This document shows positions 1-64,000 of a DNA stretch of 64,000 nt, piece by piece. The DNA is taken from NCBI GenBank assembly GCA_036925085.1, contig JAUPFP010000005.1:4183383-4247382 (forward strand), given 5' to 3'. A program made the translations under genes and the position numbers. The DNA comes from Brachycybe producta (lineage: Eukaryota > Arthropoda > Diplopoda > Playtdesmida > Andrognathidae). Every line of letters begins with the position of its first letter. Position 1 is the stretch's first letter. The notes under the pieces were generated by a model. That model saw only the letters and a list, made by a program, of their open reading frames with translations, was not told the origin of the DNA and ran no database searches.

Positions 1-517
1 GGGGTGGGACTGGGAGAGAAAGAGACCCAAGACCCAAGAGGTGACCTAAGACAGGATATTGGCGTTGTCAGCTGAGAGAACTAGGTCAATCCTCTGTACA
101 TCAGTACAGAGGGTTGACAAAGTTCCAGGCCAATCTAAAACAAAAACAAACGATCCACAAAAAACTAAGTGAGCCAGGAGCGCTCCTGGACTGATCGTTT
201 CAATAGGAATTGACCAAAAATTTAGGATTGTTGCATTTAGTCTCATAAAAAAAAGATGATATCAAACGTTTTCAACAGTTTAAACAAAATGATTCTGGAA
301 TTATTTTGTTTGTAACCTTTTTTAAACAGACAAAATGACACAATCCTTTTTTTTTTCGACAATCCCTTTGATGTCACATTCTTCTTCTTAGGCCTGATTC
401 AAGGGTAGTGAAAGGATAATATCCTTGGACTTCATTAGCATACAGAGCTTGTGGCTTAGTCACAGTTTATAAAAGATACAAATGTAAAAGGGGTACAAAA
501 GTCGAATAACATTTACA
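1..517. other. AT-rich left edge with a short inverted-terminal repeat element
   Basis: No gene is seen. Positions 222-346 begin AGGATTGT and end ACAATCCT. A diverged copy of the same segment and its 3' flank lies at 51712-51838, so it is a short dispersed element. The rest shows nothing I recognise. Confidence 0.4.
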
Positions 518-1424
518 TTAAGAGCCTAGATCCACGTCCATCTTGTTGTTTTGAGCAGACGACAACGAGACAAATGAGTGTTCTTATATGGTGTTACTAA
601 AACTGCAAGAAATCGCCTCACAATCGCTCAATTAAAATACAGTAAAGCGCAAAATGCAATAAAAAGTATTGTTCTTCACGTGCACGACTTATATAATTTT
701 TGATAAGGTCCTTCTATTTTTAAACAAGGTTCAAAGTCGTTCGTATTTTAACCCCATGTTAAATCCCATTGGATCAAAAACCGTCCCACAAACATTTGAA
801 AAACTCTCGTTAAAAACGATTTAGAACAATAACAAAATAATTAGCACATGCATTCATGTATTGGCTTCACGATGTTTCCTTTTTATAAATTTTAAAAAGG
901 TCCTTCTATTTTTTAATAACGTTTAAAATCGTACGTTTTTTAACTCCATGTTAAGTCCCATAGGACTAAAACGCCGTCCAACAAAAGTTAAGAGAACTCT
1001 TATTAAAAATGATTTAGAGCAATCAGAAAAATTAGCACGTACTTACACGTGTTTATTGCCTTCAGGATTATTCCTTTTTCTAAATTTTAAAAGGGCTTTC
1101 TATTTTTAAATAACATTTAAAATCTTACGTTTTTTTAACTCCATGTTAATTCCCATAGGAGCAAAAAAACCGTCCCACAAACATTTGAAGAACTCCCATT
1201 AAAACGACTTAGAACAATCACACAAAAATTAGCACGTACATTAATCTATTGGCTTCACCATGTTTTCTTTTTATAAGATAAGCACGCGAAATTATTTTTC
1301 TATTAATTATTATGTGACTTCGAACCGGGAGAAAAAACGTTAAAAAACCGTTTTTCAATCAACAACGATCGTAGCGCCTACATTCGGAGAAATTTTGAAA
1401 TAAACGATTTATCTAGGCTCTTAA
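518..1424. mobile_element. TTAA-flanked non-autonomous element with internal ~190-bp tandem units
   Basis: The element is bounded by TTAA on both sides and has 10-bp terminal inverted repeats (GAGCCTAGAT / ATCTAGGCTC). Inside are three tandem diverged units of about 190 bp, each with a CTTCTATTTTT block, a CCATGTTAA block and a TTGGCTTCA-like block. A second copy lies at 21283-22181. TTAA duplication is typical of piggyBac; a TA duplication with a longer inverted repeat would fit too. Confidence 0.7.
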
Positions 1425-1679
1425 CAATTTACATGTATATAATTTTTTTTCTTCCTTTTTCTAGTGTTTTCTTCTTCTAACTTTTTGATTGTAAATGGAC
1501 CATTTAAAAAAAAAAATGCTGTTGCCATGATAGAAGTGTGCACAAAGACCTGGCGAGTACGAAATATTTATTTGTTCATGTAACTATAATTAAATTTTTA
1601 ACGTGTTTATAAAGTGAAAATACAAAAACGCATAACAAGAAAAATCAGATAACACTAAGTATATTTTCGGTCCCATTCC

Positions 1680-2170
1680 TCATTATAATTGATAAGGTTT
1701 AATGTCTTCTAGATGCCCTGAAAAGAACTCAGGAGGGCACAACAGACTTCCGAGGACCATAAAAACCCATAAATTCAAAAAAGTAAAAAATGTCAAAAAA
1801 TGAAAATATTCCAAGATACAGTATATAAATATTCCTCTTGGGAAATATCGAAACTAAGAAGCCATGGTAGAGACTATGAAGTCTTCGAGAACTTCTAAAA
1901 ACTGGGTGACATTTGAGAGTTCCTCGTAATTGGGTGGCCCGTAAGAGTTACTCGTAACTGTGAAATGTAAACTTACGTTTACCAAAATTTAACAGCTACT
2001 TAAATTTCAAACATGTTTGCATGTTTGGTGTTAAATTCAATAAATGTTGCTGTTTTTGTGGCTCGTTCGCTCACCACTAGAAACACACATTAACGGAGGC
2101 GAGGCGCCAATGCATGTTGGTCTACGCCTAACCTACGGTGCAAGTCTTTCACCGGGTGACGGCCGTCTTT
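1680..2170. repeat. Dispersed repeat segments, no gene
   Basis: Positions 1706-1800 recur in reverse complement at 25255-25365 (block with GGGCATCTAGA and TATGGTCCTCGGAAGTCTGTTG). Positions 1860-2090 recur at about 41450-41710 (blocks AAAATTTAACAGCTACTTA and CATGTTTG). The family is not identified. Confidence 0.5.
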
Positions 2171-2272
2171 CCGGCCCTGTCTCGGTCCGGTCATGTGTCA
2201 AGACCATTATGTTTCATTTTGTTTTACTGACAGTTGTTTTGATGCTGGTGAGATATATGAATCTATAGAGAC

Positions 2273-5038
2273 ATGTTGGTCCAGCTCTTTTTGAACCGTT
2301 CTTTGAATTTCTGGTCTTGAAGCTAGGTAGAGTAATCCAAAGGAAAGAGTGCTTGCTGTAGTATCCGAACCAGCAATAAAGAAATCGAAAATTGTTGCAA
2401 CTAAATGGTTTTCTGTAAGCATTTCAAAACTTTTATTCAGTTCTTGTCCTGTTAATGTTTGATGAATGGCGGAATGGATCGGAACAACAGTATAGGATCA
2501 GTCGGAAAAATAGTAACAACAATCGGAAGGTTAGGTTTATAGATAAATTAAGCTTGGTGGAGGTGGCCTGGGGCCTTCCGACCATTCCTCCCGTTGATCA
2601 AAATACGGAACAGTCGGAAAAATTGATTAGTTTGATAAAATAATCTTTAAAAAAATGGGGGCTGAGCCCCCATGACTTTTTTTCTATTATGGTACTGCAG
2701 TATAGCCGTTAAAATTAATATCAAAATAGGAAAAATGTAAAATGTTTGTATTATACAGTTTCTAAACATTTCGTTAAGTTTTAAGAAATTTACTTTTATA
2801 CTCGATCATGACAGAAAACCCTTTCAAGACGTGAGTGAGCTCGCCTCCCCAGTTTACACTTACTACAAACTATTTGTGCAAAATTATTACAAATAAATCT
2901 TAACAAGGCGAAATCTTGACGAACTAACAAACATATTCTCGAGAGCTTTTCAGCATGCGAACAAGCTAATTTTTCGGTATAGACGTTATGCTCGCGAGCA
3001 GCTCTCGAACAGTTCCCGAGCGGTAATTAACTGTAAAAATTAATACTCAAAAATTTTTTTTAAAAAATGTTTGGCTCTCTAGACTCGTTTCAAATTAGTG
3101 CAAAATAACATAACATATGAAAATGTACACATTTTTTAAAAAAATTACGCTAGCTTCGCTCATAGTTAAAAGTGGGAGAGGTTTTCTCTCTCCTTCCAGT
3201 CCACCCCTAATTATAGTGAAAATCTTGGGAAGAATTTATGCTGCAGATATTTGGCATTATTTGCCACCTTGTATTTATGGTGTGTTGCTCGTCTTACAGA
3301 CATTTATGCATAATTCTTTTACGAACCTATTGAAGAATGTAAGCGTAAAGCGTAATCATAGTGAGAATTGACTAAATGTAAAATTCAAACAACTTTCTTT
3401 CCAAATGTATTTTAGACTATGGAATTTTTTTCTTCAAGCGCATTGTCTGTCTGTCTGTGTATAACGCTCTATAAAAAAGGACAAAAACGTTTAGGCACGT
3501 CGGAATTTATTTAAATTTAAATAAACCGGGGGTTTTTTTTCTCATCGTCAACTTTATGTTGCACTCTTCTGATCTAAGAACCCAAACAATAGTAAGGTGC
3601 TTATAAAAAATGCAAGCGGTCAGGGCATATTACTTCATGACAAATGGACATTCACACAAAATGTCATTTATAATGAAGTATTTGAATAAAATAGTTAATT
3701 TTTCAGCAGAAAAATTAAACTAGAATTTTGTTCCCGTTGTGGTGATCAACAGTTATTCATTTTCTCTTTTAAAACCGTTTTTATTAACTTCGTGCATGAC
3801 TGTGCATGTTTACAACCGCGCACACATTATTTAGTGTAAATATTGTTATGTCTTAACTTATAGTTTATCTACGTTATGATTATCATGTTTAGAGTGTTTT
3901 TGACAATGTGTTTTCTGGTTGTGTATAATTTCATGTACTTTGCAATTCATTATCATGTACCAATTATTGTATATGTAAAGCATCCACGTTCACCACTACA
4001 GTAATGGTCAGTAACCCTCCACGTTCACCACTACAGCAATGGTCACTAACCCTCCATATCCTTCCAGCCTTCTCATTGAAAAGGCAGTGCTTACGGGCAA
4101 ATTTGGGGTGCCTTCAGCGGCGCTATCGATGTGGACAGTTTGTCTTGCTAGTCATCTAACTGTCACGTTGAACTCCAGTGTTCCTCTGGATCATAAACAG
4201 ACACTTGGTCATTTGGACCAGCTTAGGTGTTGTTCTGCAGGTTTCGACCTCAGGCAATTCCTCTGGCAACTCTAGTGGTGGACCTCATGGTCGATGCAAG
4301 TAAATAAATTGATGCAGCAAATAAATAAAGCCATTCAAATGCAATTTGCAGTGTTCGTGTTGAAATTATTCAATATTCAATTTATTAATAAAAGTTGTGC
4401 AATAACCACAACAGTTGTGTGTAACCAAAACCACAACACCGTCATTTATGGCGGGGGTTACTCCACTAGTGTCTAAATAACAACCACATATGGTTGAAAA
4501 TTATCCCTCTTGTCAAATAGTTTTCGAGCTGTATTTAGTTAAATTGAACTTAATTAAACGTTAGTAAACTGCATTACATATGTCATTTATTGAATATGTT
4601 TTTTTAATGTTGTCATTCTAATTTTAATGCCTATACCATCATCTTAAAAACACTAGCATCAAATGCTTCACTCAGTGTACAACTTTTAATTTCTATTACA
4701 CTGATCAACGGTACTTACTACTTATCTTGTGTCCATCATTTTTACTTTCATGTATTTTTCCCAAGAAGCAATCTATAAATGTTTCTTTCTTGAAACTCTT
4801 CAACATGTCTGTCCAACTCTGCTGTCAAGAAGTTTCACAGTTTTTGTGCACTTTTTTTTAATTTATCGTAACCGAATGCTCCTGGTATTATGTGGCGAAT
4901 TATTGGAAAGAAATTGACGATATTCCAGTTTCCTATTTTGCCGAAATCATCAAGCATGTCTTTAAAGCTATTAATGTGTTCATCGTTCATTTGAAATGTT
5001 TTTCCTATCATGAAAATGTTTAAAACAACCATTATTCA
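2273..5038 (-). pseudogene. Broken CYP2-type cytochrome P450, two exons left
   Basis: On the minus strand, exon 5038-4719 encodes a helix F-G region (IFMIGKTFQMNDE, then WNIVNFFPIIRHIIPG and YDKLKK). It then meets an in-frame TGA (about 4824), continues open (LTAELDRHVEEFQE), and needs a +1 frame change to go on as FIDCFLGKIHE. Exon 2448 to about 2273 encodes the I helix with AGSDTT, the oxygen-activation motif (A/G-G-x-D/E-T-T/S), and ASRPEIQ. Donor and acceptor phases between the two exons agree (phase 1). This is the normal exon order of CYP2-clan genes. N-terminal exons, the ExxR helix and the heme-cysteine exon are not seen. Family members are haem monooxygenases of the ER membrane; this copy is not expected to make one. 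The intron carries a Helitron-like element (about 3442-4469). Confidence 0.75.
3442..4469. mobile_element. Helitron-like non-autonomous element, copy 1, with an extra internal segment
   Basis: It shares its first ~280 bp with the copies at 35980 and 61622 (TGTCTGTGTATAACGCT at the start). It ends with a short CGTCA-type hairpin followed by CTAGT, the hallmark Helitron 3' end. About 690 bp are inserted before the hairpin relative to the other copies. That insert includes two near-identical tracts at 3980-4050 (CCACGTTCACCACTACAG). Confidence 0.5.
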
Positions 5039-5530
5039 CTAAAGTGTTTCTAAAAATATGCTAAAATCTGGAAAAGTAGCACTAATTAGGTCTGGTTGGA
5101 CACTGTGAAGTAATGCAGGAACAATGCAAAGGAAAAAAATTTCAACTCGATACATATGAGGGTAACATGTGTTTTAAGCAACCTTATACCTAGTACACAC
5201 CTGATATTTTAAATGCATTTAAATAATGTGTTCTACAGAGCCCTGTGAAGGGCAAACAAACAATATGTCGAATTCAATTTATTCAGTTAATAATCTGAAA
5301 ATATTGAGTTAATACTTAAATATAATTTATATAAACTATTGACAAAATATTGATTTAGTATTTCAATTTCAAATATTAATAATAAAGTCAATTTTTATTT
5401 GGGTTCATTTCCATTAACTGGATTTTGTATAATTATTCACCTAAACACATTTAATTTGAATTCATTTAACTCATGTGTGTACAAGGTATAAGAAAGGGCA
5501 TGGGGCAAACTTTAATATAGAGGGAGAGAA

Positions 5531-6280
5531 TTGTGACACCCTGTAGAAACAGAAGGTGAAACACTCAAGTCAAAAATTCGGTCTTGACAGTATGGCACCC
5601 CTTGGTGCACAGATGTTCGGACTTGGGTGGCCCGAATTCTAGAGAATTCGTGGAACCAAGTCCGACCGTGAGAAAATTGGGAATAAGTCCCAAAAATATT
5701 TCTCTTTATGATTTAGTATCCCCGGCCCAGGGCAATGATTGGCCCAGTTGGTCAATCATTAAGCCCTGAGGTGACAGATGCCCCTCCCAGGAGACCGGAC
5801 CAAGTGAGCTTGAGACTTGAGTGTGAGGACAGTCAGAGTTTAGAGTTGAAACAAGTAAGTCTTGTTTTACAGTCAGAGTTTAGACACTGAGTAAGACAGT
5901 CAGTCTTGTAAATTAAAAGAGTAGACTTGAACCAGAGTACAGAGTTCAAGAAGGAATAAGTTCTGACTTAGAGTAAAAGAATAATGTAAAGAGTGTTAAT
6001 GAAGAATGTAACAAAGAGCTAGTAAAGAAACATATTATAATACATAAACCTGTGTAAGTGTTGTGTATTTGAACTATATTGGGTTTCTGTACTCCTAAAA
6101 TAGAGGAGTATCCAGCAGAAGGACTCAGACACAGCCTGAGTCCCTCTGCCTGGAGCCTCCAGCAATCCAACGAAAAGGACTAGAGTGACTTCGGCATCAT
6201 CATGATCTATATACAAAGATCCCTAGGAAAGACGGTCTTTTTGTGGGCCATACCAGGCAAGGCAAGTAAATGTCACGCCC
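5531..6280 (+). mobile_element. LTR-like segment of a retroelement
   Basis: It starts TGTGACACCCTGTAG, as do the other LTRs of this window (TGTAACACCC), and reaches a TGTCACG end at about 6280 that mirrors the start. Purine-rich leader sequence and a gag-like GC-rich region follow. No matching 3' copy was found downstream, so the assignment is partial. The short open frames on its minus strand are not genes. Confidence 0.45.
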
Positions 6281-7069
6281 GGTGAACCCAACCCCCAGAG
6301 GTACAAAAGAGGCCGGCCCGCAGCAGTCGACAACAGAGTCGACCCCAGCACCACACGATTCAGAGGAAACAACGGCAACAAAGTTCGAGAAACGGCGGCG
6401 CCAAAGGGCCAGCATCGTCACAGAATTAATGGCCAATTTCACACTTTGGTGTGAAAAAAAATAATGGCCCTTCTCCCCAGGACTTTTTATTTCTTTTTGT
6501 TTACTTAAAAATAATAAACAGGGACCTGCCTCTAATAAGAGTTGGATCAACACCTCTCGATATCTAATATTGGTGGGACAACTCCCACCCTCAATAAATG
6601 AAACATGAAAAACCCAATTAGAGCAAGATGTCTCATTCCAAAGGGGCCGGCCCTTCCAAACTCTTAAGTTTTTTCAAAAAAATATATATAAAAATAGGAC
6701 CAAAAACATGGTCGATTATCATTCAACTTGTTACTTCTTTCAAGAACACTTGCTGACCACCACCAACATATATTTTTCCAAGTTCTCAGTTTTTTTTTGG
6801 AAAAGTTCTGGACCTTCAAAATCTATAACATCAAACTTCTACAAATTCTTCAGTTTCTCTTAAAGTTTTGTTCTACAAGTTTCTTTCTACACCTTAAGAC
6901 TCTTGTTCAAGTCACCAAACTTTGTGTGATTGTGCTCCAACTGTGTACACTCGACCTTCCAGACTTTCTACATCTCTTTTAATAGCAGAGTGATCAGTCA
7001 CCAATTTCTGCTATTATTAAGAAGTATCACCAGCAGCGGGACAAACCAAGTAAGAACACTTAAGCATGT

Positions 7070-8625
7070 CAGGTAGAGGATCATGGAGAGGCAGTAGAAG
7101 TGTCTTCTGCCTCCTCCAGTGATGACGACATCGAGAGTGGAATGGCGGGGACTGCCAAACCTCTCACCAGCTCCTACCTACAAGCAACAAGTGGCAGGAG
7201 CCACCAGTGAGCCAATGCCAAGGAGAGAGTCACCCGACACATCATCAAGGTGCTGCACTTCTTCTGAGCCGGAGAACTTCAACCGGCGTGGAGAGAAGCG
7301 CCTTCGACCCAACTTCAGACACCCAGCTAATGTGGGGCACGAAGGGAAGCCTGATGCTCCGAGTAGCATCGTCCCATTCGACGTCACCACATCCAAACTA
7401 CTGGAAAGAGCGAGAGGAGTTTGTTGACATCAACACAATGGCGTGGGGTGTCAATGAAAAATTCAGGGACAGTCTTGCCCCTGGACAAATGATTCCAGGT
7501 GGAGCAGAACATCGAGGAAAGCGTGGGGGTGGTGGATCAATACCCACCCCCCTCGAGGAATTACAGCAGCACCTACAACAAGAGGCTGCTGCCCACCAGG
7601 CAGATAAGGATCGAATTTGCGGAAAGGAGGACCTCGAGTACCTCCTTGTGGTCTGTCTACGTCTTTGTGAGTTGGGCCTTCCCTGTATGGGGCAACTCCC
7701 AAAAGAGGAGCTCCTTCAGATTAAGGCCCACCTCCAAGAGAAGAAGCAGCCCATGCCACCAGCCGTGTTAACGCCACCACTTGTCCAAGTCACATCGCCA
7801 CCACCAGATGCAGCCCTCCGCCGCATGACAACTTCACCCACAGAGCCACGTTGCCACCTCAGGACCTGCATATCCAACTGGACCGCAACCATCACCACGT
7901 GTATCAGGGTTCATCACGCACCCCGCTCCGGAGCACTCCACTCTGTGCCACTCTCCTCCACTGCCACCTCCGGGCTGCCCTCCTGGAAGGACCATGCAAG
8001 CGCCTTCTGTGCCTCCGCCATCTGCAGACTACGTGGCTTTCTTGAAGAAACAGAAAGCCATCACGGACCTTCTGCAGGGAGTGATGCAGGATGGGGTGAC
8101 CCGTGAGAAGCAACGTGGGCATTATGCCCACTGCAGCCTCAAAGCCACAACGACTGGCCGCACCGCCCGTAGTGTCCCAAACCAGGGCTTCTATGGGGCA
8201 GTTACCGCTGGATCGTCCTCTCCGCACAGCCAGCTTAGGCGAGAGGCTCCGCAACAACCGGTAGGTAATTTGGCAGCGCAAAGTGTGCTCTGCCAACACC
8301 CTCTATGTGGGACACTTCGACTTGGAGGAAGGGTTCCCCCGCTTGGAACTCCCTCTGCGGGAACAATACATCGTGGGACACTTGCCAGACGAGCCTTCTC
8401 ATCATGAATTCCTCAACTGGCAAATCGTCGAGACCTTGAGCTTTGCCGGGGACTCCGTTGACGAAGCCACGTCCGCCCTTTTGGGGGCCTTCGTCAACTC
8501 CATCTTCGGACTCCCTGTCGGGAGGGCATTCCGTACGAGTCACCTCTACATCCTGGAACCGGACCCTCGCTACAGGATCGCTGTTCTGTGGGACGCCGCA
8601 TGGGCCATCCTCCATAACAAGTGAT
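7070..8625 (+). pseudogene. GC-rich gag-like remnant of an LTR retroelement
   Basis: Open frames in three plus-strand phases overlap in a strikingly GC-rich block: 7119-7427, 7207-8106 and 8283-8624. The pattern suggests one coding region broken by frameshifts. The middle part carries FVDINTMAWGVNEKF and a Gln/Glu-rich coiled segment, then proline-rich sequence. The last carries LYVGHFDLEEGFPRLELPL and ends at a TGA. I do not recognise a domain with certainty. The gag reading rests on position between an LTR-like segment and a 3' LTR preceded by a G-run polypurine tract, on composition unlike the neighbours, and on the missing pol. A captured host exon set is an alternative. Confidence 0.35.
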
Positions 8626-9131
8626 CCTCTAGGAAGATCATCGGGGACATACATAACATCTTTCACCGGGACCTGCCGGATGACCAGGGCCAATGGCTCT
8701 CTACTGCCACCAACTACAGATGAGTCCAGTCTCCACGGACTAATATATCCAGGACTTTCCCCACCCTCCACAGCAGGGATAGCTGTGCCTACCACATGAA
8801 TGGGTGGTGTTTGAAAAATTAATAAGAAAACGAAAAAACCATTGTAACCATGAAAAAAAAGAAAATTTATGCTTTCTCCTAAAATGTATCACATTTCAAT
8901 AGGTGTTTGCCACTTAGAAAACTTAATTTTTATTATGTTTTTGTTTTCAGCCTCTTGTACATTGAGGGACACTTGACACTTTTCGTGACAGTGCCCTCCT
9001 AAAATCTACCTTTGTACAAGGTGCGTGCTCGGTCACCCATTTCTTCCTGTTTGCGTAACTTGACCCTTCCTCCTTTGGCTGAAGTACGTAGCTGGAGTAC
9101 GAGGACGTACTCCAAGCAACGTTGGGGGGTA

Positions 9132-9816
9132 TGTAACACCCAGTAACTCCCGATCCCGCCAAAACCATAGCCTGGGGGTAAACAACTCCTGCTTGTCCCT
9201 CCCTCCACTCTGACTCATACTTCTGACTATTATCGAAGTGGCAGATTGATACTCTTGGGATCATGGTCGCTTTGACCTGGTTACACGTCGGAGGTGTACA
9301 CAGGTCCAAAGTATAAAAGGACCATGCTCCTCTTTGTTCTTGGTCCTTCTCTTTGCTCAACTTTGTATTACGTTAGATTTTATATCCGTACCACATCATG
9401 GGCCTGAGGACGCACCTTTAGTAATAAGATTCATCCTTGTAAACTTGATGTTTCCGTATAAGAATGAATAAAGTGTTATAATGGAAAGCAGCATTGTCTT
9501 TATGTTTGGAAACTAATTCTTCTCTGGACAGGCCGGATATCAACAAGGCAAGGAGACATACAGATCCCATAGCAGCTATAACATCTTCAATTGGTAACAA
9601 CAAAGGAAGATGTACATCAGCGTCGATCAGGGGAGATGGTCACCATCCTTCTGCATCGATTACACCCCTATGCAGGAGGATGATCACAATCTACTACCAT
9701 CCGACTACTTCTGTGGCTCGAATCTTCTCCGTGCGGTCACCGCGCGATCAGAGAAGAAACGAGTTACAGAAAAACATCGTTGGGTAAAATTATAAGGTCG
9801 ACGTCAAAAGCTCACA
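9132..9816 (+). mobile_element. LTR, family A, copy 1 (3' LTR)
   Basis: It begins TGTAACACCCAGTAACTC and ends AAAAGCTCACA, like the copies at 12718 and 51901. It holds a TATAAAAGGACC core promoter (about 9312) and an AATAAA (about 9468). A G-rich tract (TTGGGGGGTA) just before it looks like a polypurine tract, so this is probably a 3' LTR. Confidence 0.65.
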
Positions 9817-10039
9817 CTGGCAGTTTGGCACAAAATCGAAGGAAGTGGAGAGATAGAACTCGTAAGACCGACCCTGCATACTACAGGAAAAGGTACAGAA
9901 AGTTATAATGATGATGATTATATATAGAAACAAAGATTTTACTATAATATAACTCCATAGTTATCTCTTAGATAAAAATATCATTGAAGATGTTGTGTGC
10001 GCCAACTATTGTTTTTTCTTCTAAACTGAAAACAGTTTG

Positions 10040-10520
10040 ATGCAATAGGGTCTGCATGGACCCTATTGCCGACCCTATACCCCGCGTCTTGTACCACAAT
10101 GCAATGCAACGTGGTACGTCATGGTGGTGACGTCATTTTTCTGTAATGCTGTATGCTGTATGCGGTGGATTAGCTGCATGAACATAACGAGAACATAAAA
10201 ATTAAATAATTAAATTTACATACCCTCCCTCCCCCCTTTTATGGTGGACTTTTAGTAGAAAGTACTTAGAACTGTATTCTTATGCCATAAAAGATTGAAC
10301 AACACGTGTAGGCAATTTAACCTATTATGTTAGGACACATACAATATCCTGTAATGTGCACTTGCACAGGTGTTACGAATTTTGTCATTTTTTTGTAATA
10401 ATTGCATTAGTCAAATGATTACCAAGTGTAGCACGATGAAGGTTATAACGTACGTACTGGTCGCTGTGAGTACACTGATGATACAGTTTTTATTATCGGT
10501 AATTAATCATCTTTATTTAA
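10040..10520. repeat. Dispersed repeat segments, no gene
   Basis: Positions 10080-10190 recur inverted at about 51350-51570 (blocks GCATTACAGAAAAATGACGT and CATTGTGGTACAAG). Positions 10350-10500 recur at 13580-13740 (GATGAAGGTTATAA, GTCGCTGTGAG, TGATACAGTTT). The element type is unknown. Confidence 0.5.
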
Positions 10521-10990
10521 GCAGTTTTTTAATTGTTCCGCACCCATTTGTTGAGCTCCTTGTTAAAAAAAAAAATTTAAATTCAATTACATCTTATAAT
10601 TTACATTAGAAAGATAGTTACAAAAAAATTCGAATGTCTGACTAATCAATAAGTTGTTGTTTTTCCTCCATGAAAATTAATTTGCGAAAATTGGTTCACA
10701 ATTATTAATTTATAAGAAAATATCTATATTATTCATACACATGCTTTCTTCTATTATTGGCATACTTAGTTTTTTTTTTTTTAAAGTCTGACTAAGTGTA
10801 ATGTTTGTAATACCAAATTTTGCAAGCTACTTATTCCTAATTCATTATTACATCAGAATAATAATGATTTAAAAGATTAGACGGTATTAATAATTAAACT
10901 CGTTGAAAATTGCCCTAACTCCTATTTGTAAACCAATGCCTCAGAGGCAAACTTGGTTACATCACATTTAAAAAAAAACACGATTTTTAC

Positions 10991-11085
10991 ATTGTGTATT
11001 AATCAGCTTGTCAAGTTCTATCAGAGATAAACAGTGTTAAGTCCACAGTTTTACACATTGGCCACTAGATGGTGGTATACCATGT
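10991..11085. repeat. Dispersed repeat, inverted copy at 29722-29800
   Basis: The block from GTCAAGTTCTATCAGAGA to ACTAGATGGTGGTATACC recurs in reverse complement at 29722-29800 with few changes. No coding potential is seen. Confidence 0.5.
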
Positions 11086-11116
11086 TTAATTACCCTGTAA
11101 ATACCCTGTCAAAGTT

Positions 11117-11322
11117 ACAGGCATTTAGAAATCGGGAAGAACTTCAGTTGGCTCCGCCCTTTTTATGACGAGCGGCAACTTTTAATTGGTTGGTTATGTA
11201 GTCTGACGTCACAAGCTCCGACCTTTTCAACGTTGAACCACACAACAAACCAATTAGAAGTTGCTGATCGTCATAAAAAGGGCGGAGCCAACTCAAGTTC
11301 TCCCCGATTTCTGAATGCCTGT
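11117..11322. mobile_element. Fold-back MITE with ~70-bp arms
   Basis: The arm beginning ACAGGCATTTAGAAATCGGG continues through GGCTCCGCCCTTTTTATGACG to CAATT. It is mirrored by the right arm ending ATGCCTGT, and only about 60 bp of unpaired centre remain. An older layer (TTAACAC/GTGTTAA and CCTCAGAGG blocks) surrounds it. Confidence 0.65.
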
Positions 11323-12717
11323 GTCAAATTTAGGTTTTGTGACTTAACACAGTTGACCTCTGAGGCACTCATACATAGTTTTTCATATTGTGTATAGGGT
11401 GAAAATTGCACGGATGCCAGCAAACTATCGCAATCATGGAATTACATACGCAACCTATTTTCGACACCAAAAGGTAACACAACTAGTAAGAAGAAAAAAG
11501 AGCAATCCTAGTATGCAGGCCTTTCGACAATTTAATCGGGTGCAAAGATTAGAATTTACATGGAGGTCTGTGACATTTAGAAGTTTTTTTTTTTTGTTAT
11601 GTTAACTTAAATGTGGTCTAACTTAACTTTAACCTAACTTAAGGTAAACCTCCATGTAAATTCAAACTTTTGCAAACGCTTTTTTCAAGTGTTTGGTGTT
11701 TCTGCTGAAAATAATTTGCATATTCATACTCAGCGTGGCAAAATCTTTCCATATAGTTTCTTTTTATTTTTGAGGGAAGCCCGTATTCTAGGAATGTGCT
11801 GAAAGTTTCATCAAGTTGAATGTCAATCACACTAATTAATTACATATACATGTACACCTTGAGGCAAAAAAAATCCATGACCTTTAAATGTTTTTAAAAA
11901 TTCGAACGAAGGTGACCTGATTATTATTTCTAAGATCTCCTCATATATTCATTCAATACCATTTTACCTCTTTTTGTTGTCACTAACAAGGGGGGGGGAG
12001 TCCACAGTGTATCTGTCACCGATTCTGATGAAACTTTTTTTTGGTGAATCTTGACCCAAGAATATTACACACGTCTCGGTATTTCGTTCAATGGGCCCTG
12101 GTTTCCGAGAAAATCACAATTTTATTGTTAAAATTGACGATTTTTTAATTTTTGAAAACTATCATAAAAATGACAAATTCTTATCTAAAATGCAATTTGA
12201 AACACATTTTTCCTCATGCATTTTTTCTAAAATCAACCGAAAAAGAAATGCTAAGGAAATTATAATTTGGCTGCTCTATGTAGCATCCATATCATTTGGT
12301 TCTATTGATAAATTTACATTGTAAGTTGTAAATACGATTTTACATACACATTTACCTAAATTTTCTTGTTAACACTTCTCGTTAAAGCCAATAATAAGGA
12401 TAATTGCATGAAAATGTGATTTATATTATTAGCTTCTTGCGTTCTGTCATATGCCTGGACGTCTGCCAGTCATGGTTTTCTGTCTTTTTGCTGAATACTG
12501 TACGTTTACTCACTTGGCTACAAACTTTCAGCCTAGATCGAACTGTCCTCGGGTCTCTCTTCCTATTTAAAGGGATAGTGATGAGCTGTTCTTAAACCTC
12601 TAAAAGGTGATACAGAACGACACAACACCGGTTGAATTAAACTCTTTATTTCTCCCGATGTTGTTACACTTGTAGCCTTTGTTGCAAAAACTGACTTTAC
12701 AACTGTGATCAACACTT

Positions 12718-13391
12718 TGTAACACCCAGTAACTCGTGATTCCTGCCAAAACCATAGCCTGGGGGGTGAACAACTCATAGCTGTCCCACCCTCCGTCTCT
12801 GACTCATGCTTAAGTGGCGGATTGATACTCTTAGGACCGTGGTCGCTTGGACCTGGTTACACCTCGTAGGTGTACACAGGTCCAAGGTATAAAAAGACCA
12901 TGTTCCTCTTTGTTCATCGTCCTTACTTGCTCAACTTTTGTATTACGTTCGATTTCTATATCCGTACCACATCATGGGCCCGAGGACGCACCTTTAATCA
13001 AACATTCATTCTTGTAATCTGAGTTTCTGTACAAGAATGAATAAAGTGTTTATAATGAGAAACTGCGTTGTCTACTTGTTTGGAAACTAATCCTTCTCTG
13101 GACAGGCCGGAGACACCACAAGGCAAGGAGGCATCGAGATCCTGAAGGAGCAACATCATCTTCCAGAACAAAGGAAGATGAACATCAATGGCGACCAGAA
13201 GCGATGGGGACCATCCTTCTATACAGATTACACCCCTACGCAGGAGGATGATCACAATCGATCACCATCCGACCACTTCTATAGCTCGAATCTCCTCCGT
13301 GCGGGCACCGCACGATCAGGAGAAGAAACGAGCAACGGAAAACATCATAATAAGTTGGTAAAAATTATAAGGTCGTCATCAAAAGCTCACA
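12718..13391 (+). mobile_element. Solo LTR, family A, copy 2
   Basis: It is collinear with the copy at 9132 from TGTAACACCCAGTAACTC to AAAGCTCACA, with TATAAAAAGACC and AATAAAG conserved. There is no polypurine tract before it and no matching 4-bp flanks, so it is an old or rearranged solo LTR. Confidence 0.65.
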
Positions 13392-14533
13392 ATTACGTCG
13401 ACCTTAGATGAAGCATGTGACGTCAGATAATAGTGAAGGTGTACTCGCTGGACCCCCCGCCTAGTTCTAAAGCCAAATTTCTTGTTTGAGTATTTAATTA
13501 ATATTTTAAAAGTAGTAAAGTGTAGTAAATAGTAAAGTGTCTTTGAGCTACTGTTATACGTAATATTGAAAATGCTCTTATTTCCACTCGTGTTCTGCAC
13601 TTGCACAGGTGCAAAAGCTGAGTCTTTTTTGTCATATGCAATCGTCAAATGCATTACCGAGTATAGAATGATGAAGGTTATAAGGGTTACAAAGTACGTA
13701 TTGGTCGCTGTGAGAACACTGATGAATCGATGATACAGTTTATTTAAATTAGCGACGTGTTCAGTATATTAGGATTATATACCAGGAAAATAAAAATTCA
13801 TTTTTATTATGATCTAATAACAAGAAGACTCATTACAGAAAGAAAATAAGACTGTCATGTGATGCACTGCTTTGAAATTAATTAAAGCCTAAAAAGAAAA
13901 AGTTATACACGTTTTAATTAAATTAAAAGAAATGAGAAATATATGCAGCTTTTTTTTACTAATTTGTAACCAATTATTAAACACAAAAAATTCTGCATTG
14001 AATTTCGTACTAACCTAACTCTGATTTGGACATGCAAAAAGAAAAAGAAATGCTGACGAAATGACGTGATGAGGTTCTTGATGTATCAAATTCAAATTTT
14101 GAAAATCCGTGCTGTTTGTTGTCGAAGGTTTTCTCTTCTAAGATACTCGTATGTTATAGATTACAAAGTTGAGGTCAGGTAAGCTTTCAAAGTTGTGTTA
14201 AATCAGGTGATTATACTGTATGATTATTTAATAAATGAAACTAGTTTGATAAGTTGTTTACTGAAAGCAAACAATCAATCATGTGCAACTCTACGGACAC
14301 TAGTTTCAAATAATGGTGTTTCATCAAATTGAATATATAATGACACTACAAACTTTTTAGTTGCAAGTCTCATTGCAAGTTCAATAGCATGGAAGGTTGA
14401 TGAAAAGTTGTCTCATAGGTGCTTTCATTTTTGAAGAACTTATGACATGGTTATATATTCATTTAATGTCACTAAGTGAACGCGTGTATGATTTAGATTT
14501 CGAGTTAACTGTAACTAGACACCACATACATCT

Positions 14534-15089
14534 TGTAACACCCTGTATTTCGTCCTATTGGCATTACCCTAGCCTTGGGGTCCCTCATACCCCAAGGGCC
14601 GTATTTCCACCCCTTCTATCATCCCTTTAGACCCCAATGCATCAAGTGACATCTTGGTTCGTGTATAGGCGGGTGGAAGCACATCAAGGCACGGTCCTTT
14701 GGGTATGGGTGCACCCTAGTAGGTGTACACAGGCCCAAGGTATAAAGGTCCGTGTCTCGATCAACTCGTGGTTCATTCTCTGATATCGAAACTATGAAGT
14801 AAACTACTCATGTGATGGTCCGGTGGCTATACAACACCACAATTGTAGCTCTTCTCTGTAATATTGCATTTCAATGATTGTGTGCAATAGAATAAGTACA
14901 TCAATCTGCATTTGTCTCGCCTGTTTTTAATATTCTTTCCAGCAAGTGTTCTACGGAATACCAAGGAGAACGACCCCGGCACCATTTGGACTCGGGTTTA
15001 CATCACACTCTCTAAGCGAAAGGCCGTATCCGCCTCATACTAAGAGAGCATAAACCTGAGCCCTGTAACAAGAGCTCTACATTGTTACA
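14534..15089 (+). mobile_element. Solo LTR, family B, with ATCT target duplication
   Basis: It starts TGTAACACCCTGTATTTC and ends CATTGTTACA. The terminal TGTAACA/TGTTACA are inverted, and ATCT flanks both sides (14530-14533, 15090-15093). It contains the promoter block AAGGTATAAAGGTCC. A shortened relative lies at 45773-46020. Confidence 0.8.
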
Positions 15090-15344
15090 ATCTTAACATT
15101 CTTATGTGCTAATTAATTTAAATTGATTTCAGTGTTCTGAAAGTTTGCTTTCTGTCCTCAATGCAATTAAATTGTATTAATAGGTTTGCAATGTGAAACT
15201 GAACTTAGAATTCACAGCGACAATGTTAGAACAACTTTGGGTCTTGTAAGAAATTCCTTTTTAATCAATAAACCACACTTAGAAATTAAAACTAATAATG
15301 TTTATTTTCTTTTGCATTATGCACATTCCAAAACAAACAATTAG

Positions 15345-18300
15345 GCTTTTATAATACGAGGAGAGGCCGAAGGAGAGGGTACTTTCATCTGTGGTGGTGC
15401 TTTGATTGGTCCAGACACAGTGTTGGCTATTATTAAAGAGGAAGCATTTACCATTAAGTAAGTTAACAATAAGAATATAAATGTTAGAGATGTAACTGTA
15501 CGTTTTCAACTTGTTGTCAAAGTTGTACGTAGTTATATTGTTTGTCTTTTCCTACAATATACATTTTTGACCTTTATTTTAAGATTTATTTATAACTTTG
15601 GTCAAGAATTTTACTATTTGGTAAGTATATACTGTAGTCGAGAGTTGACTCAAGCCTTGACTATTGTCTGATAAATTACCCTTGAAGATTGAGTTGACTG
15701 CTATTCCGGAGTGTTGCAGGTTTGCACCTGATTGTTGTCCAGTTTGATGATCGGGTGGAAAGCTGTACTGCTGATGAAACTTTAACTGCGAAATTAAATA
15801 AAGATGTCACAACTTTTAAAGTATGAACTGAACTTTCTTTGATTAACGAACAAAAATAAACTGTACATAAATATATTGTTTTGAAATCTATCCCAAATTG
15901 GGCGTAGATTCGGTATTTGAAATTAGAACCCAAATGTTAATAATACAACTCTTTATATACCCTGAGAATTCACCAAGAATTGGAAGTCGGATTCTCAGGG
16001 CACGTTTCTTTAATTGGCTGATTTGACTTAAACTTTTCACAATCAGGTGGGAACTGCAAAAAACGTAAACAGAATCAAGAGAAAAACTTTATTAACGAAC
16101 AAAGTGTGCTGCCTACATATTGTAGGTTGCTATAATACACAGCATACTAATCAGTCGAGAGACAATAATGGAATACGAAACGAGTGAATATGAGTGAAAG
16201 AAAAGAAAAAACGAAAAAGTTAACAATAATTGACAATTTAGGTATAGATATGGTTGTGTATAATGTGGATCGTTGAGGTCAGCACCTCCTCAGCGATGAT
16301 CTTGGGCTGAGAATCATCCAGGTTGAATTCGGTCCAAAATTCAAGTACAGGTTTACCCACGGTGCCTTTTTCCTCACGGATAGAATTGTCTTGATCAATG
16401 TTGTTAGTCTCGTAACGAACAGTAGGGTCGATGATGAAAGCCTTTTTGCCTTTAGGGTCGATGATGAAAGCCTTTTTGCCTTTAGGGTCGAATGCCGCGA
16501 TATCACTGAACCTTGAATTGCCTTCTGAGTCGATCGCATATACTTCCTTGAAACATTCAAGGCCTCTTCCACGTAGTAGATCGGTGATTTGATGCTTAAC
16601 AGAATGGTGGCGAGATGTTATTAACAGGTTGTTCATAGGACAGCTTCCGGTCACATGACTAATGGTTTCTTTCTCTCTGTTGCACTTGCGACAGAGGGCG
16701 GAAGATGTTTGAACGCCTGGAACACCGTTAAGAGTAGCATAGCCAGAATTGAGTTTGATAGCAGCTGTCCATTCCGAGGATGACATTCCGTTCTTGTTAC
16801 AGATGAAGTCGTTGCAGGCCGTGTTTGTTTGGAAGTGTACTACACCTCGGCCCTGATAGTCGTATTTACACCATGTCAGAAAAGGGATACAATGGGCAGA
16901 GGGGTGGTGATTGTCCTAAACCGCAGTCCAGTGATATTCATAAAGCACTATATATGGGCAGGGCTGACCACTCTAAGAAAATTAGGGAGATTTTTGCTAG
17001 GACAGATTCATATTATTGGTCTTTTTTTTCTAGAGTTATAAGACAATGGAACGCTCTTCCTGAGTCAGTGGTGAATGGGGATAATTTTGTTTTGTGGGAT
17101 TGACATTTATATATTCATTCTGTTTTTATATATGTACATGTATATGTTCTTGACAATGCTTAATGCTGCATATGGACTTTTATGTCCCTCTGCCATAGGC
17201 CTATTTGGCTGCTAGCAGAGTACTAATTGTAATTGTAATTGATTGAATCTGGGTCAATCGGTACACTTAAGGTGCAGTCACACTAGGATGGTTTACAAGC
17301 CGCTGGTTGCTGCTGTCTATTAGCAGTAACAGCAAGCAGCAGCTGCTTTGGGTTCACACTTGTCCAGTCAACGCTGGTATTAGCAGTGCAAGTCATCCAA
17401 TCACTGTCTTGCAAAAACACAATCTAAGAACAACCAACCAAAGCGGTGGAGTTTCAACTGCCCACTAGTGCCACTACTAGCGACAAAGGGTTCACATGAC
17501 CAGCTGGTAGCTGCTAAAGTTGGACATGTTCAACTTCACCAGCCGCTGTTAAAATCACTAGCGTGCTGGAAAAAGCAGCTGTTGGTAGCAGTTCACACTG
17601 TGCTGCTAGAGGGCTACAACCAGCCAGCAACAACCAGCAGCTGGGAAGCCAGCCTAGTGTGACTGTGCCATTAGTACCGAGTGACCGAGAAGCTAAACTT
17701 GGTACAGAGTCCAACACAAATATCACGCATTAAAAATAAAAATGCTACAAGGGCCAGAACGTCTCAATATTACATTCAAGATGTTGTCGTCTGGATCTAT
17801 TGGTTGTTCTCCTAAACTGACATATGCCTTTTAAAGTTGGTACTGATATGACTATAATGCTTGTTTGGTTTCAATTTATACTTTTTCAGAGACCCTAAAA
17901 AACGAGCTAATAACCTTTTCGTTGTGCTTGGCACAAGCAATCTAAATGAAATAAATGCAAACGCCGTCACCATCCGGATTAAATCTATCTCTACCAAGGA
18001 AAAACAAATTTTATTCAACGGTGCCTATGGGATTGGATTCTCCATAGTCAAACTAGCGAATAGAGTTGACTTTGCAAAACCTAGTTATATGATCCATTTT
18101 ATTTATTTTTTTTTTTTGAAAAAATTCGTAAAATAGTCAACATGCTATTTTCCATAGATGGTTTATTTGTTTCTAATAAAGTAATCGGAATTATTTAATA
18201 ATAGAAGGAATTCAAATTTGGTTATGCAAAAATATCAGTGGATCGATAATATATTTGAGTACATATTGCACTTTGCAATTTTGTCTATAGTTTTTCTGAC

Positions 18301-20298
18301 TCTCTAGGTGTGTTTCTGACCCTCTAGGCGCGCTTCTGACCCTCTAGGCGCGCTTCTGACCCTCTAGGCGCGCTTCTGACCCTCTAGGCGCGCTTCTGAC
18401 CCTCTAGGCGCGCTTATGACCCTCAGGCGCGCTTATGACCCTCAGGCGCGCTTATGACCCTCAGGCGCGCTTATGACCCTCAGGCGCGCTTATGACCCTC
18501 AGGTGCGCTTATGACCCTCAGGTGCGCTTATGACCCTCAGGTGCGCTTCTGACCCTCAGGCGCGCTTCTGACCCTCAGGCGCGCTTCTGACCCTCAGGCG
18601 CGCTTCTGACCCTCAGGCGCGCTTCTGACCCTCAGGCGCGCTTCTGACCCTCAGGCGCGCTTCTGACCCTCAGGCGCGCCTCGTACCCTCAGGCGCGCCT
18701 CGTACCCTCAGGCGCGCCTCGTACCCTCAGGCGCGCCTCGTACCCTCAGGCGCGCCTCGTACTCTCAGGCGCGCCTCGGACCCGCTAGGCGCGCCTCGGA
18801 CCCGCTAGGCGCGCCTCGGACCCGCTAGGCGTGCTTCTGAGCTTCTAGAGGCTCGCTCAGAAACACTTCTTGTATATTGTTAGGGTATCAATAACATTCT
18901 TCACTTGCTAAATCTTGCACTTTGAAATGATCTGGTGACATGATGATGTCAGCTATTGACTACCAGACCAATTTTTTCTTCATTTTGGACATTTTTAACT
19001 AATTTTTGAGCCAAAAATCAAAACTATATATTTTGGACTAAATTTAAAACAATTTTCTTCAAGTTTGAATCAGTCTGGTTGCATTTTAGTGACGTTTTCT
19101 GTTTGCCAGACCGATTTTATCTAAGTTGGGATATATATATTTCTATTTTTTGCCAAGAAGCAAAACTATACGTGTATATTTTGAATTAAATTGAATGCAT
19201 AGGCCATAGGGCACCTCGGGCAAATGCCAGAAGTCCGGTATTCAATAGGGCCGGTTTTTTTTTTTTCAAAAAATATTGCCAATGCAGTATTAAATTAGAA
19301 AAAAAACTATGGGTTGTTATTTTTCTTGTTTCGCGCATATACTAATGTAGAGATGACCAGCTAGAAAATTTTCTGATTTTGCTTACTAATGCGTGGGCCG
19401 GGTATATCTTCAAAATGCCAGGGCCAAATTATTTTCCCAGCACGCCTCTGGCTGAAGTTGGAGAAAGTTTGCTGAAGTTTATCAAAGTTTAATAAATTTT
19501 AAAAAAGTTTGCTGATATTGAAGAAAGTTGGCTGAAGTTGAAGAAAGTTTGCTCAACTTGAAGAACAAAGTTTGTTCAAATTACTCATGAGACGATTATT
19601 TATTTTGGGCCAATTCTAGTATCTAAAACACTTCTAACTAGCACAGTTCTATTTCATTTTACTTTCATTTGCATGTTTTATGATATCTGCTTAGAAGATA
19701 TACGATATAAATTAAGTAAATTTATTTAATTAATTTCATTTTAGACTTTAGAATGATCCATGAAGTGAAGCAACATAAAGTAGCGATTCCTCTAGCAGCT
19801 AGCCGTGAAGACAAAGTATTCGTTGCTGTGACGAATAATGAAGACAGGCATGTAAGTAATTGATTGCAAAAACAATTTTTAAATCGAAAGCCTTGTTTCC
19901 ACTGGGGTGAAAGTTTGAACTTTTTTAAAATTTCAACTGGTGAAAAATTGAACGCACGTGGTCTCACTTATTCACTAACTTAGGGGAGACAAGGCATAAC
20001 AGTACATTTAATTTCGTCTATAAATTAATTTGTTTTAAAATTGTAAAAGCATCGTACAGGTGGACCCCTCGTTTATCAGTGTGTCGAAGGACGTCTGCCT
20101 GTGCTCATTGGTCTAGAAACGAGTGACTTCTCTGGTGCCATATCTGAAAATCTGATCGCCTTTGTAAATGTCAACTTGAAAAGTAGCTTGAAATGGATTG
20201 TGAAACACGGAGGCGACAAACAAATCTGCACGTGCGACTGTGTTATAAATTCACCAGAAGACCCAGACCCAGACCAGTATTCGGCAAGAAGAGTTTGA
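15345..20298 (+). CDS. Serine-protease homologue (trypsin-fold, catalytically dead), 5' end not found
   Basis: Four exons join in phase: 15345-15457, 17890-18083, 19745-19851, 20050-20298 (220 aa plus stop). Seen: FICGGALIGPDTVLA in exon 1, which matches the start of a chymotrypsin-fold domain; NLFVVLG and SIVKLANRVDF in exon 2; and GGPLVYQ followed by a WI-type ending in exon 4. In each catalytic position another residue stands: the His of TAAHC is Lys (VLAIIKE), the Asp of DIA is Gly (GFSIVKL), and the Ser of GDSGGPL is Thr (RTGGPL). The stretch of roughly 50 residues usually lying between the GWG region and GDSGG is almost absent, with only a 198-bp intron available. The protein should therefore be a non-enzymatic homologue, as in the arthropod SPH class, or a decaying gene. 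N-terminal exons, including any clip domain, were not found. The exon 2 donor (A|GTTATA) is weak. Confidence 0.65.
16238..16830 (-). pseudogene. LINE fragment with zinc knuckle and restriction-like endonuclease domain
   Basis: The minus-strand frame reads a CCHC knuckle (CRKCNREKETISHVTGSC: Cys-x2-Cys-x7-His-x4-Cys). It then runs through FSDIAAFDPKGKKAF to IIDPTVRYE and ends EFNLDD...IIHNHIYT. This order is the C-terminal part of R2/NeSL-type LINE proteins, where the endonuclease nicks the target for target-primed reverse transcription. The ten-residue block DPKGKKAFII is directly repeated, next to the expected catalytic D. The reverse transcriptase is missing. Two further fragments of the C-terminal part are at 28620 and 43260. 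Confidence 0.7.
16870..17240 (+). pseudogene. 3' end of a CR1/Jockey-type LINE
   Basis: The frame reads HKALYMGRADHSKKIREIF, then FFSRVIRQWNALPESVV and a stop at 17101-17103. This is the usual C-terminal tail of non-LTR reverse transcriptases, where a W-N-x-L-P motif follows the thumb. A ~110-bp 3'UTR ends in TTGTAATTGTAATTG, a typical LINE tail. Inverted relatives are at 33650 and 63430. Confidence 0.65.
17271..17669. mobile_element. MITE with ~20-bp terminal inverted repeats (protease-homologue intron)
   Basis: The ends GGTGCAGTCACACTAGG and CCTAGTGTGACTGTGCC are near-perfect inverses. Further inverted GCTGCTG/CAGCAGC-type blocks lie inside. There is no coding capacity, and the class is uncertain because the target duplication is unclear. 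Confidence 0.6.
18291..18842. repeat. GC-rich 19-20 bp minisatellite, about 28 units
   Basis: Tandem units of the form TTCTGACCCTC(T)AGGCGCGC. Variants come in contiguous blocks: CTCTAGG units, then TATGACCCTCAGG, then TCTGACCCTCAGG, then CGTACCCTCAGG, then CGGACCCGCTAGG. The array lies in the AT-rich intron between protease-homologue exons at 17890 and 19745. Confidence 0.95.
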
Positions 20299-20333
20299 CG
20301 GCATTTCTAAATTACAACATGTTGGGTAATAAG

Positions 20334-21097
20334 CAGTGGCGTAGCCAGCGGGGGGGGGGGGGGGGGGGTGCATGGGTCCGGACCCCCCCTCCCAAAATTT
20401 TATCTACATGCCAAAAAGTGCTGTGTTTACATTTGATAATTTTTTCTCTAATTATTTTTTTTCTTTCTCTTAACCTATACCTTCAGCACTCATTTTATGT
20501 CCCACCACCATGATACATCTATCATGGTGGGGGGACAAAATGAGTTCTGAAGGTACTCAACTAAGCAAATTTTAAGCTAGACTATGGCGTGCAGCGCTGT
20601 GCCACTCCGAACTGCCATGTCAAACATTCCATCCGAGAAACATGCTGGCACAACTCTGCCACTTAATGAAGACAACTTAAACGCTTACACTTCACAATAC
20701 AAATGAACACGTGCGATTGTTTACAACAAGGCACACTGGCAAACGAAGACACCTGAGTGGTGTCTGAATATCACTTGAGCACGCTTTTCTTCTGGTTCCT
20801 TCTGTCTACCCCCACACACAGGCGCATCACTGTGTGCTGTTTTTTTGCTACGGCAAAAGGAAAAAATACTTCTTGGCTCTTCTCAGACTTCTAGCATGGA
20901 AGTTCTGCAAGCCAGTTTTGCATGTCGCAGCATGCTGCCTCGTAGCAGACGTTGCACCATTTGATTTCATATGATGTGTACAATGGAAAGTTCTTCTTGG
21001 CGGTGCAGCACAGCACTGTGCGTCAGTGGGCAACTAGCTTTATTTTGAAGAAAAAATTTCGGACCCCCCCATAACAAAAATCCTGGCTACGCCACTG
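20334..21097. mobile_element. Non-autonomous hAT element with perfect 8-bp target duplication
   Basis: The ends CAGTGGCGTAGCCAG and CTGGCTACGCCACTG are exact inverses, and GTAATAAG flanks both sides (20326-20333, 21098-21105). Inside, 20485-20560 forms a hairpin (CACCACCATGAT / ATCATGGTGG). It lies 36 bp after the stop of the protease homologue and so probably in its 3'UTR or just downstream. No transposase frame is visible. Confidence 0.85.
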
Positions 21098-21282
21098 GTA
21101 ATAAGTCTACAATCTTAAATTCAACATAGCTGGTTCTTATTTCGACAAAGACTAAACTAGAAAATAATTACTAACTCAGAAATTAGTTTCAAATACATCC
21201 AGACTTGGTCATTCAATTATAAGCTTCGTGTTATGTCTTGGCTAATGGTCTGATTAAAATACGAGTTTTTGTATTTTTTTAG

Positions 21283-22181
21283 TTAAGAGCCTAGATCCAC
21301 GTCCATCTTGTTGTTTGAGCAGACGACAACGAGACAAATGAGTGTTCTTATATGGTGTTACTAAAACTGCAAGAAATAGCCTCACAATCGCTCAATTAAA
21401 ATACAGTAAAGCGCAAAATGCAATAAAAAGTATTGTTCTTCACGTGCTCGATTTATATAATTTTTAAAAAGGTCCTTCTATTTTTAAACAAGGTTCAAAG
21501 TCGTTCGTTTTTTTAACCCCATGTTAAATCCCATTGGATCAAAAACCGTCCCACAAACATTTGAAAAACTCTCGTTAAAAACGATTTAGAACAATAACAA
21601 AATAATTAGCACATACATTCATGTATTGGCTTCACGATGTTTCCTTTTTATAAATTTTGAAAGGGTCCTTCTATTTTTTAATAACGTTTAAAATCGTACG
21701 TTTTTTAACTCCATGTTAAGTCCCATAGGACTAAAACGCCGTCCAACAAAAGTTAAGAGAAATCTCATTAAAAATGATTTAGAGCAATCAGAAAAATTAG
21801 CACGTACTTACACGTGTTTATTGCCTTCAGGATTATTCCTTTTTCTAAATTTTAAAAGGGCTTTCTATTTTTAAATAACATTTAAAATCTTACGTTTTTT
21901 TAGCTCCATGTTAAGTCCCATAGGAGCAAAAAAACCGTCACCCAAACATTTGAAGAACTCCCATTAAAACGACTTAGAACAATCACACAAAAATTAGCAC
22001 GTACATTAATCTATTGGCTTCACCATGTTTTCTTTTTATAAGATAAGCACGCGAAATTATTTTTCTATTAATTATTATGTGACTTCGAACCGGGAAAAAA
22101 AAACGTTAAAATACCGTTTTTCAATCAACAACGATCGCAGCGCCTACATTCGGAAAAATTTTGAAATAAACGATGTATCTA
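21283..22181. mobile_element. Second copy of the TTAA element with ~190-bp internal units
   Basis: It starts TTAAGAGCCTAGATCC like the copy at 518 and is collinear with it through all three internal units. Its right end stops at ATCTA without the final GGCTC and TTAA, so the right terminus is lost. Confidence 0.7.
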
Positions 22182-22225
22182 AAAACTAGTTTTTTGTTTT
22201 GTTTATATTTTTGCGTTGCTCCGTA

Positions 22226-22757
22226 AGGCCTTGTTTCCACTGTGTTGAAAATTTCAACTAGTGAAAAATAGAAGACACGTGGTTCCCGTCCATTCACTAT
22301 CATAGGCGGGCGACACGTTTTTTAGGTATATAGGATCATGCAAGAAAAGGGGCAAAAAAGTATGTCTGTGTGTGTGTCCGGAACCCCGATTTAGTGGGTC
22401 GATAAAGACATGCAGTATTTTTTTTGATTCCGGTGGTCAATATGATGCTCCTGACAAAAAATTAGAAAATTTTACCCAGGGGTTATTTTTTTGATTTTTT
22501 TAGAAACTAATTTTGAGTTTTTGGTCATAATTTTTTGTGGGTCGAACAACTCGAAAACGGGGCCACCTACAACAAAATGTCATCAGACCTAAAATGATGT
22601 ACACATTCTGACGATAAAACTGGAAAATTGATATATGAAAGCATGTATTAAAGCAATGGAGGTCTATAGGGTTCCTTGAATCCCTTGTTTTATATTTTTC
22701 ACTAGCTGAAATCTTCAAAAAGTTCAAATTATCGCCCCAGTGGAAACAAGGCATAAG
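22226..22757. mobile_element. MITE with inverted ends GGCCTTGTTTCCACT / AGTGGAAACAAGGC
   Basis: Outer inverted blocks are followed by a second one (CTAGTGAAAAAT / ATTTTTCACTAG). A partial copy with both blocks lies at 19889-19965, just after protease-homologue exon 3. No coding sequence is seen. Confidence 0.6.
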
Positions 22758-23147
22758 GGAAGAATCACACAAGCATAGTAAACACGCACTGAATTTCTCT
22801 TTGTAAGAAATTTAAGAGAAGCACCATAGAACTTTCATTGCAAAAGTCCATAGATATATCCTAAACTAACCTAACCTTTATTTCTATTTCTAATTTGTGC
22901 TTGTTTTTCCTAATCTTGACGAATTCTGATCTATCGTGATCAATATTATTTTTACTACCGCATTATCTACTGTGTAAATAAAGAAATAAATGCGCACGTG
23001 ACCATTTTGTGCGCAACACTTCATACGTGAAGTGAAATAACTACGTGTATATGACACATCCACTTGGTGTACTTGTCCATTATACAAAATGTATGTCCGT
23101 TTCGCAAATTGGATAAACGCGAAGTGGATATACATTTTGTAACACGC

Positions 23148-24060
23148 TGTATATTGTGATCCCCTCCCCCCCCCCTCCCAGAATGCTAGCCTGGGGGTGT
23201 TCAACTTCTTCTCGTCCCTCACTCCCAGTGCGTACTAACCTATGAGAGCAGAGAGATACCTCACGAAGCATGATCACTTTGGCCTGTTAACACCTCATGG
23301 GTGTGCACAGGCCCAAGCCTATAAAAGCACCACAATTTCCTTTGTTTGTGGTCTATGTCTTCTCTTTTGTTCACGCTTGTTACGTTACCAGGGGCGGATT
23401 TACCAATAGGCAGAGTAGGCAGCTGCCTAGGGCGGCAAATTTTTGGGGGCGGCAAATTGTAAAATTTTTTTTTGGAAATTCGTTTTGGATACAAAAAAAA
23501 GTATTGTAAAACAATAAACTGCCTAATATAACTTGGTTGGCAAGAGTAATTGATGTAACAAGAGCCAGAATGACCACTTCTGACAAAACAGTTGACATTA
23601 CCATTGTTAAAAGCATACAAAAGTAACTTTATTACTTTAAGAAAAAAGTTGCTGCCTAGGGGCGGCAAAATGGTAAATCCGCCACTGGTTACGTTGATCT
23701 GTCAGAAATATGGGCCCGTGGACACTTTATTTTTAATTGAAACGTTCATCCGTGTAATTGTTTGTGTTTCTGGTGCAATCACGAATAAAGTGTATGACAA
23801 GAAACTTCGTAGTCTCACCATATTTTATTCTTGGCAATCATCAGAGGCACCATAAGGCAAGAGGGCAAAGAGCCCCATTTATGACGTGGCGATTCTCCAG
23901 TTGATGGCGGTAACTGCCTCTCATCAGGGAGTCATCGAGCATCCGCCGCCATCCACTGTCTTCTGTCGCTCCATCTTTCTACTCGTATGGCTGCCATGCG
24001 AGCAAGAAAGACACGAAGGCTACAAGTGGCGGAAATGACGGGAATTGCCGCAGCATTGTC
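23148..24060 (+). mobile_element. Diverged LTR, family A-like, interrupted by a hAT element
   Basis: It starts TGTAACACGCTG and has a shared block around GGGTGTGCACAGGCCCAAG, then TATAAAAGCACC and, after the insertion at 23389-23687, ATGGGCCCGTGGAC and AATAAAG. The right end is not clear. It sits inside an older inverted repeat whose arms are at about 23050-23095 and 24180-24215. Confidence 0.5.
23389..23687. mobile_element. hAT-like MITE inside an LTR
   Basis: The ends are CAGGGGCGGATTTACC and GGTAAATCCGCCACTG, followed inward by a second inverted block (GGCAGCTGCCTAG / GCTGCCTAGG). Flanking TACGTT is present on both sides, a 6-8 bp target duplication. No transposase is seen. Confidence 0.7.
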
Positions 24061-24239
24061 GTGTTATGTGAGTACGAAATCAAACCCCCAACCCATTACA
24101 AGATTACAAGATATATATATATGTATATATGTATATATACGCGCGTATATATATTCAGGATTTTGTCGGTTTCTCACAATTTTGTGTAATGGACAAGTAC
24201 ACCAAATGGATGCGATGTATACATTTACACAGCGGTAGG

Positions 24240-25260
24240 CCTATATGAATTACGCAAAACAATCTTGCAAAAATAAAAGAAAGAGCGTGTTTTTTTTATA
24301 TATATTTATATTGTGAATAATGGAGACGAGACAAAAACAAAAGAATACACTACAAAAAGAATTTCTTGGCGTAATTTATGTTTTTCGTTTATTTCTCATG
24401 TAGACTAATTCTATAAAAAATTATTTTATTTTGCCGTTATTATATCATTCGTGTTACATTTATTTTTATGATATTTCCAATAACTAACATCAAAAACGTA
24501 ACCAAAACATGAAAACATCCTTCAACTCTGGTTTTATCGCATGTTTAGAAGCAACATAAAAGGTCTGTCTGCTGTCTCCCCAGAATGCAACAAAGTGGAG
24601 GCATTTTGTTGCATTATGTCTTCAGTTATTTTCAGAAACGTGAAACATAAAGAAACAAGAGAAGACATTGTGTCCACACAAGTGAAATAAGTCTAAAGTT
24701 GTTTTCATGAACATGAAACATATAGAAATAAAGAACACATAGTATGCACACAAATGGCTCGCTGTTGTCCAAGGAAAATACAGAGGCGTAGGGATGGTGC
24801 GTGGCACCCGGGAATAAGGGGTTAAATTTGAGCCACCAACAAATAATATTTCATTTGTTAACCATAACCAAATGACTGTTCATAAAATCAGGCCCACCGA
24901 GTGGGGGAAAAGCAGGACAATTGACCCTGGCTCCACCCCTGGAAGAAGAATAAAAATGAGGCCCCACAGCCTATGTGAAAGTTGCGAGTTAATTGTTATT
25001 GAAAATTGATTCTTCAAAGTGATTCCATAAATACATTTACATATACATTATAACATTTTCAGACAAGACTACACTATGTGCTCCCACAGATACTGGCAAA
25101 GGAACTCTTATTCCCTTTAAAAATCCAAAATAGCTTATTTTAAAATAAATAAAAATACGTGAGCCACTATTCAAAATACTGTTCATTTTTATAGCTCGAT
25201 TCGCTCCGAAGTCTGTTGGGCCTTCCTGTGTTCATTTCAGTGCTTTTCAGGGCATCTAGA
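24240..25260. other. Gene-free AT-rich stretch
   Basis: I see no gene. A related pair of segments at 24630-24660 and 24700-24730 (CATGAAACATA-GAAA) forms a short tandem repeat. 24781-24945 has hAT-like edges (CAGAGGCGTAGGG / CCACCCCTG), too diverged to assert. Confidence 0.4.
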
Positions 25261-25392
25261 AGACTTTCATTTTTTGCCATTTTTTGGAAATTTTCCAAGA
25301 GACAATTTTTACAGTTTTTACTTTTTTGAATTTATCTGTTTTTATGGTCCTCGGAAGTCTGTTGGGCTCGAGTGAGTTCATTTCAGTGCTTT

Positions 25393-25659
25393 CATAGGAG
25401 TAAACTAGGGGGCGCGTGGGGTGGCGGACACCACCCCCAAAAAACTAAATTAATTTTTTTTTTTTAATTATTTCTATTTTTTTGTAATATAAACAGGATA
25501 CAAGTTGACACATTTGTCACCAATTTATCTGTTCCTGTTCATGCTGCATGGGCAGCATTAAACAATTTTTAATGCCCGAACAGGTCAATCCTTCCAAATT
25601 CTTCTTTGTCTCCCAACTCTTGCCACCCCACTTTTCAATCCCAATAATTTACGCCTATG
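25393..25659. mobile_element. Diverged copy of the CATAGGCGTAAATT MITE
   Basis: It starts CATAGGAGTAAAC and ends AATTTACGCCTATG, with the block GGTGGCGGACACCACCCCC inside. It runs in the opposite sense to the copy at 50031, and the flanks do not match. Confidence 0.6.
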
Positions 25660-28619
25660 ACTTAATTCCATTCAATTCAACTCAGTACGCCTGCAATCAG
25701 CTAGAAAGCCATGTGACAAAGGGGAAACTATCCACTGGAAGAAAATTCTACAGTCTAATATCGTTTGGTAAAAAAAAAAGATCAAAAATATGCATCAGTT
25801 CTAGCCAATAATTTTTTTAATTTTTTTTGTGACACAGTGGATGTTTTGAGGGTAATATTGGCATGGCCCTCATCCTCCACTAAGTTGTACAGGGTTGGCC
25901 TTGATGGTGTCAGTCATTTTCTGTCAACTTTTTCGTAATCTTATGCGGGGTTGCGGTTGGTCAGAACATAAGTCGATTTTATTTTTCATTTTTTTCTCCT
26001 CTTAAACCATACACACCTAATTATTTAAAACAATATAATTGAAAATTCTTATTTTATGACAAAGTCAAGGCCAATATTTTTTTAAAAAACATTTTCTAAT
26101 TTATAAAAATGGATCCAATCTCATAGTTTATAATTGCGTATAAGCATGCAATTTTTTTTTCTTCTTCTTTTTCTTCTTCTTCTTTTCAAAAATCAAAAAG
26201 AAACAAGTAATTTTAGAAAATAATATTTCACATGCAACTTTTTACATACACCTGTCATTTAAAGAACAATATAGTGAAATAGCAGTTATTAAAAGTCATT
26301 CAAGTTGCAGTACTATTACTTGAAGAACAAAAAAGTTTAAATTGACACATATATTTGACACACAGCTAAGTCGTCATTGTCATGTGATTGTTGAGACAAA
26401 ACATGCATAACTTATAAAAGTAAGTGCCAAAAACCAAGTATGTCATAAAGAAGGTCGTTTTTGTTGAGTTTGTGGTTTGTTTGTCAGTACCAATATATAT
26501 ATATATTTATAGATATATATATATATATATATCTATATATGTATATGTCGCTAAGTCAAACGCCTGTTAAACGACAACAAAAAAATAAATAATTTTGTTA
26601 TCAGTTTTTCAGAGTTTTGTTTTTCTTCATCTGTATAAATAAGTGTCATCAGATTTTCATCTTACGCTCGTAGTTAAAAAATATCTGGGTAAGTTAGAAA
26701 TTATCAACTAAAAGTTTATAAAAAAAATGTCGAAGATTTTAATATTTATTTAAGGCGGTCTTTCGAACTTTGATTATAATTATTCTGCCTTTTTGAGTGC
26801 GAAATGAAGAGAAATTTGAATGTGTTTTAGTATAACTAGAAGAGGTAACTCAATCACTTAAGCTAGGGTATTTTGTCATGTTTGTCATCTTTCAAAATAA
26901 GCTTTTTATGCGAGTTTGAGAATGGAGCCAACTTTAAGCAGATGATATTTTTTAAAAAAATGTTTGCCTAGAAAATATTTATTTTGAAAGACATCAACAT
27001 GAAAAAAACTCTTAAGTGATTGATTGAGCTAAGCTTCTAGTTTTCTAAAACACTTTTTCTCTTAATTTAGCTCTTTTGAACGATTTAATAACCATAGTTT
27101 AAAAAGTCAGCTGTTCATAAACCATCTTAAGGTATATCTTATTTTTTTTGCTCACATATTAATGATCACAATTATCTGTGTAGTTCTGAAGCAAGCAGTA
27201 AGTAAAAAAAAAGTTATAAGTCTGTTACAAACTAGAATAATAGGTACTACTTCCAAATTTTTTTATATAAAATAACCTTTTTATGGCAGTTTTTTAAAAA
27301 AATTATATTTTAAAATTTGTAATCAGAAAAGTACTTTTAACACATTTAATCGTGCCATTCTAGTTTCTAAAAAACTTTGAATTTTTTTTTTCTTCTTCTA
27401 AGATGTCGCATCGAAAAACATTCTATCCACAATGAATATAGATGTATCTGTAAGAAATAATAGTCTTTTAAAAAAAATCTTGTAAGTTTAGTAATTGGGC
27501 ATTTAAGTGATAACGATAAGAGTACATTTCTGTTTTCCTTTTATTAAAAACTTTAAAAAAAGTAAAAATAATAGCATTTGATGATGACATTTATGAAAAA
27601 TAACTACTTATAGACAAATGGAAAATGGCCAATTTTAATTTTTATACAGAAATTTGTGATTTTAAAATTGCCCAAAATGGGTGATTTAAAATTGCCGAAA
27701 AAAGGCATATTTTCTATAAATAAATAAATGAAAATAATATTACATCATTTGTACATAAAATTAGGTTGTAAGTTATAACATACTATAAATTTCTATAGAC
27801 TAATCAGAATTCTATTTTCTTGACCATTGCGTTGAATTTAATTTCTCTGAAAGTCAGCCTTTTGTAAGTTTTTTTTTCCCATCAGTTTCAGAACTGATTC
27901 AGACTGTGAGGTTACTTATTGTATTTATGGTTAAGTTTTTCTCTGCTGTGCACGGGCAGGATACAGTAACTCAAGTATCGTCTACCTTGGCCTATCAATT
28001 TGAAAAAATAAATAATTTGAAAGCGGCATTACCTTAACCTACATTTCTCTCTTGATGATTTGAACAAGGTCTTACTTTGCTTTACTATTGCCAAAAATGT
28101 TTAGTAATACATTTTTACTTTGTGTAACATTGATTTTGTGTAAACAAGTTGAGTACACAACAGCACACAACTTAGTACACAACAAGTGTGTACTAATGAA
28201 GGTTTTCAGCAATATTAAAGCAAAATTAATATTAGTTTTTCTTCATGGACCATTGGCTCTTAAGATTGGCTATATTAGCTTAGATTGGCTTGCATCAGTT
28301 TAAAATGTGTCGTTTCTCTGTGGACTATCAATTCGAGCATGAATTAATTGATGACGGATCTGTGGGGGATCATTCAAGGCTGTTCAAGCCAGCCGTTTGG
28401 GAAAATATAAAATCATTTTCTTACATATATATTTCGTTTTGTTACATATATTTGTTATTTTGTTACATATATTTTTTCTCGCACATATATTTTCTCTTAT
28501 ATGTATTTTTTCTTTCTCTCTTACATATATATTTTACTCTGCCTCACATGCACTGCATTCTCCTGGACAATTTAAAAAAAGGCAATGTGTACGTGCAATT
28601 TCCTGTTATTTTTGACCAA
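25660..28619. other. Gene-free AT-rich stretch with simple repeats
   Basis: There is a (CTT)n tract at 26158-26186 and (TA)n tracts at 26494-26550. No exon-like frame with splice sites was recognised, and I saw no dispersed repeat with a clear partner. Confidence 0.4.
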
Positions 28620-28985
28620 AGAAGCATTTATTGCTCTCTGGTCACCAATGTGACTAGCCGACAAGCGACTCAATACAATAATGTACATACAGTGAAAACA
28701 AATAATCAGGTTTAAGATATTACAGTACTAGAAAAGTGAAAACAAGCGAAATAACATGGGATTGAATAGGTATAGTTTCCAACTATGCAAATGGGTAGCA
28801 TTATGCTGGTGGTTTCTTGCAATCTGTACCGAGTCCTTGATTACAGAGACCACAATTTCAGTAATCAATAATTTTGGCAGGTTGAATCTATTGTGAAAGT
28901 TCTCAAAAAGTCTGGGAATGGTGCCATTAGCACCCACCATAAGACCAATGATTTCAACATCCTCTAGTTTGTAGCACTCCAGAAA
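28620..28985 (-). pseudogene. LINE C-terminal fragment (same family as 16238)
   Basis: The minus frame reads VEIIGLMVGANGTIPRLFEN, FNLPKLL and IKDSVQIARNHQ. This is the same C-terminal module as the end of the element at 16238 (EFNLDD...IIHNH). The 3' end (TGAGTCGCTTGTCGGCTAGTC) is shared with 43260-43600. Confidence 0.55.
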
Positions 28986-29008
28986 AAAGGGGGGGGGGGG
29001 TATTGTAG

Positions 29009-29326
29009 GATAGTATTTGATTCTTTTAGGACCACATGGATATCACTTTTCAATTTACAAGACTGTAATATTGACCATTTTCTGTGTAGTTATTTTTTTG
29101 TTTACAATCACAAAAAACTAAGTATTATTATTGTTATTATATAGTTATTATATTAGTATTATTATTATTATATCAATTATATTTCAAATGAAAAATATGA
29201 AAATATAAATTGCTGCATTTAAAGGTGTTTCACTGTGTTGATAAATGTGTTGTGAAATGGTCAATGTTACAGTCTTGTAAAGTGAAAAGTGATATGTATG
29301 TGGTCCTAAAGGAATCAAATACTATC
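29009..29326. mobile_element. Fold-back MITE with ~75-bp arms
   Basis: The left arm GATAGTATTTGATTCTTTTAG continues through ATATCACTTTTCAATTTACAAGACTGTAA. It is mirrored by the right arm ending GGAATCAAATACTATC. The centre is (ATT)n-rich. Confidence 0.65.
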
Positions 29327-29486
29327 TTTTGGTCAAACCTAACTGCAAAATGCACCTACACACTGTTTAGTAAAATATATATGTAAGAGAGAGAGAGAGA
29401 CAAAATATGAGAAAATAAAAAAAATGTAAGAAAACGAAATATATATGTAAAAAAATTATATATTATTATATATATAATATCCCAGG

Positions 29487-29615
29487 TCTGTGTGTGTGTG
29501 TGTGTGTGTGGAGTAACAAAAACCATTGAAGCACGTCGGAATTTACATAAATTTGAATAAATGAACCGGTTTTTTTTTCAAGGTCAACTATATGTTGAAC
29601 TCTTCTTTTGGAAAG
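29487..29615. mobile_element. Truncated Helitron-like fragment with (GT)n
   Basis: A (GT)n tract is followed by the family block GCACGTCGGAATTTA and a variant of the CAACTTTATGTTG block, then similarity is lost. The 3' hairpin is absent. Confidence 0.45.
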
Positions 29616-29819
29616 TGTAGAAGGGTGGGAGAGAGAGAGAAAAAGCGGGAGGGGGTGACTGAAATTGAAATGAAAGGAGTAAAAAAAGGAAAAAAGAACG
29701 CACATGTGAGAGAATATGACAACATGGTATACCATCATCTAGTGGCTGGTGTGCAAAACTGTGGACTTAAACACTGTTTACCGCTGATAGAACTTGACAA
29801 GGTGATTTATAATATTTAA

Positions 29820-31212
29820 AAAATCACTTGTAATAGGAGCTTTAAGTCAAGTGTGATCTGGTTTGTGTGATGTCACAAAATTATCCCTCTTTGTTGCTAG
29901 TCAGCAAATCACACCAGTTGTCTTAAGTCAAAACAATGAGCGTCAATTACGCCAAGGACCATCATTGTGTTTCAAGATGAGTTTAAAGAGGCGATCACCC
30001 TGGGAGGTATTTTTTTTCTCTCGCAAGATTCCGTACAAGAGATAAGCCAAATGTTGCTGTAATTCTTGCACTGTTTCTTGCAACAAACAGAAGCCTGAGA
30101 TCATTGTTTCTGTAAGGCGGTGTTGAAGAGTTTTATGATGATACTGGCAATTTCAATTAATTGAAGAACACATTGCTGTGAATCTTGTTTTAAATATTGT
30201 TAATTTAATGTGATCGCCATTTAGTGTTAAGTAGACTGGAAACGCTTGACACACTAAGCTCGTCTTGAGTAGTTGAAGTATATATTGTCTTGGGTTAAGA
30301 CTGTTTTGTGATTTGTTTACTGACACAAACAGCCTACTTATTGTGACAACAAATAATCTAGGAGACACCTACGCTCGTAACTTCAAGTTCTAAATGCAGA
30401 TAGTTGTTGAGGGTTTTTTTTTGAATTTTTATTATAGCAAGATATGCTTCAAGCTAATGCATCGGTTTCCCTCAAACTACTTGACTAAAAACCAATCTTG
30501 CAAGAGTCTGAGCGATGGTCAATGGAGAAAAGTTGTGTATTAGAATATTTTATTGTACGTTTTATTTTATACATTATTTAGCCAAAATGCCGACTGATAA
30601 TTTTAAAATAACCAACGTTTAATCATTATAATAATAATAATAATAATGAATCATAGTTTTGGTTGTTGTTTTTGTATCATTCTTGAGCCTGGGCCAAAAA
30701 TGTGGCATTTTCAACTAGAACATCAAACTTAATTAAAATTATTTCTTAAACATTTAGCCAAATGTTAATTACAATAATTATCACAGATAATTTTCTTAAG
30801 AGCCTAAACTGCCTAGTGCTGCACGACACTATAAATGCAATATTTATTGAAGTTTCCAAAAAAGATATATTGTCTCAACACCAAGACTGGCTTCATACTG
30901 AGTATTGAACATTAAAATGTCAAGAGAGGCTACAAAATGCTACAAAAAACTAATTAATAATTATAATACATTTAAAATTGCATAAATTGTATTTATAAAG
31001 ATGCTACACACATTAAATGTGTCGACTGCACACTTTTAAATTTAGACTGCACAAAGTGTGTCTGGGGTGCATAGAATTTTAGCCTCTGTCTCATTTAATC
31101 AATATAATTATATCATTCTGGTGTCACCGTGGTGATAGTATTATTTGTTTATTTTGGCTATATAAAAAGCAAGAAAAATTATTCATATTATATAATGAAA
31201 ATTATGAACATA
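29820..31212. other. Gene-free AT-rich stretch
   Basis: No supported gene. A short (AAT)n tract lies at 30625-30650. Small open frames here have no family features. Confidence 0.4.
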
Positions 31213-31469
31213 TCGCACCTCGTGGGCTGGAAGAGTGGCACGAACTAAAAAAAAAACACTTTTTGGAAAAAATGAGTTTAAAGTTAAGAGAATTCAGATT
31301 CATGGCTTACTTTGCTGAGCTTCTCAAGTACAAAAACTGTTTTAAGTCGTGACTATTCACAATATCGGTTTTTTGGCTGCCTAGAGATAGAAGAAATGCA
31401 ATTTTAAACTTATTTTCCCCCCAAAAAAGTGTTTTTTTGAGTTGTGCCACTCTTCCAGGTGAGGTGCGA
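31213..31469. mobile_element. MITE with ~50-bp TIRs, copy 1
   Basis: The left end TCGCACCTCGTGGGCTGG, then GAAGAGTGGCAC and ACACTTTTTGG, is mirrored by the right end CCAAAAAAGTG...GTGCCACTCTTCC, then GAGGTGCGA. A second, inverted copy is at 46753-47022; both share the centre block ATGGCTTACTTTGCTGAGC or its complement. Confidence 0.7.
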
Positions 31470-33640
31470 AATGAGAAATCTATTTTATAAATTAATGTAA
31501 TAGTAGGGTATATAAGCAGCAGTAGATCATAAAATTAAAAGGCGGGTGTCAATAGTGGAAAATTACTGCCATGTATCATTAAAATCTCAACTGATAAATC
31601 ATTGTGGTGTAATTACTAGATACGTGTGATAGAAAATCTGCCAATCATCTTTCACCGTTATAAGGAGGCTATCTGGAGTGCCGTATTTTATTCTCAAATA
31701 TCAACGTTTTTCCTGGGGTTTTATGACCAAAATAGTCACTAAAACAATCACCCCCGCTGCGACAGTTATAACTCTAAAATATTTCTGGTTGTGTTATATC
31801 GTAAAGCACTCAACGAATTTGTTTTAACTTTATTGAATGTAGGCTAACTTCAAAATTTTCTTAAAAATATGAAAGGAATCATAATTAGGTTTTGCGAAAG
31901 TATCAGTAAGGAGACAATGCATTTGAGTATTTAACGAATCAATGTCAAAGAAAAGTAAACACAACATGTTAAACAGCCATTGTTAACCAGGTATTGCAAC
32001 ATGCCTGATCTTAGTTATGCAGATATTCTCTTAAAGCCAGTTTCAAAAAACATGCGGCGAAAAAAGAATGGGTGAAATTTATAATTTTATGTGTTGACCA
32101 CTTTGCACAATTACATTATTACACAATTGCACAATTACAATTATAGTTTTAATTATGGACACATTAGACATGCAGTGAATACTATAATTAATAATAACGC
32201 AAATAGGTGACCGACATAATGCTAAATTTTGATATGCTCGAACTAAATGCTATCTCTTATGAAAACATTACATTCCAAAGCCATAACTAGCCTAAAGTTT
32301 TCATAGAGCCAGGCGCAAATAAAATCAATCGGTTTTTCTTAGTGCCTTAATTTGGCACATGACCCAGGTTTGAGTGGTCGAGGTCGACTGCAAAATGTTG
32401 TCGCAAGTGGCTGGGCTGTGGTTGAAATTGCATTGCTATAAAAAGACGTTGGAACTTTGCACATGAGCCACACGCCGACTTCATTTTGCAGTCGAACTTG
32501 ACCACTAAAAATGTGGTCCATGTGCAAAAGCATTTATTAACTTTTTGTAATGACCGTCCGGTCTCAGTGGTATGGGCCAATAAAGGAGTTAAATTAACTT
32601 TCCTTTTATGTCTTGCTTGTTTGACTGGTTAACATAACAAATAGCTGTCTTCACTTTAACATGTAATTCAACTTTAATTCATAGTGTGACATACGAAATG
32701 ATCAATAATTTAATACTTTTGTAATACTATAAATCCGGAATTTACATTCACTATTTCATTTTCTAAAAAGTCCTATGAATCTATTACCAATAGTATGCAA
32801 GTCACAATTCAATGATAATCATTTCTTTTGTTGTTGCATTTTTTCTATTGTTCACTTACAAAAACAAAAACTGAACGTCGTTGTAGTTAGAAACTACTTC
32901 AGAATGAAAGATTGTCATACGCCAAAAACCTGGATTTATAATTGTGACAAAAAAAATTGGCAAACAACGAAAAAAAAAAAACACTTAATCACCTGGTACT
33001 ACCAGCTCACAAAACTAAAACAAACTAATTATGAACTAGAATTGAAAAACAATATAACTTTGGATTTGTATGACAGACAGGCAATTTGGTTCAAATAACA
33101 ACTTATCATTTAAAATAAGTTTCTCTATGCATAATATGTAAATCTATGGTTTTAGTAGTAAATTCCAAATGAAATGACGCTATATATATACATGTATATA
33201 TGGCTAGTCCTAACAGTATCTCTATGTATTTCCAAAATATGAGTTTCCTCAAGTGCAACATCCCTTTGCCAAAATTATGAGTCTGTTTGAGTAATAATTT
33301 CTTGAAGTATTTTAAGAGTGTTGACCATTGCACATTATTATTGTTTATAATTTGCCATAATGAATAGTATATCCTCTAGCAGTGAGGTTTATGTTTCTAC
33401 GAAACATGATTACACAAAAAGTGTGACTGACATTTTTTCAGAAGTAAATTGGGACAGGTTGACTGTTCACATAGAGCTGACTTTTGCATAGACATTCTGA
33501 TAAAAAATGTTATTGTGGGTCTTGTTCTAGAAAAGCAAGCACTGCTAGTACATAGTGTCTAAAAAAGAGTAATTTTTGTAAGAAAAGAACTGTATTTTTG
33601 GTTATTGGTATCTAGGGTTATTCGAGACTGGAATCTACTT
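31470..33640. other. Gene-free AT-rich stretch
   Basis: No gene was recognised. The open frame at 32775-33098 is A-rich, has no family feature and is probably chance. Positions 32345-32560 contain an imperfect inverted repeat (TTGGCACATGA / TTTGCACATGAGCC) of unknown type. Confidence 0.4.
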
Positions 33641-33649
33641 CTGGAAGAT

Positions 33650-34030
33650 GTTGTGACTGGGGGAATTTTTATTTTTATAATTACAATTACAAAAAATACT
33701 CTGCAAGCAGCTTGTTGGCATATGGTAGAGGGACCTTAAGGTCCAAGTGTTGCAAGATAAATTGTCAATATACAATAACTACAGCAAGTAAACTTGCATT
33801 AGCAAATTTAAAAAAATATAAGTGCAGTCATAATAGTTTGGTAAAATTCTCTCTAATTTCTCTTGAGGGATCATTCCTTCCCATAGACAATGCTTTACGT
33901 AATTCACTAGTCTCTCGTTTGGGACACTAACCACATTAGTGGAACATATTACTATATCTGCTTCTGTGTATATAATTGTCCAGAAGATCTGTGAGGGACT
34001 TGTGAGGGACTTCTGAACCATCTTGTGTAT
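33650..34030 (-). pseudogene. 3' end of a CR1/Jockey-type LINE, minus strand
   Basis: The minus-strand text HCLWEGMIPQEKLERIL aligns with KALYMGRADHSKKIREIF of the copy at 16870. The same 3'UTR words follow (CTCTACCATATGCCAACAAG, then TGCAGAGTATTTTTTGTAA) with the AATTGT-type tail. The frame is decayed. Confidence 0.55.
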
Positions 34031-34441
34031 GTATTCATGCTGCTTTTAAGAGGCATCGGCATGTCCTGGACAAGAATAATGCAATATTCTGGTATAGCTG
34101 TTTAACATATAGTGTGTTCGGTTTTTGTTAACATTTTCTCTTTTTGTGGGCGGTTATTTTTGAAACGTAATTTAAAGTGCGATAACCACTCAAATATGCT
34201 ATGAATCCATAGAGGTTCATAAATGTATCGCTAAACAAATCAGTGTTATTGGTGTTACTGGAGTGATCATTTTAGTGAATATTTTCGGCAATAAAAATAG
34301 GTAGAATGCTTGATATCTTAGTTGGGAATACGGCGTATCCTCTTTAAATTTTAAATATGCAGCGAGGAAACTTTACACTAAATTGTTTCTCAGGGCTCCA
34401 TGTAGAGTAATTATTCAAAATTAAAAAAATCTCAACTTTTG

Positions 34442-34467
34442 TTATTTACAGTATATAAAGTACTTCA
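34442..34467 (+). promoter_or_regulatory. Putative 5'UTR splice acceptor before the NCKX-A start
   Basis: The sequence just before the ATG is pyrimidine-biased and ends ATTTACAG, followed by TATATAAAG 10 nt before the ATG. A TATA box this close to the start codon would leave no room for a leader. I therefore read the CAG as a likely acceptor of a 5'UTR intron, although the TATATAAAG could mislead a promoter finder. Confidence 0.35.
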
Positions 34468-37400
34468 ATGGAACACCTGTCAAATAGCAGTAAAGAAACT
34501 TTGAAGGATTTTCCAACAGAAGTGTTCAACCAAGATCAAAGGATACACGGTGGTGTTATCCTTTACGCTGCTGTGGCAATTTACTCTTGCTATGCCCTTT
34601 TTGCAATATGTGATTCCTATTTCATTCCTGCTTTGCACATCTTAATTAAAAGTGAGTCTATTTGCGATGTGATGCATAATTTTGTTATTTCTTGGCTCTA
34701 ATGTTCAAACAACTTTCTGTTTTAGGACTTGGATTAAGTAATGATGTTGCAGGTGCAACAATAATGGCAATGGCATCTGCTGCACCGGGATTTTTTATAT
34801 CTGTAATAGGTGAACTATTTTTACTTCACAATTTATAAAAACGTTTAGGCTACAATTATAAAAAAACAAAAAACATTAACTTATATAAATTTCTGTGTGT
34901 TGCAGGAATTTTTGTGATCCACAATGATTTGGGTCTTGGAAACATTCTTGGATCCTGTGTTTTTAATGTATATGCAGTGATAGGAGTTTGTGGATTAGTC
35001 ATTAAACAGGTGACTATGGCATTTTTTTGCCAACAGAATCTAAACTTTCCCACTTATAATATGGAAGCCATTTTGTCATCTAAGAGTGTAGTTACAAATA
35101 CTCATTCTTCAAATGAAGACAAATTTTAATTGAACCTCAAAATTTGTTTGAAAATAAAAAAGTGGATTTAAATTAATGCAAAAAAGTTAAATTCAATAAT
35201 GATATTTTGAAAGCTAGTTTGAACTTTTCAAGCCTTGTTTTTTTTTTATCCGATTGGAAAATAAATTAAATGAAGAATTCTAAAACTGCCAGAAGCATTA
35301 ATTTAAAAATTTAATTTCTATTCATTAAACTATCGTTATGAATCGTTATTTATTATCGTTTGGAAATTATTTTAAAAGTAATGTTTATCTAAAAGTCTGA
35401 GTTTTCAAATCTCTGTATTTGAAAAAGTAAATTTTACTCAGGTTATATAATGTTAATTATAATTTCAGTTGTTTCTGAACATATTTTTTTAATTCAAACT
35501 ATTGTATTTTGACATACTATTAGTTTCCGAATTACAAGTCATTTTAAAACACTATTTAGTGGATTGGACCAACGCTAAACAAAATTAAAAAAATACAATA
35601 AAAACGCTTGAGTCATATTTTAATTGTTTTTTTTTCAAAATTTCAAAAGATCCGTATTTAGTAAAAATGTATGTCATGATTTCGTAATGGAGATCCACAA
35701 CTTACTTATGTACTACAGATTTAAATGTAATTCTAGAATACGAGAATCTCGCCAATTTAAATATATTTTAACTAGGGCTTTTTGGAAATATATTATAGAG
35801 CTGAGTACAAATATGCTTGCAAATTTTGTTTTACACAAATACTAAACACGTACAAAAAAGCGTGCAAAATATAGAATTTAATATACAATGTACATAGAGG
35901 TTTACAGCGATTTAAAATTTACTTAAAATTTGGTGTGAAATATTCTAAGCATGCTCAGCATGATATATATTAAGCTTTGTCTGTCTGTGTATAACGCTGT
36001 ACTAACAAGGAAAAAAAGATTTAAGCACGTCGGAATTTATTTCGATTAAAATGAACCGGGGTTTTTTCTCATTGTCAACTTTATGTTGCACTCTCCCGAT
36101 CCAAGAACCCATGGTGCTTATAAAAAAATGCAAGCAGTCAAGGCAAATTCACACAAAATGTCATTTATACTGAAGTATTTGAATAAAATAGTTTTCGTAG
36201 CCAAATTAAACTAGAATATTGCTATCGTCATTTATGACGGGTTACCTTGCTAGTTTATAAATAAAATCAAGTGATGTTTACAGACTGGAAGCTTCGTAAC
36301 CCAGTTCCCATGTAAAAGCTCCAACCTAACCCAACCTAATCTAACCCAAACCCAACCTAACCTAACCCAACCTAACCCAACCTAACCCAACCTAACCCAA
36401 CCTAACCCAACCTAACCCAACCTAACCCAACCTAACCTAACCTAACCCAAGCTAACTTAGGTTAACCAACTTCATCCATGCAATCTATAGAGAAAAAACG
36501 ATTTTAAAAGCCATAGACTTCTATTGTAAACTTTAACTTTTGCACACGTTTTTGGGGCGTGTTTGGCGTTTGCGCCAAAAAGATTAGCTTATTCATACCT
36601 TGACAATATCTTTTCAACAAGTTATAGTTTCAATACATTTAAATTGGCGAGAGACTCGTATTCTAGAATTACTTTGAAATCTGTAGCACGCAAGTAAGTT
36701 GTGGATCTCCATTACGAAATCATGACATATAAATGTTTTACTAAATATGGATATTTTGCAATGGTGAACAGTATATTTTCGTGTGAAAAACAATGAAAAT
36801 ATGACTCATGCGTTTTTCATTGTATGTTTTTTTTTGTTTAACGTTTGAATAAAAAAAACAATGCAATAAAAGACAATATTGGTGAATATTTGCCAAATGC
36901 GACATAACCTAATTGTCATATCACGAAATTCGCGAATGTCATAAACGAAATTGTATTATTGACATTTATGTTTACGATAATTGTTATTTAATGTATCTAT
37001 ATATAATTAGGAAATACATATGGAATGGTGGCCTGTAACGAGAGACTGTGCATACTACGTAATAAGTTTGATTCTTTTAACGGTAACACTGGCTGACAAG
37101 AAAATGTATTGGTATGTTAATGGTATCTACTGTATACATAAGATTTTTAAAAACATAGTAATTTTTTTTAATATCTTGAGTTGTTTTGTGTTTACAGTAA
37201 TTTATTTGTCCGAAAACAAAGCGAATAGCAAATTGATTATAAATGATTCAATATGTATTCCTTGCAAGTTGTCGAAGTTGCACTGCTAATGCCAATAAGT
37301 GAACAAATGCCACCACTTTGATTAAAATTGGCATCCTAGCAGTATAGCGCAAGAGGAGCGAATTGGCCAATCGGGCAGTCGGATATTTTCTCTATGGCAC

Positions 37401-40400
37401 AGCTAGCTGAACCTGAAAAAACTTGGAAATGTCAGGGAATTAGAAAATTCTCAAGAGTCAGGGAAAAACTAAAGGGAGAATTTAAGCAAGAAATATGTAA
37501 AAACCTGCCTTCTGCATTTGGGAGCGAAAATCTTATTAAGTCACTTTAAATGGTGATATATATCTAAGGCAAAGTTTGGCACTCTAAAAAGTGCCAATAA
37601 TCACTTTGTTTTCTAACAGTAATTGCCCAATTAGGAGACTCTTTTGCGTTCATATTATCTTTATAAGAGACTGCTAATAAAATCAGCATTGCAGAAGGCA
37701 TTTTGTGACGCAGTTAGGATGCATTTCCCTTGACGAATCTTAACCCAGCCAGTGTTTAATTAAAAAATTTTCAAGCAATCGTTTGCTTAACCTGTAATTA
37801 TTTTACTTCCTTAGCTTTCTCATACTACATTAGGTTTTGCAGTTACTTTCAAATAAAATTCCGGTTGTTCCATGCACTTTTTAAGCATTTTTGTCCTGTA
37901 GTCATACATTGTAGTGCGTTCTCAAATGCGATCTTAGCCGATGTTTATTATAAACCTATGTAGTTTTTGGATCAGAACGTAAAAGAATGATGAAAGCAAT
38001 AACAGATACAGTATAACAAGGCCACTTCCCTTCAACTCTTTAGACATACGAAAAAGTTAAGAAATACGACTCAATTCTATCCTAGCCAATTGGATATCAC
38101 CCATATAATTGCTGCTTTTAATGATATGCAAGAGGTTCAGGCGCAGATAATTTTGAAAAGCAACTTTTCAAACAGATTCAACGTTCATTAGAAGCTAGAA
38201 AGATGTAAAAATGACCTAATGTTGTCTTCAAGATATGATGACTTTTAATGACTTATTTCGTAATTTTAAAGTGGCAACAATTTAGCCGTATTTTCCAAAC
38301 TGTCATGAAATATTTATTTTCAAAGATAATGTAAAAAAATACCATTTTATAAAGTATTTCTTTTCTAATTTCAAATAAACCTGGTGCATCATCATTATAA
38401 AAAAGTCATAAAATTGTGACAAGCAATATTTTATGAGTGTCGCTGCATATGTAATTTGCATACGTTGTAATTTGCTTTTGCTTATGTCAAATCTTTTCTC
38501 TACGACGTATTTTTTACATGTAGAATGGAAAATGTGTCAATACTGAAGTAATAACAAATTATGCACATAATCATTATTATTCATTTTTCAAGGTGGTAGG
38601 TTTTGTATTAAACCAGTTACGCTCTAGCGCATATGATTAGGGACCTCATTACAGAAGAAAAAAATCATAAAAATGTGACTATTATACCTTATATTGTCAC
38701 TGTTGTGATTTATCACTTCATAAATTTTAATATATCATATTTAGCTTTACGTCGACCTTTGGGATATAATTATGACATTATACTGTCTGGCCAGCGTACA
38801 AGAAGCCGGCTTCCAGCAGTGCAGACCAGTTAATCTGTTTGTGTAAATATGGATTAAGCCCCATTTACACTTTAATTTCTCGGCATTTCCTGGCCAGCAC
38901 TGCTGGAAAGTAGTTTCAGATGGGCTAGACACCTTTGTTTGCTGTGTATAAACATTGCTTTGCAGTCACAAAAATACAAATATAAAACAATTATTATAAT
39001 TGTTATGCTTGTATTAAACATTTTCATAAGTAACTATGTAAGTACACAGCTAACAAAGCTGTCTAGCACATCTGAGACTAATTTCCGACAGTGCTGGCCG
39101 GCACATGCTGGTTAACTTGGTGTGTAAATGGGGCTTAATCCATATTTACACAAACAGATTAACTGGTCTACACTGCTGGAAGGCATTTTCTCGCACTCTG
39201 GCCCGCATTTGTTGACTGTCCTTAAACCCTACAATTAATAGCCAACTTGATGGCCATAAATGTTGCCAATGTCCAATCTAAACCGATAATTTTTGTTGGC
39301 TAGCAGTTCTATCCAGTAACTAGCAGTTCTATCCAGTAATTGTTTTAAATTGGAATGAACCGTTGTCTTCTTTCTGTAATTTTTCTTAGAAATAATTTTT
39401 TTTGGGAGAAAACTTAAGTTTTTTTACTGTGTTAAAAATGTTTTCATAACATTTAGTGGCAGTTTGAAGAATTACTATTAAACGTTTTATTTAAATAAAT
39501 GCCATCCAATTATTATTTTTTTTTAATTTAAAGGTCCATCAAATTTTAAATTTTTCTAAAGTTATTTTTACCAATACCAATACCAACTTTTCAAAAATAT
39601 TTGAATTGACGTTCAATTTATTAAATAAATTAGTTTAGAATATTAAAATTAAAATATTTTAAGATAGAATTCCACCTTTTTTTTTTTTTTTTTGAAAATG
39701 TAGGACAAATTTTTATAAGTCACAAGTTGTTAGAAGCAGTTGGGGGCGCAGCGAGAAAAGTTCGTTCTCATTGGTTATTTGGGTTTGTTACGTTTTTGAT
39801 TCTGGTTGTTATGGATTTGTATTTGGTCTGATGCTCATAAAAGGGCGGGGCTAACAGAATTTTTTTGGCTGCACCCAAATGCCTGTCTAATTGTTATGAC
39901 ATATCTTTTGCATTATTGTTTTCGTTTAAGACACAGAGAAACGCATTTTCTCACAAAACTGCAGTTACAACTTTACAACTACATGATAGAATCATAACAT
40001 TTAAGGAAGAAACTTCACAAACAAATTATAAATAACAAAATTAAATATAGCATTTTTTTCGATATGACAGTGTTCTATAATATCGTTTCTTTATTTGGTA
40101 AATTGCCATTATCATTGAGCAAAAACAAATTTATCTCATTAATAGGTACTTAACTAATTATTTTATTAATTAAAAATCGACCTGTGTGACGTTAGGAAAA
40201 ATGTTTTGGCAATGTGTATTTTCAATTCATACATATGAAGCAAACAACTTCCAAAAAAGAAAAAGTCAAGAAAACATTAAAAAACATGCCATATTTATTT
40301 TTAGAAAAAAACAAATTTTATTTAATTAGTGGTTTACCAACTTTATTTTTTAAAGTAAACCAATCAAGTTAAATGCCAAAGAAATGAAATTAGTATACTG

Positions 40401-42211
40401 CTGATTAAAAATATGCTACTTCTTTTAACCATCTAATGCAAGCATGTCAAACTCAAAGGCTAACACGGGCCAAATAAACAAGGTCTAAGTTGATGTGGGC
40501 CGCAAAAAAACAAAAAACTTCAATTTTTATAGAAATGTAGATTTATTTCGAAAAGTACAAACTTATAAAAAAACTGAACAAGGAAAACGGTAAAATTAAT
40601 GTTTTCTTCCTGACACTTGGCATCTCTTCTCTACTACAATCTTTCCTTCTTCGGGGGAAATCTTGTTCGCAGTGATTACTTTCAAAACTGACCCAAGGTG
40701 ACTGTCAGTAGTCTACACTGTGAACGGAAAAAAACGAACCTCTTCATATGTTATTGTAGTATTTATAGAGGTTCGTTTTTTTCCGTTCACAGTATATGGG
40801 GCGCTAAGTGTAAATGGGAACATGATACACGTTTTCTTGGCATTTACACATGCATTGAATGATATATATAAATAACCGTTGTGATTTATATATAACCATT
40901 GTAATTTCTAAATCGCACATTTGTTATTTATAAATCACAACTTATTTGTAAATCACACTTCTGTCATTTATATGTGTGTCATTTATATATTGCATTTGTG
41001 TTATTTAAAATGCAAAAAATATCCCTGTGATTTATAAATAACAGTTGCGATTTATAAATAACACTTGCGATTTATAAAAAAACACTTGCGATTTATAAAT
41101 AACCTGTGATTTATAAATCACAACAGTTATCAATGCAGGCGTGAATGGCAAGAAAACGTGTATCATGTTCCCGTTTACACTTGGCGCCCCATAGTAATCC
41201 TGGATCTGACAGGAAACTTATTTCCGTTCATAAAGAATTCGCATTGATATCACCTTATTGCACTGGGCTGCGCTGATGCACTAAATGGTCAATGTAAATT
41301 GCCAAATCTAAATAGGGTACATAGCATAGAGTTTGCTTGCAACCAGTGCTGCCATACCGATATGGTTACTGGGTTTGTTTATCCAGTAATTTTTAACCAG
41401 AGCCTCTTAAAATTATGAAGGTGCCGGGATGTTCTCAAAACTGTGAGGTCCTCAGAAGCCTATCTAGACCGGAAGGCCCCTGTGAGCCTCTCGAAACTAC
41501 GAATCCCTTTAAGCATATAGCAACAGTGGAGCCCTTGGGAACTTCGCAAAATTGGGTGGCCCCTCAGCCTCTCGAGAGCATTTCATAACTCTAAAATGTA
41601 AATTTACCAAAATTTAACAACTACTTAGATTTCAAACGTGTTTACGTGCCTGGTGCTATATTGAAAAAATGTTAATAGTTTTTGTAGCTCGCTACGCTCG
41701 CCTTGCCACGCGAAACGCCGATGCCGGCCTAGGAATTTGAGGCCAGTATGTACCAGGTTGTCTGTATTCTGTACATGCACAGTTGCACACCTTGCATGAC
41801 TTCATGATCTAAACCAGTTCTAAACCTTTGTCGGAGTTGTATTTGCAAATTTACATGTGAACCGCGTTGGGCAGTACTTGACTGTAGAGTGAAATTTTTT
41901 ATCATCAAATTATTGAATGAATTATTGTCATATTTTTATTTGTTTTAAAGGTATGAAGCACTGATATTAATGATAGCCTATGTCTTCTACATAATAGTTC
42001 TGAAGTATTCTGAGCAACTTAAGTGTTGTATCCAGAGTGCTTTGGAATACCTCCGACTTTATGAGACAATGTGCATTTTGAAAGAACATAAAATGGAAGC
42101 TACAATGGAATCAAAAAATTCGAACGAAAAAGAAAATCAGCTAGCTGTGATTGTGATAAAAGAAGAACAAATTAAAACACCGATTGACGTACGAGTAGAA
42201 AATAGTAGTAT

Positions 42212-42242
<31 letters not shown>

Positions 42243-45200
42243 GCTCCTACAAATCAATCAAAAGAAAAGAATGAAAAATTATTCGATGGAGCAACTAAAA
42301 TAATATTTCCTGATTGTCACAACAAAATTTCAGATTTAAAAAGTATGAAATATATTATTCAAACAAATATCAATGAATGATGGAAGATGTGTTGAACTAA
42401 AAATTGCTTGTTTTAATCATTACAGAAGACGAGCTCTCCAAATTGGCAATTCCATCCTCACTACTAGGAAAATTTATATGGCTTATAACTTTACCCATTG
42501 AAATTCTATACTGCTTAACGGTTCCTGACTGCAAATCTAAAAAATGGGAAAAATTCTACCTGATGACATTCCTCATATCAATTGCATACATTGGAAGTAT
42601 AACATATCTTGTTTCGTGGATGGTGACTGTTATTGGTAAGTTCGTGTCTCTTTGTCGTTGAGTTTTCTACCTCAGCTTATACTAACAATTATTGGTGGTG
42701 TCTTCAGGGGGTGTACTTTTAATCACTTAATGTGTTCTGACTGGCACTTAATACAGTATTGAATATCGTACTCAACACCGACCAATCCAGTATTAAGCTT
42801 GGTGCCACATACTCATCATGATTTGCAAAGAAGCAAAGTTAAAACCCAAATAAACTAAAATTTACCATGACATTGAACAGGAATTTAGATAGATATGGTT
42901 TATTTTCATCAATAACACACTAGCAAAATGTATCTAATTGAAAACCAGATTGAAAGTATCAGTATGAACACAGGAAATGAAGTTTCAATGCTGCTTGAAT
43001 ACCGCATTCAAATCTGGATGGCAGTCGATGCAATCTGAATACATATTAAACGACTATACCAGGTATTGGATTATACCTGATCTCGGTCATGCAGATCGTC
43101 TATTGACAGACTAAAGGAAATCCAGGGCAAGTCCAGAGGATCATGTAGATGAGGGTCGAAATGATAAATGAGAGTTAAAATGGGACCACAGCATAACGTT
43201 TCAAGATATTTCTGTTACAAATTTAGAACGAGTTACTTAGGGTAAACTTCAGCTAGGAGAATAGCTTTCTTGCTTTCTGGTCACCATTGTGACTAGCCGA
43301 CAAGCGACTCAGAATACAGGTCAATACAACAATGTACATACAGTAGAAAATAGGGCACTTTAAGACATAATATGAAAAGAATTAAGATATAATAATAGTA
43401 AAAAAAATGATTAATTAATTATTACATAAATGAGTTAAAGTTTCAATTTAACAATGCAGGTGAGTCACATTATGTCGGTGGTTTCTCACTATCATCACCG
43501 AGTCCTTAATCACTGAAGTCACAATATTGGTGACTAACGATTTTGGCAAGTTGAATCTCACACGAAAGTCCTCAAAAAGTTTGGGAATGTTGTACTAAAA
43601 CGTCAATTTTCGAACTCTCCAATACAGAAAATTTTTTTTTATTTAGTGTACTTGTACAATGGCTGAAAAGGTATAGAAACTACAAAATAATCCTATTCCA
43701 GATTCTGATTCATGGGAATGCAATGAAGTGCTAAAGTGATGCCAAAATTTCAAAAACAAAAGTGATTCATTAACAAATTACAACAGCTATGAATAAATAA
43801 ATTTCATATTAGAATATTTAAAAAAGAACACTTGCAAATATAATTATACTTAACGCGCATAAATAAAATGTTGTTGTTCTCCAGCAGTAAAAGTCTTTGG
43901 TTAATGATTTTAACCTAGTGACGTGGTTTATTTTCACTTAAAGTAAGAAAACACAATAGAAGCAAAAAGTGTTGACAAGTCATTGCACCAAAATAATTTA
44001 CGTCTAGAACTACCTATTAGTTTTTTTTTATTGTTTTCAATTATCTTTGAATCATATCTTTATCCTTGTTGTTATTGCAGCGGTCGCCAACCGGTGGTCC
44101 GCGAGAAATTTTTGGTTGTCCGCCGAAAAATCTACACAATATTTGCATTTTTTTTTTTGTTTTATTAATAATAAAACAAAAAAAAATATTCTTAATAAAT
44201 TCTTCTATTCTGAATGACAATTTTCGCCTTTCTATTGCACTAAATTCACGAAATGTACTAGAGTCTAGTACAGTTCTAATAAAATACGGCACGCGAGAGC
44301 TACTTTTCGTTCAGTTTCCCCCCACCACACGCTTCTCCCCGTAAGCTTCAATTGTTTTTTAGTTATTTTTTGTTACAATTAAACAACCTTTAAAGATGTT
44401 ATATTAATAAAATGGAAGTTCTCTGATCAATGATCATTATTTGACAAACGTATTTATCTTTTTAAAAAATTCATATTAGTGATCCGTGTGGTTTAAAATT
44501 TTGATTTTAGTGGTCCGTGATGTCCGAAAGGTTGGCGACCGCTGTGTTATTGTAGTTTTTTTCTGATTTCATCCGATTGTTTTCGCTGAACAAAATTTTT
44601 AAAACGAAAACGTCTATAGGTTACTCGTACTCAACGTTTTAAACCCATTTTGCACATTTTATTCACGCAATCATAATAATGCTAGCAGCATACTCTAGAA
44701 TGCTACTGCCAAAGTCAATTATTTAAATCTCTTTTTTTGTGTGGTTAAGAATATTTACTTGTATGTTGACTGCCAAAATAACATCTCCACTGAATAATTT
44801 GTGTCTTAAGAATTAGCATTTTATGTTAACCATTCATATGGAAATGATTTTATGTTTGTTTTTATTAAACTGTTATTCTTTACAATAGTTTTGTTTTCTT
44901 TTTAGGCGTCACATTCGCTATTTCGGACACTATCATGGGATACACAGCTCTGTCTATTGGAACTAGCATGCCGGACCTTTTCTGCTCTTTAGCTGTTGCA
45001 CGGCAAGGTATAAATTCATGAGTACAACCAAATAAATATTAACAATACAACGGATGTTAGAAACACAATGTCTGTTTGGGGCGACTGAATAAGCGCCAAA
45101 TTGAACAAACGCCAAACTGAATAAGCGCCAAATTGAACAAACGCCAAACTGAATAACCGCCAAATTTTTGGCTTTTATTCAGTTTGGCGTTTGTTCCATT

Positions 45201-46597
45201 TGGCGCTTATTCAGTTTGGCGTTTGTTCCATTTGGCGCTTATTCAGTTTGGCGTTTGTTCCATTTGGCGCTTATTCAGTTTGACGTTTGTTCCATTTGGC
45301 GTTTATTCAGTTTGGCGGTTATTCAGGTTTTTTGTAAATTCTGATGATCCAAATATTGTGAGCTTTTATAGACGTCAAACTGTGCAGATTTACAAACAGA
45401 ACATGCTAACGTAACCTAACTTATCCTAACCTAACCTAACCAATCCTAACCTAACCAATCCTAACCTAACCTAACCTAACCAAACCTAACCTAACCTAAC
45501 CTAACAATGTGTTTATCACATTTTGGCGGTTATTCAGTTTGGCGCTTGTTCCATTTGGCGTTTATTCAGTTTGGCGTTTGTTCAGATTGGCGTTTGTTCA
45601 ATTTGGCGCTTATTCAATTTGGCGCTTGTTCAATTTGGCGCTTGATCAGCGCCACCGTCTGTTTCTGAAGGGTATCATGGGTATTAAGGTATCACTTATC
45701 ATTGTTATCAATGATAACGAGTGTGTACATATAAAAATGAATATTTTCCCTCCCATATTAGCTATAAATTAATGTGACGCCCTGTATATGGTCTCCCTTT
45801 AAAACTCTAGCTAAGGGGGTCCCCGTACACCCCAAAGTATAAATCACATCCTGGTTCCGGAATTGGCAGATGGATACCCATCGAGACACGGTCCCTTGGG
45901 CATGGGTGCACCTGTGTAATTTTCACAACTATAAACGTACGCTCTGGAAGCCTAAGGCAGTATCTGCCCCTAACGAAGAGAGCATAGACCTGAGTCCCGT
46001 AACATGGGCTATAGCGTTGATTAAAACCCCAAACCTCGTAACATTCAAAACATATTCGTACATACATGTTTCGAAATTCTGTTATACTCGGATTTCCAAA
46101 CTTACTAGCTCATGTAATACATTATAAGTTGAAAGAGCGAACCTTTGTTTGTTTTTTTGTTTTTTTTTCTAATTTCTCAGCGAAAATGAATCAAACAGTC
46201 AAAAAAAAAAATCTTTTATTCAAAAAGTGGACATTACATTTTGAACATGTTTCACGTAATTTTTTAAATGCTCGATTTATCTGATTTGATAAATTTCATG
46301 TTAATAGGTTTTGGAAACATGGCCTTAGCCAATGGAATAGGCAGCAACATAATGGACATCCTCGTCAATCTTAGTCTTCCTTGGTTCGTGAAATGTATTC
46401 TGCCAGGATCAATAGGATATTCGAGCGTAACAGATAAAAATGTCACCTACATTATTACAGTTATGATTTTATCTGTTTTTCCAATTTATGGCGTGTTGCT
46501 TCACCATCATTTTAATTTAAATCGAAAAGTTGCATTCATATCATTGGGATTATACGTCATTTTCGTAACACTTTCTGTGGTGCTGTCTATTTTATAA
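34468..46597 (+). CDS. NCKX-A: SLC24-type Na+/Ca2+-K+ exchanger-like protein, 488 aa, 8 exons
   Basis: Exons I resolved: 34468-34651, 34726-34809, 34906-35009, 37011-37111, 41951-42342, 42426-42635, 44906-45007, 46308-46597. All introns are GT-AG, phases agree, and the sum is 489 codons including stop. The product is a membrane cation exchanger of the SLC24 family, which normally extrudes Ca2+ with K+ in exchange for Na+. Seen: the N-terminal family signature (QDQRIHGG, then CDSYFIPAL), alpha-1 repeat about residues 62-124, a second hydrophobic segment with WYEALIL at 158-164, a hydrophilic cytosolic loop with ten threonines at 246-255, hydrophobic segment 300-358, and alpha-2 from 359 (GTSMPD, then GSNIMD). 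Odd: the alpha-1 motif normally reading SAPEL is AAPGF (Ala80, Gly83), while alpha-2 Asp382 and Asp409 are kept. There is no long N-terminal extracellular region or cleavable leader. The start is chosen because the paralogue starts at the same place. A pyrimidine/CAG acceptor lies 16 nt upstream of the ATG, so a 5'UTR intron is likely. The exon 5 donor is the least certain junction. Confidence 0.9.
35980..36253. mobile_element. Helitron-like non-autonomous element, copy 2 (NCKX-A intron 3)
   Basis: It begins TCTGTCTGTGTATAACGCTG and ends with the hairpin CGTCATTTATGACG, a 10-12 nt spacer and CTAG followed by T. This fits Helitron insertion between A and T at the 3' side. The 5' boundary is less clear because the flanking base is not A. 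Confidence 0.6.
36318..36470. repeat. CCTAACCCAA tandem array (NCKX-A intron 3)
   Basis: About 14 units of CCTAACCCAA with some CCTAACCTAA. It resembles a diverged interstitial form of the arthropod telomere unit (CCTAA)n. It begins about 65 bp after the Helitron-like element end. Confidence 0.85.
38800..39190. mobile_element. Fold-back MITE with ~65-bp arms (NCKX-A intron 4)
   Basis: The left arm GGCTTCCAGCAGTGCAGACC continues through ATATGGATTAAGCCCC to ATTTACAC. It is inverted at 39117-39185 (GTGTAAATGGGGCTTAATCC to CTGCTGGAAGGC). Confidence 0.7.
40715..40793. repeat. Perfect 27-bp-arm hairpin next to a MITE
   Basis: ACTGTGAACGGAAAAAAACG plus AACCTCT is mirrored by AGAGGTTCG...CCGTTCACAGT around a ~24-bp loop. 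It directly abuts the MITE at 40795. Confidence 0.75.
40795..41193. mobile_element. MITE with ~52-bp TIRs and GTA flanks (NCKX-A intron 4)
   Basis: The left end TATGGGGCGCTAAGTGTAAA and the following GGGAACATGATACACGTTTTC are mirrored by the right end GTTTACACTTGGCGCCCCATA. Three-base GTA flanks lie on both sides. The centre is a series of GATTTATAAATAAC-type palindromes. Confidence 0.75.
42213..42242 (+). repeat. (ACT)10 coding microsatellite in NCKX-A exon 5
   Basis: Ten consecutive ACT codons encode a threonine run at residues 246-255, in the cytosolic loop between the two transport halves. The paralogue lacks it, so it arose or expanded after duplication. Being in frame, length changes would only lengthen or shorten the loop. 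Confidence 0.9.
43260..43600 (-). pseudogene. LINE C-terminal fragment in NCKX-A intron 6
   Basis: It is homologous to the fragment at 28620, sharing the 3' end TGAGTCGCTTGTCGGCTAGTC and the decayed IVTSVIKDSV region. It is antisense to NCKX-A. Confidence 0.5.
44078..44544. mobile_element. Non-autonomous hAT element with perfect 8-bp target duplication (NCKX-A intron 6)
   Basis: The ends CAGCGGTCGCCAACC and GGTTGGCGACCGCTG are inverses, and TGTTATTG flanks both sides (44070-44077, 44545-44552). It is 467 bp long with no transposase and is AT-rich inside. It lies about 360 bp before exon 7. Confidence 0.85.
45083..45660. repeat. Head-to-head minisatellite (CGCCAA / TTGGCG) with a CCTAA array inside (NCKX-A intron 7)
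   Basis: The left arm (45083-45165) repeats a ~32-bp unit AAGCGCCAAATTGAACAAAC-GCCAAACTGAAT. At about 45170 the orientation flips, and 45176-45332 and 45524-45655 repeat the inverse (TTGGCGCTTATTCAG, TTGGCGTTTGTTC). The array starts about 80 bp after the exon 7 donor. Confidence 0.9.
45411..45506. repeat. (CCTAA)n interstitial telomere-like array
   Basis: Repeated CCTAA/CCTAACC units with a few CCAAT interruptions lie between two parts of the TTGGCG minisatellite. The unit equals the arthropod telomere repeat TTAGG on the other strand. Confidence 0.85.
45773..46020 (+). mobile_element. Shortened LTR of family B (NCKX-A intron 7)
   Basis: It starts TGTGACGCCCTGTATATGG and shares the blocks GCATGGGTGCACC and AGAGCATAGACCTGAGTCC with the LTR at 14534. 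The central promoter and poly(A) parts are missing. The right edge is uncertain. Confidence 0.5.
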
Positions 46598-46752
46598 ATT
46601 GGATTAGATTCTATTTGAAAAAAAAAAAATTGTTGTAGTGACGTGTGTGTGTCTGTATACATTCTGTTGATGCAATTGAAATGTAAGAATTAATTGTGTG
46701 TGTTTGTGTATTTAAAATTATTTTAAAGACATGTTTATGTGTGCTGACAATG

Positions 46753-47022
46753 GCGCACCTCAGTAAGAAGTGTGGCACAACTAAAAAAAATCACTTTTTG
46801 GGGGGAGGGGGGAATGAGTTGAAAGTTGCATTTTTTTCTATCTCAATCTATTGTAGGGATGCCAAATAAAGTTATATTGTGAATAGCGTATATTAGCGTG
46901 AATACGATTTTTGCACTTGAAAAGCTCAGCAAAGTAAGCCATGAATCTAATCTTAACTTTAAACTCATTTTCCTCAAAAAAGTGTTTTCTTGATTTGTGC
47001 CACTCTTCTTCCCGAGGTGCGA
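46753..47022. mobile_element. MITE with ~50-bp TIRs, copy 2, in the NCKX-A 3' flank/3'UTR
   Basis: It starts GCGCACCTCAG and ends CCCGAGGTGCGA, in the opposite orientation to the copy at 31213. It lies 155 bp after the NCKX-A stop and before the first good AATAAA, so a transcript would contain a strong fold-back. Confidence 0.7.
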
Positions 47023-47206
47023 TTTGTGTATGGATGATATTTGATGCAAAGTTGTAAATATGATTTTTAATATAAAGCATCGTTGAGTAAAGGTTGGAAT
47101 ACAGTAGTAACATGAAAGTGTAGATATATATTTAGTGTAAATAAGTGGAATAATTCAAAGTTTTTTTTTAAACAATATATTCTGTAGTTTTATGGAATCT
47201 TGTGTA

Positions 47207-47212
47207 AATAAA
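47207..47212 (+). terminator. Candidate poly(A) signal for NCKX-A
   Basis: AATAAA lies about 610 nt after the NCKX-A stop codon. If used, the 3'UTR contains the inverted-repeat MITE at 46753-47022. Earlier A-rich stretches exist, so the true site is uncertain. Confidence 0.4.
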
Positions 47213-50020
47213 AATCAAATTTGCGAAATAGGGTTATTTTATTTAAAGGCGGTTTACAGCCTGGAAAAAAAGGAGACACACTCTAAAGGCCATCTTCCAC
47301 TTGGTTTCTAATTGCTTGGTTCTTAGTCACCATAAACTAGTCATTCGTGACGTTTATTAAGTGCCTGATAATAGTTGACTCAAACTAACGTAACTTTCTT
47401 TAACTCTAAAAGTCGATTTTCATGCGTGCTCTGAAATGTGTGCTGTTTGCAAAACACAGCGCACAACTCATCGCGTGTGCGTTTTCATGATAGGAGTCAA
47501 CCGACAGCTGTGTGCCGTAAACGTCGCACACAGCTCCGATCTGTCTGTCTTTGACAGATATTTTGTTGTGTGTTGTGCGCCGACGACAGTGCCGTGTTTG
47601 TACTTACGTAACGACATATCTTTTCAGCTAATAGGAATGTCACAAAATAGCACAGGTAACCTTTTCTTACCATGTAGCTCTGTTAGATTTTGGGTAAACA
47701 TAAAGTTACAAGGTTCACCTGAGGATACCCCCTCCCCCCCCCCCCAATTTCTAGACGTTGTAAGAGCTTCACACACACACACACACAATTTCTATTTCGT
47801 GTATGGGGTTTTTAGTTTTGAGAGACTCCAGGAGATTTCAAGAGGCTTCCAGGATGTCTCTGGTTTAGAAAAAGAAAGAGAGTTTTGTGAGCCTCGCATT
47901 GCTGTTCGGGAACATCCCGGAGTCTTCACAATTTGCAGAGGACCTGTCGGAATGTTTATCCAATAACTTTTTTTTTTACGTTGTTAGCAAGTAGTTTAAA
48001 TTATAAAAATGTAGGTGTTCTATTTTCTGAAATATTTATTCTTAAAAAAAATATGTTTCCTGCATTACTTGGCAGTGTATAAAAGTGAATGTTTGGCGAG
48101 CCGGCGCCTACAAGGAGCGCGCAGCAGGCGGCATTTGCTGCTAGTAGTATATAAAACTCACCTCTGCGTCACGGTGATCACTTTTGCGTCACCGTAAACA
48201 ATTCTCACCAAGTGGTACTACACTGCTACATTTCTGGCCTAAAATAAAATCACTACTGCGTCACTTTCAATAAATGAAATAAATGGCGCCAATTAAAGTC
48301 TCCCCTCAACCATTATTAAATGTCCATTAAATAATATTTTCTTTTTCTTTTTAATGCCTGAATAGTTTTTCAACAATAGAGGACATTTATAAAAAAGCAT
48401 TAGTTTGCTATATTCATTTTTATTTTACAAGATATCATTTATTTTTTTGTTAAAAATCTTATTGTTTTTTTTTTCAATGTAATAATTTTTGCTTAAAGAA
48501 CTTTTTTAATTATTTTTACATTATTAATTAGTTTTTTTTTTCAGCTTCGACTCTTCTATATTCGTGAAAAACAAAAACAAAAAAAAAAAAACAAAAAAAA
48601 AACAAAAAACAAAATTAAAACAAACACAATGTTTTAGGAAATTATTTTTTATTAACATTTCAATTATACACATCATAACTAAAATAAAAATAAAATGACA
48701 TTTTTTATTAATCACAAATTGTTTTTTCGAAATGGTGCTCAAGTGTTTCAATTTTTTCAATTAAATTCAATATTCGTAGAATTTCTTTTTCTACATCACA
48801 TCTCCTGAAGGCAGAGACTTCCTTGTAGCGCCCCAAGTGACTCGTTAGAATTTTAATCTGTCTTAGTTTATCATATAAATCTCGATGATACAAATAACTA
48901 GAAACATATAAAAAACATCAAATCATAGTCGAATAACATTTGGGAAAAAAGACCAGAAATATGCATCAGTTCTAGCAGTTAATTCTTTGATGGCCTTTGA
49001 ATGGCCTTGTCTACCCTTACGAGGATTTCTAGTTAATAAGCCATTAAAGTGGTACTGAATTTTGAGTCGGCCTCTTGTGTAGTTCCTCTTGGGTCAACCA
49101 ACATTTTTGACCAGAATGCAGAAAAAAAAAACACGTGATTCAAAACATATATCCTTCAATATGCAGGTATATAAATCATTGATATAATTTTGAAGGTCAT
49201 GGTCAGGCTAATTTTATAGGTGACTTGAAATTTATGATTTGAAGCACTAATATGCTTTCTATTACGGTAATGTATTTATATTATTTACAGTATGTTGTAT
49301 TTTGACGCCGTATTGGATCACCTGTGTGTCGTATATAAATCTCCACCCTTTTATGAGGTATGTTCATGTAAAAATTTTCGTTTGAGCCATAAGGTCATTG
49401 TGTTTTTGAAATTTTTATGAAAACAAAGATGTCTGGTTTGTCTGGATGTTTTGTTGACTTTTGACAATTTTTCCTGAACTTTTTTCTATGTGTTTTTCAA
49501 GTTCTTCAACTGTAAACATCCAATTTGGTATGTAAATTGTGTTAAAGTTTGTTTTTCTCGAATTTCTGTCTACAGTTTTTTTTTATTATTTTAAATACAA
49601 TGCGATACAACAATTTATGGAGGTAGGTTAGTTTGGCTTTCTTAATAATTGAAGGATTATTGGCTAAAAACAATAAGAGACTATTTTTGGTGAAAAGTTG
49701 GCTGGTTGTTTCATCTTGTAGCTTATTAGTAAGTTATTACCTACATATTCAAATCGTGATTCAAGACTTTGAAAAAAAAAGGTCACTGTCTTTGTAAAAT
49801 ATATATAAGAGCGAAAGAAAAAAGGTATCCCCTAAGAATGATCAGGGTTCATGTGTTAAAACGTGCCAAAACGACCAGAGTCCAAACCCATGTAACCTCC
49901 CTTATGTGTGATCCAGTCAGTTGCAAAACATGTGTGGTTGTGAAACAATATCTTTTTCTTTTGATGTGTTCATTTCTCACAAATTTTTGGTCAACCCTGA
50001 GGAAAGTATATTTTACCCAT
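47213..50020. other. Convergent intergenic stretch, no gene
   Basis: It is AT-rich. The open frame at 47436-47966 spans poly-C and (CA)n and has no family feature. An A-rich/T-rich tract lies at 48530-48620. Confidence 0.45.
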
Positions 50021-50030
50021 TCCCAACAAC

Positions 50031-50265
50031 CATAGGCGTAAATTTGGATTGAAAAGTGGAGTGGCAAGAGTTGAGGCACCAAGAACAAACAAGACCTAGT
50101 ATGAAGCATGAACAGAAACAGATAAATTGGTGACAAGTGTGTGAATTTGTATCCTGTTTTATTGCAAAATTTGCAAGTTACGAACGTAAACTTCGAAAAG
50201 AGAATTAATTTAATTTTTTGGGATGGCGGGTGCCACCCCCCAACGCCCACTAATTTACGCCTATG
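50031..50265. mobile_element. Non-autonomous hAT-like MITE with perfect 8-bp target duplication
   Basis: The ends CATAGGCGTAAATT and AATTTACGCCTATG are inverses, and CCAACAAC flanks both sides (50023-50030, 50266-50273). It lies between the convergent NCKX genes. A relative without a clean duplication is at 25393-25659. Confidence 0.85.
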
Positions 50266-50420
50266 CCAACAACTTAAAACCTGGAGACCAAGAAAGTGAA
50301 GACAAGTTTGTGGACGACACACTTAATTATTAATGCTGTTTCAGTGAAAATAATAGTAGAAAATGATCAAGATCCATTTCTTTTTTAATAAACTTTGTTT
50401 TTTCCCTTTGTTTTTACCCC

Positions 50421-50524
50421 GGGGTAAAGATTGACATGAAGATTGAACCAAACTTTGTTTTTCCCTTTTGTTTTAAAAAGGGAAAAACAAAGTTTGGTTC
50501 AATCTTCATGTCAATCTTTACCCC
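50421..50524. repeat. Perfect 49-bp inverted repeat with 6-nt loop between the convergent NCKX genes
   Basis: Arm 50421-50469 (starting GGGGTAAAGATTGACATGAA) is the exact reverse complement of 50476-50524, with loop GTTTTA. It lies 450 bp beyond the NCKX-B stop. It could fold as a long RNA hairpin if transcribed from either side. Confidence 0.95.
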
Positions 50525-50945
50525 TTATTTGTAAACGCTGTGGGGATCGACATGAAACTTTGAAATTGTCATTCAAAAAAATGAACAAGAAAGGACTCTG
50601 ATCGTTTTTAGATGTATCCCTTCAATTGGATATGTTTTATATTCTTATTAAGACGTTAAAAATATTTTAATATCGTCATTACAAGATAATATATGCAAAC
50701 GATCCAATGTTGCACGAATGGGTCTAGCAACCAAACGGCGATACATACACGATGTAAGATGTTCCTAAAGAACAACACGTGGTAAACAGAATGGGTCTCT
50801 TTTGTTTGTTTTTGAGGTGCCATCAATTCTTTGTAGTTCATGAATTCCCCCCAAAAAAAACATTTAAAATGCATAAAATATTTTTTAATACGGTACAAAT
50901 CACAATAATTGTCACATGCTGATACAGCCAGAGTGTAAACTCATT

Positions 50946-50951
50946 TTTATT
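50946..50951 (-). terminator. Candidate poly(A) signal for NCKX-B
   Basis: AATAAA on the minus strand starts 23 nt after the NCKX-B stop codon. If used, the 3'UTR would be very short and would not reach the 49-bp palindrome at 50421-50524. Confidence 0.35.
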
Positions 50952-50973
50952 ATACAAATTTGTAAATGTTGTT

Positions 50974-53900
50974 TCAGTTGTTATTTAAAACAGAAAATAG
51001 AATCGAGAATGTTATAAAAATGATATACAAAAACAAGGATATTAATGCTACTCTATGATTTAAATTAAAATGATAATGCAATAAGACAATATAAATTGGA
51101 AATATTGAAACAATCATACTGATGATAATATAATTGATGTTCTTGTCGGGAATGTTGACGAATCCTTTCGATGATGGCAGTATGCACACTATTATCCATG
51201 GAATACTAAGATTGAAAAGAATGTCCATTATGTTGCTGCCTATTCCATTGGCTATTGCCATGTTAGCGAGACCTGCAACAGATTAATATTCTTTATTAAA
51301 TAATTACTGCATGTATACTTGCGTTGTCCTAGTCAGCTTGTGTCTTTAGGCTCTCGTTACGATCACTGCAGCTAATACACCGCATACGGCATTACAGAAA
51401 AATGACGTAAAACATATAGATGTCAACGGTTCGCCAATTACTGGAACTGATAGAACCGGTTCGCCAGTATAGGTCGAACTGATAAGAACTGGTTCCGAAC
51501 CTAATAGAAACGATTCGGGTCTACCAATTGCTACAGCTAGTAAGTACCACACTGCATTGTGGTACAAGGTGTCGGCCGACGGCACTGACATTATTTTGAT
51601 TGTCATTTTTTCTGAAATTATGTATGCATTAGCGTAATGCTGTGAGTGTAATGCGTGAGCTCATGAGCTGCATGAGCGTAACGAGAGCATTAGAGAGATT
51701 AATGAAAAATATAGGATTGTTTCATTTTGTCTGATAAAAAGGGGTAATAGCAAATGTTTTCAACAATTGAAACATAACGATTTCAAGCATTTTTTTGTTA
51801 TTACTCCTTTGTATTACAACACAAATGACACAATCCTAATTTTGTTGGCAATCCTTCTGACATCACAAGTTTCTTCAAAGGGCGATGCAAGTGTATCTAG
51901 TGTAACACCCTGTAAATCGTGATCCCGCCAAAACCATAGCCCGGGGGTAAACAACTCTCAACCGTCCCTCCCTCCCCTCTGACTCACCTTTCTGACTCAT
52001 ACCCAAGCGGCGGATTGATACAAATAGGAACATGGTCACTTGGACCTGGTTACACCTCGCAGGTGTACACAGGTCCAAGGTATAAAAGGACCGCGCTCCT
52101 GTTTGTCTTCAGTTCTTGTCCTTTGCCTGTATTCCGTGATAAATTCCGAATCATGGGCCTGAGGACGCACCGTTAGTATTTTACATATTCATCCTTGTAT
52201 TCTGTGTTTCTTACAAGTGATGAATAAAAGTGTTATAACAAGAAACAGCGTTGTCTTTCTGTAATGTAACCAGCTTCTCTTCAGAGGCCGGAGACTCTAC
52301 AGGGCAAGAGTTATACGATTCTCAGCAGCTACAACATCTTCTCTTGTCGGGATACCGAAAGGAGAAGATGTACATCAGCATCAACCGGAAGAGAGAGAGA
52401 GATGGCCGCCACTCTCCTGCATCGATTTCACCCCCATGCAGAGGAGTGACCACGATCTGTCTCCATCCAACTCTCTCTGCAGCTCGAATCTTCTCCGTGC
52501 GGGCACCGTACTGTTCAGAGAGGATTCGAGGTACAGAAAATGTCATCTAAAGGTTGGTAATAAATATTGGTTGATGTCAAAAGCTCACACTAGAGTGGCA
52601 TTGTATGATAGTTCCAGAAGAAGTTCTACCTTGTCTTGCAACTGCTAAAGAGCAGAAAAGGTCTGCCATGCTGGTACCAATGGCTAATGCTGTGTACCCC
52701 ATGATCGTGTCTGGAATGCAGAATGTCACGCCTGTTGTACATAAAATAAACAGAATGTTAAGTTTAGTGATTTTTCAAGATATAACTGGATAAAGTTAAC
52801 TTTGATACGTGCCACGTTTACTTCTAATGAATAAACAGCAATTTTTTTTTACTACAAAATACCAAACTACTAATTCCAATAGTATTCTTATTTAGATATG
52901 CTATAAAATTAATCTTTCTTATATATGTAACTCATAAATTACATAAAATTAACAAGAAAATAAAGCATAAGGAAATAAACACGTTAACGAAACTAGACTA
53001 ATGTAAGTAGTCTAAATAGGAAGTGACTTTCTAATTGGTCACATGAATTACTTACATTTTAGAGGCTGTTTTAAAAAAAAAGAAACACTTTGAAAAAATT
53101 CAAGCAACTGTTATTTAGTTGTGAATTTTTTTAAAAAAAATCTACAGTATGTTGCCAATTTATTGAATTGGTAAAAGCCGTGTGGTTTTTTTTGTGCATG
53201 TAAAGGTGGCACTATTTCGAATTTCTATTTAATTTAGCACACACTGCCTAAGCATAGTTCCAGCTTTTTAGTAGCAACTTTTAAAGGAAAGTAAAAGTTT
53301 ATTTTTAATCCAATAGCTTTGACACTTCAGCTCGCACGTGCTGCATGACACCATGGACTAGACACACTCCATAGTTAGGCGAAAAATTGTCGTTTCCAAA
53401 AACATGGTCTCAATTCTAGCTATGCCTTTGATGCCTTTAAGTTGAACTTTTAAAGGTAATTCAAGTCACAAACTCTTCTTGAATGCAATTCTTTGCTATA
53501 TTTAAAGGAGTTTTATTTTATACAATTTTGAATTATGCTAATTCGCGTCACCCATGTTAAAGTTCATTGACCTTAATAAAGTCCATTTCGCCGGCCGCAT
53601 TTCGCACTCTTTAAAATCATCTTTGAGCTTTAAGAAAAATTGTATGTTTTCCTTAATATTTTCTACGGGTACTAAGATAAATTTACCACGTTTCGAATTG
53701 CAGGTGGGTTGCTAGAGCCTTTTGAGCAACTTTGGAACCACAAATTTAACCTGTGACTCATGGCACGTGAAACTCTGAAGTGTCACTAGGCTCTTAACTG
53801 ACTGAATGTATTGTCAATGTGGAATTACTGAAAGTAAATGTTTGACTAACTTCACCATATTTTTTTTTTCACAAAATGAATTGACTTTTTCAAACTTTCC

Positions 53901-56900
53901 AAAATCATAAAAATAATAAAAGTTATGGAATTTTTTATATTCTTTGTATTAAGCTTGTTTTAATTTGCTTCTAAACTTAGATTTGAACTGAAATATGAAT
54001 AGGCATGTTGATAATTTTAAATGAGTTATTCAGAATTAGGCTGAAAACGATACCAATGACTGTAGCCATCCACGATACAAAATATGTAATAATTCCAACA
54101 TATATAATCGATATGACGAATGTCACCAGGTAGAACTTTTCCCATTTTTCTTTCTTACAGTCAGGTACACTTATGAAGTATATGGTATCAATGGGTATAG
54201 TTAGAAACCACATGAGTTTCCTGTGTATTGAGGATAGGATTTTCAATTTACATGAAGATTCCTTTTCTATAATACAAAAATAAATATTAACTAAGTATAA
54301 TTTTCAAATTTGTATACAAGTAGTTATCACCCGAAACTAAAATATTACCTTCTGGACATATGGTGTTAGCAATAGTGCTTTTGGTTTCTACTTGTTCGGA
54401 GTTTTTGTCTTCACTTTTTTTGCTTAACACCATTTTTTGCTTTATACTTTCGTCATTATTGACCACAACAACCACATCTGGATGATTTTCTTTTTCTTTT
54501 GATTCTTGTGGTGGTGTACTAACATTTGTTTTGCAATTCAGTATATTTGTTTTCAAGTGGTTCATATGCTGAAGAAGAAAGCACTTGAGTTGTTCCGAGT
54601 ACTTAAGTATTAATACATAGAAGCCATAGGCAATCAATAATATCAGTGCTTCATACCTGTTAAAAAAATTGATAACAAATTAAAAAACAAATTGAATTTT
54701 TGTTTTTTCGCTGGACATTTTTGCTATTTCCAAAGTTTCCAAGAACATCACTGGAGCTTAGCATTAGCCACTGCAGTGAGGTAGGGGGGTTACGAAAACA
54801 AAATAACTATCTAATCAGCCACCTTAACTAATTCTGTAATTTAATATAATTACACAACTTTATAGATTATTTTAATAGTATTTCCGCATACATTATACAA
54901 ATGTATTTGAGGATATGCACAACAACATATGACTGAGTCACATTATTATGCAAATCGCATTTGTATTAGTGCTGGTCACTATCAGTGTCTAAAAGGTAGG
55001 TGTTCTAAAATCCATACTCTACATGCTTACATCCATACATCTTATAACTTGTTTGTGAACAAAAAATGTTTTATATAGACGTACATAATGAAGCAGTTAG
55101 TTTTATTTCATTTCAATTTAAATATTATAATTGTTTCTCTCATGAAAATTATTCATGAGTTAGACAAAGAGAGTCTATTTTTGGCAACTTGCCGTTCAAT
55201 TTAGTGTTCCTTTAATTAAATTATTTTTGTTTTCATTTCAAATTATTTTACTGGTTTTTTTTTTCAAGTGTTGTTTAAAACATTGCCAATAAAAGCGTAA
55301 CAATCACCGTTAAGAGTCTATACATCGCCAAAATTATTTTGAAAAATCTCCACAATGAGCACTAGCATCGTTTTTCAATTGAGAGTACGTAGTGTCAGGT
55401 AAAATACTAAAATAACATGCTGCTCGGCAGTGAAAATATCTGAGGGTGACAAATTCATACCATGCAGCTTACCAATGCTGATATCTCTTAATAAAATTAT
55501 GTAGATTGACTTGTTCTTTTTTATGGCTATTCTAAACTACTTGTCTAAAAAGCTTATTTCACGCCAAACTTATTTAACCAGTTATTTCACGCAATTATAA
55601 TATACTTATTAGTAATATCTAGATCTATTAGTAAATCTACTTATGGTAAAATAATCTAGATATTACTAATAAGTATATGATAATTACGTGAAATAACTGG
55701 TTTTTCCACTGTTTTCAGAAGATAAACTTATTTCAATGAAAATGATAGGCCCTACATTCCTTACCAATAGATTTTGTTGTCAGACAATGTCACTGCTAAC
55801 ACGTTTAAACTAATTATGTAGTATGCAAAGTCTCGTGTAATGGGCCACCATTCCATATGAATATGCTAGGAAGAAAAAAGAGAGAAAATATTATGAATTT
55901 ATGGATATCTACGAGCGTACAGTATTCACTAATATATACTAATATACAGTGTACAGTATCATAGTTTGTTAAGGGCTGACTTTGTATCTCCCTCCCTTTG
56001 TGCACGAATGTTCTTGGAAACTACACACTCTAGAATCGTGAAAATTAACCAGTATACACATCTTTAGATGAGATTCTTGGTAGACTACATTAGCATTTTC
56101 AATTGTTTTCTGTTTAATTACCACATTTTTGTGAAAAATCATAAAATTTCATGAGCAGGCATCACGCTTTTTTTTCAAAGAATAAATTAACCCATGTGGG
56201 TTATGGTAAAGGTCGTTTTTGATCTCACAATTAACATTTACAATTACAAAAATTGGTTATGTATTTGGCAGAGAGTTAGTGAGGAAGAGGTCTTTGGTTC
56301 AAATCCTGGCTGGAGTTTTTCTGTATTAACGCGGGATCAAGCAAAGTATTTACTCGAAATGTATACCACGAAGTGTTCTCAATCTGAGATCTAAGGAGCA
56401 CTCAACTGGCCCCAGAAGTCCCATAAAGCTTGAAAAAACAAGACTTTAATAATTTTTAAAATTAAAAAAAATGAGTCAAAAACCAAGGCTTTTTTAAAAA
56501 AACGGCCAAAAGTCGATAAATATTTAAATACTCTAAAAGCTGTAAGAATGCCTCAGGAGCGCACAACTGGCGCTCAGAAAGCTTGAAAAAGCACAAGGAT
56601 TCAAGAATTTTTAAAATTCGAAAAAATGGATCAAAAGCAAAGACTTGGCTTTTTTCAAAAAACTGCCAAAAGTCTAAAAATAAAAAATTTATATTATAAT
56701 TAAGTATAATTACCTGTTTAATGAGTAACCCACAAATTCCAATTACTACATACACATTAAAAACACAAGATCCAAGAATGTTCCCAAGCCCCAAATCGTT
56801 ATGAGTGATAAACGTACCTGCAACAAACATTCAGTGAGTCAATAAATAAAAAGTAATTTGCTCATGAGGATGAGCACAGAGCAAAAAAATAATACTTTCA

Positions 56901-59900
56901 TTTAATTTCCAAGATACCAATGCATGGTTGCAAACTCAAAACAATTTGTCATACTGTCACACAGACATGTTTTTCTGATAAATGGGAATTGGTGTGGCAA
57001 TCTTTTTTGTATTTTATTTGTTGATAGCACTGAGCATCAGCTAGCGTAGCCTTACCTTATGAGAATGTTCATTAGGAAAGTACAAACTACAGATTATATA
57101 CAGTTTGTATATCTTGTATCTGTCTCTTGGGAGAAATGATCCGAGCAAATACTTTTTTGTGACACGACCCACACATGACCAATGACCAATGTGTAAGTCG
57201 CATTCCTGAGCGCCCTGAAAGATGGCACCTCCTGGTGCCCAGGTGGCCCTAAGAATGTGGCGAAAAGAGTTTCCCATCGCCCACGACATATGTAAAAGCG
57301 ATTACATAGAGAAAATTGGAATTCCTTCTAATTTGCTCATGGCACTTGGCAGATAATAATTCTTGAAAATATTCCCCAAAATGATTTAAATATTCTAAAA
57401 AAAATTAGTTCCCAAAAAGGAAATGTTTTGAGAACAGGATAACCTCGTGGCACTTTTTGAAGACGTTTTTATGCAATTTAAGTGATTATGGTTAAAGAGT
57501 TTTAAGAGTTTTGGAATTTTCAAAGCATCAGAATATTTTCAAGTACAACTTCAATGTTCGATGGCACAGTGCTGATCACTCAGTGTAAAGTCAATTTCTG
57601 TGGCATAGGCTACCAGTGCAATGTCGGTAGAAATAAGAGTTAATTCAACTGTTGTCGTGTTTTTGTTTTACCTTTTGGAGGTTCAGAAGCCAATCATCAT
57701 TGTTCCTAAATAGGAATAGGATACCCTATTACATTAGGAGCTAACCAGAGAGCTACAACGGGGGTGGAAGTAGTCTTTTGCCCTAAAACAGGATTGACAA
57801 AAGTCAGTAAAATAACAGGAACTAACAAACCACCACCTCGCAGAAGTCCAGGCATGTTACACTTTTATTACGAGCAAAAGCTCAGATCTAAAATATTCAT
57901 ATAAAAACGAGCAAATACTCATACTCCAATTATTCGCATAAGAGCAAGAAGTAATTACTTTGTTTAAATTCATATCACCCGTAGCGAAAAAATATTATTT
58001 CGAATCATCTAATATCATAATTTGCTAAGGGCTGACTCCCTCCCTCCCTTTGTGCACGAATGTTCTCGGAAACTACACACTCTAGAATCATGAAAATTAA
58101 CCAGTATACACATCTTTAGATGGGCTTTTTGGTAGGCTACATTAGAATGTTCAATTTTGTTCCGTTTAAATTATTTTTGTGAAAAATCATCAAATTTTAA
58201 AAAACCCCGCAACATATAAAAGTTGGCAGCCACGAAAGCAGACTTTATTGCATCACGTTTTTTTCAAAGAATAAATTAACCCATGTGGGTCAAGGTAAAG
58301 GTCACCTTTGATCTCACAATTTACATTGGTAACAAATTTGGTTATGTCTCATGAGAGAGGTCCTTGGATCAAGTCCTGGCTGGGGTTTTTGTAAATTAAT
58401 TTCTTCAATGCAAGGCAAGCTTATAATAATAGTAGGATCAAGAAAAGTATTTACTCCAAATGTATATCACGAAGGGTTCTCAATCTGAGGTATTATACAG
58501 TGCGTAAATGTTTATAATGTTATAAATGTTTATAAAATTATAACAAAATGTAAATGTTTATAACATGCAACAAATTTTATAACTTGGGCTATACTTCATG
58601 TATTTGCCTGAAATTTTCAACATTTTCATCCTATATTATAAACGTTCTGCTAGGCAGAAAGTTTTTTCCAAAAAAGGTAAAAATTTAGAAAATTAAAAAC
58701 TGGAAAATGGCAGTTTCATAAACAAACTAATGAACTTTTCACTTTTATCAATTAATGTGACAAAATAACATACTGAACGCAACTGTAACATTATAATTAA
58801 TAAAGTATACAACTGCCCTGATGTTTTATAAATTAACACATTGATTTCTACATACTTTAAACAATATTTATAAGAAAATTTACAAAAGTTCTGCCCAGAA
58901 GCAGCTAAAATGGCACTTTTCAGCTCTACTGCTGTAGTATAATCATGGCAATCTGCTTAATCATTATGTACAATGATGTCCTAAAAGTTCTCTGTAGGAT
59001 TTAAGTCTGGGGGACACGCCGGTCATTTGAGAGTGGTGATATTTTGGTTTTGTAACCATTTATTCCTTACGTTACTGGAGTGAACTGGTACATTTCCTTG
59101 TTGGAATACTAACCTAACACTAGGAAATCAACTTTGGACTGTTAGTAAACACTTTCATAATGTTGTCTGATAATAAACATTATTTTTTTGGTTGAAATGG
59201 AGGCAAAGCTACTCATTGCAAAGGGCACTAAACACTGCATAATGTTAGGCTCTCACCACCAAACTACATGATTTTGACGTGTTTTTTTTTCTTTCTTTTT
59301 TATATTGGAAGGATGTGAGAAAATCACCGCAATATTTTCTAAATCAAAATTTTGGCAGTGGGTCAGCTTAATGATATGGGAAACATTTAGTGTCTTTGGA
59401 ATGAGCAGCTTAGTTTTTCAACTGCATGCATAGCTTAGGATTTATTTCAACCTAAACAAATATTATTGATTATCAGACAATGTTTGGAGGGTGTGTACTG
59501 CCATAAAAACATCGATTCCCTAACATTAGCTTAGTATTCCAACAAGAAAATGCACCAGTTCCCTCCAGTAACCTAACGAAAAAATGGTTACGAAACGAAA
59601 ATACCACCACTCTCGAATGGCCGATGAGTTTTCCCAACTTAATTCCTATAGAGAACAGTTGGTGCATCATCTTAAGTGATGAGTAAGCAGATTGCCGAGA
59701 TTATAATACATTAGCAAAGCCCAAAAGGGCCATTTTAGCTGCTTCGGGGCAGAATTTCTGTAAATTTCTTCATAAATATTGTTTAAAGTATGCAGAAAAT
59801 AATGATTTCAGTTATAAAACATCAGGACAGTCCTATACTTCATTAATTTTAATGTTACTGTTGTGTTCAGCATGTTATTTTGTCGCAATAATTAATAAAA

Positions 59901-60622
59901 GTGAAAAGTTCGTTAGTGCCTCTTTTTTAACAAAGGTAAAAATTAAAAAAATTAAAAACTAAAATGACCGTTTTATAATTATAGATCTGTAATTATAAAA
60001 CGGTCATTTTACAATTTTTAATTTTTTTAATTTTTACCTTTGTTAAAAAAATTTTTTTTGACCGGCAGAAAATTTCTAACATAAAATGTTTTCTTTATTT
60101 CGAAAATTTCAGGCGAATCAATCAAGTGTAACTCGAGTTATAACCGATTTCTGGGGCTATAAGGCTATCATCACTATCACACCCGTTGAAGACGGGCTTT
60201 CTTTCTAGTACAATATAATTAGGCTATGTTTTCTTATAATAAATTATGAAGTTCTTACTTATTATGGATATAAAAAATCCCGGTGCTGCCGATGCCATTG
60301 CCATAATGGTTGCTCCTGCAACATCATTAGCTAATCCGAGTTCTATATGTTAACGTAGAGAATTACTACATTTCGTAATGTAACAAGAATATATTAGTTA
60401 AAGTTAACTTTTAATTTACTTACTTTTAATTAAGATGTTCAAAGCAGGAATGAAATATTTATCACAAATTATAAAAAGTGCGTAACAAGAATAAATTGCT
60501 CCAAATACATAACAGATAAAACCACCATGCAATCTTTGTTTTTGGTCAAATATTTCTGCTGGAAAATGCCTTAGAGAAACGCTCAGTATTTCCTCGCTAC
60601 TGTTGTTTGAAAATCGTTCCAT
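50974..60622 (-). CDS. NCKX-B: SLC24-type Na+/Ca2+-K+ exchanger-like protein, 469 aa, 8 exons
   Basis: Exons in transcription order, all on minus: 60622-60424, 60342-60259, 56817-56714, 55865-55765, 54656-54349, 54266-54054, 52731-52630, 51272-50974. Phases agree and the sum is 470 codons including stop. It is the inverted paralogue of the gene at 34468-46597: every intron is at the same place and phase, and exons 2, 3, 4 and 7 have equal lengths (84, 104, 101, 102 nt). The domain order is that of an NCKX exchanger: N-terminal QKQRLHGG and CDKYFIPAL, alpha-1 about 67-130, a short acidic/lysine-rich cytosolic loop without the threonine run, and alpha-2 from 337. The alpha-1 motif is again AAPGF, with Gly88 where family members have Glu. 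In alpha-2 the Asp360 is kept, but the preceding Pro is Ala (GTSMAD). Asn384 and Asp387 of GSNIMD are kept. No stops or frameshifts were seen, so it looks intact. Transport activity is inferred from family only. Confidence 0.9.
51320..51610. repeat. Dispersed repeat in NCKX-B intron 7 (relative of 10080-10190)
   Basis: It shares GCTAATACACCGCATACGGC, CATTACAGAAAAATGACGT and CATTGTGGTACAAG with the other copy in inverted orientation. Inside are short direct repeats of CCGGTTCGCCA/CGGTTCGCCAAT. Confidence 0.45.
51901..52589 (+). mobile_element. Solo LTR, family A, copy 3, with CTAG target duplication (NCKX-B intron 7)
   Basis: It runs from TGTAACACCC to AAAAGCTCACA and is flanked by CTAG on both sides (51897-51900 and 52590-52593). 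This defines the element ends and fits gypsy-type insertion. TATAAAAGGACC lies near 52080 and AATAAA near 52222. It is antisense to NCKX-B, and its end lies 40 bp from the donor of exon 7. Confidence 0.8.
52742..54053. other. NCKX-B intron 6, nothing recognised
   Basis: It is AT-rich and contains no partner repeat that I could find in this window. No exon-like frame. Confidence 0.4.
55578..55704. repeat. Fold-back repeat in NCKX-B intron 4 region
   Basis: AACCAGTTATTTCACG...ATACTTATTAGTAATATCTAGA is mirrored by TCTAGATATTACTAATAAGT...CGTGAAATAACTGGTT around a short AT-rich centre. The arms are about 50 bp. Confidence 0.75.
55970..56394. repeat. Dispersed ~420-bp repeat with tRNA-like B-box word, copy 1 (NCKX-B intron 3)
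   Basis: It is collinear with 58010-58495 in the same orientation. It contains GGTTCAAATCC at 56308 preceded by GGCAGAGAGTTAGTGAGG, resembling the B and A boxes of a tRNA-derived SINE. No full tRNA fold is present. Confidence 0.5.
56395..56690. repeat. Two tandem ~150-bp units next to NCKX-B exon 3
   Basis: Two diverged copies share GGAGC-CACAACTGG, AAGCTTGAAAAA-CA, AATTTTTAAAATT, GGCTTTTTT and GCCAAAAGTC in the same order. They end about 25 bp from the exon 3 donor side. Confidence 0.5.
57041..57300. repeat. GC-richer repeat fragment in NCKX-B intron 2
   Basis: The block GATGGCACCTCCTGGTGCCC resembles ATGGCACCCCTTGGTGCAC of the LTR-like segment at 5590, so it may be an LTR scrap. The open frame on its minus strand is not supported as a gene. 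Confidence 0.3.
58010..58495. repeat. Dispersed ~420-bp repeat, copy 2 (NCKX-B intron 2)
   Basis: It is a diverged second copy of the repeat at 55970, sharing CTCCCTTTGTGCACGAATGT and TTAACCCATGTGGGT. Its B-box-like word is GGATCAAGTCC. It has an extra ~45-bp stretch about 200 bp in. Confidence 0.5.
58920..59135 (-). pseudogene. Tc1/mariner transposase fragment, minus strand (NCKX-B intron 2)
   Basis: The minus frame reads VFQQGNVPVHSSNVRNKWLQ, NITTL, a TGA where family members have Trp, then PACPPDLNPTENF and a TAG. This is the FQQDNA...PDLNPIE region of the DDE transposase. The two stops make it non-functional. Confidence 0.7.
59500..59690 (+). pseudogene. Tc1/mariner transposase fragment, plus strand (NCKX-B intron 2)
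   Basis: The plus frame reads VFQQENAPVPSSNLTKKWLR, then TTTLEWPMSFPNLIPIENSW. It is the same region as the fragment at 58920, in opposite orientation. The catalytic aspartate of PDLNPIE is Asn here. Confidence 0.7.
59923..60051. repeat. Near-perfect ~58-bp-arm palindrome at the edge of the Tc1 remnant
   Basis: TTTTTTAACAAAGGTAAAAA...GACCGTTTTATAATTA is mirrored by TAATTATAAAACGGTC...TTTTTACCTTTGTTAAAAAA around TAGATCTG, with one short mismatch cluster. Related sequence lies at 58660-58740. Confidence 0.75.
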
Positions 60623-60702
60623 CGTTAAAAATGTTTTTCATGCGCTTGTTGTTTTGTTGTGCGTAAGGCTTAAAATGTAGAAACCTTGTTCAGAAAGACA
60701 AA

Positions 60703-60710
60703 TTTATAAC
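60703..60710 (-). promoter_or_regulatory. Possible TATA box of NCKX-B
   Basis: The minus strand reads GTTATAAATTTG about 85 nt upstream of the NCKX-B ATG. This is a plausible distance for a TATA box with a short leader. In such AT-rich DNA a chance match is quite possible. Confidence 0.25.
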
Positions 60711-60719
60711 GTTTGTGTT

Positions 60720-63425
60720 CGGCATGAAATTTCAATCAATCTTTCAACTAATAGCAAATTATTGTTATCAATTTGAAACAAAATATGGGGTTTACAAATC
60801 AAAATTGAATGTTATTAACTAATAACTTCATATTTATTTAATTATTACCTAATAAAGGAAACATTATATTGCTGATAATAAAATATATATATATATTTTT
60901 TATATTTTGAGGTTTCATTCCATGGCATAATACCAACAACAAAAAATACACAGATTACAAGAAATGGCCTTATTAAAATGAAATGGCACAAGTGAATTTA
61001 AAATTTATTAATTACTGTTATATTTAAAATTATCATTTTATCAACGGCAATTTACAGTTCATGTCAAGGAGACAGTTAAAATAATTGCTATACATATAGT
61101 AAAATTAAAATATTCTCCTGTCTGAAGTCATTGCAGAAAAACAACAATAATTTATTTTTTTCATATATACAATTAATGTTAGTGGTTTTTCATTACAATT
61201 AAGTTTGTTAGTGACTCTGTAGTAAACGAAATTGGATTAAATTTTTCTGTTTTCTGATGGATTTATGATTATTTGTATTTTTCATGATAATTTAAAATTA
61301 TGTCAATCATTGAGATAAACACTGGTAAATTCATAAATCTTAGTTATCGTTTAACCATTAGTTATTGGCTTATATACAAGATTCGCCTACATTATAGAAT
61401 TGCAAAACCTTACGCAAAACTATACGCACTTGTATCTGTTGATTGAGCTCTTCATTACATATTTAGGCGACAGAAATGGTAAAAATGATGAAACCAAAAA
61501 AAGGCTTAAGACGTACAATAAGAATATTATTTTTTAAATGTCATCATAAAAATCTTGAGCCTTCATTTATTTATCTAAATTTTCAAATATATTTTAGAAT
61601 TTTTATATCTATTTAACTTTGTCTGTCCGTGTATAACACTGTACGAACGAGGACAAAAACGTTTAAACACGTCCGAATTTATTTAAATTTAAATCAACCT
61701 GAGTTTTTTTTTCTTTCTCATAGTCAACTTTATGTTGCGCTCTCCCGATCCAAGATCCCAAACAATAGTAAGGGCATGCTTATGAAGTATTTGAATAAAA
61801 TAGTTAAATAATTTTAGTAGCAAAATTAAATTAGAATTTGGCTTCCGTTATTTATGACGGATTACCCCACTAGTTCTTTATGTTATGCATTGTGCCCGCG
61901 GTGGGAAAAAAAATTAGGATTTTTATTGAAATCAAGATTTAGAAAAAAAGCATTACTTTACATCCAAAATTAAAAATTTATAATAATTTAATTGTTTATT
62001 AACTTTATAAATATAATTTATTCATTTAAAATAAAATACAAATTTTATTCACTGACAAGTTAGTTCAATTATACTAATTACTCATTAAGTAACTCTCAAA
62101 ATTATTGGAATAGTTATTTGAAATTCAGAAAAGTAATTGACATTCAGTGAACCAGTACATAAACACAAGTTTTGCCACCTAATCTACGAGCTTGTATTCA
62201 CCCTTTGTTTGTAAAGCCCTGTCCACATGGAACGTTTTGTTACTCAGTTATGACTGGACAGGCAAAATTGTGTAGGAAAGAACGTTGACGTGTCCACACA
62301 ACAAAGTTGAAGATCTGTCGTCGTTGAACAGTACAAAATTGAATTAAAAAAAGAGAAAATAACTGAGCTCTCGGCCTCAGTTTTTCATCTCCATGTGCCG
62401 TTTCCACACAGTTCATTCATGCACATAGTTGCACAAGTTTTTTGTTCACACGCAAGACTTGCCTGCATCGTCTTGAACTGCACTGGCAAAATGTTGTACA
62501 AAACCTTGCATATGAACCGGGCTTGAGGTCATAGGTAGTAGAACTGGGTGTATTTGAGGTTATCTTCTAAAAAAAACGTAGGCATGTTGAACATTACTTT
62601 AGTTTTGGCTGCTCAAGTATGTAATAAATATGTTATTTTCTAGCTGACAACATACTACCAAATAATAAATAATGAAGTCTCAAATTTGCTTCTATATTTT
62701 TATTTTTAAAAAAATCATTTAATTTAAAAAAATCAACCTTGATTGTGCTGCAAATGGCCGCAATGGCATTGATCGCGCTGACTGTATTATGTAAATAAAT
62801 GAAATAACGTATAATATTTTGCCCTTAAATTGCATTCAAATTGCAATTAATTCTGATTATAATGTTTTAGAAAAATGAAAATATGAGTTGTCTTATTACA
62901 CATTTGGTATAAATGAACTTTATTTCAAATATATGAATTTTAACTTTTATTTTGATTCTTCAGATTGTTTAGAGATCACTATCACTATAATAGGTGATGT
63001 TTCATCATTTTCTTGAAATCTGGCTTCCTTTCAGTAATCAATGAAAATCTTTCGTCTTTTAATCAAGATTTCCGTGGAAGGTGCCAAACAAAATGAGTCT
63101 ATTGGCTTATTTTTGTGCTCCTCTCTTTAAGTGAGACAATAAATAACGAAATTGTAGAATATGTTTACCAAAAGAAAAGATTGATAATATAATTAGTGTT
63201 TTGTTGGTAATTAAGGTTTTTTCCTTTTGTTTTCAAATAATTTTAAAATGAACTAAAGTGGCTATTACACTACTTCACCCGTAGACTTGATTACCTTCAC
63301 TAGACATTTATAAAATGTTATGCAAGGTATCAGTCAGGTATTGCTGTGAATTGTGTACAATTTCTTGTCAAAAACAAAATCAGCATTTTCTGCCACTTTG
63401 TCTTGGCTGGAGTATTATCACGTTG
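60720..63425. other. Gene-free AT-rich stretch upstream of NCKX-B
   Basis: It contains the Helitron-like copy at 61622-61873. A region at 62210-62530 starts AAGCCCTGTCCACATGG and ends ATGAACCGGGCTTG, possibly a decayed fold-back element. No gene was recognised. Confidence 0.45.
61622..61873. mobile_element. Helitron-like non-autonomous element, copy 3
   Basis: Same start (TCTGTCCGTGTATAACACTG), same internal blocks (CACGTCCGAATTTATTT, CAACTTTATGTTGC) and the same end, with a diverged hairpin followed by CTAGT. It lies in gene-free DNA upstream of NCKX-B. Confidence 0.6.
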
Positions 63426-63429
63426 ATTA

Positions 63430-63800
63430 CAATTACAATTACAAAAAAGTACTCTGCAAGCAGCCGATTGGCCTATGTCAGAGGGATATTAAGATCCAAG
63501 TGCTGCAAGATGCATTGTCATAATGACTACAAAAAATAACATGCATTGCAATTATAACAAATTATAACTGCAGTCATGACAAATTTAAAACCACAATTCA
63601 TTAATAACATCAGGAATAACCTGTTTACTAAGAAGCATTCCATTGTCATATAACCGTCAGGAAAAAGACCAGTAATAAGAGCATGAGAGTCAATAAGAGC
63701 AATAAGAGTCTTGGCAAAAATCTTTCTAGTTTTTCTTGAGTGAACATCCCTTCCCACATACAATGCTTTCCTTTATATCACTAGACTGCGGTTTCGGACA
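63430..63800 (-). pseudogene. 3' end of a CR1/Jockey-type LINE, minus strand
   Basis: The minus-strand text MYVGRDVHSRKTRKIFAKT is homologous to the copies at 16870 and 33650. It ends with the same 3'UTR and TTGTAATTGTAATC tail at 63430. Downstream residues are frameshifted. Confidence 0.55.
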
Positions 63801-64000
63801 TTGACCACATACAATTTTCTGAAACATACATAAACTAATTTTTGATCTACAATGAGCTAAACTATCACAATGAAGCACCACCAGCATTTCAGTAACGCTA
63901 TAGGTAAACTTATATCTGCTGCAGACAAATCTCGATGCCCTATGCTGGACAAATTACCACTGCATGAGTTAATATTATTACAGAAATGAGAAATTCAATT

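Follow-up and report, generated by a model that had tools for sequence, protein, structure and literature searches.

A pair of SLC24-derived genes in Brachycybe producta without the alpha-1 acid of the cation pocket and probably with a function other than ordinary calcium exchange

The window, i.e. the whole stretch of 64,000 nucleotides of Brachycybe producta DNA that was analysed, contains two NCKX-type genes on opposite strands, NCKX-A and NCKX-B. Joining of the exons yields, for each of them, eight exons separated by GT/AG introns and a reading frame with 0 internal stops, coding for 488 (NCKX-A) and 469 residues (NCKX-B). A third tandem copy, copy C, is located outside the window. The features are the following.

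34468..34651, forward strand: NCKX-A exon 1, start codon and TM1
34726..34809, forward strand: NCKX-A exon 2, first half of alpha-1, MASAAPGFF (codons of Ala80 at 34779-34781 and Gly83 at 34788-34790)
34906..35009, forward strand: NCKX-A exon 3, second half of alpha-1, GNILGSCVFN
37011..37111, forward strand: NCKX-A exon 4
41951..42342, forward strand: NCKX-A exon 5, TM5 plus the cytoplasmic loop, which includes a poly-Thr run
42426..42635, forward strand: NCKX-A exon 6
44906..45007, forward strand: NCKX-A exon 7, alpha-2, GTSMPDLF (Asp382 codon at 44974-44976)
46308..46597, forward strand: NCKX-A exon 8, second half of alpha-2, GSNIMDI, to the stop (Asp409 codon at 46355-46357)
60424..60622, reverse strand: NCKX-B exon 1
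60259..60342, reverse strand: NCKX-B exon 2, MASAAPGFF (codons of Ala85 at 60289-60287 and Gly88 at 60280-60278)
56714..56817, reverse strand: NCKX-B exon 3, GNILGSCVFN
55765..55865, reverse strand: NCKX-B exon 4
54349..54656, reverse strand: NCKX-B exon 5
54054..54266, reverse strand: NCKX-B exon 6
52630..52731, reverse strand: NCKX-B exon 7, alpha-2, GTSMADLF (Asp360 codon at 52663-52661)
50974..51272, reverse strand: NCKX-B exon 8, GSNIMDI, to the stop (Asp387 codon at 51225-51223)
L009, 3492-7299, reverse strand, about 1.1 kb past the window end: copy C

The first-pass annotation had reported that both genes read MASAAPGFF at the alpha-1 motif, and had thus lost its acidic residue in intact reading frames. 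The joined exons bear this out together with the Ala, Gly and Asp residue numbers given there: the motif is M77-A-S-A80-A-P-G83-F-F in NCKX-A and M82-A-S-A85-A-P-G88-F-F in NCKX-B, with a GGA codon for Gly in both at the column of the glutamate. Glycine at this column is confined to the pair, and Glu is present in 13/13 aligned relatives, which comprise 5/5 other NCKX-type paralogues aligned from the same genome (C–G) and 8/8 bacterial proteins. Copy C, which resembles the pair as a tandem neighbour and in the identical lengths of exons 2, 3, 4 and 7, differs from it in having the alpha-1 Glu (GTSSPEFF). For the pocket positions (e.g. Phe179, Gly183, Ser185, Glu188, Thr207, Ala212) we use NCKX2 residue numbers, which we take to be equivalent. 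Further alpha-1 changes common to both proteins relative to C–G are then Phe179Ile, Gly183Ala, Thr207Asn and Ala212Cys; the Ser185 equivalent is also gone (Ser185Ala), and those of Ser211 and Asn215 are retained. Gly184Ser and Ala182Met were set aside as pocket-altering changes, S184 being found in the Glu-keeping E and F and in most bacterial rows, and M182 in the Glu-keeping D, L044 and L048; Cys at position 184 or 182 gives a dead NCKX2. A compensating acid nearby had been raised in the first pass as a point that would speak against its proposal. A column-by-column check of the aligned core (the proteins minus their termini, TM5 block and cytoplasmic loop) revealed none in either alpha repeat of NCKX-A or NCKX-B; the only acids that both proteins have and none of C–G has, TLPI[E]/TIPI[D] and SVT[D]K/NIP[D]K, are outside the repeats. 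It is extremely improbable that the exon 2 motif results from an assembly or gene-model error, likewise considered earlier: it is found at two diverged loci whose synonymous codons differ, and exon 2 measures 84 nt in NCKX-A, NCKX-B and copy C. In open-licence PubMed Central, the titles and abstract beginnings of the matches listed (among them the best 15 of 614 and the best 12 of 18) do not describe an NCKX with such a substitution.

The alpha-2 aspartates, described earlier as kept, are indeed present at the residues named (Asp382 and Asp409 in NCKX-A, Asp360 and Asp387 in NCKX-B), the second of each lying in GSNIMDI as the equivalent of Asp575 (K+ dependence). In what we presume to be the corresponding NCKX2 numbering, the alpha-2 ligand equivalents Thr544, Ser545, Asp548, Ser571 and Asp575 are all retained. 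Compared with GTS(I/V)PD, the motif reads GTSMPD in NCKX-A and GTSMAD in NCKX-B, Ile/Val being replaced by Met in both, whereas copy C has Glu at the place of the Asp (GTSVPEGY). Relative to C–G, two Phe of alpha-2 are replaced in both proteins, one by Ala and the other by Met. Only in NCKX-B is the Pro directly before the Asp replaced by Ala (SMADLF); this Pro and two Gly residues that NCKX-A retains are missing there, and these losses, together with that of Ser185, form a counterpoint to the altered transport considered below.

Family models and tree support the identification of NCKX-A and NCKX-B as SLC24-derived proteins, in agreement with the identity given in the first pass, which had suggested a family search and a tree as checks. 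Na_Ca_ex (PF01699) matches two stretches in each protein (1.8e-43 for NCKX-A, 2.3e-44 for NCKX-B), a likeness to NCKX2 that extends to the Asp548 and Asp575 equivalents. The top NCBIfam match is TIGR00927, the model of the K+-dependent subfamily (3.6e-79 and 2.1e-80), with 267 and 271 bits, below its cut-off of 710 for a profile of length 1209; TIGR00367 (calcium/sodium antiporter) gives 206.9 and 211.5 bits, above its curated cut-off of 179.65, and is uninformative on the altered residue. Scans of viral contigs found no relative. Elsewhere in the genome, the odorant receptor profile gave 8 matches (best 5.1e-6); the two that were inspected, L029 and L034, fit profiles of chemosensory or gustatory type best. 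The mitochondrial contig reads with code 5 and, judged from genes assigned by visual inspection, looks rearranged. In the tree rooted on 8 bacterial relatives, the branch uniting NCKX-A and NCKX-B (support 100) nests inside the NCKX set of the genome, with copy C as its nearest, weakly placed relative (support 65, 65 and 59). Its stem is long (0.78–1.10) and its tips are short, much like the C and D tips.

Between NCKX-A and NCKX-B, dS is 0.95 and dN/dS is 0.263 (bootstrap 0.194–0.343), and the pair is under purifying selection. Judged by dN and identity, conservation is strongest in the two alpha repeats, with the lowest dN values in alpha-2 (0.083) and alpha-1 (0.092), compared with 0.134–0.281 across the remaining membrane exons and 0.732 for the loop. 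On the shared core blocks dN/dS is 0.096 for alpha vs. 0.252 for non-alpha, and a Fisher test on rounded synonymous and nonsynonymous counts gives p=3.4e-6 for alpha-1 and 2.6e-8 for alpha-2. By dN/dS alone, two regions are lower than alpha-1 (0.157): the membrane part of exons 4-5 (0.107) and the remainder of exon 8 (0.128). The cytoplasmic loop is the least constrained region (dN/dS 0.556, 26% identity over 76 codons), its dN/dS showing no distinguishable difference from neutral (p=0.089). On the stem, change in the alpha repeats exceeds expectation at a borderline level (ratio 2.06, bootstrap 0.99–4.23; 2.65% of bootstraps ≤1), and pair-specific changes at invariant columns show no excess in the repeats (9/45 vs. 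8/31 elsewhere). The elevated change on the stem would fit altered transport. Its borderline level, the missing excess at invariant columns and an alpha-1 dN/dS that is not the lowest are further counterpoints to that reading, as is the consideration that purifying selection on the repeats could equally preserve the fold or dimer contacts. A drift of both genes towards loss after relaxation, to which the long stem and the additional alpha-2 changes of NCKX-B could be ascribed, is very improbable given that both copies have kept open frames and intact splice sites at this dS, the overall dN/dS of 0.26 and the low dN of the repeats.

The first 20 alpha-1 codons differ between the copies by 6 synonymous and 0 nonsynonymous changes. 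The shared alpha-1 change is more than chance, Glu being found in the 13 relatives and the motif being common to both genes despite these 6 synonymous differences. No intron similarity pointing to recent gene conversion between NCKX-A and NCKX-B was found, and conversion is judged unlikely. With the grouping supported at 100, the pocket would most simply have changed before the two copies split, as the first pass had concluded, and then have been held.

The NCKX alpha-1 signature is G(S/G)SAPE and those of NCLX/CCX (SLC8B1) are GNG(A/S)PD and (G/S)(N/D)SxGD (PMC4232491). The pair reads ASAAPG, so that the NCKX-type motif with its Ca2+-binding Glu is absent, and the NCLX/CCX motifs in alpha-1 and alpha-2 are absent as well, the latter repeat reading GTSM(P/A)D. 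NCX_Mj (PDB 3v5u, 5hwy) is the best sequence match among solved structures (E 2e-15). It has GN..GSC in the second alpha-1 helix in common with the pair, whereas it reads GTSLPE at the place aligned with ASAAPG of NCKX-A. At the Thr207 and Ala212 places it carries Asn and Cys, the same states as the pair, which, like the scores above the TIGR00367 cut-off, is a counterpoint to altered transport. NCLX is a known case of a CaCA exchanger in which both pocket and coupling (H+/Ca2+) are altered, Ca2+ being clamped from both repeats by D153 and D471 (PMC12571890); it differs in having an acid in both repeats, whereas the pair has lost that of alpha-1. The atypical nematode NCKX proteins described in PMC4232491 are natural relatives with one repeat altered, but there alpha-2 is atypical and alpha-1 is kept, the reverse of the situation in NCKX-A and NCKX-B.

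The two genes would represent an inverted duplicate pair that arose beside copy C, an NCKX gene of ordinary appearance. In the common ancestor of the pair, alpha-1 would have seen its half of the pocket remodelled (Gly183Ala, Ser185Ala, Glu188Gly and neighbours), with the alpha-2 ligands retained. Without one of the pocket carboxylates, canonical exchange of 4 Na+ for 1 Ca2+ and 1 K+ should be impossible. As the acid was lost and the genes were nevertheless kept intact by selection, NCKX-A and NCKX-B probably serve another purpose than ordinary calcium exchange, be it altered transport or a regulatory role without transport; the first pass had considered a changed substrate, a changed stoichiometry or a non-transport role plausible. 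Since dN and identity show the strongest conservation in the alpha repeats, binding and movement of cations most likely persist. The explanation that we tentatively favour is that the proteins are not dead copies but have lost canonical exchange and may transport cations with a changed selectivity and coupling; Na+, K+ or H+, for instance, could be bound by the two aspartates that are left. The narrower proposal of a transporter class that uses the alpha-2 aspartates only, for monovalent cations (a K+/Na+ or cation/H+ exchanger), appears somewhat unlikely.

Published mutants of the pocket acids bear on two further readings. In human NCKX2, E188C abolishes Ca2+ transport (<1% activity), being among the 12 of 146 substitutions in a Cys scan with <1% activity, for which expression or trafficking offers no explanation (PMC12150658). 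The corresponding E143Q in NCKX5 is stated in a Xenopus study to abolish Ca2+ transport in vitro and did not rescue pigmentation; human NCKX5 D383N, which corresponds to an NCKX2 mutant dead for Ca2+, gave partial rescue, from which a role of NCKX5 without need for full exchange was proposed (PMC5503238). On the other hand, NCLX D153N reduces transport and does not abolish it (PMC12571890), so some Ca2+ transport may persist in the pair. That both proteins still exchange Ca2+, at low affinity or in a different stoichiometry, and hold it by the alpha-2 aspartates together with backbone oxygens, would agree with this mutant, the retained alpha-2 acids and the TIGR00367 scores, but is distinctly unlikely in view of E188C, E143Q and the additional loss of Ser185. 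It is possible, if on the doubtful side, that the pair are transport-dead pseudo-exchangers kept for structural or regulatory reasons, as dimer partners of copy C or another NCKX or as membrane scaffolds. The loss of Glu and Ser from alpha-1, for which no acid in the repeats compensates, the effect of E188C and the partial rescue by D383N point in this direction, whereas constraint is weakest in the loop, the part to which one might expect a partner to bind, the remaining ion ligands are retained and the alpha-1 Glu mutant of NCKX5 failed in the Xenopus assay.

Two acids are regarded as indispensable for Na+/Ca2+ exchangers, and the alpha-1 Glu is one of them. NCKX-A and NCKX-B, in which this acid was lost and the genes then kept under selection, constitute a natural experiment on the other half of the pocket acting alone. 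They make it testable whether an NCKX can matter without full calcium exchange, as has been raised for NCKX5 in pigment cells.

NCKX-A and NCKX-B, the two SLC24-type genes of the window (A and B below), were rebuilt from the DNA with GT/AG at their internal exon borders and compared with further NCKX-type genes of the same genome (C to G).

NCKX-A: 34468-46597, + strand, 8 exons joined in frame, 488 aa
NCKX-B: 60622-50974, - strand, 8 exons joined in frame, 469 aa
C: L009 3492-7299, - strand, ~1.1 kb beyond the window end, third tandem NCKX copy
D: L012, other NCKX-type gene, same genome
E: L013, other NCKX-type gene, same genome
F: L014, second copy L015, other NCKX-type gene, same genome
G: L001 + L007, other NCKX-type gene, same genome; pieces 65 kb apart joined, a single gene being assumed

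The residue numbers that the first-pass annotation had assigned to A and B, both reading MASAAPGFF where SLC24 proteins have GGSAPELF, are right on the rebuilt proteins. The glycine codon of the altered motif is GGA in both genes, and exons 2, 3, 4 and 7 have the same lengths in A, B and C. Intron 7 of NCKX-A (window 45084-45648) holds a 16/32-base minisatellite of the TTTGGCGTTTATTCAG family in two orientations, with ~100 bases of CTAAC repeat, an arthropod telomere-type unit, between its parts. Gene F lies on two contigs (C158, C6) with identical peptide blocks, perhaps as uncollapsed haplotypes.

The change in alpha-1, the first cation-pocket repeat, is confined to A and B among the sequences compared. 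The window and 18 loci were scanned with a motif pattern allowing just E, G, D or Q at the Glu place; 9/9 alpha-1 rows outside A and B have Glu, L008 and L013 being one place and L002 and L003 looking NCX-type. A prokaryote collection was scanned from the A/B/C alignment with the patterns DVAGAT[IF]M and [ED]WWP[VIL]TRD, neither of which contains that Glu; relatives are encoded by 8 of the 31 stretches, and all eight have PE at the alpha-1 place. These bacteria, L043 (Roizmanbacteria) and L044-L050, several of them of candidate phyla, have proteins related to eukaryotic NCKX at 28-40% identity (best segment), which have DVAGATFMA in common as well as a SAPE motif. In the combined alignment, with A and B set on what we take to be human NCKX2 numbering, the Glu188 equivalent is Glu in 13/13 relatives and Gly in A and B only; the Ser185 and Gly183 equivalents, Ser and Gly in all 13, are both Ala in A and B. 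At the Phe179 place the bacterial rows are uninformative, since the search pattern itself fixed Ile or Phe there. Copy C keeps the alpha-1 Glu and has Glu in place of the alpha-2 Asp (GTSVPEGY), as does D (GTSVPEA).

Family membership is that of cation exchangers: Na_Ca_ex matches two stretches in each protein, NCBIfam ranks TIGR00927, K+-dependent Na+/Ca+ exchanger, first for each of them with scores under its cut-off, and their scores for TIGR00367 (calcium/sodium antiporter) lie above the cut-off of that model. Nine solved-structure sequences match A, all forms of NCX_Mj, NCX1 and NCLX. In five alignments, with NCX_Mj only, the GTSLPE glutamate aligns with the ASAAPG glycine of A; the Asn and Cys in GNILGSC of A and B are the same as in NCX_Mj and therefore compatible with a working exchanger. 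A nearby compensating acid in related functional exchangers had been raised in the first-pass annotation as an argument against its reading; over the aligned core, neither alpha-1 nor alpha-2 of A and B has gained an acid, and the two acids that they have and C-G lack both lie outside the repeats.

A and B share 63% amino-acid identity over 459 codons, with dS 0.95, dN 0.25 and a ratio of 0.263 (bootstrap interval 0.194-0.343).

Regional divergence between NCKX-A and NCKX-B
alpha-1: dN 0.092, dN/dS 0.157
alpha-2: dN 0.083, dN/dS 0.096
exon 1: dN 0.221, dN/dS 0.28
exons 4-5, membrane part: dN 0.134, dN/dS 0.107
exon 6: dN 0.249, dN/dS 0.41
rest of exon 8: dN 0.281, dN/dS 0.128
loop: dN 0.732, dN/dS 0.556

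By dN and by identity (84% each) the two repeats are thus the most conserved regions, the dN/dS of alpha-1 not being the lowest. The first 20 alpha-1 codons, which include the altered motif, carry six synonymous and no amino-acid differences, and the loop is indistinguishable from neutrality (p=0.089).

Over shared core blocks, dN in the repeats against the remainder is 0.073 vs 0.191 for A-B and 0.146 vs 0.351 for C-D, as compared with 0.432 vs 0.415 for A-C and 0.429 vs 0.485 for B-C, so that the repeats changed faster, relative to the rest, along the branch that separates A/B from C/D; core dS is saturated in the three pairs with D and therefore no ratio was taken from them. The protein-distance version is weaker (alpha/other ratio 0.35-0.57 for A or B with C-G vs 0.21-0.46 among C-G; stem statistic 2.06, interval 0.99-4.23), and A/B-specific changes at invariant columns show no alpha-repeat excess (9/45 vs 8/31 elsewhere). 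A burst of alpha-repeat change on the A/B stem may have occurred, the indication being suggestive only. The A+B clade has a support of 100 with and without the bacterial outgroup, and C is weakly its closest relative (support 65 in each of two trees of 7 sequences and 59 in the tree of 15). Recent gene conversion of A and B is unlikely, since, when their seven introns and ~1 kb of 5' flank were compared, no intron of A matched an intron of B at E <= 0.01; three matches, 21-33 bases long, all involve the 5' flank of A. The simplest history would be duplication of a C-like gene, alteration of the pocket and, last, the inverted duplication from which A and B arose.

Elsewhere in the window, an open stretch at 2207-2497 (- strand) is a cytochrome P450 fragment (Pfam p450, 3e-17). 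Apparent nuclear cox1 copies lie at L036 (C1:12697416-12698753) and L037/L038 (C17), one of them covering profile positions 1-435 with one TAA. L041 and L042 belong to the mitochondrial contig C442 (15359 bases, code 5), whose gene order looks rearranged: nad4L-nad4 share the strand of cox1, and nad2 follows cytb (gene names by eye). Chemosensory-receptor genes of gustatory type are present in the genome (two examined), and one odorant-receptor search of it gave no strong matches. Taken with code 5 of the mitochondrial contig, this would suggest an arthropod and perhaps a lineage other than the winged insects.

As for function, when 146 positions of human NCKX2 were changed one by one to cysteine, Ca2+ transport was abolished by 12 of the substitutions, among them E188C, D548C, S545C, S211C, S571C and G184C; by the authors' account neither expression nor trafficking is the cause (PMC12150658). 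In NCLX, Ca2+ is clamped by one acid from each repeat, and transport is kept in a double charge-preserving change and reduced in D153N (PMC12571890). NCKX5 offers precedent both ways: pigmentation in Xenopus is partially rescued by a human NCKX5 mutant that corresponds to a Ca2+-dead form of NCKX2, but not by E143Q, in which the alpha-1 Glu is changed (PMC5503238). A and B have lost the equivalents of the alpha-1 acid and Ser185 and retain those of Ser211, Asn215, Thr544, Ser545, Asp548, Ser571 and Asp575. Ordinary Ca2+ exchange by A and B would be lost or much weakened, and an altered ion transport is slightly favoured over a pure scaffold role, because the remaining ligands are conserved and the loop is weakly constrained.
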